64,000 bases of DNA from Flavobacterium praedii. GTDB lineage: Bacteria > Bacteroidota > Bacteroidia > Flavobacteriales > Flavobacteriaceae. Of this stretch, positions 1 through 64,000 are shown piece by piece. The notes under the pieces are model-generated. The model ran no database searches and was not told where the DNA came from. It saw nothing but the letters and a program-made list of their open reading frames with translations. Both the position numbers and the translations under genes were made by a program. Numbering within the stretch: position 1 is the first letter of the stretch; every line of letters starts with the position of its first letter. The stretch is from NCBI RefSeq assembly GCF_026810365.1, contig NZ_CP113948.1:2877001-2941000 (forward strand). Direction: 5' to 3'.

Positions 1-2294
1 CTTTTACCATTCCATTCCATCGAAATTTCAAATCCACCTCTGGCACAGATGCCTTTTACGGTTCCGCTTTCCCAAGCATCGGGCAAAGCGGGCAGTAATC
101 TGATTTCATTTTCATCAGACTGAACCAGCATTTCAGCAACAGCGGCAGCTCCACCAAAATTCCCGTCAATTTGAAACGGCGGATGTGCATCGAATAAATT
201 AGGATACGTCCCTCCTCCTCTTCTTGGTGTTTCCGTTTTCTTTCCGTCGGGATCAACATATCGAAGCAGTTCCCGAAACATTTTGTAAGCCCTATTACCG
301 TCCCAAAGTCTGGCCCAAAGATTAATACGCCAGCCTTTTGACCAACCCGTTGTTTCGTCTCCTTTTATTTCTAAAGTTTGTCTCGAAGCTTTGGCTAAAT
401 CAGGTGTTTTTTCTGGTGTGATATGATCTCCAGGAAAAAGTCCGAACAACTGCGATTGATGGCGGTGTTTGGGATCTTTATCTTCCCAATCAAAATACCA
501 TTCCTGCAAGTTTCCTTTTTTACCAACTTGATACGGATGTAAATTAGCCAAATCTTTTTCAAGTTCCACTCTAAATTCGGCATCAATATTTAAAATTTTA
601 GCGGCTCGAATTGTTTTGTCAAAACATTCCCGAATCATCGCCAAATCGGCCGTACCGCCATACATGGTTGCACCAACAAAACCATCGGGTGTTATATATT
701 GATTTTCGGGTGAAGTTGAAGGACCCGTAATTAAATTTCCATTTTTATCTGTTACTAGCCAACCCTGGCAAAATTCAGCTGCCCCTTTCATCAATGGATA
801 TCCTTCTTTTTTTAAGTATTCTTTATCTTGGGTAAAAACATAATGTTCCCAAATGTGTGTACTCAACCAAGCACCGGCCAATGGCCAGCATGCCCACATT
901 GGGTCTTCTTTTCCAAATTGTCCAACAGGATTGGTCATCGCCCAAATATCAGAATTGTGTGCTGCGGCCCAACCTTTATCAATTCCATAAAAAGTCTTCG
1001 CGGTTATTTTCCCAGTAACCGATAGGTTTTTTATAAAACTCAAAAGTGGCAAATGCATTTCGGAAAGATTTGTGTTTTCCGTCAGCCAATAATTCTCTTC
1101 CAGATTGATGTTCATCGTGTAATTACAACTCCAAGGCGCATTTAAGTAGGGGTTCCAAAGTCCTTGCAAATTGGCTGGAACTCCTAGCGTTCTGGAAGAG
1201 CTAATTAATAAATAACGCCCATAATTAAAATATAGAATTTCCAGATTTTTATCTTCTTTTCCTTCAGAATATCTTAGTAAACGTTCGTCTGTTGGTAAAT
1301 CAGGTGCTGTGGTTTTTCCTAAATTTATAGTTACTCGATTGTAGAATTTTTGATAATCGGCAATGTGAGTTTGCCACAATTTATCGAATGATTTTGCAAA
1401 TGCCTTGTTTAAATTGGTTGATGCAATGGCTTTATCATTCAAACCTTCAGTAGCAGGATTTTTGTCAAAATCATTAAAACTGGTTGCGATTGCAACGTAA
1501 ATTATGGCTTCCGTTCCGTTTTTTAATCCTGAATTATTGTTTGAACTTACAATTATACCATCCGTATTTTTGATTTTTATCAAAGTGGTGAACCGAGTTC
1601 CTCTGTCTTTTTCCAAAAGAAAAGAAGGTACAACTTGATACCCCGGATTTTCATGAATTGGTGCAACACCGTTCATGGTAAGGACATTGTCTTTTACTTC
1701 TGTTTTGAATTGCAACAAACTACTGGAATTGACATCAAAACTCAAAGTTCCTTTTTGGCTACTCGTCAATTTGATGGCCATAATTTGGTCTGGTGCCGAA
1801 ACAAAATATTCTCGGGTAAATTTCACTCCGTCAACTTCATAACTCACTTTGGAAATTGCCTTCGAAATATCTAATTCTCTGTGGTAATTTTCAACTTTTC
1901 CGGAATGATGGTTATTGATTTCCATCGTCCCTAGTGGTGCGTACGATTCGGAATTTTTGCCTTGAATTCTTTTATTCAACTCCTCAGCCAGTTTGTAGTC
2001 TTCCTTTTTTAATGCTTCGCGAATGGCGGGTACGTTCTTGTAAGCATCTGGATTCATATTCGCATTAACGGGTTCTCCGGACCAAAGCGTGATATCATTC
2101 AGATAAATTTTATCCGAATTGACCCCTCCGAAAACAGTTGCTCCCATTTTTCCGTTTCCTAGAACCAAACTTTCCTCAAAAAACTCAGCTGGTTGGTTGT
2201 ACGACAGAATATGGCTGGATTGCGCAACCACTTTTCCGTAGAAAGTAGAAAAGAAGAAAACTAGAAACAGTTTTTTTAAAAGATTTGATTTCAT
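1..2294 (-). CDS. GH95 alpha-L-fucosidase (or alpha-L-galactosidase), secreted; 3' end cut by window edge
   Basis: I translated this frame by hand: it starts at the ATG at 2294 and stays open for 764 codons to base 3, so the C-terminus lies outside the window. It begins with a signal peptide ([20 protein letters not shown], cleavage near VVAQ). The GH95 N-terminal beta domain follows, then an alpha/alpha toroid with the family signature around N395-I-N397 and the WNPYLNAPW stretch at about 380-388. Further signatures are SPEN (E530, probable acid) and QIDGNFGG (D710). By family knowledge the paired Asn and Asp activate water in an inverting reaction. It would remove terminal alpha-1,2-linked L-fucose or L-galactose from xyloglucan side chains in the periplasm. 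It is the last gene seen of the minus-strand xyloglucan block, 542 bp after the esterase gene. Fucose versus galactose specificity cannot be settled from motifs alone. Confidence 0.9.
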
Positions 2295-2418
2295 GAATTG
2301 TTACTTATTTATATGAAAGGTCTTATTTGTACTTCGCTTGCGTGAGGGCAATGTCTATAAGTTAAGCTTTTTCAGGAGAAATTTCAGTACTTCAGAGTTG
2401 CTAGTGTTCTAATATTAT

Positions 2419-2507
2419 GTGATTCCTCGTACCTCGGAATGACAAAACGCGATGATTTATATATGCAATATCACGTAAGTTTGTCATCTCGACAAAGGAG
2501 AGATCAC
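2419..2507. repeat. Inverted repeat of the 'GGAATGACAAA...TTTGTCAT' type
   Basis: The left arm (2419-2446, GTGATTCCTCGTACC...) is the imperfect reverse complement of the right arm (2480-2507, ...AAAGGAGAGATCAC). About 33 bases lie between them. I know this word from Flavobacterium intergenic regions in general; no function is assigned. Confidence 0.55.
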
Positions 2508-2604
2508 GCAAGATGCTCAACAATCCCGGTGAAATCAGCCTTTTTTCTTAACTTAATGACATTGCCCTCACCCGCAATGTCATTAAGTTAAACTTTGTTT
2601 TTCT

Positions 2605-2669
2605 CGCCAAGACGCAAAGGCGCAAAGTTTAGAGCCGATTTCTTAACGTCTTCGCGTCTTTGCGAGAGT
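2605..2669. repeat. Dyad repeat 'ctcgc-aagacgcaaaggcgcaaag', copy 1
   Basis: Arms CTCGCCAAGACGCAAAGG and CTTCGCGTCTTTGCGAG flank a short centre. The same word pair recurs at 47431-47488 between two GH43 genes, so this is a dispersed repeat and not a gene-specific signal. Confidence 0.55.
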
Positions 2670-2717
2670 TATATTTTGAAAAACCGAGCAAAAAATCCTT
2701 AACTTGAATGACATTGT

Positions 2718-2830
2718 GCGTGAGGGATAAAAGCAAACTACCGAAGTAGTGCGGATAGCCCGACCGCATTTACGAAAGGCGCGCATGAGCGGTATGCTAA
2801 GTAGCGCCTTTTGCAAATGGGGTCACGCCC
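2718..2830 (+). ncRNA. Structured intergenic element, Flavo-1-like, copy A
   Basis: It opens with GCGTGAGGGAT and closes with CACGCCC; GCGTG (2718-2722) pairs with CACGC (2824-2828). Inside is a small hairpin ACTAC-CGAA-GTAGT, the conserved word GCGGATAGCCCG, and a long second hairpin. In that hairpin GACCGCATTT pairs with AAATGGGGTC with one mismatch, and AAAGGCGC pairs with GCGCCTTT. The same frame with different hairpins occurs at 12555-12657 and 56865-56970. The strand is taken from the conserved GCGTGAGGGAT orientation. The link to the Rfam Flavo-1 motif is from memory and unverified. Confidence 0.5.
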
Positions 2831-2836
2831 TTATAA

Positions 2837-4786
2837 TTACTTACTAATACTATATTTTTCGTTGGCCGTAATCATTTCCCAATCATCAGTTCTAAAAGGA
2901 GATGCAGGGAATTTTTCTTTATTGAAAAGATTGATTTCTGTATCGTCATCTGCCCAACCGTAATGAACAGCCACAGGGTTTTTTAAATTTTCACAGGAAA
3001 CTATTACTGTATTGTTTTTGATAATCGCTTTCGCGGAATAAAAAACTTTATCTGCACCTGCGATTTCAAATCCTTTTACGTTTTCTGAATGATCCGAACT
3101 TGATAATCCGCTTCCGATTTTATCAAACGTTAAGATAATTTGATTCCCTTTGATTTCCATTGATTGGTACATTGGTCCACTACAAACTTGTTTTTTTCCA
3201 TAAACATCATTCAAAGCAATTGATGCTAAACGTTTTCCAACGTCTTGTTTGTTTGTGGGGTGAATGTCTTTTGCATTGCCAATATCAGTCGTTACCACCA
3301 TTCCGGTGTTTGGTAATTGCAAAGTTTCCGTTTGTGCTTCACGAAGTTCTGCCCAGCGGCTGCCAACTTTGCTATTTCCATTAAACTCATTGAAAGTTGA
3401 CAATTGTACAAAATAAAAAGGAAAATTACCCTGATTCCATTTGGTTCTCCAATCTGTTATCATCAACGGAAATGCTTTTTTATATTGTTTAGCTCTCCAA
3501 ACATTGGCTTCACCCTGATACCACAAAACACCTTGAAAAGCGTACGGAATTAATGGATTGACCATTGCATTATACAATAACGAAGGATAACTATTGGGTG
3601 AAATGGCAATTTTTACCTGTACTACATTGAACTTCCAAAGACCTTCCAAAGGCATACTAAAATCTTTGAAATCAATTTTTAAATCGGCAGGATCGCCGTA
3701 AATTCCGCCACCACCTGAGTAATCTGAAATTCGAATTGCAATTACATTATTACCTTCTTTCAAAACGCCGGCAGGAATTGTATAAACTCTTTGGGCTTCC
3801 CAAATATTATTGGTTCCTACCTGAACGCCATTTACATAAGTTATGTCTTCGTCATCTACTTTGGACATATGCAAAACAGCTTCTTTTTTGGCCTGTTCGG
3901 CAGATAAAACAACAGTTTTTCGCATCCAAACGATTCCGTCAATATTACCGATTTGTTGGTTTTCCCACAAGGAAGGCACTTTTATTTCAGGCCAATTAGC
4001 GTCTTTAAAATTCAAATCTTTAAACTGATTTTCGTTGGCCATCGTCACATCAAAACCTTGAACTTTTTTGATATTATCTAAAACTGATTTTTTGTATGTT
4101 TCAAAAACGGCGTCCATATCCACCTGAGGCACATCGGCAATCATGGCTTTAAAGTCATCGCTTTTTTCGAATGCTTCACGGCTGGTCCAAGTTTCGACAC
4201 AAGTGCCGCCCCAAGAGGTATTGATGATTCCGATGGGGATTTTTAATTCGGCATATAATTTTTTAGCAAAAAAGAAACCAACAGCCGTAAAATCGCTGAT
4301 GGTTTCTTTGTTGCAAACGACCCATTTTCCAGCTTTTAAATCTTCTTTTGGTGAACCACTCAAATCCTGGGCTACACCAAAATGACGAATCATTGGATAA
4401 TTGGAGTCTTCGATTTCGGTTTTGAAATTCATCGTTTTATACATCTGGAATTCCATATTCGATTGTCCGCTGCAAATCCAGACTTCACCAACCCAAACAT
4501 CTTTTATAACAATTTTGTTTTTGCCAGAAATGGTCAATTCAAACGGTCCTCCTGCTTTTTCGGAATCTAATTTCACCATCCATTTTCCGGTTGCGTCGGT
4601 TGTGATGGTTTTGGTCTGTTTGTTAAAATGGACTTCGACTTTTTCATTGGCGTCTGCCCAACCCCAAACGGGAATTTGTTTATTGCGTTGCAAAACCATT
4701 CCGTCCGAAAATACTAAAGGCATTCGAACATTGGCGTTTACCATTATGAAAGAAATCAGAAAAAGAAATGCGATACTTTTTTTCAT
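2837..4786 (-). CDS. SGNH-fold acetylesterase (sialate O-acetylesterase / CE20-like), secreted
   Basis: This is a 649-residue protein whose start I place at the ATG at 4786. The frame is open to an upstream ATG at 4828, but only the shorter form begins with a proper signal peptide (MKKSIAFLFLISFIMVNANV). An Ig-like N-terminal domain precedes the nucleophile block SGQSNME (Ser at about 109). A jelly-roll insertion (VDDEDITYVNGVQVG) splits the esterase domain. The catalytic D-x-x-H equivalent lies in AKDIHPTNKQ near the end. Families with this layout remove acetyl groups from sugars; in a xyloglucan block the likely substrates are acetylated galactosyl or xylosyl groups. It is probably periplasmic. 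It sits 120 bp after the GH5 gene, with a stem-loop in the gap. The substrate is inferred from context only. Confidence 0.85.
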   Translation of the reverse strand: MKKSIAFLFLISFIMVNANVRMPLVFSDGMVLQRNKQIPVWGWADANEKVEVHFNKQTKTITTDATGKWMVKLDSEKAGGPFELTISGKNKIVIKDVWVGEVWICSGQSNMEFQMYKTMNFKTEIEDSNYPMIRHFGVAQDLSGSPKEDLKAGKWVVCNKETISDFTAVGFFFAKKLYAELKIPIGIINTSWGGTCVETWTSREAFEKSDDFKAMIADVPQVDMDAVFETYKKSVLDNIKKVQGFDVTMANENQFKDLNFKDANWPEIKVPSLWENQQIGNIDGIVWMRKTVVLSAEQAKKEAVLHMSKVDDEDITYVNGVQVGTNNIWEAQRVYTIPAGVLKEGNNVIAIRISDYSGGGGIYGDPADLKIDFKDFSMPLEGLWKFNVVQVKIAISPNSYPSLLYNAMVNPLIPYAFQGVLWYQGEANVWRAKQYKKAFPLMITDWRTKWNQGNFPFYFVQLSTFNEFNGNSKVGSRWAELREAQTETLQLPNTGMVVTTDIGNAKDIHPTNKQDVGKRLASIALNDVYGKKQVCSGPMYQSMEIKGNQIILTFDKIGSGLSSSDHSENVKGFEIAGADKVFYSAKAIIKNNTVIVSCENLKNPVAVHYGWADDDTEINLFNKEKFPASPFRTDDWEMITANEKYSISK

Positions 4787-4826
4787 TTTATTATGTTTTT
4801 TAAAATCAGCGACAAAAAGTAACAGC

Positions 4827-4852
4827 AAAGTTCGCTAAGCTTTGCGAACTTT
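4827..4852. terminator. Stem-loop between GH5 and esterase genes
   Basis: A perfect 9-bp stem AAAGTTCGC/GCGAACTTT encloses an 8-base loop in the 120-bp gap. There is no T-tract on either side, so it is more likely a processing or stabilising stem, or a repeat remnant, than a true terminator. Confidence 0.35.
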
Positions 4853-4906
4853 GCGCTTCTTTGCTATCCTTGCGGTTACTATATTTTTATTCAAACTGTT
4901 TATCAT

Positions 4907-6400
4907 CTACTTCAATCCATCCTGCAAAGCGGTTAATGCTTGCTGATCATAAACCGTATTATTGGTTCTATTAAATAAAGTCATAGTGTTTACTCCCATG
5001 AATCCAGCATCCCAATAAAAAGGGAGCAGGCCATTAGCTTTTGCCTGTTTTACTACATATTTCAGAAAATCGGCTCTTGATTTGAGATGTAAAGTCAATG
5101 CATCACCCGTTAAATCACGTCTGATCGCTCCAAATTCTCCAAGTACAACGGGAATTCCTTTATCGACAAATTGCGTTTTCATCGACAAGAAAAATTTATC
5201 TATATCCGCCTCTTCACCCCAAGTTGGATTATGATCTGTGTCTGTGGTTGAATGATTTGCTGCCCCCCAATAGTAAAACATTTTACCCCATGTTTCATCC
5301 TTGGTCATCAGAGTAAATTGATAAGGATAAAAATGAATTTCGGCCATCATGCGATTGGCCACCTTATCTGTTGGCAAAGTAGTCATCAACTTATTGGTTT
5401 TATCAATATCAGTAGCAGGGCCTTGAACAATCAAGGTACGATACGCATTTTTTCCTCCTGTAGAACGTACCGCATCAATAAACGTTTGATGATAGGACAT
5501 TAAAACTGCCATTTGAGTAGCATCTTCAACTTTGGGTTCGTTTGCACTGGCAAAAAGCAAATGCTCATCAAAACCGCGTAACTGTGTAGCTATTTGTTCC
5601 CAAAACGCTTTTTGTTTGGCATTGTTTTCTACTTTTTTGGCTTCGGTACAATTTTCTTCTAGCCATCCACCATCCCAGTGAATATTTACGATGACATACA
5701 TATCATTATCGACACAGTATTGCACTACTTCTTTTACTCTGGCTAACCATGTTGCATTGATTTGCGCCGTTTTAGCATTCGCATACTGATTCCAGGAACA
5801 AGGAATTCTAATAGCATTGAATCCATTTGCCTTAACCAAGTCAATCAATGCTTTGGTAACCTTTGGATTTCCCCAAGCGGTTTCACTTCCAGGAGTAGCT
5901 TCCAAAGTGTTTCCTATATTCCATCCCAATTTCATTTTGGCTGCCAGCGCTACAGCTGTGCTTCCCATTCCTGTCGCATCATCCGCAATTGGATTAATAT
6001 TATAACTAGGATATAAACCCACTACAGCACCAGTTCCTGCAACTTGTGAAACTGAAATTTGAACTGATGCAGCTCCGCTAGAACTTAATGTAATTATAGC
6101 CGTTCTTGCAACTGTAGTTGTGTTTTCTAAAGCAGTAATTGACACTAAACTTGTCCCTTTTGTTCCTGAAGTTTTACTCAATTGAACCCAAGCAGCATTT
6201 GAAGCAATATCCCATGTTTTAGCATCCGTTGTAACAATAACACTGGCAACATTTCCTTTAGCTACAAAATCTATCTTAGAAATATCTACTGTAAGTGTTA
6301 TTGCAGCAGGTTGTACTGGCTCTGCACCCGAATCCGAACTACAAGCACAAAGTCCAAAAAAAGCAACGCATAAAATAGCGCCAATTATAATTTTTCTCAT
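4907..6400 (-). CDS. GH5 (subfamily 4-like) endo-beta-1,4-glucanase / xyloglucanase lipoprotein with BACON domain
   Basis: 497 residues. A lipoprotein signal ends at GLCAC (Cys about 20) and is followed by SSDSGAEP, an acidic stretch like Bacteroidetes surface-export signals. Residues about 33-122 form a BACON domain (ITLTVDISK... SVQISVSQV), known to hold the enzyme away from the outer membrane. The GH5 barrel follows, starting at KLGWNIGNTLEA, with acid/base E288 (ASANEP) and nucleophile E422 (VLGEFGA). The W-N-I-G-N-T start fits subfamily 4, whose members include endo-xyloglucanases. It would make the first backbone cuts at the cell surface, feeding the SusCD pair upstream. It lies 18 bp after the GH3 gene in the same orientation. 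Exact specificity (xyloglucan versus other beta-glucans) is inferred from the neighbours. Confidence 0.9.
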   Translation of the reverse strand: MRKIIIGAILCVAFFGLCACSSDSGAEPVQPAAITLTVDISKIDFVAKGNVASVIVTTDAKTWDIASNAAWVQLSKTSGTKGTSLVSITALENTTTVARTAIITLSSSGAASVQISVSQVAGTGAVVGLYPSYNINPIADDATGMGSTAVALAAKMKLGWNIGNTLEATPGSETAWGNPKVTKALIDLVKANGFNAIRIPCSWNQYANAKTAQINATWLARVKEVVQYCVDNDMYVIVNIHWDGGWLEENCTEAKKVENNAKQKAFWEQIATQLRGFDEHLLFASANEPKVEDATQMAVLMSYHQTFIDAVRSTGGKNAYRTLIVQGPATDIDKTNKLMTTLPTDKVANRMMAEIHFYPYQFTLMTKDETWGKMFYYWGAANHSTTDTDHNPTWGEEADIDKFFLSMKTQFVDKGIPVVLGEFGAIRRDLTGDALTLHLKSRADFLKYVVKQAKANGLLPFYWDAGFMGVNTMTLFNRTNNTVYDQQALTALQDGLK

Positions 6401-6418
6401 TTTTACTGTTTTAAAATA

Positions 6419-8644
6419 TTATTTAATAATTACTACAACTTCTTTTTTAATATCACGGGATGAACTTCCTAATTTCAAGGTATAATTCCCTGGTTCAACC
6501 GTCCATTTTTTGGATTCCACATTATAATAAGCCAACTCTTTTACTGGGATTTTGATTGTTATTGTTTCCCCATTTCCAGCTTTAACTGATACTTTTTGGA
6601 AGCCTTTCAGTTCTTGGACAGCACGATCAATTTTTGAATCCGATTTAGAAGCATACAGTTGCACTACTTCTTTACCTTCTGCTTTTCCAGTGTTTTTAAC
6701 GGTTACCGTAACTGTAATTGTTTCATCGGTTGTGTATTCTTTTTTATTCGTTTTGGCAGTATCGAAAGCAAAAGTGGTATAGGACAATCCATATCCAAAA
6801 GGATAAAGAGGTTCTATATTTTTAGTATCAAACCAACGGTAGCCTACCAAAATTCCTTCGGCATAGTTTACTGTTTTATCCCCAGGAAAACTGTTTGTAG
6901 CGTGTGCCGGTGAATCCATAATATTTTTTGGCATTGTCCAAGGTAATTTTCCCGATGGATTTACTTTTCCTAACAGCACATCTGCCAAGGCATTTCCACC
7001 CTCAGATCCATTGAACCAACTCCAAACCAATGCATTCGTTTTGTTTTTTATTGCTTCAATATCAAAAGGAGCTCCACCAACCATAACCACAATGGTTTTT
7101 GGGTTTACTGCCAATACTTTTTGAATCAATTCTTCTTGTCCAAAAGGCAATTTCAAGTTTCTACGATCAGATGCTTCCGTTTCATAATCACGATTGGAAC
7201 CTGCAAAAACGATAGCAACATCAGAGTTTTTGGCTGCTTCTATAGCTTCTTCTAATTTAGCGGGATCCAATTGATCAATTGTCACAGGACCATTCATCGT
7301 AATATCTCCTAATTTGCCAATCTTTTTTTCTTCATAACGCTCCAAATACCCTTCGGCATAGTTGATTTTGATGGAAGCTGGCAATCTGTTTTTCAAACCA
7401 TCCAAAGGTGTAACCTCTCTTTTGGTTTTTACTCCTGCACCAAATCCGCCCAAAGCATTTTTCTTAGTTGCATTATTTCCGATTACGGCAATTGATTCTA
7501 CACCATTTAGTTGCAAAGGCAATGCGTTGTTCTCATTTTTCAATAAGACCACTGACTCTGATGCGATTTTATAAGCATCTTGATAATGCACTTCGGTTGC
7601 AATACTACCTTTCACACGGTTTTGACCGCCCATTGCTTTTACTTGAAACAAGACATTCAATATTCTTTTAACATGTATATTAATTTCTGCTTCTGAAATT
7701 TCTCCAGCTTTGGCAGCTGCAATTAGTCTGTCGGCCAAGAAAAATTCGTTGAACTTTGTGGTAGGTGTTCCCATTTCGATATCCAAACCGCTTTTTAAAG
7801 ATTTTACTGTGGAATGTACCGCAGCCCAATCTGAAACAACAACTCCTTTGAAGCCCCATTCGTCACGCAAAATTTTGTTCAACATATAATCGTTCTCACA
7901 TAAATATTCGCCTCTAAACTTGTTGTAGGCTCCCATTATACTGTACGATTTTGCCTCAGTAACTGCTGCTTGGAATGCTGGCAAATAAATTTCACGCAGG
8001 GTACGTTCGTCCATTTGAACATCTACAAAATCACGATTGGTTTCTTGGTTATTGGCGGCAAAATGTTTGACACAAGCCATAACATCTTTGTCTTGTAAAC
8101 CAACAATTAGTGGCACCGCTATTTTTCTGTTTAAAAAAGGATCTTCAGACATATACTCGTAAGTTCTGCCTCCCAGTGGTGTTCTTACAATATTAATCGC
8201 TGGCGAAAGCAGCATGTCTTTGTCTCGAGCACGCAATTCTTCTCCAACACTATTTCCAAATAAATGTGCCAAATCGGCGTTCCAAGTAGCCGCCAAAGCT
8301 CCAGTAGCTGGATAATACGTCGCAAAATCATTTGTCAATCCTGCGGGGGCCCAACTGTCACGAGATATTTCTTCCCGAACACCAAGAGGACCATCGGCCA
8401 TTTTTAACTCTGGAATGCCCAAGCGTTTTACACCTCCATTGGCAAACATGCTATTACCATGCAACATGCCTATTTTTTCCTCAAGCGTCATTTGAGCAAT
8501 TAATTGGTCAATTTTCGCGTCAAATTCGGATCCCAAAGATTTTACAGCAGTAGCTTTTTTATTTTTAACCGTTTGGGAATTTGCATTATATCCAGTAAAC
8601 AATAACATCGAAAAAATGGATAGGGAGATTATTTTCTTTTTCAT
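6419..8644 (-). CDS. GH3 beta-glucosidase, periplasmic
   Basis: 741 residues with a Sec signal peptide (MKKKIISLSIFSMLLFTGYN). The GH3 N-terminal barrel carries KHFAANNQETNR at about 194-204 and the nucleophile D272 in VVVSDWAAVH. The C-terminal alpha/beta sandwich has the acid/base region NRDYETEASDR. An Fn3-like domain closes the protein (TVKNTGKAEGKEVVQLY). This is the usual full three-domain length. It would trim glucose from the non-reducing ends of imported xyloglucan oligosaccharides after alpha-xylosidase action. It lies 29 bp downstream of the GH39 gene and 18 bp upstream of GH5, so the three are surely co-transcribed. Beta-xylosidase activity cannot be excluded from sequence alone. 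Confidence 0.92.
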   Translation of the reverse strand: MKKKIISLSIFSMLLFTGYNANSQTVKNKKATAVKSLGSEFDAKIDQLIAQMTLEEKIGMLHGNSMFANGGVKRLGIPELKMADGPLGVREEISRDSWAPAGLTNDFATYYPATGALAATWNADLAHLFGNSVGEELRARDKDMLLSPAINIVRTPLGGRTYEYMSEDPFLNRKIAVPLIVGLQDKDVMACVKHFAANNQETNRDFVDVQMDERTLREIYLPAFQAAVTEAKSYSIMGAYNKFRGEYLCENDYMLNKILRDEWGFKGVVVSDWAAVHSTVKSLKSGLDIEMGTPTTKFNEFFLADRLIAAAKAGEISEAEINIHVKRILNVLFQVKAMGGQNRVKGSIATEVHYQDAYKIASESVVLLKNENNALPLQLNGVESIAVIGNNATKKNALGGFGAGVKTKREVTPLDGLKNRLPASIKINYAEGYLERYEEKKIGKLGDITMNGPVTIDQLDPAKLEEAIEAAKNSDVAIVFAGSNRDYETEASDRRNLKLPFGQEELIQKVLAVNPKTIVVMVGGAPFDIEAIKNKTNALVWSWFNGSEGGNALADVLLGKVNPSGKLPWTMPKNIMDSPAHATNSFPGDKTVNYAEGILVGYRWFDTKNIEPLYPFGYGLSYTTFAFDTAKTNKKEYTTDETITVTVTVKNTGKAEGKEVVQLYASKSDSKIDRAVQELKGFQKVSVKAGNGETITIKIPVKELAYYNVESKKWTVEPGNYTLKLGSSSRDIKKEVVVIIK

Positions 8645-8673
8645 ACTAGTTTTTTTAGGTCTTATTTTTTTAT

Positions 8674-10266
8674 TTATTGCTTTATAAAATTGAGCAACAG
8701 CACATCATTTTCATTAATCTTGAAATCCTTGCTATAGATTCCTTTGGAGTCAATAGTTACTTTTTCGATTGCAATCGGCGCACCGTTGTTTTTTTGTTTA
8801 AGCGAATTGACTTGTTGTAGTGTCAACTGCTTTGGTTTGTTCATTCCCAAATAATCGGTGAATACGTCATTGACTTTATACCCTACTTTATATATTTCTA
8901 AAGTGTATTTTCCTTTTTGCAAACCTGCCACTTCAATTTTTACAATACCTTTTGATTTGGCGGGTAAATCTTTTATATAATATTGCTGATTGTTTGTAGA
9001 CTCTGGCAACGTATAAGTAAAATCCCAAAACAACAATTGTACATCTCCTTTTGCATTTTTGGTTGCCCAAGAGGAAGTGTCGGTATTTTGAAGTTCTGCC
9101 TCTCCCAATTTGTTTAAAAAAGAATATGAAAAATAAGCAGGTTTCTTGATTCCCTGTGTATTCAACAATCCGAAACCTCCGTGAAAAGGAGTGAATCTTG
9201 GACCTGGCTCTTCAAAAATATCGGTAAAAACCCAATACGACATCGAGTTTGCTGCATTTCCAACTTGTTTCAGTTTTTGAAGAATATAGGCTGCTGAATG
9301 ATAACTATCGTGAATCGGGTCTGCTGGAGTGTAGGACGAACTCCATTCGGTGTAATGCAATTCCAATTTTGGCATAGCCGAATTCGAAATTTGCTGACGA
9401 GAATTAATTACTTCGCCACTCACACTCGACGCATCTTTACTCAAAACCGTTCCAGAGCCTCCAAATTCATCTAAAAAACCTTGACCAACTCCGTAAGCGT
9501 GTGTAGAGATAAAATCTAAAGGCACATTATTATTGGTACAAAATTCAACAGTTTCAGGAACCCAAGCCGCGCCGGCTGTAGCAGGACCTCCAACTTTATA
9601 AGCTGGATTTACGCTTTTGATGGCTCTAGCTGTATAGTCGTATAATTTGAAATATTCCTCTTGAGTACCCGTCCAAAAACCTGGCGATAAGTTGGGTTCG
9701 TTCCAAACCTCGAAATACCAAGTCTTCACTTCATCCGCACCATAACGTTCGGTAAAATGCTGAGTTAAGTTGCGAATTAAGTCTTCCCATTTTTTATAAT
9801 CTTTTGGAGGAGTTACGTTTCCTTTCCACCAAAAAATGGTTTGAGTTCCGCTAGCCAAAGCCGAAGGCATAAACCCTAATTCTACAAAAGGTTTCATCTT
9901 GATGCTCAAAAGAAAATCGTATAAGGCATCAACATATTGGTAATTGTATTCCGGATTTCCTTTATTATCTTCTTTATAAACGGCCATATCATCTGTCAAT
10001 AAACCGTGCATCCTAATATACTTGAAATCGCATTCTTTTTTTGCCAAAGCCAATTGTTGTTGCCAATCAGCGCGCAAACCTTCATTGGCTCTTCCTGCTC
10101 CAATGCATTCTTTAAACATGGTATTCAATTCCCCTGCTGATTTATTGTAATCGACTTTTATAATTCGATCTGCAGCAACTGATTTTTTTCCATTCGTATC
10201 TTGTCCAAACAATGCAATATTGGTTAGTGATAACAGAATAATTGGTATTAATAAATATTTCTTCAT
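8674..10266 (-). CDS. GH39 beta-xylosidase-type glycosidase, secreted
   Basis: 530 residues with a signal peptide cleaved near ALFGQ. The GH39 barrel has acid/base E190 in the family signature FEVWNEPNLSPGFW, and nucleophile E307 in ELHYTEWSSS. A C-terminal beta-sandwich domain of about 120 residues follows. GH39 enzymes of this kind are retaining beta-xylosidases; some release other pentosyl groups. It is tightly packed between two GH3 genes (5 bp and 29 bp), which fits an enzyme acting on xylose-containing oligosaccharides in the periplasm. Backbone xylan is not obviously the target, because no GH10 or GH11 gene lies in this block. Confidence 0.88.
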   Translation of the reverse strand: MKKYLLIPIILLSLTNIALFGQDTNGKKSVAADRIIKVDYNKSAGELNTMFKECIGAGRANEGLRADWQQQLALAKKECDFKYIRMHGLLTDDMAVYKEDNKGNPEYNYQYVDALYDFLLSIKMKPFVELGFMPSALASGTQTIFWWKGNVTPPKDYKKWEDLIRNLTQHFTERYGADEVKTWYFEVWNEPNLSPGFWTGTQEEYFKLYDYTARAIKSVNPAYKVGGPATAGAAWVPETVEFCTNNNVPLDFISTHAYGVGQGFLDEFGGSGTVLSKDASSVSGEVINSRQQISNSAMPKLELHYTEWSSSYTPADPIHDSYHSAAYILQKLKQVGNAANSMSYWVFTDIFEEPGPRFTPFHGGFGLLNTQGIKKPAYFSYSFLNKLGEAELQNTDTSSWATKNAKGDVQLLFWDFTYTLPESTNNQQYYIKDLPAKSKGIVKIEVAGLQKGKYTLEIYKVGYKVNDVFTDYLGMNKPKQLTLQQVNSLKQKNNGAPIAIEKVTIDSKGIYSKDFKINENDVLLLNFIKQ

Positions 10267-10271
10267 TGTAA

Positions 10272-12437
10272 TTATTTCACCGTTATTTTTTTGGTCAGCA
10301 GAATTGCATCCGAAGCGCTTCCAACCTGTATTTCAATTTGTCCTTTTTCGAGTTCAAATTGTTGTTTTGTTGTATTCCAATATTCTAAATTTTTGGCTTT
10401 TAAAGTCAGAGCAACTGTTTTGGTCTCTCCTGCTTTCAAAAATATTCTTTGAAACGATTTTAATGCTTTTATCGGTTGCGGAATTGCCGAGTCGATTGAT
10501 TTCACATACAATTGAACGACTTCCTCCCCGTCTCGTTTTCCGGTATTGGTAACCGAAACCGAAACTGTTAGATTTTTGTCTTTTTCTAAAGTTTCCTTGT
10601 TTGTGGTTATCGTATTGTACGTAAAACTCGTGTAACTCAACCCGTGACCGAAAGCATACAGCGGTTTTCCTTGAAAATACATGTAGGTTCTTCCATTGCG
10701 GATGTTGTAATCTAATAAATCAGGTAAATCCGTAATGGCTGCCACCCAAGTTTGTGTCAATCTTCCCGCTGGATTGTAATCGCCAAACAAAACATCCGCC
10801 AAAGCAGTTCCCAATTCCTGACTGTTTTGTGTCATGTGCACAATCGCAGGAATATGTTCCTGTGCCCAATTGATGGCATACGGAAAACTGCTTATTAAGG
10901 CTACAACCGTATTGGGATTGGCTTGATATGCAATCTTAATTAAATCTTCTTGTTCCAATGTCAGAGACTGACGATCTACAGATTCTTTGCCTTCGCTCGG
11001 AATTGGACAATCGTTCCAACCAGCATTGCAAACTGGATGATTCCCGACTATCACAATAACTACATCCGCTTTTTTGGCAATAGTTGCTGCTTTTCCATCC
11101 GCGTTATTCTTGGCGAATAAAATTTCTACTTTATCTCCCAATTTGTTTTTAATTCCCTTTAAAGGAGTAATCATATAAGGAGGTGTTCCGCTGTACCAAT
11201 CCAAAAGCACCTCATCGGCATGAAGACCAATTACGGCAACTGTTTTTAGTTTTTCTTTTTGCAAAGGCAACAACTGTTTGGCTGGATCATTCTTCAATAA
11301 AACAATTGATTTCAAGGTTGCTTCCAGTGCTAACTTTTTATGAGCATCAGATTTCCAAGGGTCGATTGTGTCTTTGCCTGTTCCAATTTTCGCATACGGA
11401 TTGGAATCTGTCGCATCCAACATTCCCAGTTTTATCATTACCCGAAAATCACCTCTGATGACTTCGTCTATTTCTTTTTCAGTCAGATAGCCTTTTGAAA
11501 TTGCGCCGTCGACACCTTCTTTATAATCATCCAAAAACTGATTGATTCCTGCTTTTACGGCAGCTGCAGCACCCAGATACGAATCAGGATAATATTTATG
11601 ATCCGAAAGCAATAATCGAAAAGCACCACCGTCAGTACAAATAATTCCGTTTTGTGCCCACTCTTTTTGAGTGATTTTTTTCAGCATTGGATGCACCATC
11701 GCTGGGACTCCGTTTACTTTATTGTAAGACGCCATATAGGCACGCGAACCGCCTTCGATAATTCCCATTCTGAAAGGAACGGAGTAATATTCTCTCCAAA
11801 GCCGTTCATCAAAATCGGATGACGTATACGTTCTTCCATCTTCATTGCTGTTCGCCAAAAAGTGTTTCATTAACGAAGCCGTTTGCCAATATTTTGGATT
11901 ATTCCCTTGCAATCCTTTTACAAAAGCAACGGTCATCGTTCCGTTAAAAAAAGCATCTTCACCATAACTTTCTTCGGTGCGTCCCCAACGTGGGTCTCTG
12001 GCGATATCTGCATTTGGAGCGCGAACAACTAATCCTCCTCGATGGTATTTCTGAAAGGCGTAACGTGCTTCGTATCCTTCAATATTTGCCACTTTTTGAA
12101 GCAAATCGACATCCCAAGTTTCTCCCAAACCATAGGCTTGCGGGAAAGTGGTGGTGGTAACTGGCTTTTTGCCTTTTCCTCCCCATTCGCCTGGTCCACC
12201 TAATGCTAATCCGTGTAATCCTTCGACATGACCAGTACCGACAACTCCTAATCTGGGAACGGAAGGATTGGTACTTAATACCGCTACTTTCTCTTCCAAA
12301 GTCATTAATGACAATAGATTATCAATACGCTTTTCGATTTCCAAATTTGGATTTTGAAAAGGGTATTGCTGTTGTTTTTGTGCCAAAACTGGTACAATCG
12401 ACAGTAGAAGAATGATATATAGGATATTTATTTTCAT
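10272..12437 (-). CDS. GH3 beta-xylosidase / beta-glucosidase, periplasmic
   Basis: 721 residues with a signal peptide ending at VLAQ. The GH3 barrel shows KHFLANSNED at about 191 and nucleophile D269 in ICTDGG, a variant of the SDW motif seen in the other GH3 of the block. The sandwich domain carries PIPSEGKESVDRQ (candidate acid/base E). A C-terminal Fn3-like domain includes VTNTGKRDGEEVVQLY. The TDGG nucleophile region and the RGG-R-PN-DIARDPRWGR stretch resemble GH3 members acting on xylo- or arabino-oligosaccharides, so it probably differs in specificity from the GH3 at 6419-8644. It leads a tight group: the GH39 gene starts only 5 bp after its stop. Confidence 0.88.
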   Translation of the reverse strand: MKINILYIILLLSIVPVLAQKQQQYPFQNPNLEIEKRIDNLLSLMTLEEKVAVLSTNPSVPRLGVVGTGHVEGLHGLALGGPGEWGGKGKKPVTTTTFPQAYGLGETWDVDLLQKVANIEGYEARYAFQKYHRGGLVVRAPNADIARDPRWGRTEESYGEDAFFNGTMTVAFVKGLQGNNPKYWQTASLMKHFLANSNEDGRTYTSSDFDERLWREYYSVPFRMGIIEGGSRAYMASYNKVNGVPAMVHPMLKKITQKEWAQNGIICTDGGAFRLLLSDHKYYPDSYLGAAAAVKAGINQFLDDYKEGVDGAISKGYLTEKEIDEVIRGDFRVMIKLGMLDATDSNPYAKIGTGKDTIDPWKSDAHKKLALEATLKSIVLLKNDPAKQLLPLQKEKLKTVAVIGLHADEVLLDWYSGTPPYMITPLKGIKNKLGDKVEILFAKNNADGKAATIAKKADVVIVIVGNHPVCNAGWNDCPIPSEGKESVDRQSLTLEQEDLIKIAYQANPNTVVALISSFPYAINWAQEHIPAIVHMTQNSQELGTALADVLFGDYNPAGRLTQTWVAAITDLPDLLDYNIRNGRTYMYFQGKPLYAFGHGLSYTSFTYNTITTNKETLEKDKNLTVSVSVTNTGKRDGEEVVQLYVKSIDSAIPQPIKALKSFQRIFLKAGETKTVALTLKAKNLEYWNTTKQQFELEKGQIEIQVGSASDAILLTKKITVK

Positions 12438-12481
12438 TTAAATAATTGGTTTAAAACCATTTCCATAAAATATCTAATAAT

Positions 12482-12510
12482 ACCTAACAGGTTAAAAAAA
12501 ACCTGTTAGG
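12482..12510. repeat. Palindrome CCTAACAGGTT-N6-AACCTGTTAGG
   Basis: Two perfect 11-12 base arms are separated by an A-run. The same half-word makes up the larger nested palindrome at 50585-50653, and a variant (CCTACAAGGTTT) occurs at 35804-35881. It looks like a dispersed Flavobacterium repeat that could also act as a weak terminator. Confidence 0.55.
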
Positions 12511-12554
12511 ATAGTAAATGAAAAACACAAAACTTCTTGATTAATGCTGAATTT

Positions 12555-12657
12555 GCGTGAGGGATAGCAGTGGAAATCCTTTTTTCATCCCGCCATTTTG
12601 CGGGATGAAAAAAGATTGCAACGGATAGCCCGGTTCGCTTTTTCAGCGAACACGCCC
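12555..12657 (+). ncRNA. Structured intergenic element, Flavo-1-like, copy B
   Basis: GCGTGAGGGATAGCAG at the start and CACGCCC at the end pair through GCGTG/CACGC. Hairpin 1 is a near-perfect stem, TTTTTCATCCCGC (12581-12593) with GCGGGATGAAAAA (12600-12612). The conserved single-stranded word ACGGATAGCCCG follows, then hairpin 2 GTTCGCT/AGCGAAC. Compared with copies A and C the hairpin sequences differ but the pairing is kept, which is covariation visible inside this window. The element runs antisense to the flanking GH genes. Confidence 0.55.
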
Positions 12658-12667
12658 AAAGTATTTT

Positions 12668-14671
12668 TTATAATTTTTTAAATCTAATTGCTGTTCCTCC
12701 GGCTCCTCCCAAATGCAATTTCAATACATCTGATGCTTTTACTGTTTTTTTGGAAATAGCAACTGCTGATGGATTGTGTGTTTCGTCTGTACCTTCAGCA
12801 TCCGCATAAATCTGAGCTTCGTAAGTGGCTTTTGGATCTAAAAAGGACAATGAAACATCTAAATCTCTGCTTTTTTCGTTGGTCATACTTCCCAAATACC
12901 AATCTTCGCTGTTTTGATCTTTACGAACGGTTGTAAGGTATTCTCCTATTTCGGCATTCAATACTTTGGTGTCTGCCCAATCTGTTGGAACGTCTTTTAG
13001 AAATTGATAGCCTGGCACTGCATAATTTTCAGGAAGATCGGCTAACATTTGGATAGGCGAATAAAACGTTACATACATTGCTAATTGTTGCGCCGTTGTT
13101 CCGTGAATTCTTTTTCCAGGATAACCTTGTTTGATTTCAACATCCAAAACACCAGGCGTATATTCCATTGGTCCAGACAGCATTCTTGTAAAAGGCAAAA
13201 TCACAACATGACTTGGTGGATTTCCTTCGCTCCAAGCGTTGTATTCCTGACCACGTGCCGCTTCTCTTGCTAACATATTTGGGTAAGTTCTGCGTTCTCC
13301 AGTGTCTTTGATTGGTTCATGATAAAAAACGGCTAAATCATATTCGGCTGCTTTTTGCAAAACGTATCTGAAATAATTTACTCCAAATTGTCCGTGATGC
13401 CATTCTTTCATGTTTAATTTGGAACCTACGTGACCAATTTTTACGGTGTGGATTCCTAATTTTTTGTATAAGGCAAAACCAGCATCGATTTGTTTCATAT
13501 AGTTAATCAAATTCGAACCTGTTTCATGGTATCCGATAAGCTCTACTCCTTTTTCTTTTCCGTATTCTACGACTTTTTCAATGTCGAAATTATCAGCGCA
13601 TTGTGTGAAGCTGAACATGTGCATGTGGTTTTCATACCATTGTTGCGTCCAACCTTTGTTCCAGCCTTCAATCAATAAGTGATGTAAACCTTCTTTGGCG
13701 GTAAAATCAATATATTCTTTTGCATGAGCAGTAGTTGCTCCTTGTTTATCTCCTTCCCAAAAAGTGTATTTTCCAATGTGCATAGCCCACCAAATTCCGA
13801 AGTATTTATATGGTTTCACATACGATGGATTACCCATTTTGTTAGGCTCGTTTAGATTTAATATCAAATAAGAGTCGATTAAGTCTCCTGACTTTTCAGC
13901 TATTTGAATAGTTCTCCAAGAAGAAGTGAAGGTATCTTTTACTCTTACTTTCACCCCATCAGCCCAAGGCACTAAGTCGGTTTTTAATTGTGTCCCAGTG
14001 GTATTTACTAAAGTTGTACTCGCATAATCAATTAGATTTGCTTCGTGAAAACTTAGTTTCAATCCGTTTTTGCTTTCAATTGTTAAAGGTGTATGAACTG
14101 TGTCAATAGCGTTTATGCTTGATTGTTGATACAAATATTCATAACGATTTTCTTTGTAAGCTGGAATCCACCAAGCTTTCCCTTCTTCTTTTAGATTGAA
14201 AGTTGTTTTTTCATCCATAATGAAAACACTGTCTTTTGTTCCTTGTTTTGGATACACGTATCGAAAAGCAATTCCGTCATCATAAGCACGGAACTGAATT
14301 TCCAGTTTGCGTTTGTTTTTGTCTTTTTGTTGTAATTGAACCACTAACTGATTGTAGTGGTTTCTGATGTTTTTCTTTTCTCCCCAAACCTGTTCCCATG
14401 TTTCGTCGAAAGTGGAATTTTTCACGTTTGTTATTTCGAAATTAGAACTGAAATTCTCATTGTTTTTTAGCAAAAACCCCATATCCGAAGGTGATATCAC
14501 TTCAGTTTTTCCGTGTGACACCCCATATTTTGGTGCATTGTTCACTAATTCGAATTTTATCTTGTTTTGACCTCCAGGAGAAGCCAATTCGTAGGATTTT
14601 GTCTTTTTGCCTTGAGCATTTCCTATACTTATGGATAGTAACAGAACGGGAAGTATTAATTTCTTTATCAT
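12668..14671 (-). CDS. GH97 glycosidase, inverting (SusB-like) type
   Basis: 667 residues with a signal peptide ending near IGNAQG. The N-terminal beta-super-sandwich (YELASPGGQNKIKFEL...) is typical of GH97. The barrel carries three Glu residues in the positions known from SusB: E383 in GYHETGSN, E452 in VFYHEP and E476 in ARGQEYNAW. These indicate the inverting, calcium-dependent branch, usually alpha-glucosidase. The second GH97 of the window (59903-61822) has an Asp nucleophile instead. Its place inside a xyloglucan block is unusual for an alpha-glucosidase, so the substrate may be another alpha-linked sugar. It follows GH31 by 168 bp, with a strong stem-loop between them. Confidence 0.88.
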   Translation of the reverse strand: MIKKLILPVLLLSISIGNAQGKKTKSYELASPGGQNKIKFELVNNAPKYGVSHGKTEVISPSDMGFLLKNNENFSSNFEITNVKNSTFDETWEQVWGEKKNIRNHYNQLVVQLQQKDKNKRKLEIQFRAYDDGIAFRYVYPKQGTKDSVFIMDEKTTFNLKEEGKAWWIPAYKENRYEYLYQQSSINAIDTVHTPLTIESKNGLKLSFHEANLIDYASTTLVNTTGTQLKTDLVPWADGVKVRVKDTFTSSWRTIQIAEKSGDLIDSYLILNLNEPNKMGNPSYVKPYKYFGIWWAMHIGKYTFWEGDKQGATTAHAKEYIDFTAKEGLHHLLIEGWNKGWTQQWYENHMHMFSFTQCADNFDIEKVVEYGKEKGVELIGYHETGSNLINYMKQIDAGFALYKKLGIHTVKIGHVGSKLNMKEWHHGQFGVNYFRYVLQKAAEYDLAVFYHEPIKDTGERRTYPNMLAREAARGQEYNAWSEGNPPSHVVILPFTRMLSGPMEYTPGVLDVEIKQGYPGKRIHGTTAQQLAMYVTFYSPIQMLADLPENYAVPGYQFLKDVPTDWADTKVLNAEIGEYLTTVRKDQNSEDWYLGSMTNEKSRDLDVSLSFLDPKATYEAQIYADAEGTDETHNPSAVAISKKTVKASDVLKLHLGGAGGTAIRFKKL

Positions 14672-14784
14672 ATGTAGATAATATTTGTTTTTTATTGGAA
14701 TATGGAATCGTCAGACCTTTCATTTGCTTTTACGACAACTTCTGTCATGACGCTTTCATAATGTTGTTTCTTACTCTTTTTTAT

Positions 14785-14821
14785 AAATCGGGAAACGAAG
14801 CACCCCTTCATTCCCCGATTT
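14785..14821 (-). terminator. Strand-specific stem-loop after GH31
   Basis: Read on the minus strand the 16-base arms pair completely with two G-U wobbles; on the plus strand the same positions become A-C mismatches. The structure therefore belongs to the minus-strand transcript. There is no long U-tract after it, so partial termination or mRNA 3'-end protection between GH31 and GH97 is more likely than full termination. Confidence 0.5.
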
Positions 14822-14839
14822 AAAACTAACCCAACTCAT

Positions 14840-17239
14840 TTATTTTATCCACTCGGTTTTGAAAGTGGTTTTTCCAGTTAATGGATTTGATGTTGCTTCA
14901 AAATTGTTTCCTTTTTTGGAAACAGTTATTGTTTGTACGGCATCTGTCGCTGGCAAGAATACTTTGGCAGTTGCTGTAGTCGTAGCCTCAGTAGCGTATA
15001 CTTTTAAAGTTAATTTGCTCCAGTCCATGTCTTTTGTGGATTGTGCCAATGCAATATGAGGAATCGCTGAACCGTCTCGAACCAAAACTACAATTGGAAT
15101 AGCACCCGCTTTGATTTTATGCCATCCTCCTTGGTATACTTGTTTGGTTTGGTAATCAATCCAAGTTCCTGCTGGAAGATAAACGTCTCTTTCGGTTACT
15201 TCTTCGAATAAAGGAGCAACCAACATACTGGTTCCAAATAAATATTCATTGTCTACCAGCCAAGCTCCTGGATCATTTGGATATTCTAGGAATAAAGCAC
15301 GCATCATCGGCAATCCTTTTTGAGAACTTTCTTTGGCTTGCGCATAGATGTATGGCATTAATTCGTAACGCATATTATCAGCGTTTCTAAATCCTTCCAA
15401 GAAATCTTTGCTGTACAACCAAGGTTCGCGCGGAGGCTCACCATGGCTTCTTACATGAGAGGTTAACATTCCGAATGGCGCCCATCTGCGGTATAAATTC
15501 TCAGGTGATTTAGTAGCAAAACCTCCTACATCGTGACTCCAAAAACTGAATCCACACAGTCCCAATGAAAGTCCACCTCTCAATTCGGCTGACATGGCCC
15601 CGTTACTTGTTTCGGCATCACCGCCCCAATGTAAGGGGTAACGTTGGCTTCCTGCCCAAGTACTTCTGGCCCAGATTAAAGTATATCCTTTTTCTTTTTG
15701 AGTAATTTCAGCTACTGCTTTGTTGTAACGCAATGGGTATAAATTGTGCTCGTAGAAACCGGTACGTCCTGAATTATAGATTCCGTCTGGCGGTGCAGCT
15801 TCTCCAAAATCCACTTTAAAAACAGAAACCCCTTGGTCAAATAAATGTTTTAATTTGGCTTGGTACCAAGTCACAGTTGCAGGATTCGAAAAATCCAATA
15901 CTGCATCTTCGTAAGGCAAGTTTCCTTTGCGGTCTCTTACGGCAAGACCTTTATCCATAATTTCGTTGAACAAGGTATTTTTTGGAGAGAAATATGGTAA
16001 TTGCCATAAACATACATGGAAACCGTCATCTTTCATATCCGACATCATTTTTACAGCATCTGGAAAACGGTCTTTTGAAAATTCATAATTATTTCTCCAA
16101 TCGACATCAAACCAACCTGTATCAAAGTGAATTACATCGGTTGGGATTTTATAGGCGCGTAAATCTTTGGCAACTTGACGGCCTTCTTTTTCAGAGAAAT
16201 AAGTGATGCGACTCATCCAGAAACCAAATGACCAAAGCGGTGGCATTGCTGCTTTTCCAGTTAGATTCGTGTATTCATCCAATATTTCTTTTGGTTCTCC
16301 GATGAAGAAAAACAAATCGGCTTCATCATCGCCAATGTACATTTCATTCGCACTACCAAAATACCTTCCAAAATCACAGGTGATTGGAGTAGAATGGTGC
16401 ATGAACACTCCATACCCACGGCTACTCATGTAAAATGGAACCGGTTTGTACATGGTTTCGTTTTGAATACCATTGGCATCATCCGTCCATAAAACTACCT
16501 TTTGTCCGCGTTTGTTGAATTGGGTAAATGATTCCCCACATCCAAATATTTTTTCGTCCGGTTCTAAGCTGAAAGCCGCTCCCATGCTTCTGGAATAATC
16601 ACTGTTTCTGCGAACAAACGAGAACGGAAGTGTTGGAGTATAGGTGTTTTTAAAATCAGAATCGTGAAGCGTGCTTGTTAGCAGCTTTCCTTTTTCGTCA
16701 TAAATTTTTACGTGCCAAGGTTTTGACAAAATCTCAACAGAACCATGTTTACTTGTGTACTTATAACCTCCTTCGATTTTAGAAGATTTCCATAATTCCG
16801 GGTGGTTTGGAGCGACTCCATCAACGAGCATTAAAGACGTAGCTTCCGGATGAAATTGTGGTCCCGAAGTCGTTTTAATACGAATGGATCGATCCGATAC
16901 AAACTGAATTTGAAATGGCAATTCCGGAGAAACTGCATACTCCGTCGTTGGAAATTCATTGGCAGGAACCACACCTGGCTTCATCATCATATTGTTGAAA
17001 GCCTGACGCGTCTGATAATTGTAACGCAAATATTTTATTGTTCCTTTTCCTGTTGCAGGGTCAAAACTGGTTAACTCATCAGCAAAATAAAACGTGTTTA
17101 GATAATTCTGAAAATCTTTGCTGATATCCATTGGTGCGTTAAGCACATCTGCATTTTGAATTTGTGCTGACGCTTTTGGCGAAAGCAAAAAACCAAAACC
17201 CATGAATAGAGACAGGGAAGCTATCTTTATTTTTTTCAT
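14840..17239 (-). CDS. GH31 alpha-xylosidase, periplasmic
   Basis: 799 residues with a signal peptide ending in ASAQ. The GH31 barrel has HFDTGWFDVDW at about 371, nucleophile D477 in FKVDFGEAAPPDG, and acid/base D541 in HWGGDAETS. The H-F-D-T-x-W and K-x-D-F-G-E forms are those of alpha-xylosidases; alpha-glucosidases usually have W-x-D-x-N/M. It would remove terminal alpha-1,6-xylose from xyloglucan oligosaccharides, which in turn exposes glucose for GH3. It lies 31 bp after GH2, so the galactosidase and xylosidase are made together, in the order the side chain must be stripped. Confidence 0.92.
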   Translation of the reverse strand: MKKIKIASLSLFMGFGFLLSPKASAQIQNADVLNAPMDISKDFQNYLNTFYFADELTSFDPATGKGTIKYLRYNYQTRQAFNNMMMKPGVVPANEFPTTEYAVSPELPFQIQFVSDRSIRIKTTSGPQFHPEATSLMLVDGVAPNHPELWKSSKIEGGYKYTSKHGSVEILSKPWHVKIYDEKGKLLTSTLHDSDFKNTYTPTLPFSFVRRNSDYSRSMGAAFSLEPDEKIFGCGESFTQFNKRGQKVVLWTDDANGIQNETMYKPVPFYMSSRGYGVFMHHSTPITCDFGRYFGSANEMYIGDDEADLFFFIGEPKEILDEYTNLTGKAAMPPLWSFGFWMSRITYFSEKEGRQVAKDLRAYKIPTDVIHFDTGWFDVDWRNNYEFSKDRFPDAVKMMSDMKDDGFHVCLWQLPYFSPKNTLFNEIMDKGLAVRDRKGNLPYEDAVLDFSNPATVTWYQAKLKHLFDQGVSVFKVDFGEAAPPDGIYNSGRTGFYEHNLYPLRYNKAVAEITQKEKGYTLIWARSTWAGSQRYPLHWGGDAETSNGAMSAELRGGLSLGLCGFSFWSHDVGGFATKSPENLYRRWAPFGMLTSHVRSHGEPPREPWLYSKDFLEGFRNADNMRYELMPYIYAQAKESSQKGLPMMRALFLEYPNDPGAWLVDNEYLFGTSMLVAPLFEEVTERDVYLPAGTWIDYQTKQVYQGGWHKIKAGAIPIVVLVRDGSAIPHIALAQSTKDMDWSKLTLKVYATEATTTATAKVFLPATDAVQTITVSKKGNNFEATSNPLTGKTTFKTEWIK

Positions 17240-17270
17240 TGTGTTCTTTTTAATATTATTTATATGTGTT

Positions 17271-19757
17271 TTATTCTGCTGAAATTGTAATTGTAGCTGC
17301 TTTCAAACCATTGGCGTTAGCTGTTAATTCAAGCTTTTCGGCTTTATTGCCAGACTGAATCACCACTAAACATTTTCCGTTAAGAGCAGTATGTTTTGTT
17401 CCTTTGTACAATTCGTGACTTACTGGATCTCCGCTACAAACACCTACAATTTTCCCGTTTCCTTTCAAAGAAAATTGAATTTCATTATTGGCATTTGGCG
17501 AAAGCACTCCATTTGCATCGGTAATATCCACCGTTACGAAAGACAAATCATTTCCGTCGGCTTTGATGGTTGGTCTGTCTGCAGACAATTTTAAATTTGT
17601 TGCTGTTCCGGCTGTTTTGATTTCCGTTTCCAGAACTGTTTTACCATTTTTACGAGAAACCGCTTTCAATGTTCCTACTTGAAAAGGAATTCTCCACATT
17701 ATATGCAAATCGTCTCCTTTTTTGGTTCGAACGCCAACCGATTTTCCGTTAAGGAAAAGCTCCACCTCATCGGCATTATTGTAGTATGCCCAAACATCAA
17801 CGTTTTGACCTGCTGCCCAGTTCCAATGTGGAAAAAGATGCAACACCGTTTTATTGGTCCATTCACTTTGGTACATATAATAAACGTCTTTTGGGAAACC
17901 TGCTAAATCTACAATTCCAAAATACGAACTGATAGACGGCCATTCATAAGGAGTTGGTTCTCCAATATAATCAAAACCAGTCCAGATGTACATTCCGGCA
18001 AGGAAATCGTGTTTTTTCATCACTTTCCAAGTCGCTTCGTGGGTTGAACCCCAAGGTGCCTGCACCTGATCGTAAGCCGATACTGTATTGCCTGGATTTC
18101 CATCGGTAAATTTAAGATCCCATCTTACCGGCCATTTCTTAACGACATCCGAAACATTATCATAATAGCCGCGTGTTTCTAAAGCCGAAGTCGTTTCGGT
18201 GGCAATAAACGGAGTGTTTGGAAAGTTTTTTTGATGGTATTCAAAAGTTTGATGCGCATAATTGTAGCCTATAATATCCAAAGCTCCTGAAGTAGCTAAT
18301 TTATTGAAATCCGTTTTTGCCTTTTCGAATTGTAGCGTTACGTCATCAATATTCATATTAACTGCAGGATTCATTGCCGCTGTAACCAAACGTGTGGTAT
18401 CCAGTTTTTTTACGATTGCCGATAATTCTTTGGCAATCACTGGACCTTCATCGCTCCATTGTTCCGGAATTTCGTTTCCGATACTCCACATAAATATGCT
18501 GGGATGATTACGATCCCTAAGGATTTGATCCTGTAAATCTTTGACATGCCATTTATCCCAATCAAGGCTGTAATCGTATTTGGTTTTGGCTTTTTTCCAC
18601 ATATCAAATGCTTCGTCCATAACGATGAAACCCATTTTATCGCAAAGGTCCAAAAGCTCTGGAGCTGGCGGATTATGAGAAGTCCTAATACCATTTACGC
18701 CCATTCCTTTCAGAATTTCCAATTGGCGTTCGATGGCTCTGGTATTGATGGCCGAACCCAACGGACCTAAATCGTGGTGCATACAAACCCCTTTGATTTT
18801 GACTTGTTTTCCGTTTAAAATAAATCCTTTATTAAGGTCAAATTTGAAACTTCTTATTCCGAAAGTAGATTTGTATTCGTCAATAATCTTGTTCGCTACA
18901 CTAATGGTTGTAACAGCAGTGTACAGTTCTGGTTTTTCATCAGACCATAAAACGGGGTTATTAACAACGATATCTTGACTTAGAACTTGATTTGCATTTG
19001 CAGTAATGCTAATATTTTGGGTAACCGAAGTTACTTTAATGTCATTTTTATAAATTGTAGTTAGAATGGTTGCGCTTTTTGAAGCTGCATATTGATTTTT
19101 GATTGTAGTTTCCAAATGTACCGAAGCACTTTTTGAAGTTACTTTTGGGGTAGTAATGTAAGTTCCCCATTGATCAACATATAATTTATCTGTTGTTTGT
19201 AACCATACGTTTCTGAATATTCCAGAACCGGAATACCAGCGAGAGTTAGGCTGTTTTGAATTGTCAACTTTGACAATAATTTCATTGTTTTCATCTCCGT
19301 AATTCAAATAAGGAGAAAGGTCGTATTGAAAACCAATATAGCCATTTGGACGTTTACCCAAATAATGTCCGTTGATCCAGACTTGGCTGTTTCTATACAC
19401 ACCGTCAAAAATGATTGCCGTACATTTTTCTTTATTGTCTAGTGCAATCTTAAATGTTTTTTTGTACCATCCCAAGCCTCCGTTTAGGGCGCCTCCGCCA
19501 TAACCAGCAGGGCTTTTCTCGTCAAACTTTCCTTCGATACTCCAATCGTGAGGTAGGTTTAATGTTCTCCAAGTTGTAGAACTGTTGATAGTATCTTTGT
19601 CTTTTATACTGTCGTTCAAATGAAAACTCCAACCCGAATTGAACGCCATTTTTCTGGAATTAGAAACCTTATCCTTTTCTTTTCCAGTATACGACATCAT
19701 CAGAATTGTAATTCCCAAGAGTGCCAACACTTGTATAAAATTGATTGTTTTTTTCAT
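17271..19757 (-). CDS. GH2 beta-galactosidase, exported
   Basis: 828 residues. The N-terminus (MKKTINFIQVLALLGITILM) is a signal or anchor segment without a lipobox cysteine. The jelly-roll domain (RWYSGSGIFRNVWL) and Ig domain precede the TIM barrel with RTSHNPPAPELLD, acid/base E429 (SIGNEIPEQW) and nucleophile E521 (FIATETTS). Two C-terminal beta domains (DUF4982-like and an Ig-like domain, about 640-828) complete the usual Bacteroidetes length. It would remove beta-1,2-galactose from xyloglucan side chains once fucose has gone. A 237-bp gap with two stem-loops separates it from the binding-protein gene upstream, and this gap also contains a weak AraR-like dyad. Confidence 0.9.
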   Translation of the reverse strand: MKKTINFIQVLALLGITILMMSYTGKEKDKVSNSRKMAFNSGWSFHLNDSIKDKDTINSSTTWRTLNLPHDWSIEGKFDEKSPAGYGGGALNGGLGWYKKTFKIALDNKEKCTAIIFDGVYRNSQVWINGHYLGKRPNGYIGFQYDLSPYLNYGDENNEIIVKVDNSKQPNSRWYSGSGIFRNVWLQTTDKLYVDQWGTYITTPKVTSKSASVHLETTIKNQYAASKSATILTTIYKNDIKVTSVTQNISITANANQVLSQDIVVNNPVLWSDEKPELYTAVTTISVANKIIDEYKSTFGIRSFKFDLNKGFILNGKQVKIKGVCMHHDLGPLGSAINTRAIERQLEILKGMGVNGIRTSHNPPAPELLDLCDKMGFIVMDEAFDMWKKAKTKYDYSLDWDKWHVKDLQDQILRDRNHPSIFMWSIGNEIPEQWSDEGPVIAKELSAIVKKLDTTRLVTAAMNPAVNMNIDDVTLQFEKAKTDFNKLATSGALDIIGYNYAHQTFEYHQKNFPNTPFIATETTSALETRGYYDNVSDVVKKWPVRWDLKFTDGNPGNTVSAYDQVQAPWGSTHEATWKVMKKHDFLAGMYIWTGFDYIGEPTPYEWPSISSYFGIVDLAGFPKDVYYMYQSEWTNKTVLHLFPHWNWAAGQNVDVWAYYNNADEVELFLNGKSVGVRTKKGDDLHIMWRIPFQVGTLKAVSRKNGKTVLETEIKTAGTATNLKLSADRPTIKADGNDLSFVTVDITDANGVLSPNANNEIQFSLKGNGKIVGVCSGDPVSHELYKGTKHTALNGKCLVVIQSGNKAEKLELTANANGLKAATITISAE

Positions 19758-19794
19758 TTTTTCTTAAAATTATAATAGTGTTTAAAGTTGTATA

Positions 19795-19838
19795 AATGTA
19801 CCGATAAGTGTACAAACAACACTACTTATCGGTACATT
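19795..19838. terminator. Perfect 15-bp stem-loop upstream of GH2
   Basis: AATGTACCGATAAGT (19795-19809) pairs perfectly with ACTTATCGGTACATT (19824-19838) around a 14-base loop. It lies between the binding-protein stop and the GH2 start on the minus strand. With no U-tract it could act as an attenuator, an mRNA processing or protection stem, or simply as extended operator symmetry. The loop plus flanks contains AAGTGTA-caaac-AACACTA, close to the AraR-type dyad. Confidence 0.5.
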
Positions 19839-19908
19839 ATATTATTACTTTTTTACAGTAGCTTTTTTTTTATTTTAAAAACAAGTTCCCACAATATTGG
19901 GATAGCAA

Positions 19909-19940
19909 TCAAGAGTTGGTGTATGAATCCAATCTCTTGA
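19909..19940. terminator. Second stem-loop in the gap before GH2
   Basis: TCAAGAGTTGG (19909-19919) pairs with CCAATCTCTTGA (19929-19940) with one bulged base. It is the first structure reached after the binding-protein stop codon when the minus strand is transcribed. It may stabilise the abundant susCD-type message. Confidence 0.4.
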
Positions 19941-19994
19941 AAGTGCTTACCCGTTTCAAAACCCAAAAAAAAGTTACTACCCTTTAATTCAACT

Positions 19995-21413
19995 CTAATT
20001 TAAAACAAAATGGAAAACCATATATTCACTCTTGTTTGGATCTCTCTTCCCAAACCAGATATCAGTAACGACATTTCCTGTTTTTGCAGTTTTTACAATT
20101 TTCCACTGGTTTTTATCTGTAGTAGAAACTGTTGCCCAAGAACTTCCAATTGGAAATGATGGTGTAATAGCATTAAAACTAATAACATTTGTCCCATCAG
20201 TACTTGTAGTATACGTTCCCGAGGCTGTAGCGCCATTACTTGTTACTGTTTTAACGGTACCATCATTAGAAAATGAAATTTTATTTTTTACAACAGTAGC
20301 CTGATCCGAAGCTACGTATCCTGTCCACCCTGCGGCTTCATAATCGGCAACGGAATTCCAATTATTTAAGAACGTTCCATCTAAACTTGTCCAATTGAAA
20401 GGAGTGTCTTTACTCAATGACCATGTTTTAGTGGTAGTTGTTGTAGTCGATAATAAATCATCAACTGTACCTCCATTTAAATCAATACTTGGATTTGGAT
20501 CTGCCACAGCTGTTGGTACCCAATTGTCACTATATTCTTTTGATATAAAGTTATAAACCAAAGTTGCTGCTCCATCACAACTGCCTTTTCTTAAAACACC
20601 AACTTGTAGTGTGTTTGCAGTTATAGACATAATTTTCATTGTTTGCCAATTATCTACACAATTTTCATATTCATTGGTATGCAAAATAGTAGCACCAGAA
20701 GTAGTTAAGGTTTTTGCATCAGCATCTAAATAGTACGTTCCTGATTCTTGTCCATAGCTTGGTATCATTTTATGATCTGTTGTTAAAAAAGGACCGCCAT
20801 CTAAACTAAATGTCATAGTTCCGTAATTACCTTTGGCTGCGATCCATTGGTTTCCTTTCCATTCTGGACTCCAATTCCAACAATCAGCGCCATAACATCC
20901 TTTATCACCACCTTCTAACCATGCATTATCGGTACCGTAAAAGAACATTGGTCCAGCAAAAAATTTCGAAACACCGTTTTCATCTAAATCCAAAACCCAA
21001 GTTTTAGACTTTCCAACACCCCCTGAAAGTAAATTCCAAAGAGGATCGTTTACATAGTTTAAATTATCTTTAGAAACAGTGATAGTTACTGGGTCTAATT
21101 CAACTAAACCACCACCTGTAACTGCAGTGATTTTTATGGTATAATCACCTTTAAAAGCATACTTTACAATATCTTTAGCTTTATTTGATTTTCCTGTAAC
21201 ATAATCCCAAGTAAGTACAACCCCTGGAGTTTTATTAGTCATTATTACAGTATTCCCTCCTGGATCTGCCACTAAATCCTGAGTAATCTCAAAATCTATA
21301 GCTGATTTATCAGTCGTACCATCCAATGAATAGGTTTCTGGCGAACAAGATGGTACTAAAAACAGTACCATTAACATCAAAAATGATGTAATTAATAATT
21401 TAGTCTTTTTCAT
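19995..21413 (-). CDS. PKD-domain surface glycan-binding lipoprotein (SGBP, SusE-position)
   Basis: 472 residues. The lipoprotein signal ends at LVPSC, followed by SPETYSLD. Residues about 40-120 form a PKD/Ig-like domain (TWDYVTGKSNKAKD...YTIKITAVTGGG). The rest is rich in aromatic residues and short beta repeats with no catalytic motif. Its place directly after susD (22 bp) is the standard place of the SusE/SGBP partner that binds the polysaccharide at the cell surface. By analogy it should bind xyloglucan, but ligand identity is inferred from the enzymes downstream and not from the protein itself. Confidence 0.75.
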   Translation of the reverse strand: MKKTKLLITSFLMLMVLFLVPSCSPETYSLDGTTDKSAIDFEITQDLVADPGGNTVIMTNKTPGVVLTWDYVTGKSNKAKDIVKYAFKGDYTIKITAVTGGGLVELDPVTITVSKDNLNYVNDPLWNLLSGGVGKSKTWVLDLDENGVSKFFAGPMFFYGTDNAWLEGGDKGCYGADCWNWSPEWKGNQWIAAKGNYGTMTFSLDGGPFLTTDHKMIPSYGQESGTYYLDADAKTLTTSGATILHTNEYENCVDNWQTMKIMSITANTLQVGVLRKGSCDGAATLVYNFISKEYSDNWVPTAVADPNPSIDLNGGTVDDLLSTTTTTTKTWSLSKDTPFNWTSLDGTFLNNWNSVADYEAAGWTGYVASDQATVVKNKISFSNDGTVKTVTSNGATASGTYTTSTDGTNVISFNAITPSFPIGSSWATVSTTDKNQWKIVKTAKTGNVVTDIWFGKRDPNKSEYMVFHFVLN

Positions 21414-21435
21414 TTTTTTAAATTTTTAGTTAAAA

Positions 21436-23013
21436 TTACCAACCTGCATTTTGTTTCAAAACTCCTCCAGACAATGTGATTTGAGTATTCGGGATTTGTT
21501 GTAGCCCTTTTGTCTGTTGTATTTTAGCTGCTGAAATTGTTTTGGCAGTAGCAACTCCACCACTTAGCAAGCTTGTAGTTTCTGCAATAGTTGAAGAAGC
21601 TGTTCCGATACCTTGACGCAATAAATCATAATATCTAATTCCTTCAAGTGCAAATTCTAAATGTCTTTCTTTCATGATATTATCTTGACTTACCGCTTGA
21701 GATACAAAACTAGCTTTATAGGCTCTTTGTCTCACTTGGTCAAAATAGGCCTGAGCATTCCCGCTTCCTAATTCAGCAGCCATTAACAAAACATCAGCAA
21801 ATCTCATTACAGTATAATCTTGGAATTGACTGATATCCCAAAATGCACTACCCATAGCAATAGGAAGTTCTACTCCAGCTTCATTAATCATTGGAGAATA
21901 TTTTTTGTTATAATACCCAGTATATTCTCTTTGATTATTAATTTTATCAAAAACAATATTTTCTTCATTCACCCCAATAACTGTTGCACCTCGTCTTGTA
22001 TCATTGGCATTATAAGTATTCCATAATTTTGAGTTCACAGTAATTCCCCATCCATGACCATAAGGGAAAGAAGAAAACTCTCTCATTCCAAACATTACCA
22101 TCCAGGCATTACCATCAGTATTTCCGTTATAATCACTAGTGTATGTATATTTTATAGAAAATACTGTTTCTTTGTTATTTTCTCCTGCATACTTAACACC
22201 CGAAGATGCTGGCCATAATGTAGAAAAATCATCAACTAAACCATGACCGCTGGATGTAATAACGTCCTCTAGATGTCCTAAAGCTTGTGCTTTGGTTACA
22301 ACACCTGCTAAGTCCGTTTTTCCATAATATCCTGTATAAAATAAAAATACGCGCCCTAATAAAGATTTTGCAGCCCACTTAGTAGCATGCCCACTAACAG
22401 TAGCGCTATACCCTACCGCTGGCAAATTGTTTGAAGCAAACACTAAATCTTCAGCGATAACTTTATAAACCGCCTCTGGATCAGATTGCGGAATATTTTC
22501 AGATGAAGGAGTCGTTAATAACGGGATATTACCCCATACACGTACCATTTCAAAATAAAGATAAGCTCTGATAAATTTAGTTTCAGACTCATACGTATTT
22601 CTTAAAGCTGTATCGCCTTTCCAATCGATTTGATCCATTTTCGTCAAGAAAACATTACAACGATAAATTGCTTTGTAATATGAAATCCAGTTATTATTAA
22701 GCAAATCTACATCCGAAGGAGAACGGCTAATGTCAAATTCGTCTATCAGTGCATAATTGTATCCATCCGAAGCACCTGTTCCTCCAAAACAATCATCAGA
22801 CATCACTTCGCTCAGAACTGGAATACCGACACCACCACTAGCTCCTGTTGCAACTTGTAATCCATCATAACAACCTACTAATGCAGAATTAGCATCAGCT
22901 GTAGTTTTGTAAAAATTTGTATCTGTTTGTTGCGTTATCGGTTCTGTTTCTAAACTACAAGAGCCCAATGACAATAAACCCAAACAGAAAATATATAAAT
23001 AGGTATTTTTCAT
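21436..23013 (-). CDS. susD: SusD/RagB family glycan-binding lipoprotein (xyloglucan locus)
   Basis: 525 residues with a lipobox ending LLSLGSC and an acidic SLETEP after it. The RagB/SusD fold is visible from the N-terminal FYKTTADANSALVGCYDGL helix region, the TPR-like helices (IRAYLYFEMVRVWGNIPL) and the C-terminal LEFALEGIRYYDLLRQG motif. It forms the lid of the SusC channel at the outer membrane and captures oligosaccharides. It is 11 bp downstream of susC and 22 bp upstream of the binding lipoprotein. The gene symbol denotes the family. Confidence 0.95.
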   Translation of the reverse strand: MKNTYLYIFCLGLLSLGSCSLETEPITQQTDTNFYKTTADANSALVGCYDGLQVATGASGGVGIPVLSEVMSDDCFGGTGASDGYNYALIDEFDISRSPSDVDLLNNNWISYYKAIYRCNVFLTKMDQIDWKGDTALRNTYESETKFIRAYLYFEMVRVWGNIPLLTTPSSENIPQSDPEAVYKVIAEDLVFASNNLPAVGYSATVSGHATKWAAKSLLGRVFLFYTGYYGKTDLAGVVTKAQALGHLEDVITSSGHGLVDDFSTLWPASSGVKYAGENNKETVFSIKYTYTSDYNGNTDGNAWMVMFGMREFSSFPYGHGWGITVNSKLWNTYNANDTRRGATVIGVNEENIVFDKINNQREYTGYYNKKYSPMINEAGVELPIAMGSAFWDISQFQDYTVMRFADVLLMAAELGSGNAQAYFDQVRQRAYKASFVSQAVSQDNIMKERHLEFALEGIRYYDLLRQGIGTASSTIAETTSLLSGGVATAKTISAAKIQQTKGLQQIPNTQITLSGGVLKQNAGW

Positions 23014-23024
23014 TTTCTTATTTA

Positions 23025-26000
23025 TTAAAGTTTAACATTTAATCCCAACATGAATGTTCTAGGTCTTGGATAATATCCTACATCAACCCCTGATGAAAAT
23101 TTTTGATCATCATTTGAAGAACCAAATCCAATTTCAGGATCCATACCATTATACTTCGTAAAAGTGTAAAGGTTTAATGCTGAAAAGTAAAGTCTGAATT
23201 GGCTAGCAAAAAAGGGTTTGGATTTATACATTTTTGCAAAATCAAAGCCTATTGTAACGGTACTGATTCGTAAAAAATCACCATCATGAACATATAAATC
23301 TGTAAAATCTGTAAAATTTCTATTGTCTTCTGTTACTCTTGGCATTGAGTTTGAAGAACCCTCACCATGCCAACGAGTCAATATTTCAGATGTGTAGTTG
23401 CCGTAAGCACTTGATTGATTTCTATACGATTGTACGATTTGGTTTCCTGCTACACCATTTGCCATTGCAGTAAAATCAAAAGCTTTATAACTAGCCGATA
23501 AAGTGAAACCAAAAGTAAAATCTGGATTTGGTTTTCCTATTTCGGTTTTATCAGAAGCATCGATTTTATCATCTCCGTTACTATTCACCTTAATAAGGTC
23601 TCCAGGAGCTGCACTTGGTTGCAAAACTACCCCGTTTGCTGATTTATAGTTATCAATTTGTGCTTGATTTTGAAAAACTCCTCCAGTTTTATATCCCCAA
23701 AAATAACCTAATGGTTTTCCATTTTCTGCTCTATAAAACTCACCGGAATTATCATAAAGTTCATTACTTAAACCATGGATAATTCCATCTGAAGTAGGTA
23801 TTTGCCCCACTTTATTTTCATTATAAGCACCATTTGCACTAACACTATAATTAAATTCTCCAATTTTATTTTGGTATTGTAAAGACAATTCCAAACCTTT
23901 ATTAACTACATCTCCACCATTAATATAGGGTGCATCTGCACCGGCAGTAGCCAATACTGGTGCTAAAATAATCCAATCTTTATTGGTTTTTTGATAGGCA
24001 TCAAAAGTAACACTTAAGGCATTGTCTAAAAATTTAGCATCAAAACCTAAATCTATTTGTTCTGAAGTTTCCCATTTCAAGTCAGGATTTGATAATCTAT
24101 TAGGATAAGCTCCAGGTATAAGTACACCCTCAGTATCACCAAAATTATAGTTGGTAGTATTTGTTTTTATTGGTGATAAATATTGAAAAGCTCTTGCGTT
24201 TTGATTTCCGACTTGTCCCCAACTTGCTCTCAATTTAAGAAAGTTTATTGCTTTTGAATCTTTCAGGAATTCTTCATTAGACATAACCCATCCCGCAGAT
24301 GCTGATGGAAAATAACCCCATGCATTTTCTTTTGAAAAAACAGAAGATCCATCTGCTCTAAAAGTTGCATTGAACAAGTAGGTTTCTTTATAGTCATAAT
24401 TTAATCTTCCATAATAAGACATTCTTTTCGTTTCCTCTTTTTTACCATTAAATGATATTTTAGCCCCATCTTTATTGGTAGTATTATCTAACCAAGCATG
24501 ATCTAAATCACTATAAACAGCATCTGCATTGGTCATACTCATAGAGGTTCCATCATAATTAATAGAAGATGTACCTAACATTGTTTCAAAGTGATGTTCA
24601 TCAGCAACTTTAAATTTATAAGCTGCTAAATTATCCCAAGTAAGCGTTTTACCCTTATTCATGCTTTGGGTAACTTTATCAAATTTACTAAATGCATAAA
24701 TTGATAATTGATATTCAGGAGAATAAGAATGACCTTCACCTGCATAATAATCAAGACCTAAAGTAGTTTTAAAGGTCAAATTTTTTATTGGTTCAATCTG
24801 CAAATAAACATTCCCTAATAATTTTTGGTTATTACTCTCATTTTGATTATTATAAACCATTGTTGCATAAGGATTTGCAACTCCAGTTAGCCAAGGCTCA
24901 GTATTATTTGTAGTATCATAATAATTACCGTTTGCATCATACATTGGTAATAATGGAGTAGTTTGAAAAGAACTTCGCAAAGAATTATTATATTGATTAC
25001 CAACACCAATACCGTTTTTATCAATATAAGCAAAACTTAAATTTTCACCTAAAGTAACAACATCCTTGTATAATTTATGTTCAGAATTAAATCTAAAATT
25101 ATAACGGTTATAGTTTGATAAAGCAGACCCCCCAATTACTCCTTCTTGCCCTAAATAAGACAATGAAGTAGAATAAACTGAATTATCTGAACCACCTGAA
25201 GCACCGAATGCGAAATTTTTGGTAGCTGTATTATCAACCAACATTTTATCCATCCAGTTTGTTCCTTTTCCTAATGCGGCAATTTGAGCATTAGTAAAAT
25301 AAGGGTTCTTACCTGAATTTACCGCAGCTTCGTTTAACATTGTAGCATATTCTGTTGCATCCAATAAATCAACTTTTCTAGCCACAGATTGAATACCGTA
25401 ATATTGATCAAAAGTGATTTTTGCGGCCGAACCGCGTTTTCCTTTTTTAGTTGTAACCAAAATAACTCCATTTGAAGCTTGAGAACCATAAATAGCCGCA
25501 GAAGCAGCATCTTTTAAAACAGAAATAGATTCAATATCTGAATTACTCAAATAGGAGATATCACCTGTAAGTATACCATCTACAACATAAAGGGGAGTAC
25601 TTCCTCCAGTAGAACCCACTCCTCTAATAACCACATTTAACCCTTCTCCTGGCTGCCCTGAAGTAGAAGTAATTTGAAGTCCCGCTGCTTGACCCTGAAG
25701 CCCCTGAAGTGCGCTTGTTGTATTGGTCTTAGCAAGATTATCTCCACTAACCTGAGTAACAGCATTTGTTACCAGTTTTTTCTTCTGCGTTCCATACCCA
25801 ATAACCACAACCTCTTTAAGGTCTGAAGTCTCGGTTTGCAAAGCAACATTAATAATGGTTTGATTGTTTACCGAAATTTTTTGGGTTCTATACCCTACCA
25901 CAGTAATTTTCAATACATCATCTGACTTGACATTAATTTTAAAACTTCCATCAAAATCCGTTGATGTACTCGCGCCTCCTCCCTCTATAGTAATGTTTGC

Positions 26001-26153
26001 GCCTGGAATACTCAAGCCATCACTTTTAGAGGTTACCTTTCCGGTAACAGAAAGCGTTTTCTGTTGTGCAAAACCTGATTGCAGCATAAACACACTGAAC
26101 AGTAGCGACATACAAAAGGGAAGCATTGTCGATGTACAATATTTTCTTTTCAT
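23025..26153 (-). CDS. susC: SusC/RagA TonB-dependent outer-membrane transporter (xyloglucan locus)
   Basis: 1042 residues. A signal peptide ends near SGFAQQ. The carboxypeptidase-D-like beta domain (VTGKVTSKSDGLSIPGANI...) covers about residues 35-120, then a TonB box-like EVVVIGYGTQKK. The plug (LQGLQGQAAGLQI...VLKDAASAAIYGSQASNG) and the beta barrel follow, ending in GLNVKL. There is no N-terminal STN domain, so control by an ECF sigma/anti-sigma pair is unlikely. It imports xyloglucan oligosaccharides with SusD. It is 48 bp after xylA in the same orientation, with no separate promoter-sized gap, which ties transporter expression to the xylose genes. Confidence 0.95.
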   Translation of the reverse strand: MKRKYCTSTMLPFCMSLLFSVFMLQSGFAQQKTLSVTGKVTSKSDGLSIPGANITIEGGGASTSTDFDGSFKINVKSDDVLKITVVGYRTQKISVNNQTIINVALQTETSDLKEVVVIGYGTQKKKLVTNAVTQVSGDNLAKTNTTSALQGLQGQAAGLQITSTSGQPGEGLNVVIRGVGSTGGSTPLYVVDGILTGDISYLSNSDIESISVLKDAASAAIYGSQASNGVILVTTKKGKRGSAAKITFDQYYGIQSVARKVDLLDATEYATMLNEAAVNSGKNPYFTNAQIAALGKGTNWMDKMLVDNTATKNFAFGASGGSDNSVYSTSLSYLGQEGVIGGSALSNYNRYNFRFNSEHKLYKDVVTLGENLSFAYIDKNGIGVGNQYNNSLRSSFQTTPLLPMYDANGNYYDTTNNTEPWLTGVANPYATMVYNNQNESNNQKLLGNVYLQIEPIKNLTFKTTLGLDYYAGEGHSYSPEYQLSIYAFSKFDKVTQSMNKGKTLTWDNLAAYKFKVADEHHFETMLGTSSINYDGTSMSMTNADAVYSDLDHAWLDNTTNKDGAKISFNGKKEETKRMSYYGRLNYDYKETYLFNATFRADGSSVFSKENAWGYFPSASAGWVMSNEEFLKDSKAINFLKLRASWGQVGNQNARAFQYLSPIKTNTTNYNFGDTEGVLIPGAYPNRLSNPDLKWETSEQIDLGFDAKFLDNALSVTFDAYQKTNKDWIILAPVLATAGADAPYINGGDVVNKGLELSLQYQNKIGEFNYSVSANGAYNENKVGQIPTSDGIIHGLSNELYDNSGEFYRAENGKPLGYFWGYKTGGVFQNQAQIDNYKSANGVVLQPSAAPGDLIKVNSNGDDKIDASDKTEIGKPNPDFTFGFTLSASYKAFDFTAMANGVAGNQIVQSYRNQSSAYGNYTSEILTRWHGEGSSNSMPRVTEDNRNFTDFTDLYVHDGDFLRISTVTIGFDFAKMYKSKPFFASQFRLYFSALNLYTFTKYNGMDPEIGFGSSNDDQKFSSGVDVGYYPRPRTFMLGLNVKL

Positions 26154-26201
26154 AATAATTTAAGAATTGGTTAATTTAAGTTAGTATTGATTCTATAGGT
26201 T

Positions 26202-27527
26202 CTAAAAAGCATTGGAAATAATTTGTTCAAATAATTCTTGTTTTCCACTTATTGGCTGAGGTTCTCCCTTTGCACGAGCAATAACACTAAGATCTTCAAG
26301 AGATAGTTCTCCTTTTTCATACTTAGCTCCGTTTTCCCCGTCAAATGATCCGTAACGCTTTTGGCGTAATTCTTTATAATTGGTATTTTTTAAAATTTCA
26401 TCTGCACAGATAAGTCCTCTGGCAAAAACATCCATTCCTGCAATATGAGCAATGAATTTATCTTCGATATCGATTGAGTTTCTTCTCACTTTTGCGTCAA
26501 AGTTGATGCCGCCTCCTTTAATTCCTCCACCTTCTAAGATTACCAACATGGATTGCGTAATTTCAAAAACATTTACGGGAAATTGATCGGTATCCCATCC
26601 GTTTTGGTAGTCACCACGATTCGCATCAATACTTCCTAACATTCCAGCATCAACTGCCACTTGTAATTCATGTTCAAAAGAATGTCCAGCAAGAGTGGCA
26701 TGATTCACTTCCAAATTCAGCTTGAAATCGTCTTGAAGTCCGTGTTTGTGAAGAAATCCTAAAGTGGTAGCCGCATCAAAATCATATTGATGTTTCATCG
26801 GTTCCATTGGTTTTGGCTCAATAAGAAAAGTTCCTTTGAAACCTTGTTTTCGGGCATAGTCTCTGCAAATGGTCAAGAAACGGGCCATGTGTTCCAACTC
26901 TCTTTTCATATCGGTGTTCAAAAGGCTCATATATCCTTCTCTTCCACCCCAGAACACATAATTTTCGCCTCCCAAAGCAATTGTTGCATCAATAGCAATT
27001 TTGGCTTGAGCCGCTGCATACGCCACTACATCAAAATTTGGATTGGTAGACGCTCCATTCATATAGCGCGGATTGCTAAATAAATTTGAAGTTCCCCACA
27101 ATAATTTAATTCCTGTTTCTTCTTGTTTGATTTTAGCGTAAGCTACCAAAGCTTTTACACGAGTTTCAAATTCTTCCAAAGTAGGCGCATCATCTACCAT
27201 ATCAATATCATGAAAGCAGTAATAAGGAATTCCCAATTTGCTCATGAATTCAAAAGCAGCATCCATTTTGTCTTTGGCTCTTTGAATAACATTCTCGCTT
27301 TTATCCCAAGCAAATGTTTCGGTTCCTGCTCCAAAAGGATCTCCTCCCTTGTTACATAAGGTATGCCAGTACGCCATAGAAAAACGCAAATGCTCTTTTA
27401 ACGTTTTACCAGCTACTATGCGATTCTCATCATACCATTTAAAAGCTAAAGGATTAGTACTTTCTCTACCTTCAAATTTTATGGTATCAATGTTTTTAAA
27501 ATACGATTGTGTTGTTGTTGTATTCAT
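26202..27527 (-). CDS. xylA: Xylose isomerase
   Basis: 441 residues, the usual length of a class II xylose isomerase, cytoplasmic. It converts D-xylose to D-xylulose. Family signatures are visible: [25 protein letters not shown], the metal-binding Glu in [34 protein letters not shown], and the metal-binding D-x-N-R-G-D-Y near 310. It lies 2 bp after the xylB stop codon, so the two are translationally linked, and it precedes susC by 48 bp. Co-transcription with the xyloglucan transporter suggests that the locus is switched on by xylose or its products. Confidence 0.97.
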
Positions 27528-27529
27528 GA

Positions 27530-29023
27530 TTATGATTCTAGTTTAATATGATTTTTCCATTCTTGGTATATTTCCTGATATTGTGAAGTCAAAACAGGAT
27601 TTGGCTCTATTCTTTCTATACATTTCAACCCTTCAAATGCCTGATCCAAAGAAGCATAATAGCCAAATCCATAAGCGGCTCCACGTGCAGCCCCTTCAGA
27701 TCCAGAAGTATTGTATAATTCTAATGTAGTTTGTGTAGTATTGGTAAAGATTTCTCTAAAAACAGGACTCAAAAAAAGATTAGCATTTCCAGCACGAACA
27801 ATTTCGCCAGATGCTCCTACCGATTTCATAACATCAAAACCATAATTCATCGCAAAAACAATTCCTTCGCACGCAGAGCGAATCAAATGTCCGGATTGAT
27901 GAATATTAAAGTTTAAATTTTGAATTCCGGCATCAACCTTTTTATTATTAAAAATGCGTTCTACCCCATTTCCAAAAGGATAAAAACGCAAGCCATTACT
28001 TCCTACCGCTACTTTGGCAGCTTCTGTATTGAGTGCTTCATAGGCGATTAAACCACTTCGGTCAGTCGACATAATTTTACGCAGCCATTGGTACAAAATT
28101 CCAGAACCATTGATGCAAAGCATTACGCCATTGTTTTTTTGAGCTTCGGTATTATTAACATGCAAAAAGGTATTGATTCGGTTTTCTTTGTCATAAACAT
28201 CTTGGTTGCTTACGGCATAAACCACAGCTGATGTTCCTGCTGTTGTTGCAATCTCTCCAGGTTTTAAAACATTCAATGACATGGCATTATTGGGCTGATC
28301 ACCGCCTCTATAGGTAATTTTAACATCAGAACTTAATCCTAATTCAGCAGCCACATCTGGATGTACCGTTGCTTGATATCCAAAATTGGGAACAACTTCT
28401 GGGATTTTATCAACAGGTAACCCCATAGCTTGCAATACTTCGGTTGCCAATGCTCCTTTTGAGAAATTCCATAAAGCGGCTTCCGATAAGCCCGAAGTAC
28501 TTATTTGTGCTTTCCCGGATAGTCTTGCAGCTATAAAATCGCCCGGAAGCATCATGTAAACCGCTTTTTGAAAAATCTCTGGTTCATTTGCCTGAACCCA
28601 TTTTAATTTAGAAGCCGTAAAATTTCCAGGGCTTCCCAGGATTTGTTGTTGACAGGATTTGTGTCCCATTCGATCATAAACTTCATTGCCAATACTCGCG
28701 GCTCTACTGTCACACCAAATGATAGAAGAACGAACTGGATTTATGTTTTCATCGGTCAATACCAAGCCATGCATTTGATACGCAATTCCTATTCCTACAA
28801 TCTTTTTTAAATCAACATGTTGTTTGGAACCAAGTACTTGAATTCCATTTTTTACATATTCCCACCATTTATTGGGGTCTTGTTCTGCCCAGCCAAATTT
28901 AGGAGCCACAATATCCATCTCAAACTCAGGAACTGTTACCGAGGCAACTGTAATTCCTTTATCTGCATCAAATACGGATAATTTTATAGATGAACTCCCT
29001 AAATCGATTCCTAAAAAATACAT
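27530..29023 (-). CDS. xylB: Xylulokinase (FGGY family)
   Basis: 497 residues from the ATG at 29023. The frame is open to an ATG at 29080, but that extension lies inside the promoter/operator palindrome, and true FGGY kinases begin directly with the phosphate-binding loop [16 protein letters not shown]. Other motifs are [23 protein letters not shown], and the second ATPase segment [12 protein letters not shown] and [13 protein letters not shown]. It phosphorylates D-xylulose to xylulose-5-phosphate, which feeds the transketolase encoded nearby. It is the first gene of the minus-strand block and diverges from the XylR-like regulator. Confidence 0.95.
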
Positions 29024-29079
29024 GTTCTTACTATTATATGATTGACTTACTATTGTTTTTTTGTACTTTTGGTCAAACA

Positions 29080-29097
29080 AACCATAACGTTATGGTT
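29080..29097. promoter_or_regulatory. 18-bp perfect palindrome, candidate XylR operator
   Basis: AACCATAACGTTATGGTT is a perfect dyad lying 57 bp upstream of the xylB start. On the minus strand TATGGTTTG at its edge is close to the Bacteroidetes -7 element, and a TTG lies about 20 bases further upstream, so a bound protein would block xylB transcription. The neighbouring Nudix regulator is the obvious candidate ligand. Confidence 0.55.
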
Positions 29098-29416
29098 AAT
29101 TTGACTACAAGTATAAAACATATTTTTCATATTAACAAAATATTGAGATTAAATATTTGTTATTACTAAAAAAAGGTTTTTATTTTTATTGATATCGCAT
29201 CCAAAAAAGAGGTTTTTAGATGATTTTGAATCAAAAAACATTTATCAACTAACTGTATTTCAATGTTTTACTTATTACGCATTCAAAAAATAATATTCAT
29301 TGAAAATTTTAGACCCAAAAAAAAGGTTTAATCACAATTATTTTACAAAAAATATTTTGTGTAGGAGATATAACTCTTTAAAAAAATATTAATTTAGTAC
29401 TAAATTTTGTAAGGCT
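29098..29416. other. AT-rich divergent intergenic region between xylB and the XylR-like gene
   Basis: Besides the palindrome just before it, this region contains repeated A-tracts in the context TCCAAAAAA/CCCAAAAAA (near 29167, 29202, 29232, 29285, 29316). Three of them are followed by AGGTTT. The spacings are roughly multiples of one helical turn. No coding frame is visible. Confidence 0.4.
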
Positions 29417-30136
29417 ATGGGGGAAAAAATTATCGATAGGGATTTAATACAAATTCAGGAGCAATCTGCCATGAATGCCATTACTATTGACTGCGTTATT
29501 TTTGGTTTTGACAACGGAATACTCGAAGTACTTTTGGTACAACACGCCGAAGGTATTAGTAAAGGAAAATGGGGATTACCAGGGGGTTGGATCAAAAAGA
29601 AAGAGAGTACAGATGATGCAGCACACCGTTTGTTAGCAGAGCTTACCGGAATGGATAATATTTACCTCGAACAACTCAAAGCCTTTGGAGAACCCGATCG
29701 TTTCCCGTTGAGAAGGGTAATTACCATTGGCTATTATGCCTTAGTAAAAAGAGAGGACTATAATATTAAAGCGGGTTTTACAGCATCTGATGCCAAATGG
29801 TATAAGATTAATGAAATTCCAAATTTAATCTATGATCATAACGAAATTCTAGCTTATAGCATAAAAAACCTTCGCAATAGGGTACGTCAAGCACCACTCG
29901 GTTTTAATTTGTTGCCCGAAAAATTTACTTTATTACAACTCATGCAACTTTACGAGGAAATCTTAGGAATAGAGATGGACAAATCCAATTTCCGAAGAAA
30001 GATTTTACACATGAAACTTTTAGTGCCACTAGATGAAAAGCAACAAGATGTTTCCCATCGTGCAGCGCAGTTGTACAAATTTGATCCAGAAATTTACGAG
30101 AAGTTAACACAAAAAGGGTTTAATTTTGAGTTCTAA
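29417..30136 (+). CDS. Nudix-fold transcriptional regulator of the NrtR/AraR type, XylR-like
   Basis: 239 residues, cytoplasmic. Residues about 20-150 are a Nudix domain with the box GGWIKKKESTDDAAHRLLAE. The catalytic R-E-U-x-E-E core is replaced by RLLAEL, so hydrolase activity should be lost. The C-terminal 80 residues (NLLPEKFTLLQLMQLYEEIL...NFRRKILHM) form the winged helix typical of this regulator family. In Bacteroides, AraR is a family member that leaves DNA when it binds arabinose. By position next to xylAB this paralogue should sense xylose or a derivative, but the ligand is inferred. It is divergent from xylB, with the 18-bp palindrome between them. Confidence 0.85.
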   Translation: MGEKIIDRDLIQIQEQSAMNAITIDCVIFGFDNGILEVLLVQHAEGISKGKWGLPGGWIKKKESTDDAAHRLLAELTGMDNIYLEQLKAFGEPDRFPLRRVITIGYYALVKREDYNIKAGFTASDAKWYKINEIPNLIYDHNEILAYSIKNLRNRVRQAPLGFNLLPEKFTLLQLMQLYEEILGIEMDKSNFRRKILHMKLLVPLDEKQQDVSHRAAQLYKFDPEIYEKLTQKGFNFEF

Positions 30137-30249
30137 TCCTTTATAAAGTATTTGAAGTCTATACCCATACACTAGTTAGTAGGAGCTAATCCCAAATTAC
30201 GCATTAGAAATCTGCTGCATCTGAATTCTTCCTCAAAACCAATAGCTTA

Positions 30250-30372
30250 TACCATTACTGTTTCTAAAATAGTACAATTGTCAGATCGAGCGCAGTCGAG
30301 AACCATTACAGCATCTCGAATACGCTCGATATGACAAAATAAGTCTGAACTATTTTATAAAGAGTATTGGTA
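30250..30372. repeat. MITE-like palindromic element, 123 bp
   Basis: The ends are 27-base inverted repeats with 4 mismatches (30250-30276 and 30346-30372, starting TACCATTACTG and TACCAATACTC). Inside lies a second dyad, TTGTCAGATCGAGCGCAG paired with the segment ending GCTCGATATGACAA (20 of 24 matching). No coding capacity. The inner word resembles Flavobacterium intergenic repeats generally. Confidence 0.6.
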
Positions 30373-30412
30373 TTACTCCCATTTTTTTAATTCAAAACAC
30401 AAAAGTATTATT

Positions 30413-30558
30413 TCATTGTACTCTATTTTTATAGGTATTCGATGAACCTGTTTCCATCTTCAAAAATAGTTCGTAAGCCCCTTGTTTTATTGAATAATTC
30501 AGTTTCGCAATGAATTCTAATGCAGAATCTGGTTTAAACAAAATAAACCAACTTTTTT
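30413..30558 (-). pseudogene. Possible C-terminal gene remnant downstream of symporter
   Basis: On the minus strand, in the +2 frame relative to the symporter, an open stretch reads SWFILFKPDSALEFIAKLN and then a further 28 residues to a TGA at 30413-30415. Composition is protein-like (balanced charged and hydrophobic residues), unlike the surrounding AT-rich spacer. There is no in-frame ATG. I do not recognise the family; it could be chance. Confidence 0.25.
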
Positions 30559-32244
30559 TTACCAGAACTTCACGTACAAAGCACAAATAATCAATAAGGT
30601 TATTACAATTAAAACAGTAGTTTGTGGTTTTACTTTAAACATTTCAGTATCCAATTCGAAAGCTTTTGGATTCACTTTTGGTCCAGCAAAACTGATACCG
30701 ATCATGATAAGCATTGTGAACAAAAATGACAATCCCATACAGATGTGAAATGGAATTTCGAATCCACCTTTTCCATTAGGCCAAGCCGTATACAACAACG
30801 TTTCGTTTCCTAATAATGCAGGTGCAAATTCATTGAAGAAAACAGACAATAAAAACCCAGAAACTACACCTACAATGGCGGCAGTTCCAGTTGTTCTTTT
30901 CCAAAACATACCAAGAAAGAACATCGCAAATACACCAGGGCTAATAAAACCAGTATATTTTTGAATATAAGTAAAACCTCCTACTCCACCAATTCCTAAC
31001 AAGTCATTCCAAGTAAACATAACAGCAAGAAGCATTGCAGCAAAAACCGCATATCTTCCGATATTTACCTGAGTTTTATCTGAAGCCCCCTTTTGAATGT
31101 ACTTTTTGTGTACGTCCAGCGTATAAATGGTAGAAATACTATTAACTTTTCCAGCTAATGAAGCAACAATAGCCGCAGTCAAAGCCGCCACTGACAATCC
31201 TTTCAAACCTGTTGGCAAGAAAGTAAGCATAGCCGAATAGGCACCATCTTTTCCTCCTACCAATTGTGGCAAATGACCATTTTCATACAAAACAAATGCT
31301 GCAATACCTGGCAACATCACAATAAGAGGCATCACTAATTTTAACATACCAGCAAATAAAATTCCAGTTCGAGCGGTTTGCAAATCAGCTCCCAACGCTC
31401 TTTGGGTGATGTATTGGTTACAACCCCAATAGTTCAGGTTAATAATCCAAATACCTGCCAAATAAGACATCATCCCCGGAAAAGTAAGATACTTATTGAT
31501 TTCCAATTGAGAAGAAGTAGCTGTCGGTCTTGGGATAATCATTTTGAAATGTTCTGGTGCTTTTTCCATCAATACTTTGAAACCAGCGATTGCATCTTGA
31601 CCAAAACCAAAATATTGCCCCACAGTAGTCAAGGCAATGTAGGAAGTCACCAATCCACCAATGATTAAAACAGCAACTTGAATAACATCGGTATAAGCTA
31701 CCACTTTCATTCCTCCCAAAGAGATCAGCAAAGCAAAAAGAGCCAAACCAATCATAATAGCATGCAGATATTCACCGCCTGCCAATCCATTGATGGCAAC
31801 AGCTCCTAGATATAAAATGGAAGTAAGATTTACAAAAACATACAAAAACAACCAAAAAACAGCCATAATCAAAGCCGTTGATTCGTTATATCTTGTTTTT
31901 AAAAATTGAGGCATTGTATAAATCTTGTTTTTTAAATAAACAGGAATAAACCAAACGGCAACAATAATCAATGCAATGGCAGCAATCCACTCATAAGCAG
32001 CAACTGCGATTCCCAAAAAGAATCCTTCACCACTCATTCCGATAAATTGTTCCGCCGAAATGTTTGAAGCGATTAACGAAGCACCAATTGCCCACCATGT
32101 CAATGTTCCCTCGGCAAGAAAATAGGCTTTGGCATCGTGTTCGTTTTTTTCACGCTTTCGATAAATGGTATATCCATAAGCGGATACGGCTATGAAATAA
32201 ATAATAAATACTGCGTAATCTGCAAAAGCGAGGTTCTGGCTCAT
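30559..32244 (-). CDS. Sodium/sugar symporter (SSS family), probably pentose uptake
   Basis: 561 residues with about 14 hydrophobic segments and no cleaved signal peptide, an inner-membrane protein. SSS family marks are the N-terminal YFLAEGTLTWWAIGASLIASNISAEQ, the motif GGMKVVAYTDVIQ, and WGCNQYITQRALGA before the ALTAAIVASLAGKVNSIST helix. It is closely similar throughout to the second symporter of the window (62053-63741). The AraR-type dyad 224 bp upstream of its start and its position between XylR-like and pentose phosphate genes suggest arabinose and/or xylose as substrate; the sugar is inferred. Confidence 0.88.
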   Translation of the reverse strand: MSQNLAFADYAVFIIYFIAVSAYGYTIYRKREKNEHDAKAYFLAEGTLTWWAIGASLIASNISAEQFIGMSGEGFFLGIAVAAYEWIAAIALIIVAVWFIPVYLKNKIYTMPQFLKTRYNESTALIMAVFWLFLYVFVNLTSILYLGAVAINGLAGGEYLHAIMIGLALFALLISLGGMKVVAYTDVIQVAVLIIGGLVTSYIALTTVGQYFGFGQDAIAGFKVLMEKAPEHFKMIIPRPTATSSQLEINKYLTFPGMMSYLAGIWIINLNYWGCNQYITQRALGADLQTARTGILFAGMLKLVMPLIVMLPGIAAFVLYENGHLPQLVGGKDGAYSAMLTFLPTGLKGLSVAALTAAIVASLAGKVNSISTIYTLDVHKKYIQKGASDKTQVNIGRYAVFAAMLLAVMFTWNDLLGIGGVGGFTYIQKYTGFISPGVFAMFFLGMFWKRTTGTAAIVGVVSGFLLSVFFNEFAPALLGNETLLYTAWPNGKGGFEIPFHICMGLSFLFTMLIMIGISFAGPKVNPKAFELDTEMFKVKPQTTVLIVITLLIICALYVKFW

Positions 32245-32467
32245 GAGTAAATAGTTTTTAAATTAATAGTAATAAAGGAGCATTCGCAAATTATTTCTTT
32301 TGTAAAATGAATTGTTACACTACTGTCAAAATGATTCTGAATTTTGGTAAAACCTAAGAATACATTGTTTTAAGCAGTCTTAATTTGAAAAAAATGCTTT
32401 AATTCAATTCTATTTTTGAATTAATGAAGCCAAATGTAAAATAAAATTATTTATTTCTAACAATTAC

Positions 32468-32486
32468 AAATGTATTTTTTACATTT
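32468..32486. promoter_or_regulatory. AraR-type operator dyad, site 1
   Basis: AAATGTA-ttttt-TACATTT is a perfect 7-5-7 inverted repeat. It lies 224 bp upstream of the symporter start and is the more symporter-proximal of the two sites in this region. Confidence 0.6.
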
Positions 32487-32690
32487 ATTTTTTATTTAGT
32501 CAAAAACTCAACAAATACATAAGATTAACCTTAATTATAAAAAACTTTTTAAAGCTAAATAATTTCGTAAAATATCAATTTATACTTTCTGCATTCTGAA
32601 GCGAGATGCCCTCTAAAAAATACCAAACTAGACATAAAATTTTGTTTGCAAAATCATACTTTCTTTTTTTTTTTGTAAAACAAATTTAGT

Positions 32691-32698
32691 TACATTTG
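32691..32698 (+). promoter_or_regulatory. -7 promoter element for transketolase
   Basis: TACATTTG matches the Bacteroidetes TAnnTTTG consensus and ends one base before AraR-type site 2. A TTTG lies 15 bases upstream, which is short for a -33 element. The position next to the dyad implies that a bound protein would cover the start of transcription. Confidence 0.45.
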
Positions 32699-32699
32699 C

Positions 32700-32718
32700 A
32701 AATGTGTTTTTTACACTT
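32700..32718. promoter_or_regulatory. AraR-type operator dyad, site 2 (transketolase)
   Basis: AAATGTG-ttttt-TACACTT has the same 7-5-7 spacing as the other sites and follows a TAnnTTTG element by one base. Transketolase begins 232 bp downstream. Confidence 0.65.
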
Positions 32719-32854
32719 ATTATTTTATAACTCCTTACCTACTCAAAAATAGCTTGTTATTTAAAGAGCCAATTGGAATGAAAAAAAATAATAAACCCCA
32801 TTATTCCATTTAAAGCTAATCCAATTGCTTTAAATTTTAAAAATCGTTGCCCAA

Positions 32855-32953
32855 ATGTCTTTAAATGATACTATCAAATGTGAGATTGATGGATCAAAAT
32901 TAAAAAGAGGCAACAAGAGAACCACTATTACAACCAAATACAATAAATTATGA
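32855..32953 (+). CDS. Possible 32-residue leader ORF overlapping the transketolase start
   Basis: ATG at 32855 opens a 32-codon frame (MSLNDTIKCEIDGSKLKRGN and 12 more residues) whose TGA at 32951-32953 overlaps the transketolase ATG as ATGA. This geometry would permit translational coupling. The peptide is basic and unrecognised, and could be fortuitous in the long 5' leader. Confidence 0.3.
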   Translation: MSLNDTIKCEIDGSKLKRGNKRTTITTKYNKL

Positions 32954-34992
32954 ATCACAAAATGGACCAATTAGCCGCAGACAACATAAGAGCGCTGGCT
33001 ATTTCTATGGTAGAAAAAGCAAATTCAGGACACCCAGGTGGTGCCATGGGAGGAGCTGATTTTATGCATATTTTATACACGGAATATTTAAATTTTGACC
33101 CGACCCAAATGGATTGGCCTTTCAGAGACCGTTTCTTTATGGATGCAGGTCACTTATCGGCCTTGATGTATGCACAATACTATTTGTTGGGAAACTATAA
33201 AAAAGAAGATCTGCAACAATTTAGACAATGGGGATCCGTTACACCTGGCCATCCCGAAGTTGATGTACTCAGAGGAATCGAAAACACATCAGGTCCATTG
33301 GGGCAAGGTCATACGATGGGCGTGGGTGCAGCTATAGCGGCAAAATTTCTTGGAGCCAGATTTGAAGGCCTTTTCGACCACAAAATTTATGGTTTTATAA
33401 CTGATGGAGGTGTACAAGAAGAAATTTCGCAAGGAGCAGGAAGAATTGCAGGACATTTGGGGCTGAACAACTTTATCATGTTTTATGATTCGAATGATGT
33501 GCAACTTTCGTCGATGACCGATGAAGTGACTTCCGAAGATACCGCTATGAAATACCGAGCATGGGGCTGGAACGTAATGACAATTGACGCTCACAATCAT
33601 TTGGAAATTAGAAAAGCTTTGGATACTGCACATCAAGAAACCGAAAAACCTACCTTAATTATTGGCAAAACAATAATGGGTAAAGGTTGTGTTACCTCAG
33701 AAGGAAACATGTATGAAGGAGAATGTGAATTGCATGGAAAACCCATTGGAGACACCAAAGCCGATTACACAAAAACCCTACTAAACCTCAACGCTAATCC
33801 AGCCGATCCTTTTGCGATATATAAAGAAGTAGCCGTACATTACAATCAAGTATTAGCCAAAAAAGTTGAAAAAGCTACTTTGAAAAAACAGCAAATTGCG
33901 CAATGGGAGAATGAAAATCCTTTGCTAGCCAATAAAATGCAACAGTTTTTATCTGGTGAATTACCTGAATTGGATTTGAGTAATGTTGTTCAGAAAGCCA
34001 ATGCTGCAACTAGAGACGCATCATCAGCGGTGCTGGCTTATTTGGCGGAAAATGTAGAAAACATAATCGTTTCATCGGCAGATTTATCGAACAGTGATAA
34101 AACGGATGGATTCTTGAAAAAATCATCTGTGTTGCAAAAAAATAATTTCAACGGTGCCTTTTTACAAGCTGGAGTTGCTGAATTGACCATGACTTCCATA
34201 GCCAATGGTATTGCGCTGCATGGTGGAGTAATCCCAGTTGTAGCGACCTTTTTTGTGTTCTCAGATTATATGAAACCCGCGATACGTTTGGCTGCCATTC
34301 AAGAACTTCCTGTAAAATATGTCCTAACGCACGACTCATTCCGAGTAGGTGAAGACGGACCCACCCACCAACCTATCGAGCAAGAAGCACAAATGCGTTT
34401 GTTAGAAAAAGTCAAAAATCATTCGGGACATCAAAGTTTGGTAGCATTGCGCCCTGCCGATGCCATCGAAACTTCAGTGGCTTGGGATATGGCTTTAAAA
34501 AACACCAAAACACCAACGGCTTTAATTCTTTCGAGACAAAACATTAAGGACATTCCATCTAGCTATACTACAAGATATGAGGAAGCAACAGAAGCTAAAA
34601 AAGGTGGTTATTTGGTCAAAAAAGCACAAAATCCGGACATCACTTTAATCGCAAACGGATCGGAAGTTTCAACACTTATTGATGCCGCTGTGATTTTAGA
34701 GAAAGAGCATAATCTAAAAATCAATATCGCCTCCATTATTTCTGAAGGTCTATTCAAATCACAATCGAAATCCTACCAAGAAAGTATAATTCCAAAAGGA
34801 AAACTCGTTTTTGGACTTACCGCTGGACTTCCAGTAAATCTTGAAGGATTAATTGGTAATAGCGGAAAAATAGTTGGCTTAGATCATTTTGGCTATTCGG
34901 CGCCAGCGAGTGTATTGGATGAAAAATTTGGGTTTACAAGCCAACATGTTTGTACGGAAATACTACAATATATTGAGGAAAGTAAAAAATAG
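32950..34992 (+). CDS. tkt: Transketolase
   Basis: 680 residues in one chain, full transketolase length, cytoplasmic. It is a thiamine-diphosphate enzyme exchanging two-carbon units between xylulose-5-phosphate and ribose-5-phosphate or erythrose-4-phosphate. Signatures are SGHPGGAMGGADFMHILY at the N-terminus, GHGPLGQG-like SGPLGQGHTMGVG, and the pyrimidine-domain Glu in AGVAELTMTSIANGIALHGG. HDSFRVGEDGPTHQPIEQ follows. The usual ThDP motif G-D-G reads T-D-G here (FITDGGVQEEIS), with the downstream Asn kept in DSNDVQL. It is followed 138 bp later by transaldolase, a natural pair. Control by the dyad at 32700-32718 links it to arabinose and xylose use. Confidence 0.95.
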   Translation: MNHKMDQLAADNIRALAISMVEKANSGHPGGAMGGADFMHILYTEYLNFDPTQMDWPFRDRFFMDAGHLSALMYAQYYLLGNYKKEDLQQFRQWGSVTPGHPEVDVLRGIENTSGPLGQGHTMGVGAAIAAKFLGARFEGLFDHKIYGFITDGGVQEEISQGAGRIAGHLGLNNFIMFYDSNDVQLSSMTDEVTSEDTAMKYRAWGWNVMTIDAHNHLEIRKALDTAHQETEKPTLIIGKTIMGKGCVTSEGNMYEGECELHGKPIGDTKADYTKTLLNLNANPADPFAIYKEVAVHYNQVLAKKVEKATLKKQQIAQWENENPLLANKMQQFLSGELPELDLSNVVQKANAATRDASSAVLAYLAENVENIIVSSADLSNSDKTDGFLKKSSVLQKNNFNGAFLQAGVAELTMTSIANGIALHGGVIPVVATFFVFSDYMKPAIRLAAIQELPVKYVLTHDSFRVGEDGPTHQPIEQEAQMRLLEKVKNHSGHQSLVALRPADAIETSVAWDMALKNTKTPTALILSRQNIKDIPSSYTTRYEEATEAKKGGYLVKKAQNPDITLIANGSEVSTLIDAAVILEKEHNLKINIASIISEGLFKSQSKSYQESIIPKGKLVFGLTAGLPVNLEGLIGNSGKIVGLDHFGYSAPASVLDEKFGFTSQHVCTEILQYIEESKK

Positions 34993-35130
34993 AGACTAAG
35001 ATGCTAAGCCCCTAAGTTGCTGAGTCAAAAAAAAAACAAAATCAAAATCTCAGAATCTTAGAAACTAAAAAAAATATAAACTCAGAATCTTAGTAACTCA
35101 GAAACTTAGATTCTATAAAAAAATACACAT
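34993..35130. repeat. Dyad repeat 'actaagatgctaag / cagaatcttagt' between tkt and tal
   Basis: The plus-strand word AGACTAAGATGCTAAGCCCC near 34993 is loosely the reverse complement of the CTCAGAATCTTAGTAACTC words at about 35082-35110. It looks like a decayed Flavobacterium intergenic repeat. No promoter is obvious, so tal is probably transcribed from the tkt promoter. Confidence 0.4.
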
Positions 35131-35787
35131 ATGAAATTTTTTATCGATACAGCAAATTTAAAAGACATCAAAGAAGCCAATGATCTTGGAATATTAGACG
35201 GGGTAACTACAAATCCTTCGCTTATGGCGAAAGAAGGAATCACTGGAGCCGACAATATCATCGCGCATTACGTAAAAATATGTGAATTAGTGGATGGTGA
35301 TGTTAGTGCCGAAGTTATCTCCACTGATTTTGCAGGAATGATAGCCGAAGGAGAAAAATTGGCAGCACTGCATCCCCAGATTGTGGTTAAAATCCCGATG
35401 ATCAAAGACGGCATCAAGGCTATTAAATATTTTTCGAATAAAGGAATCAGAACCAACTGTACCTTAGTTTTTTCAGTAGGTCAAGCATTGCTTGCTGCCA
35501 AAGCTGGTGCCACTTATGTATCGCCTTTCATAGGAAGACTGGATGATATTTCGACAGATGGACTTTCACTTATTGAGGACATCAAATTGATTTATGACAA
35601 TTACGGTTATGAAACCCAAATTCTGGCAGCTTCAGTTCGTCACGTCATGCACATTATAAATTGTGCCAAAATTGGTGCCGATGTTATTACGGGACCATTA
35701 AGCGCAATCGAAGGTTTATTGAAACATCCACTTACCGATAGTGGTTTGGCAACATTCCTTGCTGATTACCAAAAAGGGAATAGCTAG
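35131..35787 (+). CDS. tal: Transaldolase of the FSA/TalC (MipB) type
   Basis: 218 residues, the short transaldolase form, cytoplasmic. Signatures are [32 protein letters not shown], the Schiff-base Lys in [16 protein letters not shown] and [12 protein letters not shown]. The last is the R-x-x-H variant found in true TalC transaldolases and in fructose-6-phosphate aldolases. It would transfer dihydroxyacetone units in the pentose phosphate pathway, completing conversion of xylulose-5-phosphate to glycolytic intermediates with the upstream transketolase. Confidence 0.92.
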
Positions 35788-35803
35788 AAATAATAGGTCT
35801 TAA

Positions 35804-35881
35804 TCCTGCAAGGTTTTTTTTAAACCTTGTAGGTGTTTCAATTAATACAACATACCTACAAGGTTTAGGAAACCTTGTAGG
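35804..35881. repeat. Nested palindrome, CCTACAAGGTTT type
   Basis: The left part (35804-35834) is itself CCTGCAAGGTTT...AAACCTTGTAGG. The right part (35854-35881) is CCTACAAGG...CCTTGTAGG. The two parts are near reverse complements of each other. The layout matches that at 50585-50653 with a different half-word. Confidence 0.55.
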
Positions 35882-35903
35882 AAAAAAATTAATTGCAATT
35901 ACA

Positions 35904-35940
35904 AAAAAAGGAAGCTTCTACAACAGAAGCTTCCTTTTTT
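35904..35940. terminator. Bidirectional terminator between tal and araR
   Basis: AAAAAAGGAAGCTTCT (35904-35919) pairs perfectly with AGAAGCTTCCTTTTTT (35925-35940) around ACAAC. A-run on one side and T-run on the other serve both convergent genes. Confidence 0.85.
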
Positions 35941-35974
35941 CGTTTGTTTCAAAACCAAATCTACTTTACTTTCT

Positions 35975-36664
35975 TTAAAAATTCAAAGCAAAATGATTCA
36001 AGAGTTTGGCGTCGTATTTTTCTTTGTCAAAAGTAAAGAGATAAGATCCTTTCCTAGAAGAGGTCATGTCTTTCTCGTCTAATTTTATCAAAATATCCAA
36101 CGAATTTATTTTGCTAATAAAATTTCTTTTATCGATTTCTTTATCCAATATAGATTCGTACAACTTCAGTAACTGGCTCATTTTGAATTTTTCGGGTAAA
36201 AGTTCAAATCCAACTGGTCTCATTGAGGTTCTATAACGCAATCTCCTAATGGCATGAGCCAACATATTGTCGTGGTCAAAAATCAGTTTTGGCACTTCCG
36301 AAACACTAAACCATTTGGCATGGTAATTCTGAATCAATTCAGCATTGTGATTTTCGATATTAATCAGGGCATAATAGGCCACAGATATGGTACGTTCCAC
36401 AGGGTCACGATCAATTTCACTATAGGTATAGAGTTGCTCCATATAGATATCCTGCAATCCTGTATACGTATTCAATACTCGTATGGCTGCAGTATCTAGG
36501 TCTTCCTCTTTTTTTAGAAATCCACCCATTAAAGACCATTTCCCTTTTTCTGGTTCAAAATCTCTTTTAATCAAGAGAATTTTTAACCCTTCTTCATCAA
36601 AGCCGAAAATGATACAATCAACTGCTAGAAGAACTTTGTCTGCTGTACTATAACTATTTAGCAT
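35975..36664 (-). CDS. araR: Nudix-fold transcriptional regulator, AraR-like
   Basis: 229 residues, cytoplasmic. The Nudix domain (AVDCIIFGFDEEGLKILLIKR...) has a broken catalytic box: GGFLKKEEDLDTAAIRVLNT, with RVLNTY in place of R-E-U-x-E-E. The winged-helix region (ELLPEKFKMSQLLKLYESIL...NFISKINSL) closes the protein. In Bacteroides thetaiotaomicron the AraR protein of this family represses arabinose genes and releases DNA when L-arabinose binds. Here the gene diverges from the arabinan susC, and its own promoter region carries a 7-5-7 dyad at 36722-36740, which implies autoregulation. It is a paralogue of the regulator at 29417-30136. The symbol is assigned by family and context. Confidence 0.85.
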   Translation of the reverse strand: MLNSYSTADKVLLAVDCIIFGFDEEGLKILLIKRDFEPEKGKWSLMGGFLKKEEDLDTAAIRVLNTYTGLQDIYMEQLYTYSEIDRDPVERTISVAYYALINIENHNAELIQNYHAKWFSVSEVPKLIFDHDNMLAHAIRRLRYRTSMRPVGFELLPEKFKMSQLLKLYESILDKEIDKRNFISKINSLDILIKLDEKDMTSSRKGSYLFTFDKEKYDAKLLNHFALNF

Positions 36665-36721
36665 TTTCTATTTATATTTTACGGTAAATATAAGAACTTC
36701 CTTAAAACTACCAAATTTATT

Positions 36722-36740
36722 TAATGTGGTTTTTACACTA
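36722..36740. promoter_or_regulatory. AraR-type operator dyad, site 3 (araR)
   Basis: TAATGTG-gtttt-TACACTA keeps the 7-5-7 form. It lies 58 bp upstream of the araR start codon, consistent with autoregulation. Confidence 0.55.
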
Positions 36741-37211
36741 ATAAAAAATATACCCTTAAAAAAAGCATTAAGTATCTGATTATCTATTTTATGTATATTT
36801 TTTTTTATGCATTACAACTATTGCTTTTAAAAAATAAGTAACACTAAACGGTAAAAAAAGCTCAAATCTCAACCCATTTTAGAATACAAAAAACATAATT
36901 AAGTGTTAATTTTACATTTAATAATATTTTTTTAGGTTTTAATTAATAAAAAAACGAAAAAATAGCAACTTAATTTACTGTTTTTTGTTGCCATATTCCT
37001 ATATTTTTTAAATAAAAATAAATATTCAGAAAAATAATTTAAAAAATAATTTAAAATCAATTTTGAATTTAACATTTATATATACAACTCATTTTCAGTT
37101 ACTTAATTGTTACGAAAACGTTTTTCAATAATCAAAATTACACAAAAACATACGTTTCGCACTATATTTTAGCATATCCATTTTTTTTCAACACTTTTTT
37201 TATCAGATTAA

Positions 37212-37244
37212 TTTGTTTTTGTACTTTTTTTTTATTTAAATTTA
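37212..37244 (+). promoter_or_regulatory. Promoter of the arabinan susC operon
   Basis: TTTG at 37212-37215, a 21-base spacer, then TAAATTTA at 37237-37244, one base off the TAnnTTTG consensus. The -7 element ends one base before the AraR-type dyad, the same geometry as at transketolase. Confidence 0.5.
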
Positions 37245-37245
37245 C

Positions 37246-37264
37246 AAATGTAAAATCTACACTT
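37246..37264. promoter_or_regulatory. AraR-type operator dyad, site 4 (arabinan susC)
   Basis: AAATGTA-aaatc-TACACTT, 7-5-7. It ends 24 bp upstream of the susC start codon, directly after the -7-like element, a position suited to repression. Confidence 0.7.
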
Positions 37265-37288
37265 ATAATTAACCAAAATGCAATCAAT

Positions 37289-40200
37289 ATGACAACAAAC
37301 CAAAGATTATTTTTTTATTGCAATTTTTTATTGCCTAAAAAAGAATGGCTATTAGCACTATTAGTTATGCTCTTCACTACGTATAATGCATCGGCACAAC
37401 AAGCCAATATTATAAAAGGGAAAGTTACCTCTGAAAAAGATGGGATGCCTCTTCCGGGTGTAAATGTATTAGTTCAAGGAACTTCAACAGCAGTATCAAC
37501 AGGGTTTGACGGAGAATATTCTATTCAAGCAAAACCAACAGATGTACTTGTTTTTTCATACATAGGTTATAAAAATCAAGAAGTAACTATTGCCAACCGC
37601 ACACAAATTAATTTTGCTTTAAGAGAAGACCTTAACAAACTAAATGAAGTAGTTGTAGTAGGTTACGGGACACAAAAGAAAGCTGATTTAACAGGATCTG
37701 TAAGTGTGGTAAACATGAAAGAAGCCAAAACCATTACGACCTATGATCCCGCCAAAATGCTGCAAGGACAAGTGGCGGGAGTAACCGTACAATCGTCAGG
37801 AGAGCCAGGAGGTTATGTTAACGTAAAAATTAGAGGGATTTCTTCTTTTACCAACAACAACCCTCTTTTTGTAATTGACGGAATGATTGTTGATAGTCCA
37901 AACGATTTTGCCCCGGGTGATATCGAATCGATGCAAGTATTAAAAGACGCCTCTTCGGCTGCAATTTATGGTGTTCGTGGAGCCAATGGAGTAATAATTA
38001 TCACTACCAAAAAAGGTAAACAAGGAAAATTTGAAGTGAAATACAAATCTTTACTTGGACTTCAGACAGTACCAACTAAATGGGATTTAACAGACAGAGA
38101 AGGTTATCAAAACATCACAAATGCTGCAGAAACAAATGCTGGAAAAATTCCAACTGCCCCTGGAAATGACTCAACAAGTCCTTACTTTATTAATAATGTA
38201 AATACTGATTGGCAAAAAGAAGCATTCCAGACTGGAGTAATCAACAATCAAGCATTAACTTTTAGCGGTGGCGCCGAAACTATGACATACAACATGAACA
38301 TAGATTATTTCAAAAATACCAGCTATGTAAATTCTCCTCAAGATTATGAAAGAATTTCAACTAACTTGAATCTGTCAGGTAAAAAAGGAAAATTTAAATA
38401 CGGATCAAAAATTGGATACACTCAATCAGATAAAGAAAGCTTTAACAGTTATGTAGGCGAATCGGCAATACAAAGTTTATTAACTGCAATTCCAACAATG
38501 TCTGTATATGATGAGAACAATTTGGGTGGATATGGTGGAACGGATAGTTTTACACAAAGAGCTATATCTATGAATGTTATAGGATTCAACAACTTAATAG
38601 ATAACAGTGGAAAGAGAAATCGTTTCATTGGTGATATTTGGGGTGAACTCGAAATTGTAAAAGGCTTAAAGTATAAAATTGATGCCAGTTTTGACAGACT
38701 GGATTGGAAAGATAGAAAATTCATTCCACCATTTGAATTAGGATGGTACTACGTTACCGAAAATTCAGAAGCTTCACTTGACATAGCTACAGGCAGTCAA
38801 TCAAGAACATTCTTAAATAATTTATTAACTTATGAAACAACAATTGGCAAACACAAATTTGATGCATTAGTAGGATGGGTTCAAGAAAGATCTGATAACT
38901 ACAACCACTATTCAAGAGGAGTAGGTTATATTCCAGGGGAAATAAGCCATCTTGAGTATGCTGATGAAACCACTAGTGGTGAATATGAAAACACAATTAC
39001 AGGGGTCTCCTACTTGAGTAGAATTAATTATTCGTATGATGACCGCTATTTCGTTCAAGGGAATTTCAGACAAGATAAAACGTCACTTTTCAGCCCAGAA
39101 AACAATACAGGAAACTTCTATTCATTCTCTGGTGCTTGGAAAATTAGCAGTGAGGAATTCTTACACTTACCAGAATGGGTAAGCAATATCAAAGTCAGAG
39201 GAGGTTATGGTATTTTAGGAAACAATACTATTGGTGTATACGCTTATGCACCAACTGTAAATCGTTTTGCGGGTTATGATTTTAATAACGAATTTGCTCC
39301 TGGTACAACAGTGGTAAGCGCAATTGACCCTGATGTACACTGGGAGGAAACAAAAAGCACGAACGTTGCCTTGGAGTTAGGATTTCTTAATAACAGTGTG
39401 CAGTTTTCTGCTGAATATTTCATTAAAGAATCTACAGATTTATTAATTGGCGTACCATTGCCATACTCAGCAGGAGCTTTTCCAGCAAATGTAGTAACAA
39501 ACGCAGGAGCTGTTAAAAATAGCGGCTTAGAGTTTACAGCTTCTTATGCAAACAATGACCATGAGTTTAAATACAATATTTCAGCCAACTTAGGAACGCT
39601 GAAAAATGAGGTGTTACAAATTGGAATTAAAGGAAACCCAATTTATGGAGCGGCTTCAAAAACAGAAGTAGGAAGATCAATCGGTGAAATTTTCGCATAT
39701 GAAACGGATGGAATTTTCCAAAATGCTAATGAAATAGCTGCAGGCCCTATTCAAACAAATGCTGGTATTGGAGACATTCGTTTCAAAGACCAAAATGGTG
39801 ACGGACAAATTACTGACGCAGATAGAACCTATCAAGGGACAACAATCCCAAAATACAGTTATGGTATAAACTTGGGCGCATCATATAAAAACTTTGATTT
39901 CTCAATGTTCTGGCAAGGAGCTGGTGGAAATATGGTATTCAATGCAATGTATCGCGATTTGATGAGGGGAGACTATGGTAATCACCATACAGATGAACTT
40001 AATTATTGGTCAACAACAAATACAAATACTAATGTTCCTCGTCCTATCATTGGAGACCCAAATGCAAATGCTAGAGATTCTAATCGTTTTATTGAAAAAG
40101 GAGACTACTTGAAATTACAAACTATGGAGATTGGATATCAAATTCCTGTTCCAACAGACTTTTGTATACAAAAAGCTAAAGTTTATATCAATGGCCAAAA

Positions 40201-40336
40201 CTTATTAACCCTTTCTAAATACAAAGGATACGATCCAGATTTTAACAGTAACGACGGATTATTCTCTAGAGGATATGACGCAGGTTCTTTCCCTAATCCA
40301 AGAACTCTTTCTCTAGGACTTGAAGTAACTTTTTAA
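37289..40336 (+). CDS. susC: SusC/RagA TonB-dependent outer-membrane transporter (arabinan locus)
   Basis: 1015 residues. The signal peptide ends at NASAQQ after a longer-than-usual basic/aromatic N-terminus. A carboxypeptidase-D-like domain (KGKVTSEKDGMPLPGVNV) leads to the TonB-box-like EVVVVGYGTQKKADL, the plug (VLKDASSAAIYGVRGANGV) and a barrel ending LGLEVTF. No STN domain is present. It would import arabino-oligosaccharides with the SusD encoded 29 bp downstream. The enzyme set behind it (GH43, GH51, GH127) defines the substrate as arabinan or arabinose-rich side chains. It is the first gene of the plus-strand block and carries the clearest AraR-type dyad. Confidence 0.95.
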   Translation: MTTNQRLFFYCNFLLPKKEWLLALLVMLFTTYNASAQQANIIKGKVTSEKDGMPLPGVNVLVQGTSTAVSTGFDGEYSIQAKPTDVLVFSYIGYKNQEVTIANRTQINFALREDLNKLNEVVVVGYGTQKKADLTGSVSVVNMKEAKTITTYDPAKMLQGQVAGVTVQSSGEPGGYVNVKIRGISSFTNNNPLFVIDGMIVDSPNDFAPGDIESMQVLKDASSAAIYGVRGANGVIIITTKKGKQGKFEVKYKSLLGLQTVPTKWDLTDREGYQNITNAAETNAGKIPTAPGNDSTSPYFINNVNTDWQKEAFQTGVINNQALTFSGGAETMTYNMNIDYFKNTSYVNSPQDYERISTNLNLSGKKGKFKYGSKIGYTQSDKESFNSYVGESAIQSLLTAIPTMSVYDENNLGGYGGTDSFTQRAISMNVIGFNNLIDNSGKRNRFIGDIWGELEIVKGLKYKIDASFDRLDWKDRKFIPPFELGWYYVTENSEASLDIATGSQSRTFLNNLLTYETTIGKHKFDALVGWVQERSDNYNHYSRGVGYIPGEISHLEYADETTSGEYENTITGVSYLSRINYSYDDRYFVQGNFRQDKTSLFSPENNTGNFYSFSGAWKISSEEFLHLPEWVSNIKVRGGYGILGNNTIGVYAYAPTVNRFAGYDFNNEFAPGTTVVSAIDPDVHWEETKSTNVALELGFLNNSVQFSAEYFIKESTDLLIGVPLPYSAGAFPANVVTNAGAVKNSGLEFTASYANNDHEFKYNISANLGTLKNEVLQIGIKGNPIYGAASKTEVGRSIGEIFAYETDGIFQNANEIAAGPIQTNAGIGDIRFKDQNGDGQITDADRTYQGTTIPKYSYGINLGASYKNFDFSMFWQGAGGNMVFNAMYRDLMRGDYGNHHTDELNYWSTTNTNTNVPRPIIGDPNANARDSNRFIEKGDYLKLQTMEIGYQIPVPTDFCIQKAKVYINGQNLLTLSKYKGYDPDFNSNDGLFSRGYDAGSFPNPRTLSLGLEVTF

Positions 40337-40365
40337 AATTAGCCAACAATTAAAAACGAATCAAA

Positions 40366-41946
40366 ATGAAATATAAAATATATAAATATCTAGCTGGATT
40401 CATTTGCATTGCTGCTGTAACTGCAAGTTGTGTAAACGATGATGATTTACTACAAACTGATCCAAATGTTGATTCCTCAGGATCGTTTTGGAAAACAGAA
40501 AAAGATGCTCTTGAAGGTGTTAATGCCGTTTATGGATGTTTAATAGCAGACGGAACTTATATGAGAAGTACTCCTTTAATGTTGGACACAAAAAGTGACG
40601 ATTCAAGAAGTAACAGCCCTTGGGGTGCAATGTCCAATGTAGGCCGTTTCAACTCAAATGTTTCAGATCCTGCCATCTATGGCTGGGCATATGAAATGTA
40701 TTATCAAGGTATCTATAGAGCCAACCAAGTATTGACGAATGTTCCAAAAATTGATATGGCGGATGCTGCGTTAAAAAACAGAATTCTTGGTCAAGCCTAT
40801 TTTTTAAGAGGTCTGTATCTTTTTCATGCAGTAAACCTATTTAAAAATGTGCCAATTCCTACAGAAATTGCGCTTTATAATCCTCAAAAATCACACGAAG
40901 AAGGTTGGGCTCAAGTAATTGCTGATTTTAAGGCTGCCTCTGATTTATTACCTACAACTTACGCTGGAATATCTGGCATCGATACAAAAGATTCTCAAGG
41001 AAATACCATAAAGGGGCGCGCCACCAAAGGAGCTGCTCTAGGATATTTGGCGAAAGCATATTTATTTACCAAGGATTTTGCAAATGCTAAAACAACATTC
41101 AAACAAGTAATTGATTTAGGCGTTTACTCATTAACAGCAAACTATCGTGATAACTTTACTGATAGCAACGAGAATAATTCAGAATCTTTATTCGAGGTTC
41201 AATTTAGTAGAGATGCTGGTGGAACTACTGAGAGCTGGGGTGGAGTACCAAATGCTAATTGGAGAAAAACTACTGCAAGAGCAATTACCTATGGAGCAAG
41301 AGATTTTGGCTTTGTTGACGTGCAGCCTACTTGGGCATTATTCAATGAATTCCATGATGAAAAAACAACTACAGGTGCAATAGATCCTCGTTTGGATGCA
41401 ACTATGTTCTATAACAAACCTGGAGGAATGCAATTGTATGGTGTAGATTTTGCAACCAAATATGCTAATAGTCCTTTAGATTTGAATGATATATTCTGCG
41501 CTAAATACGAAAATTCAGATGGTGCTTATCCTAATGAATATGACTGGCGTTCAGGAATTAACGAGCGCTTATTACGTTATGCTGACATCTTGCTAATGTA
41601 TGCAGAATGCTTGAATGAAACTGGTGATACTCAGGGAGCATATACATACATCCAAATGGTTAGAGACCGTGTAGGTTTGCCAAACTTAAGCACTGCAAAA
41701 CCAGGACTTAGCCAAGCAGCCATGAGAGACCAAATAGGACACGAAAGATTCTTGGAATTCGCTCTTGAAGGTCACCGCTTTGATGATATTCGTCGTTGGG
41801 GATGGTTGGAAAACCCTACCAAACTAGCATGGTTAAAAGCAAGAGATGCAGAATTTAATTCGTTTTCTCCTGGAAGAGAATATTTCCCAATACCACAATT
41901 AGATATGGATAATAACCCTGGTATGACACAAAATCCAAGTTATTAA
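40366..41946 (+). CDS. susD: SusD/RagB family glycan-binding lipoprotein (arabinan locus)
   Basis: 526 residues with a lipobox AAVTASC followed by VNDDDLL, an acidic run of the type that directs flavobacterial lipoproteins to the cell surface. SusD features are FWKTEKDALEGVNAVYGCL, the helical ILGQAYFLRGLYLFHAVNLF, and the C-terminal ERFLEFALEGHRFDDIRRWG. It works as the lid of the upstream SusC. The 134-bp gap after it contains a strand-specific stem-loop, probably setting higher levels of susCD than of the enzymes. Confidence 0.95.
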   Translation: MKYKIYKYLAGFICIAAVTASCVNDDDLLQTDPNVDSSGSFWKTEKDALEGVNAVYGCLIADGTYMRSTPLMLDTKSDDSRSNSPWGAMSNVGRFNSNVSDPAIYGWAYEMYYQGIYRANQVLTNVPKIDMADAALKNRILGQAYFLRGLYLFHAVNLFKNVPIPTEIALYNPQKSHEEGWAQVIADFKAASDLLPTTYAGISGIDTKDSQGNTIKGRATKGAALGYLAKAYLFTKDFANAKTTFKQVIDLGVYSLTANYRDNFTDSNENNSESLFEVQFSRDAGGTTESWGGVPNANWRKTTARAITYGARDFGFVDVQPTWALFNEFHDEKTTTGAIDPRLDATMFYNKPGGMQLYGVDFATKYANSPLDLNDIFCAKYENSDGAYPNEYDWRSGINERLLRYADILLMYAECLNETGDTQGAYTYIQMVRDRVGLPNLSTAKPGLSQAAMRDQIGHERFLEFALEGHRFDDIRRWGWLENPTKLAWLKARDAEFNSFSPGREYFPIPQLDMDNNPGMTQNPSY

Positions 41947-41971
41947 TATTGTTTGAGTTAGTTTAGTTATT

Positions 41972-42013
41972 AAAATCATGTGGCAACCCTAGAAAAGGAT
42001 GTCACGTGATTTT
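41972..42013 (+). terminator. Strand-specific stem-loop between susD and first GH43
   Basis: AAAATCATGTGGCA (41972-41985) pairs with TGTCACGTGATTTT (42000-42013) over 14 bp with two G-U wobbles on the plus-strand RNA. No U-tract follows. Likely an attenuating or mRNA-protecting stem that separates susCD levels from the downstream enzymes. Confidence 0.5.
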
Positions 42014-42080
42014 ATATCTTAAAATAAAATCGTAAAAGCATTGAGTTTTTTTTTAAATACAACACTTAATTTTTAAAATT

Positions 42081-43076
42081 ATGATTAAAAAAGTAACCAC
42101 TATTGCACTGTTTGGTCTGTGGCTTGTAAGTTGTCAAAAAGAGGATATCGGCAACGAAACGGTTGCTACAACACAAACCGCTCAAACTTTACATTTAACA
42201 GCAAAAACAGTTTCGGGTAATGTTCCTTCTCATGACCCAAGCACCATTGTAAAAAGTGGCGTGAATTATTATGTTTTTACAACTGGAGATAATATTCCAA
42301 TGACTTATTCAACAGATTTAATAAATTGGTTTTGGGGAACATCTGTTTTTAGCTCCACTCCAAGTTGGATAACAGGCTATGTACCTGGATTTACCAAAAC
42401 CTTTTGGGCACCTGATGTAGCTTGGTTTAACAATCGATGGAATATGTATTATTCCTGTTCTACTTTTGGATCAGCTACCTCAGCAATAGGTCTAGTTACT
42501 GCTCCTTCAATTTCGCAAAGTGCAGGAACAAAATGGACCGATAGAGGTGTTGTTATCTCATCCTCTTCATCCTCTGATGTTAATGCTATTGACCCATCCA
42601 TTTTAGTGGACGGAAGCAATGTATACATGGCCTACGGTTCTTTTCATGCGGGGATTGGTGTTATAAAAATTGACCCCACAACTGGTAAAACCACTGGGAG
42701 CAAAACAATTGTTGCCGGTGGCAGTAGTGCTAGTTGGGAAGCGCCTTGCTTAATCAAGGAAGGTAGTTATTATTATATGTTTGCTAATCGTGGAGCGTGT
42801 TGCCAAGGGGTAAATAGCACTTACTATATTGTGGTAGGTCGTTCTACAAGTCCTCTTGGTCCCTTTGTGGATAAAAGCGGCATATCATTAACAGCTGGCG
42901 GAGGTACAACCGTATTAAAAACAACGGGAAATTACATTGGCCCAGGACATATTTCCAGAATTGTTGGAACACAAAAAGGATCTGTTCACTATTATGATGG
43001 TGCCGATAGCGGAAATCCTAAACTCGAAATCGTTAATTTTACATGGTCAGGAGGCTGGCCAACTATTGCATACTAA
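42081..43076 (+). CDS. GH43 endo-1,5-alpha-L-arabinanase lipoprotein
   Basis: 331 residues with lipobox LWLVSC and QKED after it, so probably surface exposed. The GH43 five-blade propeller has general base D52 (SHDPST), D171 (NAIDPS) and acid E220 (SWEAPC), all present. The WAPDV and GSFHAGIGV motifs match endo-arabinanases. It would cut alpha-1,5-arabinan at the cell surface. It is the first enzyme after susCD, and its close relative at 47535-48512 has a normal signal peptide instead of a lipobox, which suggests one surface and one periplasmic copy. Confidence 0.88.
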   Translation: MIKKVTTIALFGLWLVSCQKEDIGNETVATTQTAQTLHLTAKTVSGNVPSHDPSTIVKSGVNYYVFTTGDNIPMTYSTDLINWFWGTSVFSSTPSWITGYVPGFTKTFWAPDVAWFNNRWNMYYSCSTFGSATSAIGLVTAPSISQSAGTKWTDRGVVISSSSSSDVNAIDPSILVDGSNVYMAYGSFHAGIGVIKIDPTTGKTTGSKTIVAGGSSASWEAPCLIKEGSYYYMFANRGACCQGVNSTYYIVVGRSTSPLGPFVDKSGISLTAGGGTTVLKTTGNYIGPGHISRIVGTQKGSVHYYDGADSGNPKLEIVNFTWSGGWPTIAY

Positions 43077-43128
43077 AAATAAAATTTAAAGGCCGGTAAA
43101 AACCCCTCCCTTTATCAATTAAAACATT

Positions 43129-44676
43129 ATGAAAAAAGTTCTATTATTTTTATTTATTTCCTCTTTTTGTAGCCAAACCAGTTTTGCACAAAAAGAAACC
43201 ACAGTACTTACCATAAAAAATACTGCAAACGCTCCCACTATCAACAAAAACATTTACGGTCACTTTGCAGAGCATTTAGGCAGGTGCATATATGGCGGAT
43301 TTTTTGTGGGTGATACTTCCAAAATACCTAACACAGCCGGTGTTCGTAACGATATTATTGATGCTCTAAAAAAATTAAAAATTCCAAATTTGCGTTGGCC
43401 AGGTGGTTGTTTTGCCGATACGTACCACTGGAAAGACGGTATTGGCCCAAAAGAAAACAGACCAACAATTGTAAACCAATGGTGGGGAGGAACTACCGAA
43501 GACAATAGCTTTGGAACACATGATTTCTTGAATTTGTGCGAAACACTTGGCGCTGAACCTTATCTTTCTGGAAACGTAGGTAGCGGAACTGTACAAGAAC
43601 TGTCAGACTGGGTACAATACACCAACTTTGGAGGCAAAAGCCCAATGAGTGATTTGCGTAAAAAGAATGGAAGAACAGAACCTTGGAAAGTTAAATTCTG
43701 GGGAATTGGAAATGAAGCATGGGGTTGTGGAGGAAATATGACAGCCGATTATTATGTGAATGAATATCGAAAATATGCTACATTCATGTCTGATTGGGGA
43801 AATACTGGCGGTATAACGCGTATTGCTTCTGGATCCAATAGTTCCGATTATAATTGGACAGAAACTTTAATGAAAGACATCCCGCTAAATATGCTAGGAG
43901 GAGTTGGAGTACACCATTATGCCGTAATCGATTGGGCAAAAAAAGGAGACGGTGTAGATTACACAGAATTTGAGTATTTCCAAACCATGAAATCGGCGCT
44001 AAAAATGGAGGAACTCGTTACCAAACACTCTGCCATTATGGATAAATATGATCCAGAGAAAAAAGTGGCAATGATTGTAGACGAATGGGGAGCTTGGTAT
44101 GAAGTGGAAAAAGGAACCAATCCTGGATTTTTATACCAACAAAACACAATGAGAGATGCGGTTTTGGCAGGATCAACCCTTAATATTTTCAACAATCACG
44201 CAGATCGTGTTCGTATGGCCAACTTAGCACAATGTGTTAATGTTTTGCAGGCAGTTATCCTTACCGATAAAGCCAAAATGATTTTGACACCAACCTATTA
44301 TGTAATGCAATTGTACAGCGTACACCAAGATGCACAACAATTGCCTATTACTATAAAATCACCACTATATACTTTCAGTGGCGAAACACTTCCTGCATTA
44401 TCAGCCTCGGCTTCTAAGGACAAAAAAGGATTGGTTCATATTTCATTGGTAAATATCGATTCCAAAAAAGAAAACACTGTAGAGATTGACCTTACTGAAA
44501 TTGGAATCAAATCTGTTTCCGGTCTAATTATTGGTTCTTCAAAATTACAAGATTTCAATTCATTTGACAATCCAACAAAAATTCAGCCAGTAGCTTTCAA
44601 AGGTTTTGAAATCAAAAAAGGAAAACTGACGGTTAACGTTCCTCCTTTTTCAGTTATAATGTTAGAAGGGAAATAA
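43129..44676 (+). CDS. GH51 alpha-L-arabinofuranosidase, periplasmic
   Basis: 515 residues with a signal peptide ending SFAQK. GH51 barrel with acid/base E196 (GIGNEAWGCGG) and nucleophile E319 (VDEWGAW), plus the N-terminal HFAEHLGRCIYGG and LRWPGGCFADTYHW. A C-terminal beta sandwich ends the chain (PPFSVIMLEG). The size and motif set are those of the compact bacterial GH51 group (AbfA type). It would release terminal arabinofuranose from arabino-oligosaccharides. It begins 52 bp after the GH43 stop and 13 bp before the next GH43, so it is part of one transcript. Confidence 0.93.
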   Translation: MKKVLLFLFISSFCSQTSFAQKETTVLTIKNTANAPTINKNIYGHFAEHLGRCIYGGFFVGDTSKIPNTAGVRNDIIDALKKLKIPNLRWPGGCFADTYHWKDGIGPKENRPTIVNQWWGGTTEDNSFGTHDFLNLCETLGAEPYLSGNVGSGTVQELSDWVQYTNFGGKSPMSDLRKKNGRTEPWKVKFWGIGNEAWGCGGNMTADYYVNEYRKYATFMSDWGNTGGITRIASGSNSSDYNWTETLMKDIPLNMLGGVGVHHYAVIDWAKKGDGVDYTEFEYFQTMKSALKMEELVTKHSAIMDKYDPEKKVAMIVDEWGAWYEVEKGTNPGFLYQQNTMRDAVLAGSTLNIFNNHADRVRMANLAQCVNVLQAVILTDKAKMILTPTYYVMQLYSVHQDAQQLPITIKSPLYTFSGETLPALSASASKDKKGLVHISLVNIDSKKENTVEIDLTEIGIKSVSGLIIGSSKLQDFNSFDNPTKIQPVAFKGFEIKKGKLTVNVPPFSVIMLEGK

Positions 44677-44689
44677 AAAAATATTCGTT

Positions 44690-46312
44690 ATGAAAAAATC
44701 AAATCCCATTATAAGAGTAGCAAGCTGTTTAGTACTTGTACTAATTGTGGCTGTATCGTTGGGTAGTTGTTCCAAAGGGGATGATCCTGCACCGGACCCA
44801 ACCCCTACGCCTACTCCTACACCAACACCTACGCCAGTTGCTTTTCCTGGACCAACTTACGCTGATAATTATTCCTCGATTTCGTCTTGGGGCAGTAATT
44901 CGCAATGGAATTTGGCCAACGTACATGACCCGTCCGTAGCCAAATGTGGAGATTACTATTATATGTATCAAACCGATGCTTCTTATGGAAATGCGACGGA
45001 TGGACACGGGCATTTTTTCTACAGACGTTCCAAAGACCTTGTAAATTGGGAATTTATGGGACCAACTATGACTGCAGCACCAACTTGGGTAAAAGATTCT
45101 TTGAATAACAAAAGAGCCAGAATGAACCCTGCATTACCTGCTATTACAAGTCCTAATTATGGCTATTGGGCACCTTGTGTTCGAAAAGTGGGCAACAAAT
45201 ACCGTATGTATTACAGCATTGTGGTTGACAACCCAATAGTTGGAACTACATTTGATAACTCTTGGTCAGAAAGAGCCTTTATTGGTTTGGCCGAAACCGA
45301 TGATTTAGCATCCAATGTTTGGGTAGACAAAGGAATGGTAGTTTGTTCAGAACCTGATGGTCTAAAGCCGTATTCCTTTACAGGCACCCGAAATTGGGAA
45401 GACGCTTATTTCAAATTCAATGCTATTGACCCGAGTTTTGTCGAAACCCCTTCTGGAGATCAGTATTTAATCTACGGTTCTTGGCATTCTGGTATTGCCG
45501 CTTTAAAACTAAATCCAACTACAGGGAAACCAGATCAATTGAAAACATTAAGCGATTACGGAACCCGCATTGCTACACGTAGTGCGACCAGTCGTTGGCA
45601 AGCGTCAGAAGGTCCAGAGATTATTTACAACGATGTTACTGGTTATTACTATTTATTTTTAGCCTATGATGGTTTGAATGTTCCCTACAACACAAGAGTT
45701 TGTCGTTCCAAAGATATTATGGGACCTTACGTTGGTATCAATGGTGCCAATGTTACGGCTGGAGCCGATTGCTGGCCGATGCTGACACATCCTTACGGTT
45801 TCAATAATCATACAGGCTGGGTTGGAATTTCGCATTGCGCCATTTTCCAAAACCCAGATACAAAACAATGGTATTTTTCTTCTCAAGCACGTTTACCCGA
45901 AGGTGTTGCAGGAATCAATGTTTCCAATGCTATAATGATGGGACACGTTCGCGAAATCCAATGGACAGAAGATGGTTGGCCCGTAATTGCTCCCGAACGT
46001 TATGCTGGCGTTCCCGTTACAACTATTACTGAATCGTCATTTATTGGAACTTGGGAACAAATCACCATGAATTACCAGTACAAAGTCATTCAAAAATCGG
46101 CAACTATCTATTTAACCGCCGACAAAAAAGTAAGTGGAGGCGTTACAGGAACTTGGTCGTACGATAGCACCAATAAAACACTAACTGTAAATGGTATAAA
46201 ATGCAAAGTAAGTGATGCCTGGGATTGGGAAAGTGCCACTCGCAAAGTAACCCTAACCTATTCTGGACTAACAACTGCTGGATTACCAGTTTGGGGTAAA
46301 AAAATAAATTAA
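44690..46312 (+). CDS. GH43 endo-arabinanase lipoprotein with C-terminal lipocalin-like domain
   Basis: 540 residues. Lipobox SLGSC (Cys 27), then SKGDDPAPD and a Thr-Pro repeat linker (about 36-49) that would hold the enzyme away from the membrane. The propeller shows base D80 (NVHDPSV), D247 (NAIDPSF) and a Glu in ASEGPEI (E307). The last 90 residues (FIGTWEQITMNY...TGTWSYDSTNKTL) are a lipocalin-like beta-barrel domain known from Bacteroidetes endo-arabinanases. It probably attacks longer or branched arabinan outside the cell. A terminator-like hairpin follows its stop codon, so the next GH43 may need read-through or its own promoter. Confidence 0.88.
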   Translation: MKKSNPIIRVASCLVLVLIVAVSLGSCSKGDDPAPDPTPTPTPTPTPTPVAFPGPTYADNYSSISSWGSNSQWNLANVHDPSVAKCGDYYYMYQTDASYGNATDGHGHFFYRRSKDLVNWEFMGPTMTAAPTWVKDSLNNKRARMNPALPAITSPNYGYWAPCVRKVGNKYRMYYSIVVDNPIVGTTFDNSWSERAFIGLAETDDLASNVWVDKGMVVCSEPDGLKPYSFTGTRNWEDAYFKFNAIDPSFVETPSGDQYLIYGSWHSGIAALKLNPTTGKPDQLKTLSDYGTRIATRSATSRWQASEGPEIIYNDVTGYYYLFLAYDGLNVPYNTRVCRSKDIMGPYVGINGANVTAGADCWPMLTHPYGFNNHTGWVGISHCAIFQNPDTKQWYFSSQARLPEGVAGINVSNAIMMGHVREIQWTEDGWPVIAPERYAGVPVTTITESSFIGTWEQITMNYQYKVIQKSATIYLTADKKVSGGVTGTWSYDSTNKTLTVNGIKCKVSDAWDWESATRKVTLTYSGLTTAGLPVWGKKIN

Positions 46313-46327
46313 TCTTTTATACAATCG

Positions 46328-46360
46328 AAACCCTTTTTTAAAATCTAAAAAAGGGTTTTT
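46328..46360 (+). terminator. Terminator after lipocalin-GH43 gene
   Basis: AAACCCTTTTTTA and TAAAAAAGGGTTTTT form a hairpin followed by further T residues, 15 bp after the stop codon at 46312. The stem is weak because most pairs are A-T, so termination may be partial. Confidence 0.6.
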
Positions 46361-46398
46361 AATTTTAACACTATTCCATTTCGAAAAAATATAATAAA

Positions 46399-47370
46399 AT
46401 GAGAAAAACAGTTGAAATCCTTTTTGTCCTAAGCTTTATTGTTTCTTTCAAAACAATGGCACAGGATAAAAATTCGGCTTCCGCCAATAGAGAAAACAAC
46501 CCGATCATCAAAGACAAATACACAGGTGATCCCGCGGCTTTGGTTTATAACGATAAAGTATATCTCTATGCTGGACATGATGAAGCGCCCAATGATTTTA
46601 ATTTTTATAAAATGAACGAATGGCTGGTGTATTCCTCTTCGGACATGGTACATTGGCAAGAACATCACGTTCCGCTGAAAGTAACCGATTTTGCTTGGGC
46701 AAAATCCGATGCTTGGGCAGCGCAAGTCATTGAACGAAACGGTAAATTTTACTGGTATGTTACTGTTGAACACGGAACTATTAATGGAAAAGCGATTGGA
46801 GTAGCGGTTTCAGACAGTCCAACAGGGCCTTTCAAAGATGCTCTGGGAAAAGCACTCGTCACCAATGACATGACTACTCAAACCAAAATTGACTGGGATG
46901 ATATTGACCCAACTGTATTCATTGACAATGACGGTCAAGCGTATCTTTTCTGGGGAAATAGCGTTTGCCATTATGCTAAATTAAAAGCCAACATGATTGA
47001 ACTCGATGGCCCAATCCAAACTATCACTTTACCCAATTACACTGAAGCACCTTGGATACACAAACACAACAATTGGTATTATTTATCGTATGCGTATCAG
47101 TTTCCAGAGAAAATCGCCTATGCTATGAGTAAATCCATTAATGGACCTTGGGAATACAAAGGCATTCTGAACGAACTCGCAGGAAATTCCAATACCAATC
47201 ATCAGGCGATAATCGATTTCAAAGGAAAGTCATATTTCATATACCACAATGGCGCAACTCAACCCAATGGTGGAAGTTTTAGAAGATCGGTTTGTGTAGA
47301 TCGTTTGTACTACAACAAAGACGGAACAATGAAACGCGTGATTATGACAACGGAGGGGATAACGAAGTAG
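46399..47370 (+). CDS. GH43 alpha-L-arabinofuranosidase / beta-xylosidase, periplasmic
   Basis: 323 residues with signal peptide ending KTMAQ. The GH43 propeller shows base D44 (YTGDPAA), D170 (DDIDPTV) and acid E216 (NYTEAPW). The motif spacing and the VCHYAKLK, IYHNGA and RRSVCVDRLYY stretches place it with the single-domain exo-acting GH43 subfamilies rather than with the endo-arabinanases of the locus. It most likely removes terminal arabinofuranose (or xylose) from imported oligosaccharides. The exact subfamily needs a profile search. Confidence 0.82.
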   Translation: MRKTVEILFVLSFIVSFKTMAQDKNSASANRENNPIIKDKYTGDPAALVYNDKVYLYAGHDEAPNDFNFYKMNEWLVYSSSDMVHWQEHHVPLKVTDFAWAKSDAWAAQVIERNGKFYWYVTVEHGTINGKAIGVAVSDSPTGPFKDALGKALVTNDMTTQTKIDWDDIDPTVFIDNDGQAYLFWGNSVCHYAKLKANMIELDGPIQTITLPNYTEAPWIHKHNNWYYLSYAYQFPEKIAYAMSKSINGPWEYKGILNELAGNSNTNHQAIIDFKGKSYFIYHNGATQPNGGSFRRSVCVDRLYYNKDGTMKRVIMTTEGITK

Positions 47371-47430
47371 ATTACAGATTGCAACAATATGAATGCAGAA
47401 TTTCACACTAAGATTTACTGAATTGTTTTT

Positions 47431-47488
47431 CTCACAAAGGCGCAAAGTTTAGAACTGATTTCTTTGCGCCTCCGCGTCTTTGCGAGAG
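47431..47488. repeat. Dyad repeat 'ctcacaaaggcgcaaag', copy 2
   Basis: CTCACAAAGGCGCAAAGTTTAGA and CTTTGCGCCTCCGCGTCTTTGCGAGAG form a loose dyad in the 164-bp gap between two GH43 genes. Same family as 2605-2669. Confidence 0.5.
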
Positions 47489-47534
47489 AAAAGAAAGATT
47501 ACCTAATGAAATTATATGTTTAAAAAACCATACC

Positions 47535-48512
47535 ATGAAATCATGTAAACACACACCTCTCCTATTCTTCTTAGTTGCTTTAATTGGCACCTCATCATTT
47601 GCCCAAGACATTACCGTTCATGATCCTGTAATGATCAAGCAAAAAGATACTTATTATTTGTACTGCACGGGAAAAGGCATCAGTGCATTTAGTTCCAAAG
47701 ATTTAAAAAACTGGAATCCAGAACCCCAAATTTTCAAAGAAAAACCGGTTTGGGTGGATGCAGTCGTTCCTAATTTTGACAATCACATTTGGGCACCGGA
47801 TATTTCTTTTCACAACAACATCTATTATTTATACTATTCGGTTTCCGCTTTCGCAAAAAATACTTCGGCGATTGGAGTCACTACCAATACTACTTTAGAT
47901 CCAAAAGACCCTGCTTACAAATGGGTCGATCAGGGAATTGTTATTCAGTCCATTCCCAACCGTGATCTTTGGAATGCCATTGATCCCAATTTGACCTTCG
48001 ACGAAAACAAGACTCCTTGGCTGGCTTTCGGTTCTTTTTGGGAAGGTTTGAAAATGGTGAAACTGAATCCCGATTTAAAATCAATCGCACAACCGCAGGA
48101 ATGGCAAACCATTGCCAAACGCAAAAGAACATTCGAACTCCCTGATTCCGATCCAGGCGATGGTGCACTCGAAACTCCTTTTGTATTTAAGAAAAACGAT
48201 TATTACTACTTATTCCTTTCATGGGATTTGTGTTGTCGAGGCGAAAAAAGCACGTATAAAGTAGTCGTTGGAAGATCCAAAACCATCACGGGACCTTACG
48301 TTGACAAAGACGGAAAACTTTTGACCGAAGGTGGCGGAACCTTATTAATTCAAGGAAACAAAAACTGGTTCGGTGCTGGACACAACAGCACCTATACTTT
48401 TGATGGGAAAGATTATATCATTTACCACGCCTATGATGCCAAACAAAATGGAAGACCACTTCTGCAAATAAAGCAATTGCAATGGGATGCTAATTTATGG
48501 CCAATGATGTAA
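47535..48512 (+). CDS. GH43 endo-1,5-alpha-L-arabinanase, periplasmic
   Basis: 325 residues with signal peptide ending SFAQD. Catalytic set D30 (VHDPVM), D150 (NAIDPNL) and E213 (ALETPF). Shared endo-arabinanase motifs with the gene at 42081 are HIWAPDI, AFGSFWEGLKM, the Cys pair in SWDLCCRGEKSTY (GACCQG in the other) and GHNSTY near the C-terminus. It lacks a lipobox, so it should act in the periplasm on imported fragments. It is the last gene before the GH127 gene, which has its own AraR-type dyad. Confidence 0.87.
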   Translation: MKSCKHTPLLFFLVALIGTSSFAQDITVHDPVMIKQKDTYYLYCTGKGISAFSSKDLKNWNPEPQIFKEKPVWVDAVVPNFDNHIWAPDISFHNNIYYLYYSVSAFAKNTSAIGVTTNTTLDPKDPAYKWVDQGIVIQSIPNRDLWNAIDPNLTFDENKTPWLAFGSFWEGLKMVKLNPDLKSIAQPQEWQTIAKRKRTFELPDSDPGDGALETPFVFKKNDYYYLFLSWDLCCRGEKSTYKVVVGRSKTITGPYVDKDGKLLTEGGGTLLIQGNKNWFGAGHNSTYTFDGKDYIIYHAYDAKQNGRPLLQIKQLQWDANLWPMM

Positions 48513-48532
48513 AAAAATTTAATTTGTTTTAA

Positions 48533-48551
48533 AAATGTAATATATACACTT
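48533..48551. promoter_or_regulatory. AraR-type operator dyad, site 5 (GH127)
   Basis: AAATGTA-atata-TACACTT, 7-5-7, 38 bp upstream of the GH127 start and only 20 bp after the GH43 stop. A TATCTTG just downstream could be a degenerate -7 element. The site gives GH127 a separate control point inside the operon. Confidence 0.65.
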
Positions 48552-48589
48552 ATTTTATTTATCTTGCACCTTAGAAAAAATTTGGACTA

Positions 48590-50554
48590 ATGAAAATTTT
48601 AAAATATAAAAAACATTCCCTTTATCTGATGGTGTTGCTTTCCTTTTCAGGTAAAACAATTGCCCAAAATAAGGAGACCAAAAACTCTGGATATATCATC
48701 ACACCTGTTAATATTCAGAATGTAAAACTAACGGATGCATTTTGGTTGCCCATTATAAAAAAAGTACAAGAAAAAACCATCGAATACGCCATTCATAAGT
48801 GCGAGGAAGAAGGTCGTCTCGATAATTTCTTGATTGCAGGTGGCAAGATGAAAGGAGAAGTAAAAGGACAAATGCCTTTTGACGATACCGATGTGTACAA
48901 AATAATCGAAGGTGCTTCTAATACCCTGATAAGTGAACCCAACCCAAAACTGGAAAATTTATTGGATTCCCTCATTGGTATTATCAAAGTGGGTCAGGAA
49001 AAAGACGGTTATTTGACCACTTGGAGAACCATCAATCCTGCCAAACCACCAGCACCTTGGGTTCCCGTTATCGAAGGAAAACGTTGGGAATCCCTACAGA
49101 TTAGTCATGAATTGTACAACTCAGGTCACATGATAGAAGCTGCCGTGGTTCATTATGAAGCAACTGGAAAAAGAAACTTCTTAGACATTGCCATCAAAAA
49201 TGCCGATTTGCTGGTGCTTACTTTTGGAGATAATCCAAACCAAGTACACGGAGTTCCAGGTCACCAAATTGTAGAAACGGGTTTGGTAAATCTGTATCGA
49301 ATTACCAATAATAAAGCCTATTTGAATTTGGCCAAATACTATCTGGACAATAGAGGAAATCCAAAAAACCATAAACTAAACGGTGCTTATTCCCAGGATG
49401 ACATTCCCGTTATTCAACAAAAAGAAGCGGTGGGTCATGCCGTAAGAGCCGTTTATATGTATTCTGGAATGACAGATATTGCCGCAATATACAACGACAA
49501 AAGTTATCTTGATGCCGTGAACGCTTTATGGACCAATATGGTCAACAAAAAAATGTACATCACTGGTGGCATTGGTGCTGTACATGATGGTGAAGCCTTT
49601 GGAGCAAACTATGAATTACCCAACTTAACGGCATACAACGAAACTTGCGCTGCCATTGGTGATGTGTATTGGAACCACAGATTACACAACCTAACCGGAA
49701 ATTCCGATTATTTTGATGTAATTGAACGCTCTTTATACAACGGCTTAATCTCCGGAATTTCATTAGATGGAAAGCAATTTTTCTATCCCAATGCACTCGA
49801 ATCAGATGGGGTTTACAAAAACAACAGAGGTTCTTGCACCCGTCAATCTTGGTTTGATTGTTCCTGTTGCCCGACCAACTTGATTCGTTTTATTCCTTCC
49901 ATTCCGGGATTGATTTATTCTAGTAGCAAAAATGTTCTTTATGTGAATTTATACGCTTCGAATACCGCAAAAATTACATTAGACAAAACCGAATTGGGAA
50001 TCACACAACAAACCAATTATCCTTGGGATGGTAAAGTGACATTAACGGTTTCTCCAAAAAAAGAAAGTGAACTCAGCATCAAATTAAGGATTCCGGGTTG
50101 GGCTAGAAACCAAGTTTTACCGGGTGATTTGTACAGTTATGCAACTCCCGCTTCCGCAAAAGTTACGCTCACGATAAACGGAAAACCTTTAGACTATAAA
50201 GAAGACAAAGGATATATCTCCATTACCCGAAAATGGAAAAAGGGAGATATTATAAATCTGAATTTCCCAATGGAAGTAAAAGAAGTGATGACCAATGCAA
50301 AAGTGGAAGGTAACATCGGGAAAGTAGCATTAGAATATGGTCCAATTGTATATGCTATCGAAGAAATAGACAATCCAGCCAACTTCGATAAAATCACGAT
50401 CGATGCCAATGATACTTTCAAAGTAACCAAAGAAAACGAACTTTTGGAAGGTGTAAATACCATTCAAACTGGTAAACTAAAAGCTATTCCTTATTATTCT
50501 TGGTCCAACAGAGGCGTTGGAAAAATGAAAGTTTGGATTGATTTAAAAAAGTGA
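48590..50554 (+). CDS. GH127 beta-L-arabinofuranosidase, secreted
   Basis: 654 residues with signal peptide ending KTIAQ. The (alpha/alpha)6 barrel and catalytic residues align in spacing with Bifidobacterium HypBA1: acid/base E335 (HDGEAF), zinc ligands E351 and C353 (YNETCAA), and C426-C427 in CSCCP. By family knowledge the first of the two adjacent Cys is the nucleophile, an unusual cysteine glycosidase. Known GH127 substrates are beta-L-arabinofuranosyl groups, as on plant extensin or some pectin side chains. Its presence suggests the locus handles more than simple alpha-arabinan. Confidence 0.92.
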   Translation: MKILKYKKHSLYLMVLLSFSGKTIAQNKETKNSGYIITPVNIQNVKLTDAFWLPIIKKVQEKTIEYAIHKCEEEGRLDNFLIAGGKMKGEVKGQMPFDDTDVYKIIEGASNTLISEPNPKLENLLDSLIGIIKVGQEKDGYLTTWRTINPAKPPAPWVPVIEGKRWESLQISHELYNSGHMIEAAVVHYEATGKRNFLDIAIKNADLLVLTFGDNPNQVHGVPGHQIVETGLVNLYRITNNKAYLNLAKYYLDNRGNPKNHKLNGAYSQDDIPVIQQKEAVGHAVRAVYMYSGMTDIAAIYNDKSYLDAVNALWTNMVNKKMYITGGIGAVHDGEAFGANYELPNLTAYNETCAAIGDVYWNHRLHNLTGNSDYFDVIERSLYNGLISGISLDGKQFFYPNALESDGVYKNNRGSCTRQSWFDCSCCPTNLIRFIPSIPGLIYSSSKNVLYVNLYASNTAKITLDKTELGITQQTNYPWDGKVTLTVSPKKESELSIKLRIPGWARNQVLPGDLYSYATPASAKVTLTINGKPLDYKEDKGYISITRKWKKGDIINLNFPMEVKEVMTNAKVEGNIGKVALEYGPIVYAIEEIDNPANFDKITIDANDTFKVTKENELLEGVNTIQTGKLKAIPYYSWSNRGVGKMKVWIDLKK

Positions 50555-50584
50555 AAGAGATAATAAGAATCTAAGAATTATATA

Positions 50585-50653
50585 TACCTAACAGGTTAAA
50601 AGAAACCTGTTAGGAAACGTTATCCTAACAGGTTTCTTTTAACCTGTTAGGTA
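50585..50653. repeat. 69-bp perfect nested palindrome
   Basis: 31-base arms (50585-50615 and 50623-50653) are perfect reverse complements around a 7-base centre (AACGTTA). Each arm is itself a hairpin, CCTAACAGGTT...AACCTGTTAGG. It sits between GH127 and GH51. It could form a cruciform or two consecutive RNA hairpins. Same family as 12482-12510. Confidence 0.75.
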
Positions 50654-50702
50654 TTCCTTAGCTAGGAACAATATAGAATTAGAAAAAACAATTTAAAAAA
50701 AT

Positions 50703-52688
50703 ATGAAACCAAATTTAATCACCAAAATAACCCTATGCGGTCTTTTACTAAATGGTATTTATGCTAATGCACAGCAAACGACTCTCGAAGTAAACACCAG
50801 CAAAACAATAACCAAAATTCAGCCAACGATGTATGGAATCTTTTTTGAAGACATCAACTTTGCTGCTGATGGCGGTTTGTATGCCGAAATGATTAAAAAC
50901 CGTTCCTTTGAATTTGATGATCCTTTAATGGGCTGGAATCAGCCAAAAAGTGACAAACATAATTTTAATACCGAATCTGGAATTGCTGTTCCTGTTCAAT
51001 TTTCAAAAAAAGGGAACAATCATAATTATTGCCGAGTTACGGTAAAAGATGCTAAAGGCTATGAAATCATCAATGAAGGTTTCAGAGGAATGGGAATTAA
51101 AAGTGGAGCAAAATACAATTTGACTCTAAAAGCATCCAAAGAAGCTGGAAATATTTCGAAGATCATTATTCAGTTCATTGGAAAAGACAATAAAGTTTTA
51201 GCAGAAACAAGCATTGTTCCAACTGCTTCAGGTTGGAATGAATATACCGCGCAGCTTACTCCAACAGCCACAGAAGCAAAAGCAAAATTGCGTTTTACTT
51301 TTGAAGGGACAGGAACTATCGATTTGGATATGATTTCATTATTCCCAGGAGACACTTGGAACAATAGAAAAAATGGCCTTCGTAAAGATTTAGTACAATT
51401 ACTATACGATATGAAACCTGGCTTTTTACGTTTCCCGGGTGGATGTATTGTTGAGGGAAGAACTCTGGCACAACGTTACCAATGGAAAAAAACAGTTGGT
51501 GAAGTTGATAATAGAGAAAGCTTAGTTAACCGCTGGAATACAGAGTTTGCACACAAACCAACACCTGATTATTTTCAGTCTTTTGGTCTAGGATTTTTTG
51601 AATATTTTCAATTATCTGAAGATATCGGAGCTAGTCCATTACCCATTTTAAGTTGTGGAATGGCTTGTCAATTCAATACAGGCGAGATCGTCCCTATGGC
51701 TCAATTGGATCCTTACGTGCAAGATGCGATTGACTTAATTGAATTTGCCAACGGAAGCATAGATACGCCGTGGGGGAAAGTTCGTTCGGATATGGGACAC
51801 CCAAAAGCATTTAATTTGAAATTCATTGGAGTTGGGAACGAACAATGGGGAACAGATTATATCGAGCGCTATAAAGTGTTTGAAAAAGCAATCAAAGCAA
51901 AACACCCAGAAATTACAATTGTTTCGGGAAGCGGACCATTTCCAGAAGGAGATTATTTTGAGTATGCACAATCGGAACTTAAAAAATTGAATGCCGAAAT
52001 CATAGATGAACATTATTATAAAGAGCCAAAATGGTTTAGAGAAAACGCAACACGTTACGATAATTACGATCGTAAAGGGCCTAAAATTTTCGCAGGAGAA
52101 TATGCAGCACAAACGGTAGCCATTGCTAGTCCTGACAACAAAAACAGTTGGGAATGTGCTTTTTCTGAAGCCGCTTTTATGACCGGAATGGAACGTAATG
52201 CCGAAGTAGTTCATCTTACCTCCTATGCACCTTTATTTGCTCACGAAGAAGGTTGGCAATGGACACCGGATATGATTTGGTTTAATAATTTAGAATCCTT
52301 TGGTACACCAAATTATTATGTGCAAAAGTTGTTTGCCAACAATAAAGGAACAGATTTATTATCAATCACCAAAGATGGAAAAGCGCTTATTGGTCAAAAC
52401 GATTTGTTCGCATCGGCGGTGAAAGATGCTAGTACCAAAGAAGTTATTGTGAAAGTGGTCAACACTTCTGCGAAAGCGCAAGACATTACAATTGATTTAA
52501 AAGGAAGCAAATTTCAACCAAAAGGAACAGTTATTACACTGAAGAGCCCAAAACTGGAAGACGAAAATTCATTTGCTTCGCCTAAAAAAATAAGTCCAGC
52601 AGAAAGCGAATATATCTTGAAAAGTGAGAAAGCATCATTGAACCTTCCTGCCTATTCTGTGACTGTTTTGAAGTTGAAAATGAAATAA
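50703..52688 (+). CDS. GH51 alpha-L-arabinofuranosidase with N-terminal CBM-like domain
   Basis: 661 residues with signal peptide ending ANAQQ. An N-terminal segment begins the barrel (YGIFFEDINFAADGGLYAEM), interrupted by a carbohydrate-binding-like beta sandwich (about 80-215: GIKSGAKYNLTLKASKE...). The GH51 barrel has acid/base E380 (GVGNEQWG) and nucleophile E466 (IFAGEYAAQ). This is the long GH51 type, common in plants and Bacteroidetes, distinct from the compact GH51 at 43129. It likely debranches arabinan or arabinoxylan. The palindrome 50 bp upstream and a 162-bp gap downstream isolate it somewhat. Confidence 0.93.
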   Translation: MKPNLITKITLCGLLLNGIYANAQQTTLEVNTSKTITKIQPTMYGIFFEDINFAADGGLYAEMIKNRSFEFDDPLMGWNQPKSDKHNFNTESGIAVPVQFSKKGNNHNYCRVTVKDAKGYEIINEGFRGMGIKSGAKYNLTLKASKEAGNISKIIIQFIGKDNKVLAETSIVPTASGWNEYTAQLTPTATEAKAKLRFTFEGTGTIDLDMISLFPGDTWNNRKNGLRKDLVQLLYDMKPGFLRFPGGCIVEGRTLAQRYQWKKTVGEVDNRESLVNRWNTEFAHKPTPDYFQSFGLGFFEYFQLSEDIGASPLPILSCGMACQFNTGEIVPMAQLDPYVQDAIDLIEFANGSIDTPWGKVRSDMGHPKAFNLKFIGVGNEQWGTDYIERYKVFEKAIKAKHPEITIVSGSGPFPEGDYFEYAQSELKKLNAEIIDEHYYKEPKWFRENATRYDNYDRKGPKIFAGEYAAQTVAIASPDNKNSWECAFSEAAFMTGMERNAEVVHLTSYAPLFAHEEGWQWTPDMIWFNNLESFGTPNYYVQKLFANNKGTDLLSITKDGKALIGQNDLFASAVKDASTKEVIVKVVNTSAKAQDITIDLKGSKFQPKGTVITLKSPKLEDENSFASPKKISPAESEYILKSEKASLNLPAYSVTVLKLKMK

Positions 52689-52788
52689 AAATATCGAAAT
52701 AAATGTTATTTAAACATTTATTTTATTCGTTATTATACAAACCTCTGTATTACTGAGGTTTGAAGAGTATTACAATGCAAAATATATT

Positions 52789-52807
52789 AAGTGTTTTTTA
52801 TACACTT
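52789..52807. promoter_or_regulatory. AraR-type operator dyad, site 6 (araB)
   Basis: AAGTGTT-tttta-TACACTT, 7-5-7. Unlike the susC and tkt sites it lies upstream of the -7 element (52824-52831), over the expected -33 region. Confidence 0.65.
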
Positions 52808-52823
52808 ATTAAATAATTATCTA

Positions 52824-52831
52824 TATATTTG
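52824..52831 (+). promoter_or_regulatory. -7 promoter element for araBDA
   Basis: TATATTTG matches TAnnTTTG exactly, 20 bp before the araB start codon. No good -33 TTTG is visible because the dyad occupies that space. Confidence 0.55.
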
Positions 52832-52850
52832 TACATATTAAAAAAGATTT

Positions 52851-54545
52851 GTGATGAAAAATTATGTAATAGGATTAGATTATGGCTCAGATTCTGTTCG
52901 TGCAGTATTAATAGACACTGAAAATGGACAGGAATTAGCATCGAGCGTTTGTGACTACAAGCGATGGGCGACTAAAGAATATTGTAATGCCTCAATAAAT
53001 CAGTTTCGTCAACATCCTTTGGATCACATCGAAGGATTGGAAACGACCATAAAATATGTAGTGGAAAACAGCAAAGTAGATCCTTCCCTTATTCGAAGCA
53101 TCTGCATTGACACTACAGGATCTTCTCCGGTGCCGGTTGCCGAAGATGGAACTCCATTGGCGTTAACCAAAGGTTTTGAGCATAATCCCAATGCCATGAT
53201 GGTCTTATGGAAAGATCATACTGCTATAAATGAAGCAAATGAAATCAATGAATTGGCTGCCAACTGGGGAGGAGAAAATTTCACCAAATACGTAGGTGGC
53301 ATTTATTCATCCGAATGGTTTTGGGCGAAAATATTACATGTTGCCCGACAAGACGAAGCCGTAAAAAAAGCCGCTCACACTTGGATGGAACACTGCGACT
53401 TAATGACGTATTTGCTAATTGACAATAAAGATTTAAAAACATTCAAAAGAAGCCGTTGCGCCGCGGGTCACAAAGCGATGTGGCACGAAGACTGGAACGG
53501 CTTACCGCCAGAGGAATTTTTAGAAAAATTAGATCCGTATTTGGCATCGCTTCGAGGAAGATTGTACGATGAAACTTATACTTCCGATTTGGTAGCGGGT
53601 TATTTAAACCAAGAATGGGCTGCCAGATTGGGACTTTCAACTGACACAGTAATCGCAGTAGGAACTTTCGATGCCCATTCAGGTGCTGTGGGAGCCAAAA
53701 TCGACGAACACACTTTGGTTCGCGTTATGGGAACCTCAACTTGTGATATTATTGTTGATACTAAAGAATCTATCGGAACAAAAACGGTTCGTGGAATCTG
53801 CGGACAAGTAGACGGATCAGTAATTCCCGGTTTTATTGGGCTTGAAGCGGGACAATCTGCTTTTGGAGATTTATTAGCTTGGTACAAAGAATTATTATTA
53901 TGGCCAACGGACCATTTACTAGCCACTTCTACCCTTTTGACTGATGAACAAAAAGAACAATTGAAAGCAGAAATCAGCGACAATTTAATCACACAATTAA
54001 CCGTCGAAGCTGAAAAAATACCATTATCCGAAAGTGTTCCAGTAGCATTAGATTGGATTAACGGTCGACGAACTCCAGATGCAAATCAAGAGCTAAAAAG
54101 CGCCATTGCAAATCTATCTTTAGGAACAAAAGCGCCACATGTGTTCAAATCATTGGTGAATGCCATTTGTTTTGGATCTAAAAAAATCGTAGATCGTTTT
54201 GAGGAAGAAGGCGTTCGTATTGACACCGTAATTGGTATAGGTGGTGTGGCTCGTAAATCACCATTCATCATGCAAACATTAGCCAATGTATTGAACAAAC
54301 CTATCAAAGTAGCTTTATCAGATCAGGCACCAGCATTGGGAGCCGCTATTTATGCAGCCGTTGCCGCCGGAATTTATCCAAACGTAATTGAAGCAGCTCA
54401 AAAAATGGGAAGCCCTTTTGAAAGTGAATATGCTCCGCAACTCGACAAAGTGGCCGCATATAACAAATTACTTTTGGCATACGATCAATTAAGCGCTTTT
54501 GCCGATCCATCCATTAAAAAACAACAACATGAGCTCTATATATAA
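52851..54545 (+). CDS. araB: L-ribulokinase
   Basis: 564 residues, the normal length for AraB, an FGGY-family kinase acting in the cytoplasm on L-ribulose. Signatures are YVIGLDYGSDSVRAVLID, the family KDHTA (VLWKDHTAINEANEI), EWFWAKILH, HKAMWHEDWNGLP, GTSTCDIIVD and the C-terminal GGVARKSPFIMQTLANV. Its stop overlaps the araD start by 17 bp (araD ATG at 54529), giving tight coupling. It starts the catabolic part of the arabinose locus, with its own AraR-type dyad and -7 element. Confidence 0.96.
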   Translation: MMKNYVIGLDYGSDSVRAVLIDTENGQELASSVCDYKRWATKEYCNASINQFRQHPLDHIEGLETTIKYVVENSKVDPSLIRSICIDTTGSSPVPVAEDGTPLALTKGFEHNPNAMMVLWKDHTAINEANEINELAANWGGENFTKYVGGIYSSEWFWAKILHVARQDEAVKKAAHTWMEHCDLMTYLLIDNKDLKTFKRSRCAAGHKAMWHEDWNGLPPEEFLEKLDPYLASLRGRLYDETYTSDLVAGYLNQEWAARLGLSTDTVIAVGTFDAHSGAVGAKIDEHTLVRVMGTSTCDIIVDTKESIGTKTVRGICGQVDGSVIPGFIGLEAGQSAFGDLLAWYKELLLWPTDHLLATSTLLTDEQKEQLKAEISDNLITQLTVEAEKIPLSESVPVALDWINGRRTPDANQELKSAIANLSLGTKAPHVFKSLVNAICFGSKKIVDRFEEEGVRIDTVIGIGGVARKSPFIMQTLANVLNKPIKVALSDQAPALGAAIYAAVAAGIYPNVIEAAQKMGSPFESEYAPQLDKVAAYNKLLLAYDQLSAFADPSIKKQQHELYI

Positions 54546-55230
54546 AGACTTAAAACAAGAATGCTACGAAGCGAATATGCAATTGAATGCACTGAATTTG
54601 GTAGTTTACACTTTTGGAAACGTCAGTGCTGTAGATCGCAAAAATGGCGTTTTTGCTATCAAACCAAGTGGTGTTCCTTATGAAGATTTGAAACCGGAAG
54701 ATATGGTGATTCTTGATTTTGACAACAACATCATCGAAGGAACGATGCGACCGTCTTCGGACACCAAAACACATGCTTATTTATACAAACATTGGCCAAA
54801 CATTGGCGGTGTAGCACATACTCATGCCACTTATTCGGTGGCTTGGGCACAATCACAAAGAGACATTCCGATTTTTGGAACCACCCATGCCGACCACTTA
54901 ACCTCAGATATCCCCTGTGCTGCCCCAATGAATGACAGCTTAATCGAAGGAAACTACGAGCATAATACGGGTATCCAAATTTTGGATTGTTTCAAAGAAA
55001 AAAACCTTTCGTACGAAGAAGTAGAAATGGTATTGATAGGGAATCATGGCCCTTTCGCCTGGGGGGCAACCGCAGCCAAAGCAGTTTACAATTCTAAAGT
55101 TCTAGAAGTTGTAGCCGAAATGGCGTATCTGACTTTGCAAATAAATCCTAATGCTCCGAGATTGAAAGATTCTTTAATCAAAAAGCATTACGAACGCAAG
55201 CACGGGAAGGATTCGTATTACGGACAGTAA
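54529..55230 (+). CDS. araD: L-ribulose-5-phosphate 4-epimerase
   Basis: 233 residues from the ATG at 54529 (MSSIYKDLKQECYEANMQL). An ATG in the same frame at 54499 would only add ten residues that lie inside araB and do not match the family start. The aldolase class II fold shows FGNVSAVDR, IKPSGVPYEDL, SSDTKTHAYLY and the zinc-site HTHATY near residue 95. GNHGPFAWG follows near 168. It makes D-xylulose-5-phosphate, the same entry point as xylB, so both sugar branches meet at the transketolase encoded nearby. Confidence 0.95.
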   Translation: MSSIYKDLKQECYEANMQLNALNLVVYTFGNVSAVDRKNGVFAIKPSGVPYEDLKPEDMVILDFDNNIIEGTMRPSSDTKTHAYLYKHWPNIGGVAHTHATYSVAWAQSQRDIPIFGTTHADHLTSDIPCAAPMNDSLIEGNYEHNTGIQILDCFKEKNLSYEEVEMVLIGNHGPFAWGATAAKAVYNSKVLEVVAEMAYLTLQINPNAPRLKDSLIKKHYERKHGKDSYYGQ

Positions 55231-55324
55231 TTTTAGTTTAAGGTTTCTTTAGTTTAAAGTTGTTTAAACTAAAACGAAACTTTAAACAATTTTAAACTTT
55301 AAACAATTTTAAAAAAATAGTATA

Positions 55325-56833
55325 ATGATAGATATATCTCAAAAAGAAATTTGGTTTGTAGTAGGAAGCCAAGAATTATACGGTGAAGAAACACTAAGAA
55401 AAGTAGCCGAGCATTCGCAAATAATAGCAAAAGGATTGAATGTGTCTTCAAAATTACCAGTGAAATTGGTATACAAAGATGTAGTAAAATCTCCAGCGCA
55501 AATCATGAATGTATGTTTGGAAGCGAATTCCAACAAAAACTGTATTGGAATCGTGGCTTGGATGCACACGTTCTCGCCAGCCAAAATGTGGATTGGCGGT
55601 TTAAGCATTTTGAACAAACCATTATGTCATTTGCATACACAATTCAATGCCGAAATTCCTTGGGCTTCAATCGACATGGATTTCATGAACTTGAACCAAT
55701 CAGCTCATGGCGACAGAGAATTTGGTTTTATCATGTCTAGAATGCGTAAAAAACGCAAAGTAATTGTTGGACATTGGGAAGACGAACGCGTTCAGACAAA
55801 AATTGGAAACTGGACAAGAGTAGCGCTAGGTTGGAATGAATTGCAAAATCTAAAAGTAGCCCGTATTGGTGATAATATGCGTGAAGTAGCCGTTACCGAA
55901 GGAGACAAAGTAGAAGCACAAATTCGCTTTGGAGTTGCTGTAAATGGTTTTGATTCCTCGGATGTCACCAAACATATCGAAAAAGTAACTGATAAACAAT
56001 TAGCTGATTTATTGGCAGTTTATGAAGCTTCTTATAATTTGACTCCATCCTTGAAAGAAGGCGGAGCACAAAGACAATCATTGGCGGATGCTGCAAAAAT
56101 CGAATTGGGACTAAGAGCATTCCTTGAAGAAGGAGGTTTTGGAGCTTTTACCGATACTTTTGAAAACTTAGGTGCTTGGAAACAACTTCCTGGAATTGCA
56201 ACCCAACGTTTAATGGCCGATGGTTATGGTTTTGGTGGCGAAGGGGATTGGAAAACCGCTGCAATGGTTAGAGCATTGAAAGTAATGAATGTGGGACTTG
56301 AAGGAGGAACATCGTTTATGGAAGATTATACGTATCACTTTACTCCTCAAAAATCGTATGTTTTGGGATCGCACATGCTTGAAATTTGTCCATCTATCGC
56401 TGATGGAAAACCAAATTGCGAAGTGCATCCATTAGGAATTGGAGGCAAAGAAGATCCAGCGCGTTTGGTGTTTAATTCACCTGCCGGAGAAGCCATCAAC
56501 GTATCTTTGGTAGATATGGGAACCCGTTTCAGATTAATTGTAAACGAAGTAACAGCAGTAAAACCAATGGCTGAATTGCCAAAACTTCCAGTGGCGCGAG
56601 TATTGTGGGATTGCAAACCAAACCTTGATATTGCAGCTACGGCATGGATTCTTGCCGGTGGTGCGCATCATACGGTTTACAGCCAAGCGGTAACTACTGA
56701 ATTTATGGAAGATTTTGCCGATATTGCAGGAATTGAATTATTGGTAATCGATGCCAATACCACTATCCGTAATTTCAAAGATACGATCAATGCGAATGAA
56801 GCGTATTTCCATTTGTTTCAGCACGGTTTGTAA
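55325..56833 (+). CDS. araA: L-arabinose isomerase
   Basis: 502 residues, standard AraA length, cytoplasmic, converting L-arabinose to L-ribulose. Signatures are [41 protein letters not shown], and the metal ligands in [15 protein letters not shown] and [20 protein letters not shown] and the late HHTVYS follow. It is separated from araD by 94 bp of AT-rich sequence with small dyads, without an obvious promoter. The order araB-araD-araA matches Bacteroides arabinose clusters as I remember them. A Flavo-1-like element follows its stop codon. Confidence 0.97.
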
Positions 56834-56864
56834 TACCTAAAAAATGTGTAAGTTAGCACTGTTT

Positions 56865-56970
56865 GCGTGAGTGATGGCAGTGGAGCTCTTTTTTTGATCC
56901 CGTTTTTTCGGGATCAAAAAAAAGCGGGAACGTACAGCACGACCCGAAGTCTTTACGAAGGGACACGCCC
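56865..56970 (+). ncRNA. Structured intergenic element, Flavo-1-like, copy C
   Basis: Starts GCGTGAGTGATGGCAG, ends CACGCCC, with GCGTG/CACGC pairing. Hairpin 1 is CTTTTTTTGATCCCG with CGGGATCAAAAAAAAG (56888-56924). Hairpin 2 pairs GTCTTT with AGGGAC. The conserved GGATAGCCC word is degraded to ACGACCC here. It lies between araA and the mutarotase gene on the coding strand. Confidence 0.5.
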
Positions 56971-57020
56971 ATAATAAGAAAATTTTTGTTTATAGAATTA
57001 AGTCTTAAAAAATCTAATAT

Positions 57021-58208
57021 ATGAATCTAGTAAAACGTTGTATTTATGGAATTTCCATTTTAAGTTTAGCAAGTATGAATGTGCAGTGCAAAGGAGAAAA
57101 AAAAGAAGATGCAGCGGAAACTGCTCTCGAAGCTAAAGCTACTGATTCTGTATCTATAGCGAAAACGGTTTATGGTAAAACCGACAAAGGGGTGCAAATA
57201 GACCGCTACACACTGAAAAACCAGAAAGGAATGGAAGTAAACATCATTACTTATGGTGGTATAATTTCTTCGCTAAAAGTACCCAACAAAGCGGGTATAT
57301 CCGAAGAAGTGGTGATTGGTTTTAATTCATTGGAACAATACATGAAAGCCAATCCGTATTTTGGGGCTCTTATCGGAAGATATGGAAACCGAATTGCGAA
57401 AGGTAAATTTACTTTGGATGGAAAAGAATATTCGCTGGCCATCAACAACGAGCCAAATGCTTTGCATGGCGGACCGGAAGGTTTTCACAGAGTGGTTTGG
57501 ACTGCAGAAGAAGCCAAAGGCGGAGACTCAGCTTCTCTAAAATTGAAGTATGTAGCCAAAGACATGGAAGAAGGTTATCCAGGAAACTTGACGGTTTTTG
57601 TGACCTACACTTTGAACCAAGACAATGCTTTGGACGTTTTGTATGAAGCAACTACAGATAAGAAAACGGTGGTAAACTTAACGCAGCATTCGTATTTCAA
57701 CCTGTCGTCTGATTTTTCTAAACCTATTTTGGATCATGAAATCACGATTGATGCTGACAAATTGGTCCCTGTAGATGCAACCCTTATTCCAACAGGTCAA
57801 TTGACGGATGTAACCAATACTCCATTCGATTTTAGAAAACCTAAATTGGTTGGAAAAGAAATCGAAGCCAATGACGATCAGTTGAAAAAAGGATTGGGTT
57901 ACGACCACTGCTGGGTGCTGAACAACCAAGGCAAAGGAGATCGTTTAGTAGCTTCAGCTTACCACGCAGGAAGCGGTAGACTCTTGGAAGTATATACCGA
58001 TCAACCGGGAATTCAGTTTTATTCTGGGAACTTCCTTGATGGAACTTTACCGATGCGTAACGGTGGAACATACGCGCATAGAACTGGTTTTTGCTTGGAA
58101 ACACAACATTATCCAGATTCTCCCAATCAAAAAGATTTTCCTACGACTGTGTTAAGTCCAGGAGAAAATTATAAAACAAAAACAACTTTTAAATTTTCGG
58201 TTAAGTAA
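57021..58208 (+). CDS. galM: Aldose 1-epimerase (mutarotase), probably exported or lipid-anchored
   Basis: 395 residues. The core matches GalM: GGIISSLKVPNKAG, YGNRIAKGKFTLDG, NNEPNALHGGPEGFH, the catalytic His in NLTQHSYFNL and the late LETQHYPDSPNQ. Unlike the E. coli enzyme it has an N-terminal hydrophobic segment ending SMNVQC, then a charged linker KGEKKEDA, so it is probably a periplasmic or outer-membrane lipoprotein. There it would equilibrate anomers of arabinose or galactose released by the glycosidases. It ends the plus-strand arabinose block: a strong terminator follows. Confidence 0.9.
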   Translation: MNLVKRCIYGISILSLASMNVQCKGEKKEDAAETALEAKATDSVSIAKTVYGKTDKGVQIDRYTLKNQKGMEVNIITYGGIISSLKVPNKAGISEEVVIGFNSLEQYMKANPYFGALIGRYGNRIAKGKFTLDGKEYSLAINNEPNALHGGPEGFHRVVWTAEEAKGGDSASLKLKYVAKDMEEGYPGNLTVFVTYTLNQDNALDVLYEATTDKKTVVNLTQHSYFNLSSDFSKPILDHEITIDADKLVPVDATLIPTGQLTDVTNTPFDFRKPKLVGKEIEANDDQLKKGLGYDHCWVLNNQGKGDRLVASAYHAGSGRLLEVYTDQPGIQFYSGNFLDGTLPMRNGGTYAHRTGFCLETQHYPDSPNQKDFPTTVLSPGENYKTKTTFKFSVK

Positions 58209-58290
58209 TTTAAAAAACTAGATTTTGGCTAATTGATTAGTTATTTATTTAAAGTCAAGTCTAGAAACTAACGTTTGTTGGTTTTAAGTT

Positions 58291-58323
58291 CCTCGGGAGG
58301 TTTATCTTCCCGAGGTTTTTTTT
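58291..58323 (+). terminator. Rho-independent terminator after galM
   Basis: CCTCGGGA (58291-58298) pairs with TCCCGAGG (58307-58314), followed at once by a run of nine T residues. The most convincing classical terminator in the window. It marks the end of the arabinose block. Confidence 0.9.
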
Positions 58324-58360
58324 GTTTATAAATATTAAAACACATTATAATTTGTAATAA

Positions 58361-58394
58361 TTTTGTCAATTTAATCAATTCTTTCTTATATTTG
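58361..58394 (+). promoter_or_regulatory. Promoter for the alpha/beta hydrolase gene
   Basis: TTTTG at 58361-58365, a 21-base spacer, then TATATTTG at 58387-58394, a full match to the Bacteroidetes -33/-7 pattern, 30 bp before the start codon. No AraR-type dyad is present, so this unit is not expected to be in the arabinose regulon. Confidence 0.6.
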
Positions 58395-58424
58395 AGAGAT
58401 AACTATTAAAAAAACTATTTACAA

Positions 58425-59303
58425 ATGAAAAACTCAATCAAGCTATTATTTCTGTTATTAATATCTTCAATATTTGGAATCGCAAATGCTCAGGTTCAGA
58501 TGAATTTTAAATTTGACACGCCTTATGGTAAAAATACCGCTGTTGGAAAATTTGCTGAAATCAATGGAGCTAAAATATATTATGAAGAATATGGAAAAGG
58601 GGAACCATTATTATTGATTCACGGAAATGGAGGAAGTATTGAAATAATGGGAAATCAGATTGATTATTTTAAAAGCAAATATAGAGTTATTGTTGCCGAT
58701 AATAGAGGGCAAGGCAAATCGGAGTTCAAAACGGATTCTTTGACATACGTTCAGATTACAAAAGATACAGAGGAATTAGTTAATATGTTAAAACTAGATT
58801 CGATAAGTATTATTGGATGGAGTGATGGTGGAATTGTTGGTTTGCAAATGGGTATTTCAGGTAAGTCAAAAATAAAGAAAATTGTAACGATGGGGGCAAA
58901 TTTAAGACCTGATTCTACAGCTGTTAATTCGTGGGCAATAAAAGATGCTCAGAACATGAAAAAAATAGTTGCGTCAAAAATTAAAGAGAAGGACACTAGT
59001 GAGAATTGGAATCTACTAAAACAACTTGCCGGACTTTTGGTAAATCAACCTAATATTGCAACTAAAGATTTGTCAAAAATCAAAGCAAAAGTGCTGATAA
59101 TGGCTGGAGATAAAGATATTATTAAAAATGAACATTCAGTAGAAATTTTTGAAAACATACCTAAGGCACAGTTATGTATTATGCCTGGAGAAACCCATTT
59201 TGCACCGGCTTCAAGTCCGGAAGTATTTAATGCATTAGCCAATAAGTTTTTATCAGAACCGTTTAAAAGACCAGATTCAGATTTGTCTAAAGGGGGTAAA
59301 TAA
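58425..59303 (+). CDS. Alpha/beta hydrolase, exported, substrate unknown
   Basis: 292 residues with signal peptide ending IANAQ. The alpha/beta hydrolase fold is clear: oxyanion loop LIHGNGGS, the nucleophile elbow GWSDGG, the acid in AGDKDII and the His in PGETHFAP. The closest general look is that of small esterase/lactonase-type enzymes, but nothing fixes the substrate. It has its own promoter and follows a strong terminator, so it is separate from the arabinose operon. Its role in glycan use (for example ester removal) is possible but unsupported. Confidence 0.8.
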   Translation: MKNSIKLLFLLLISSIFGIANAQVQMNFKFDTPYGKNTAVGKFAEINGAKIYYEEYGKGEPLLLIHGNGGSIEIMGNQIDYFKSKYRVIVADNRGQGKSEFKTDSLTYVQITKDTEELVNMLKLDSISIIGWSDGGIVGLQMGISGKSKIKKIVTMGANLRPDSTAVNSWAIKDAQNMKKIVASKIKEKDTSENWNLLKQLAGLLVNQPNIATKDLSKIKAKVLIMAGDKDIIKNEHSVEIFENIPKAQLCIMPGETHFAPASSPEVFNALANKFLSEPFKRPDSDLSKGGK

Positions 59304-59380
59304 AATTGAATCAAAAGAATTGGATCATTTTAGCCATGAATTTCAAGTTTATTTAATTCGTGGCTAAAAAAACAAAAAAA

Positions 59381-59845
59381 ATGACTTTCAAACACATATT
59401 CAAAGCAGTAGCAAAGTGGACTTCAAATCAAGAAGATTCCACAAAGCGATTTTACAGCAAAAGTCACCAGATTCTAATTGAAGGAAAACCGGTTTTACAT
59501 GTTTCGGCTGCGAAAGCTTTCAAAGGGGATCCGGAATTGTACAATCCGGAGGATTTGCTTTTAAGCAGTTTGGTTTCCTGCCACATGATGTCCTATTTGT
59601 ATGTCTGTTCTCAAAACGAAATAGAAGTTTTGGAGTATTCAGACAATGCTGAAGCAACACTGGAGGTTTCTCCTGACGGAAGCGGGCGTTTTATTGAGGT
59701 TCTATTAAATCCAAAAGTAACAATTGCGAATCCTGATAAAATTCAAATGGCTTTGGATTTACATCACGAAGCAAATCAATTATGTTTTATAGCCAATTCT
59801 TGCAATTTTCCTGTTTTGCATAATGCGAGCTGTGAAGTAAAATAA
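59381..59845 (+). CDS. OsmC-family peroxide/thiol-stress protein
   Basis: 154 residues from the ATG at 59381; a GTG at 59360 in frame would add seven Lys-rich residues. OsmC fold with the two redox Cys in context: SSLVSCHMMSYLY and NQLCFIANSCNFPV. It would reduce organic hydroperoxides in the cytoplasm. It lies 78 bp after the hydrolase gene and shows no link to polysaccharide use. A stem-loop separates it from the convergent GH97 gene. Confidence 0.85.
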   Translation: MTFKHIFKAVAKWTSNQEDSTKRFYSKSHQILIEGKPVLHVSAAKAFKGDPELYNPEDLLLSSLVSCHMMSYLYVCSQNEIEVLEYSDNAEATLEVSPDGSGRFIEVLLNPKVTIANPDKIQMALDLHHEANQLCFIANSCNFPVLHNASCEVK

Positions 59846-59850
59846 ATAAG

Positions 59851-59882
59851 CCATATAAGTTTACTAACATGAACTTATATGG
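59851..59882. terminator. Stem-loop between convergent OsmC and GH97 genes
   Basis: CCATATAAGTT (59851-59861) and AACTTATATGG (59872-59882) form a perfect 11-bp stem. It has no T-tract but lies exactly between two convergent stop codons. Confidence 0.5.
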
Positions 59883-59902
59883 CCTATATGATTTTAAAAA
59901 AA

Positions 59903-61822
59903 CTACATCTTCACCACAAAACCACCATCAGATTTCATTGCTATTTTGATTTTTTTGTTCTTGGATACAGGAAACTGCTGAAAACCTTTTTCATTTTCTA
60001 AAATAACATAACCGGATTCGTTAGTGACAAATGACAAATCAAGTTCTATTTCTTTGGCTTTATTTTCTCCATTGATTCCAACAATGTGCCAAATGTTGTC
60101 TTTTTTTCTGGCCATAACAATATACTTTCCTGGATAACCGTCTATGAATTTGGAATCATCCCAATTGGTCGGAATATCTTTTAAATAATCGATCACGTAT
60201 TTTGGCATTTTGGCCATACCCATAGGTGTTTCGGCAATGTGCTGGATCCCCGACAGAAATAAAACGGGCAAAGCCAACTCAAAAGCGGGTGTTGTTTTGC
60301 GCTTAATATTTGGGATAGAATCCAATACCATGGGCGTAAAATCCATTGGATCAAAAACGTTTCTGGCAAAAGGGAGCATTGTGCAATGGCTTGGCTGCAA
60401 ATCGGCAGTTTCTTGAGTAAAAGTAATATACTCTTCGCCTTTAATTGCTTCGGTAGTCAGTAAATTGGGATAGGTACGTTGCCAGCCTCTTGGCAAAGTC
60501 GCACCGTGGAAATTGATGAGCAATTGATGTGCTGCAGCATCTTTGAGCATCGCGTGGTAATACGCAATCATAGATTGTCCGTCTCCACCAAAAAAATCGA
60601 CTTTGATTCCTGCAATTCCCATTTCCTTTAGTTTTGAAAATTCTTTGTCACGATCGGCATGGGTTAGTAATTTCCCTTTTGGATGGTATTCTGTGCTATT
60701 CCAAGATCCAGACGAATTATACCAAACCAATAATTTTACTTTTTTTGCTGCGGCGTGAGCTACCAATTCCTTCATTTTGGCATCTCCTATTCTGGTGTCC
60801 CAATCCGCATCAATCAAGCAATACGGCCAATTCATACTGGAGGCATAATCGATAAACTGCAAGGTAGTTTCAAAATTAACGGATTCATCTTTTAGCAAAA
60901 CCCAACTCCAAGAAGACAATCCGCTTTTGATAAAAGAAGTATCCATAGGAATCGCAGGATCGGCCAAATCGGTTCCAAGTGTACTTTCGGTTATCGTTTT
61001 CAAAGAACCGATCGTTATGATTCGCCAAGGCGTGTACCAAGGCAATTGTGACTCTGGATTAAGAGCACCGTTTGGAAAAATCTCTTCCTTTTGCGGAAAC
61101 GTAACTTGCAGTGCTTTTGAAGCATCATTATACACCAATCGACTGCCACAGTAGTTGTCCTGCAATCCCGTTTCGGTAATCAAAACCCAAGCCTCATTGG
61201 CATTGAACAAAGCCGGATACACCCACCCTTCTCCAATCGCTGGCTTGGTATTTACGGGAACGCCCATTTTATAATGCTCTTCGTAGGACGGATTGGTTTC
61301 TTTCCAACCTGTTTTGGCTTTAGACATGGGTTGTAGCCACGCTTTAGCAGACGCGTCAAAATTATAGGTGGTTTTCTCTTCCGTAATTTTCTTGATATCC
61401 ATGGAACTTTTAGGAAAATGATACCGCAAAGCAATTCCATCATGGGAAAGCTGAAAAATAATTTCCAAGGCTTCTCCAATTTTGTTTTGCAAGCTCACTG
61501 TATATTCGTAGGCAGCATAATGGATGTTTTTTCGTTTCCCTTGAAACATCGAATAATTGGAAGTTACGGCTTTGACTTCAGAGACGTTTACAATCTTCAT
61601 ATCAGTATAAAAATTGGCATCCTCCCGAATAATTCCAAGATCAGAAGTATTGATAACCAATTTATTTTTATAGAAAACTTTATAAGAAGGTGTTTTCTTC
61701 GAGCTCAGGTTAAATTCAACTTTTATCGTTTTATCCGCATTGAAAAAGGAATAATTGGCAGGGGTTTCAGCAAATGAAAAAAGTAAAAAAACCAATAAAA
61801 GAATACTGTATATTTTCTTCAT
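59903..61822 (-). CDS. GH97 alpha-galactosidase, retaining type
   Basis: 639 residues with signal peptide near LLFSFAETP. N-terminal sandwich, then a barrel with the nucleophile D409 in GIKVDFFGGDG and acid Glu in the AIKGEEY stretch (about 463-464). The SusB-type base positions are missing, and LLVWYNSSGSW replaces the GYHETG region. These are the marks of the retaining GH97 branch, known as alpha-galactosidases in Bacteroides. It would free galactose in the periplasm. An AraR-type dyad lies 7 bp upstream of its start. Its neighbours are a symporter and galE, a small galactose set. Confidence 0.9.
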   Translation of the reverse strand: MKKIYSILLLVFLLFSFAETPANYSFFNADKTIKVEFNLSSKKTPSYKVFYKNKLVINTSDLGIIREDANFYTDMKIVNVSEVKAVTSNYSMFQGKRKNIHYAAYEYTVSLQNKIGEALEIIFQLSHDGIALRYHFPKSSMDIKKITEEKTTYNFDASAKAWLQPMSKAKTGWKETNPSYEEHYKMGVPVNTKPAIGEGWVYPALFNANEAWVLITETGLQDNYCGSRLVYNDASKALQVTFPQKEEIFPNGALNPESQLPWYTPWRIITIGSLKTITESTLGTDLADPAIPMDTSFIKSGLSSWSWVLLKDESVNFETTLQFIDYASSMNWPYCLIDADWDTRIGDAKMKELVAHAAAKKVKLLVWYNSSGSWNSTEYHPKGKLLTHADRDKEFSKLKEMGIAGIKVDFFGGDGQSMIAYYHAMLKDAAAHQLLINFHGATLPRGWQRTYPNLLTTEAIKGEEYITFTQETADLQPSHCTMLPFARNVFDPMDFTPMVLDSIPNIKRKTTPAFELALPVLFLSGIQHIAETPMGMAKMPKYVIDYLKDIPTNWDDSKFIDGYPGKYIVMARKKDNIWHIVGINGENKAKEIELDLSFVTNESGYVILENEKGFQQFPVSKNKKIKIAMKSDGGFVVKM

Positions 61823-61828
61823 GATAAT

Positions 61829-61847
61829 AAGTGTTTATTTTACATTT
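61829..61847. promoter_or_regulatory. AraR-type operator dyad, site 7 (GH97 alpha-galactosidase)
   Basis: AAGTGTT-tattt-TACATTT, 7-5-7; on the minus strand it reads AAATGTA-aaata-AACACTT. It lies 7 bp before the GH97 start codon, so a bound protein would sit at or just after the transcription start. It implies arabinose control of a galactosidase. Confidence 0.6.
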
Positions 61848-61994
61848 ACAAGTTTACGACATTTAAATGATAAATTATAATACTTTTAAAAAAGAAACAC
61901 TATCAATTGTACATAATTACAACACTCCGTAACCTTACTAAAATATATTCCTCATTCTTATAGATTGCTTAAAAACAATGTAACTATAATCCAT

Positions 61995-62031
61995 AAAAAA
62001 AGGAAAGCAGTCAAAAAACTACTTCCCTTTT
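61995..62031 (-). terminator. Strand-specific terminator after the second symporter
   Basis: On the minus strand AAAAGGGAAGTAGT pairs with ACTGCTTTCCTTTT fully, with two G-U wobbles, and is followed by more T residues. On the plus strand the wobbles become A-C mismatches. It lies 22 bp after the symporter stop codon. Confidence 0.7.
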
Positions 62032-62052
62032 ACACTTAACCAACTTAAAATC

Positions 62053-63741
62053 TTACCAGAAAATAGAATATAAAGCCACTAATAATCCAATTATAATCAT
62101 CGACCCAACAGCAAAACCATTGGAAACCTTAAACATTTTGGTATCTATTTCAAGACCTTTTACTTTGAGTCCACGTTTATGGTCAATCCAACTGATAACC
62201 ACCATCAACGCCACGCAAATTACAAACACAAAACCCATTCGGTCCAAAAACGGAATTTCATAGGCCATTGTTTTATCTTTTTGTTCCACCAAAGTAGCAA
62301 ATCCATATTGACTTAGGAATTCTAAATTCATAAGCTGTGGCAAGAATTTAAAGAGCACCGACAATACAAAACCTCCTATCGTAGCAAACAAAGCTGCATT
62401 CGAACTCGTTTTTTTCCAGAAAAAACCAAGAATAAACATTGCAAAAATTCCTGGACTAACAAATCCAGTATATTCTTGAATAAATTCAAAACCACCTTTT
62501 TTGTCAATCCCCAAAAATGGAGCAATAATTACTGCCACAAGCATAGCTGCAAGAACCGTTATTTTACCAACTCGAACCAATTGTTTTTCTGTTGCATTGG
62601 GTCTAATTTTTTTCTTGAAAATATCCAGTGTGAAAATTGTAGAAATACTATTTACTTTCCCTGCCAAGGAAGCTACAACAGCAGCAGTTAAAGCAGCAAA
62701 AGACAATCCTTTTAATCCTACCGGCAATAAATTCAATAACACAGGATATGATTTATCTGGATTTAAAATTCCATCAGTACCCAACATTTCGGTTTGTAAT
62801 CCACCTTTCATGTGAATAACATAAGCGGCAATACCTGGCAATACCACAATAATTGGCATTAACAGTTTTAAGAAAGCGGCAAACAGAATACCACTTCTTG
62901 CTGTTTTTAAATCAGCACCCAAAGCCCTTTGTGTAATGTATTGGTTGCATCCCCAATAATTTAAATTTACAATCCACATCCCACCAAATAATACAGTAAG
63001 TCCTGGTAAACTTGGAAAACTAGGATTGTCTCTATTCAAAATCATTTTAAAGTGATCACCCGATTGGTCAAACATATAATTGAAACCTTGTACCATTCCG
63101 TGTTGTCCATTCAATTCGGCTACTTTATCCAATGCCAAATAAGTGGTTACCAATCCTCCAAAAATCAAGAAAACTACTTGAATAACATCCGTATATCCGA
63201 TAACTTTCATTCCGCCAAGTGCAATTACAATGGCAAAAAACGCTAAACCATACATGCACAAATCCAATTGAATTCCTGAAATTCCATTGATAGCCAAAGC
63301 ACCTAAATAAAGAATTGAAGTTAAATTAACAATCACATACAACAGCAACCAAAAGACAGCCATAATCATAGCTACATCACCATTATATCGTTCGCTCAAA
63401 AATTGAGGCATGGTATAAATTTTGTTTTTTAAGTAAACAGGAATAAAGAAAACGGCAACAATAATAAGGGTTAAAGCAGCCATCCACTCGTAAGTGGCAA
63501 TTGCCAGACCCATTTTGAATCCATTTCCGGACATCGCGATAAATTGCTCCGAAGAAATATTAGAAGCAATTAAAGATGTTCCGATCGCCCACCAGGTTAG
63601 TGAACCTTCGGCCAGAAAATAATCGTGTGAAGCCGAAACGGATTTTGTTTGCTTGCGTTTGTAAACATAATAGCCATATCCTGCTACTATAAAGAAATAC
63701 ACTAGAAAAACTAGGTAATCGTAAACTTGTAATGTGTTCAT
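62053..63741 (-). CDS. Sodium/sugar symporter (SSS family), second paralogue
   Basis: 562 residues, about 14 membrane segments, no cleaved signal. It shares long identical runs with the symporter at 30559-32244 (for example FIPVYLKNKIYTMPQFL and NYWGCNQYITQRALGADL), so the two are recent or strongly conserved paralogues. The regions that differ include the loop after KVAELNGQHG and the C-terminal cytoplasmic part. Placed between galE and a GH97 alpha-galactosidase, it may carry galactose; this is inferred. No AraR-type dyad is seen in the short gap upstream. Confidence 0.88.
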   Translation of the reverse strand: MNTLQVYDYLVFLVYFFIVAGYGYYVYKRKQTKSVSASHDYFLAEGSLTWWAIGTSLIASNISSEQFIAMSGNGFKMGLAIATYEWMAALTLIIVAVFFIPVYLKNKIYTMPQFLSERYNGDVAMIMAVFWLLLYVIVNLTSILYLGALAINGISGIQLDLCMYGLAFFAIVIALGGMKVIGYTDVIQVVFLIFGGLVTTYLALDKVAELNGQHGMVQGFNYMFDQSGDHFKMILNRDNPSFPSLPGLTVLFGGMWIVNLNYWGCNQYITQRALGADLKTARSGILFAAFLKLLMPIIVVLPGIAAYVIHMKGGLQTEMLGTDGILNPDKSYPVLLNLLPVGLKGLSFAALTAAVVASLAGKVNSISTIFTLDIFKKKIRPNATEKQLVRVGKITVLAAMLVAVIIAPFLGIDKKGGFEFIQEYTGFVSPGIFAMFILGFFWKKTSSNAALFATIGGFVLSVLFKFLPQLMNLEFLSQYGFATLVEQKDKTMAYEIPFLDRMGFVFVICVALMVVISWIDHKRGLKVKGLEIDTKMFKVSNGFAVGSMIIIGLLVALYSIFW

Positions 63742-63808
63742 TGGTTAAAATTTATTAATTAATTGCAATTGTATATTCTAAATAAAAATCATTTTAAAGT
63801 AAATCTAA

Positions 63809-64000
63809 CTAACTTCGGATCTTTTGTTCCCATTTCCAGGCACTGTCCATGGCATCTTCTAGGGTCGAAACCGTTTTCCATCCTAAAACTGTATTGGCTT
63901 TATCAGTATTGGCATATGCCTCGGTTACATCGCCTTCTCTTCTATCAACAATTTTGTATGCTAATTTTTGACCACTTACTTTTTCAAATGCCGTAATCAC
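63809..64000 (-). CDS. galE: UDP-glucose 4-epimerase, C-terminal part (5' end outside window)
   Basis: The last 63 codons of a GalE-type short-chain dehydrogenase: KVSGQKLAYKIVDRREGDVT, then ANTDKANTVLGWKTVSTLED and a Trp-rich end. These match the conserved C-terminal region of bacterial GalE, including the R-x-G-D motif that contacts the UDP moiety. The start lies beyond the window, so the frame is open at 64000. It interconverts UDP-galactose and UDP-glucose, completing galactose use with the neighbouring symporter and alpha-galactosidase. Confidence 0.88.
   Translation of the reverse strand: MITAFEKVSGQKLAYKIVDRREGDVTEAYANTDKANTVLGWKTVSTLEDAMDSAWKWEQKIRS

Follow-up and report, generated by a model that had tools for sequence, protein, structure and literature searches.

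AraR of Bacteroides thetaiotaomicron (BT0354) is a repressor of the NrtR family that combines a Nudix domain with a winged helix. According to published accounts, AraR represses in vivo in Bacteroides (PMC5061871), the operator in the B. thetaiotaomicron AraR (BtAraR) crystal is GTGT-N7-ACAC (PMC4666351), and Bacteroides AraR regulons, GH97 genes included, have already been described (PMC4666351, PMC5061871). The Gram-positive AraR of Bacillus subtilis is likewise an arabinose-relieved repressor of arabinose genes, the role that we infer here, but it belongs to a different protein family, listed as GntR. We analysed a window of 64,000 nucleotides from Flavobacterium praedii, in which a repressor of the type known from gut Bacteroides appears to switch a plant-arabinan cluster, together with a spare transketolase, via nine dyads. 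These dyads are very probably operators of the Nudix-fold AraR encoded at 35975-36664 on the reverse strand, a reading that draws on their sequence, spacing, intergenic position, conservation and linkage to araR, and on the sensor and central DNA-reading residues that the protein shares with BtAraR.

The araR gene is linked to araBAD and arabinan genes both in the window and in relatives' loci. On one side lie a XylR-like paralog beside xylBA (29417-30136, forward strand), a sodium:sugar symporter, SSS1 (30559-32244, reverse), a single-chain transketolase, tkt (32950-34992, forward), and the transaldolase gene tal that follows it (35131-35787, forward). On the other, all on the forward strand, are the susC-susD pair of the arabinan PUL (37289-41946), five enzymes in the order GH43, GH51, GH43, GH43, GH43 (42081-48512), GH127 and GH51 enzymes (48590-52688) and araB, araD, araA and an araM-like aldose epimerase (52851-58208), followed by a GH97 glycoside hydrolase on the reverse strand (59903-61822). 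The GH97 resembles a structure that we take to be that of the beta-L-arabinopyranosidase/alpha-galactosidase BT3661. As in the BT0354 regulon, an arabinan PUL, GH43, GH51 and GH97 enzymes, the ara catabolic genes and araR itself are under control, here predicted; unlike that regulon, tkt-tal and the SSS symporter have predicted operators of their own. The Flavobacterium araR also stands alone rather than within araMPRDAB, and whereas the B. thetaiotaomicron arabinan PUL has BT0366, no hybrid two-component regulator is present among the annotated genes of the window.

The window AraR is 47% identical to BtAraR (5bs6; E-value 2.1e-66). Its Nudix domain is N-terminal and its NrtR/AraR winged helix C-terminal, with matches to PF00293 (46 bits), PF21906 (76 bits) and PF19368 (33 bits), all above cut-off. 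The Nudix catalytic box pattern was not found in it, so the box is degenerate. Both the residues that hydrogen-bond L-arabinose in BtAraR (R34, R86 and H131) and its core DNA contacts (K179, the intercalating R180, and N181) are kept; across 81 aligned AraR sequences, R34 is present in 80, with one gap, and the other five are invariant. The protein differs from BtAraR at R183, K200, A207 and A208, and K184, K204 and R205 are replaced by S184, R204 and K205, preserving basic charge only at the last two positions. The 2015 AraR paper calls the base contacts K184, K204 and R205 absolutely conserved (PMC4666351); we treat this as an observation on a set of species rather than as family-defining. 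Given these features, the 35975-36664 protein is the likely reader of the dyad. In four distant AraR-side proteins (L174, L176, L177 and L186) residue 179 is not lysine, and no strict site accompanies them.

The original prediction described seven 'strictly 7-5-7' dyads forming an AraR-type regulon. All seven are present at the coordinates given and all are intergenic, but the set was incomplete, sites at 36901 and 52701 having been overlooked. The constant spacing held up, as spacers of 0-15 other than 7 gave no dyad match in the window, while the arm length did not: the seventh base varies between A, G and T among the nine ara-region sites, and 6-7-6 is the better description. The conserved form is (A/T)A(A/G)TGT-N7-ACA(C/T)T(A/T), with a fixed core RTGT-N7-ACAY. 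This geometry equals that of the BtAraR crystal operator: (G)TGT-N7-ACA(C) occurs at the ara promoters, with either A or G as its first base.

With a spacer of 7 there are ten matches in the window, nine of them in 32245-62052. The intergenic DNA of this region is 76% A+T and matches with three mismatches are common (mean of 15.6 in shuffles), as would suit functionless dyads arising by chance from A-T-rich sequence. However, nine strict dyads in 3,359 intergenic bases compare with a mean of 0.0165 after dinucleotide shuffling (maximum 2 in 2000), and neither the strict spacing nor the conservation at orthologous promoters fits that explanation, whose probability we consider negligible. We conclude that the dyad is genuine and much more frequent than chance would allow.

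A scan of the 4.17-Mb genome, as the original prediction had proposed, yielded 16 dyads (six for the reversed control), concentrated at the ara locus, which holds nine. Of the other seven, five fall within open reading frames; the two intergenic ones are the 19806 site and a dyad that separates NRDD from radical-SAM genes. The former, the tenth of the window, sits within a long hairpin on the side of the xylose genes. A global Crp-like regulator might also be proposed as the reader, since its half-sites ATGT/ACAT resemble those of the dyad and the Bacteroides motif, TATGTT...AACATA, is reported upstream of the araMPRDAB, xylRBAE and fuc operons in PMC3878776. In the consensus printed there, ATGT and ACAT are 6 apart rather than the 7 of the dyad, and a spacer of 6 gave no match in the window and a single intergenic match in 80 relatives' AraR loci. 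The clustering of 9 of 16 genome dyads in the ara region, with five of the rest inside reading frames, also counts against such a regulator, and we consider it highly improbable.

Assignment to AraR is reinforced by the relatives' loci, for which we used 80 named AraR loci, leaving out 30 short whole-genome loci that partly duplicated named contigs. The concern that the motif might be equally common inside genes was answered here, with 250 of 251 sites intergenic although intergenic DNA makes up 11.2% of bases. Other spacers from 3 to 12 gave at most one intergenic match each. Dyads were found in 77 of the 80 loci; three (L058, L096 and L097) had no strict site. We scored genes with 300 or more bases of upstream sequence, counting one as positive when a site lay in the right direction and no more than 600 bases upstream; gene labels are the best BLAST hits to the window proteins. 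We prefer these counts to operator-arm conservation scores, which are inflated because only upstream regions with at least one strict site were scored, in at most 40 relatives. At a cut-off of over 300 bits, AraR is present in 32 of 101 Flavobacterium genomes, in which the motif count minus the reversed control is +0.77 per Mb, compared with -0.50 in the other 69 (Mann-Whitney p 1.6e-4, without correction for relatedness).

Operators are conserved before araR, the symporter, susC, araB and transketolase. The putative SSS1 operator, AAATGTATTTTTTACATTT (32468-32486), has counterparts in 36 of 42 relatives' loci and in the close relatives G030 and G094, where tkt is approximately 17 and 22 kb distant. 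That of tkt-tal, AAATGTGTTTTTTACACTT (32700-32718), lies one base after the -7 box TACATTTG and recurs in 12 of 14 loci. At the araR promoter, TAATGTGGTTTTTACACTA (36722-36740) would allow autoregulation; the -7 box TAAATTTG begins 2 bases past it on the araR strand, and an upstream site is present in 71 of 79 loci. The gap between araR and susC has a candidate at its middle, AAGTGTTAATTTTACATTT (36901-36919), one of the two additions, kept in G030 and G094, and another at the promoter of susC, AAATGTAAAATCTACACTT (37246-37264; 34 of 39 loci). Before araB, the predicted operator AAGTGTTTTTTATACACTT (52789-52807), upstream of the -7 box TATATTTG, has equivalents in 30 of 35 loci, and the second, upstream site, AAATGTTATTTAAACATTT (52701-52719), is the other addition; this 88-bp pair is kept in G030 and G094, while the 80 loci contain 12 pairs at a distance of 89 bp.

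Two members are less widely shared. The candidate ahead of GH127-GH51, AAATGTAATATATACACTT (48533-48551), was found in 1 of 15 GH127-labelled loci among the 80, some denominators being diluted because best-hit labels let in paralogs (GH127, GH51a and araM); its conservation in both close relatives supports GH127 as a probable member. The putative GH97 operator, AAGTGTTTATTTTACATTT (61829-61847), lies on the GH97 strand one base after TAAACTTG. No GH97 was found in the stretches of G030 and G094 examined, so its operator is supported in this genome only, making it the weakest predicted member.

Transketolase, singled out originally as a less expected member, is by contrast well supported by sequence comparison. 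The window tkt is the second transketolase copy in the genome. In all eight AraR-linked tkt copies a -7 box is followed, one base later, by the operator, which none of the seven unlinked copies carries. The separate F. praedii transketolase, encoded by two genes (282 and 317 aa), and a second transaldolase both lack this operator. Basal pentose metabolism should therefore not be starved by repression. We found no paper on a Flavobacterium AraR or on a link between AraR and transketolase, although supplementary tables of the AraR paper may list tkt.

The XylR-like paralog (29417-30136), alone or with AraR, could instead read the dyad as a shared pentose operator, which would explain the transketolase and symporter next to xylR. 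Like Bacteroides XylR (BT0791), it belongs to AraR's family and adjoins the pentose catabolic locus xylBA; the genome yielded no NrtR-type protein besides these two, and the paralog lies near the sites of SSS1 and tkt and scores higher than AraR for the AraR_C domain (59 versus 33 bits). Yet Arg34 is replaced by His and Arg180 by Ser, leaving it without equivalents of R34 and R180, and 25 Flavobacterium XylR loci (92 kb, approx. 1.5 kb on each side) contain no strict site. Two XylR-positive genomes lacking an AraR ortholog (G033 and G024) have none in 20 kb around xylR, and L183 and L184 show no dyad in 20 kb. Of the AraR-positive, XylR-negative Flavobacterium genomes (seven of nine inspected), four show no strict dyad in the 1.5 kb next to araR; G051 and G005 each show a single site over 20 kb, and near araR there are four sites in G010, including one that precedes tkt, and two in G092. 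Among distant Bacteroidota, some regulators nearer XylR than AraR have Arg180, the arabinose residues and dyad-like sites nearby. Three of these (L169, L170 and L185) carry R34, R86, H131 and R180, with a strict dyad near the first, which stands beside both xylBA and araBDA genes, and a one-off dyad near the other two. The residue rule is thus not clean at phylum scale, and by sequence R34/R86/H131 is not exclusive to AraR, occurring also in these three XylR-side relatives of other families. On balance, we judge that the window paralog is probably not a reader of this dyad, a shared pentose operator being improbable; together with the genome scan and relatives' loci, this comparison supports the originally proposed regulon and its assignment to AraR. 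A perfect palindrome at the xylB start, AACCATAACGTTATGGTT, was considered as a XylR operator and rejected; among 25 Flavobacterium XylR loci, its centre is found in two, its own and that of G094.

Returning to AraR, the promoter geometry suggests how it might act. The -7 box TANNTTTG stands at a fixed offset from the operator at tkt (-9 in 12 of 12), and is found at +48 in 29 of 36 SSS1 sites and +35 in 17 of 43 araB sites; for most araR, susC and GH51a sites the exact box has no common offset. By analogy with BtAraR, we infer arabinose-relieved promoter occlusion, in which an apo-AraR dimer on RTGT-N7-ACAY would block transcription. The operator would cover the start point at tkt, as also at susC and GH97 if one mismatch is allowed in the box, and would lie across or just upstream of the -33 region at araB and SSS1. 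L-arabinose entering the Nudix pocket would shift the winged helices and free the DNA. Release would open uptake (SSS1, SusCD), arabinan debranching (GH43/51/127 and GH97), araBDA, araR itself and the second, catabolic transketolase and transaldolase.

These results carry over to Flavobacterium a sugar repressor of solved structure that was known from gut Bacteroides, define its predicted operator as RTGT-N7-ACAY and add transketolase-transaldolase and the symporter as conserved predicted targets. They also supply natural controls: tkt with or without an operator according to linkage, and two adjacent paralogous regulators of which only one fits. Arabinose regulons of Flavobacteriia may be identified with this definition, which calls for more caution elsewhere in Bacteroidota. 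We suggest, tentatively, that in Flavobacteriia AraR is the sole local arabinan switch, that it captured central metabolism through a dedicated catabolic tkt/tal copy (operator only near araR), and that the shifted recognition residues I183/S184/R204/K205 relax G, the base in the BtAraR crystal operator, to A or G. If so, protein and operator would have changed together within one family. G/C accounts for 10 of 12 core half-site bases in R183/R184 AraR loci and for 195 of 430 in the main class, I183/S184. These loci are too few and a further class runs against the trend (0 of 4), and we set covariation aside as an idea only.

Helical phasing of paired sites, as in a DNA loop, was also rejected: 38 distinct distances from the 80 loci were not clearly periodic around 10.5 (Rayleigh p 0.35), the best of the 21 periods tried being 10.2 (p 0.02). 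Within the window, spacings of 179, 232 and 345 looked near whole helical turns. Exact spacings do recur, with 24 pairs at 99 bp besides the 12 at 89 bp, possibly through shared ancestry.

The genome around the window is a single contig of 4.17 Mb. The window's left half holds a xylose region (xylA, xylB, an XylR-like regulator and a glycosidase PUL) and its right half an arabinose region (SSS symporter, tkt-tal, araR, susCD, GH43/GH51/GH127, araB-araD-araA-araM, GH97 and a second symporter). The original prediction placed a dyad at 32468, 32700, 36722, 37246, 48533, 52789 and 61829, and it was found at all seven; the set was incomplete, with two further sites at 36901 and 52701 bringing it to nine. 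Scans used the working pattern (A/T)A(A/G)TGT-N7-ACA(C/T)T(A/T), the strict site. The predicted fixed spacing held, as spacers of 0–15 other than 7 yielded no matches within the window. Between them, the 19 intergenic stretches from 32245 to 62052 (3,359 bases, 76% A+T) contain nine sites; after dinucleotide shuffling (2,000 rounds) they averaged 0.0165 sites and never exceeded 2. The genome scan proposed with the prediction returned 16 strict sites, versus 6 for the reversed control. Nine are those of the ara region; five of the remaining seven fall inside open reading frames and two are intergenic, one between NRDD and radical-SAM genes and the other at 19806–19824. No plausible regulon members were detected elsewhere in the genome with the strict pattern. 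Two xylose-side PUL genes flank the dyad at 19806–19824, which is part of a long hairpin (TGTACCGATAAGTGT...ACACTACTTATCGGTACA) and resembles a terminator more than an operator.

Conservation was assessed in 80 named AraR loci among the matches listed (1.57 Mb, 11.2% intergenic, related species all kept). These contain 251 strict sites, 250 intergenic and one in an open reading frame, with at least one site in 77 loci; spacers of 3 to 12 other than 7 gave 0–1 intergenic matches each and six control dyads 0–2 each. Among loci with the gene in question, an upstream site was present for araR in 71/79, the symporter SSS1 in 36/42, susC in 34/39, araB in 30/35, GH51a in 33/70 and GH127 in 1/15. Two near genomes, G030 and G094, have positional counterparts for eight of the nine window sites; GH97 was not found in the stretches compared. 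In the window, SSS1 (30559–32244, minus strand) and tkt (32950–34992, plus strand) are adjacent and divergent across the gap 32245–32949, while in these relatives the two genes are separated by about 17 kb (G030) or 22 kb (G094), each with its own operator. We therefore assign 32468 to SSS1 and 32700 to tkt; the difference in distance is a recent insertion or deletion that retained both operators.

The genome encodes two proteins with an NrtR winged helix, both inside the window: AraR (35975–36664, minus strand), 99% identical to F. taihuense AraR, the closest named locus among the matches listed, and an XylR-like paralog (29417–30136, plus strand) that adjoins xylBA in divergent orientation. 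AraR shares its residue numbering with BtAraR of Bacteroides thetaiotaomicron (5bs6), to which it aligns gaplessly at E 2.1e-66 and 47% identity. It keeps the arabinose residues R34, R86 and H131, the DNA residues K179, R180 and N181, and also Y5, F36, G47, G48, F49 and F129, while differing from BtAraR at T92, I183, S184, M200, R204, K205, S207 and Y208. That the paralog, alone or with AraR, reads the dyad is highly unlikely: it carries H43 for R34, E45 for F36, W58 for F49 and, in place of the intercalating R180, S190. The 25 Flavobacterium XylR loci examined all lack strict sites within about 1.5 kb of xylR. Likewise, two genomes with XylR and no AraR ortholog (G033, G024) lack strict sites in the 20 kb around xylR, whereas AraR-positive, XylR-negative genomes have them around araR (four in G010, two in G092, one each in G051 and G005). 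A point in favour of the paralog comes from three distant Bacteroidota loci (L169, L170, L185), where the regulator is nearer XylR, yet has AraR-type sensor and Arg180 residues and a dyad-like site nearby; in L169 site and regulator adjoin both xylBA and araBDA, and one regulator perhaps serves both pentoses. Among 20 more distant loci of the phylum, ten have at least one strict site, always intergenic (9/17 labelled AraR, 1/3 labelled XylR). Four of seven AraR-positive, XylR-negative loci inspected (from nine such genomes) have no strict site within 1.5 kb of araR. With L169, L170 and L185, this limits the AraR/XylR division of labour, which is supported in Flavobacterium, to that genus; it is not supported for the phylum. 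These exceptions make AraR marginally less likely as the reader of the dyad and the paralog marginally more so. The original assignment to AraR is upheld, and the nine dyads are very probably its operators, with relief by arabinose predicted. Tandem XylR-like duplicates are common in Flavobacterium (many genomes). A perfect palindrome at the xylB start (29080–29097, AACCATAACGTTATGGTT) may be an operator for XylR; of the 25 Flavobacterium XylR loci just two, this one included, share its centre.

Transketolase membership, a less expected part of the prediction, is well supported, with an operator upstream of tkt in 12/14 loci. Across 101 Flavobacterium genomes, close relatives of the single-chain tkt (E at most 1e-100) number 15 copies in 13 genomes. 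In all eight copies on the araR contig (seven about 3 kb or less from araR, and the G062 copy at a distance of about 23 kb) the strict operator begins one base after TA(C/T)ATTTG; no strict operator precedes the other seven within 600 bases, even though six of them sit in AraR-positive genomes and two are second copies within the same genomes. The window's genome also has a two-gene transketolase (G000:C1:150.7–152.3 kb, about 282 and 317 aa), presumably the housekeeping enzyme, and a second transaldolase (80% identity), both operator-free. The window's tkt-tal pair (tal, 35131–35787, plus strand) thus looks like a catabolic spare set, which makes its regulon membership less odd.

Bacteroidota promoters have a −7 box, TAnnTTTG, plus a weak −33 box. 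An exact −7 box occurs at a fixed operator offset for tkt (12/12), SSS1 (29/36, six more one base off) and araB (17/43 operator–gene pairs, seven more one base off). For susC and GH97 in the window, the tkt position shows a box with one mismatch, and an additional −7 box overlaps the operator of window SSS1; araR, GH51a and most relatives' susC sites share no common offset. Given these offsets, the operator would cover the start point at tkt, susC and GH97 and lie on the −33 side at araB and SSS1. By analogy with BtAraR, apo-AraR would occlude the promoter in Flavobacterium and L-arabinose would relieve it. The main text of PMC4666351 demonstrates such relief for BtAraR in vitro, and the araR mutant described in PMC5061871 supports repression by Bacteroides AraR in vivo.

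The AraR regulons of Bacteroides and Prevotella, with motif, structure and response, are already published. The main text of PMC4666351 mentions neither Flavobacterium nor transketolase, that of PMC3878776 does not mention transketolase or tkt, and no title among the matches listed (open-licence PMC text, supplements excluded) links AraR to Flavobacterium or to transketolase. The Bacteroides arabinan PUL includes the hybrid two-component regulator BT0366; the window's arabinan PUL (37289–48512), in contrast, has no counterpart or other regulator beside it among the annotated window genes.

For GH97, the predicted operator stands before the window gene; the single relative locus with the gene lacks one (0/1). 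Among solved structures, 5xfm, deposited as an alpha-glucosidase, is the top match to the window's GH97 protein (E 1.3e-136), with GH97 alpha-galactosidase structures scoring far weaker (about 1e-43). We take 5xfm to be BT3661, in which case the window's GH97 is able to liberate L-arabinose and does not stand out from the regulon. PMC4666351 already describes GH97 genes as members of the AraR regulon in Bacteroides.
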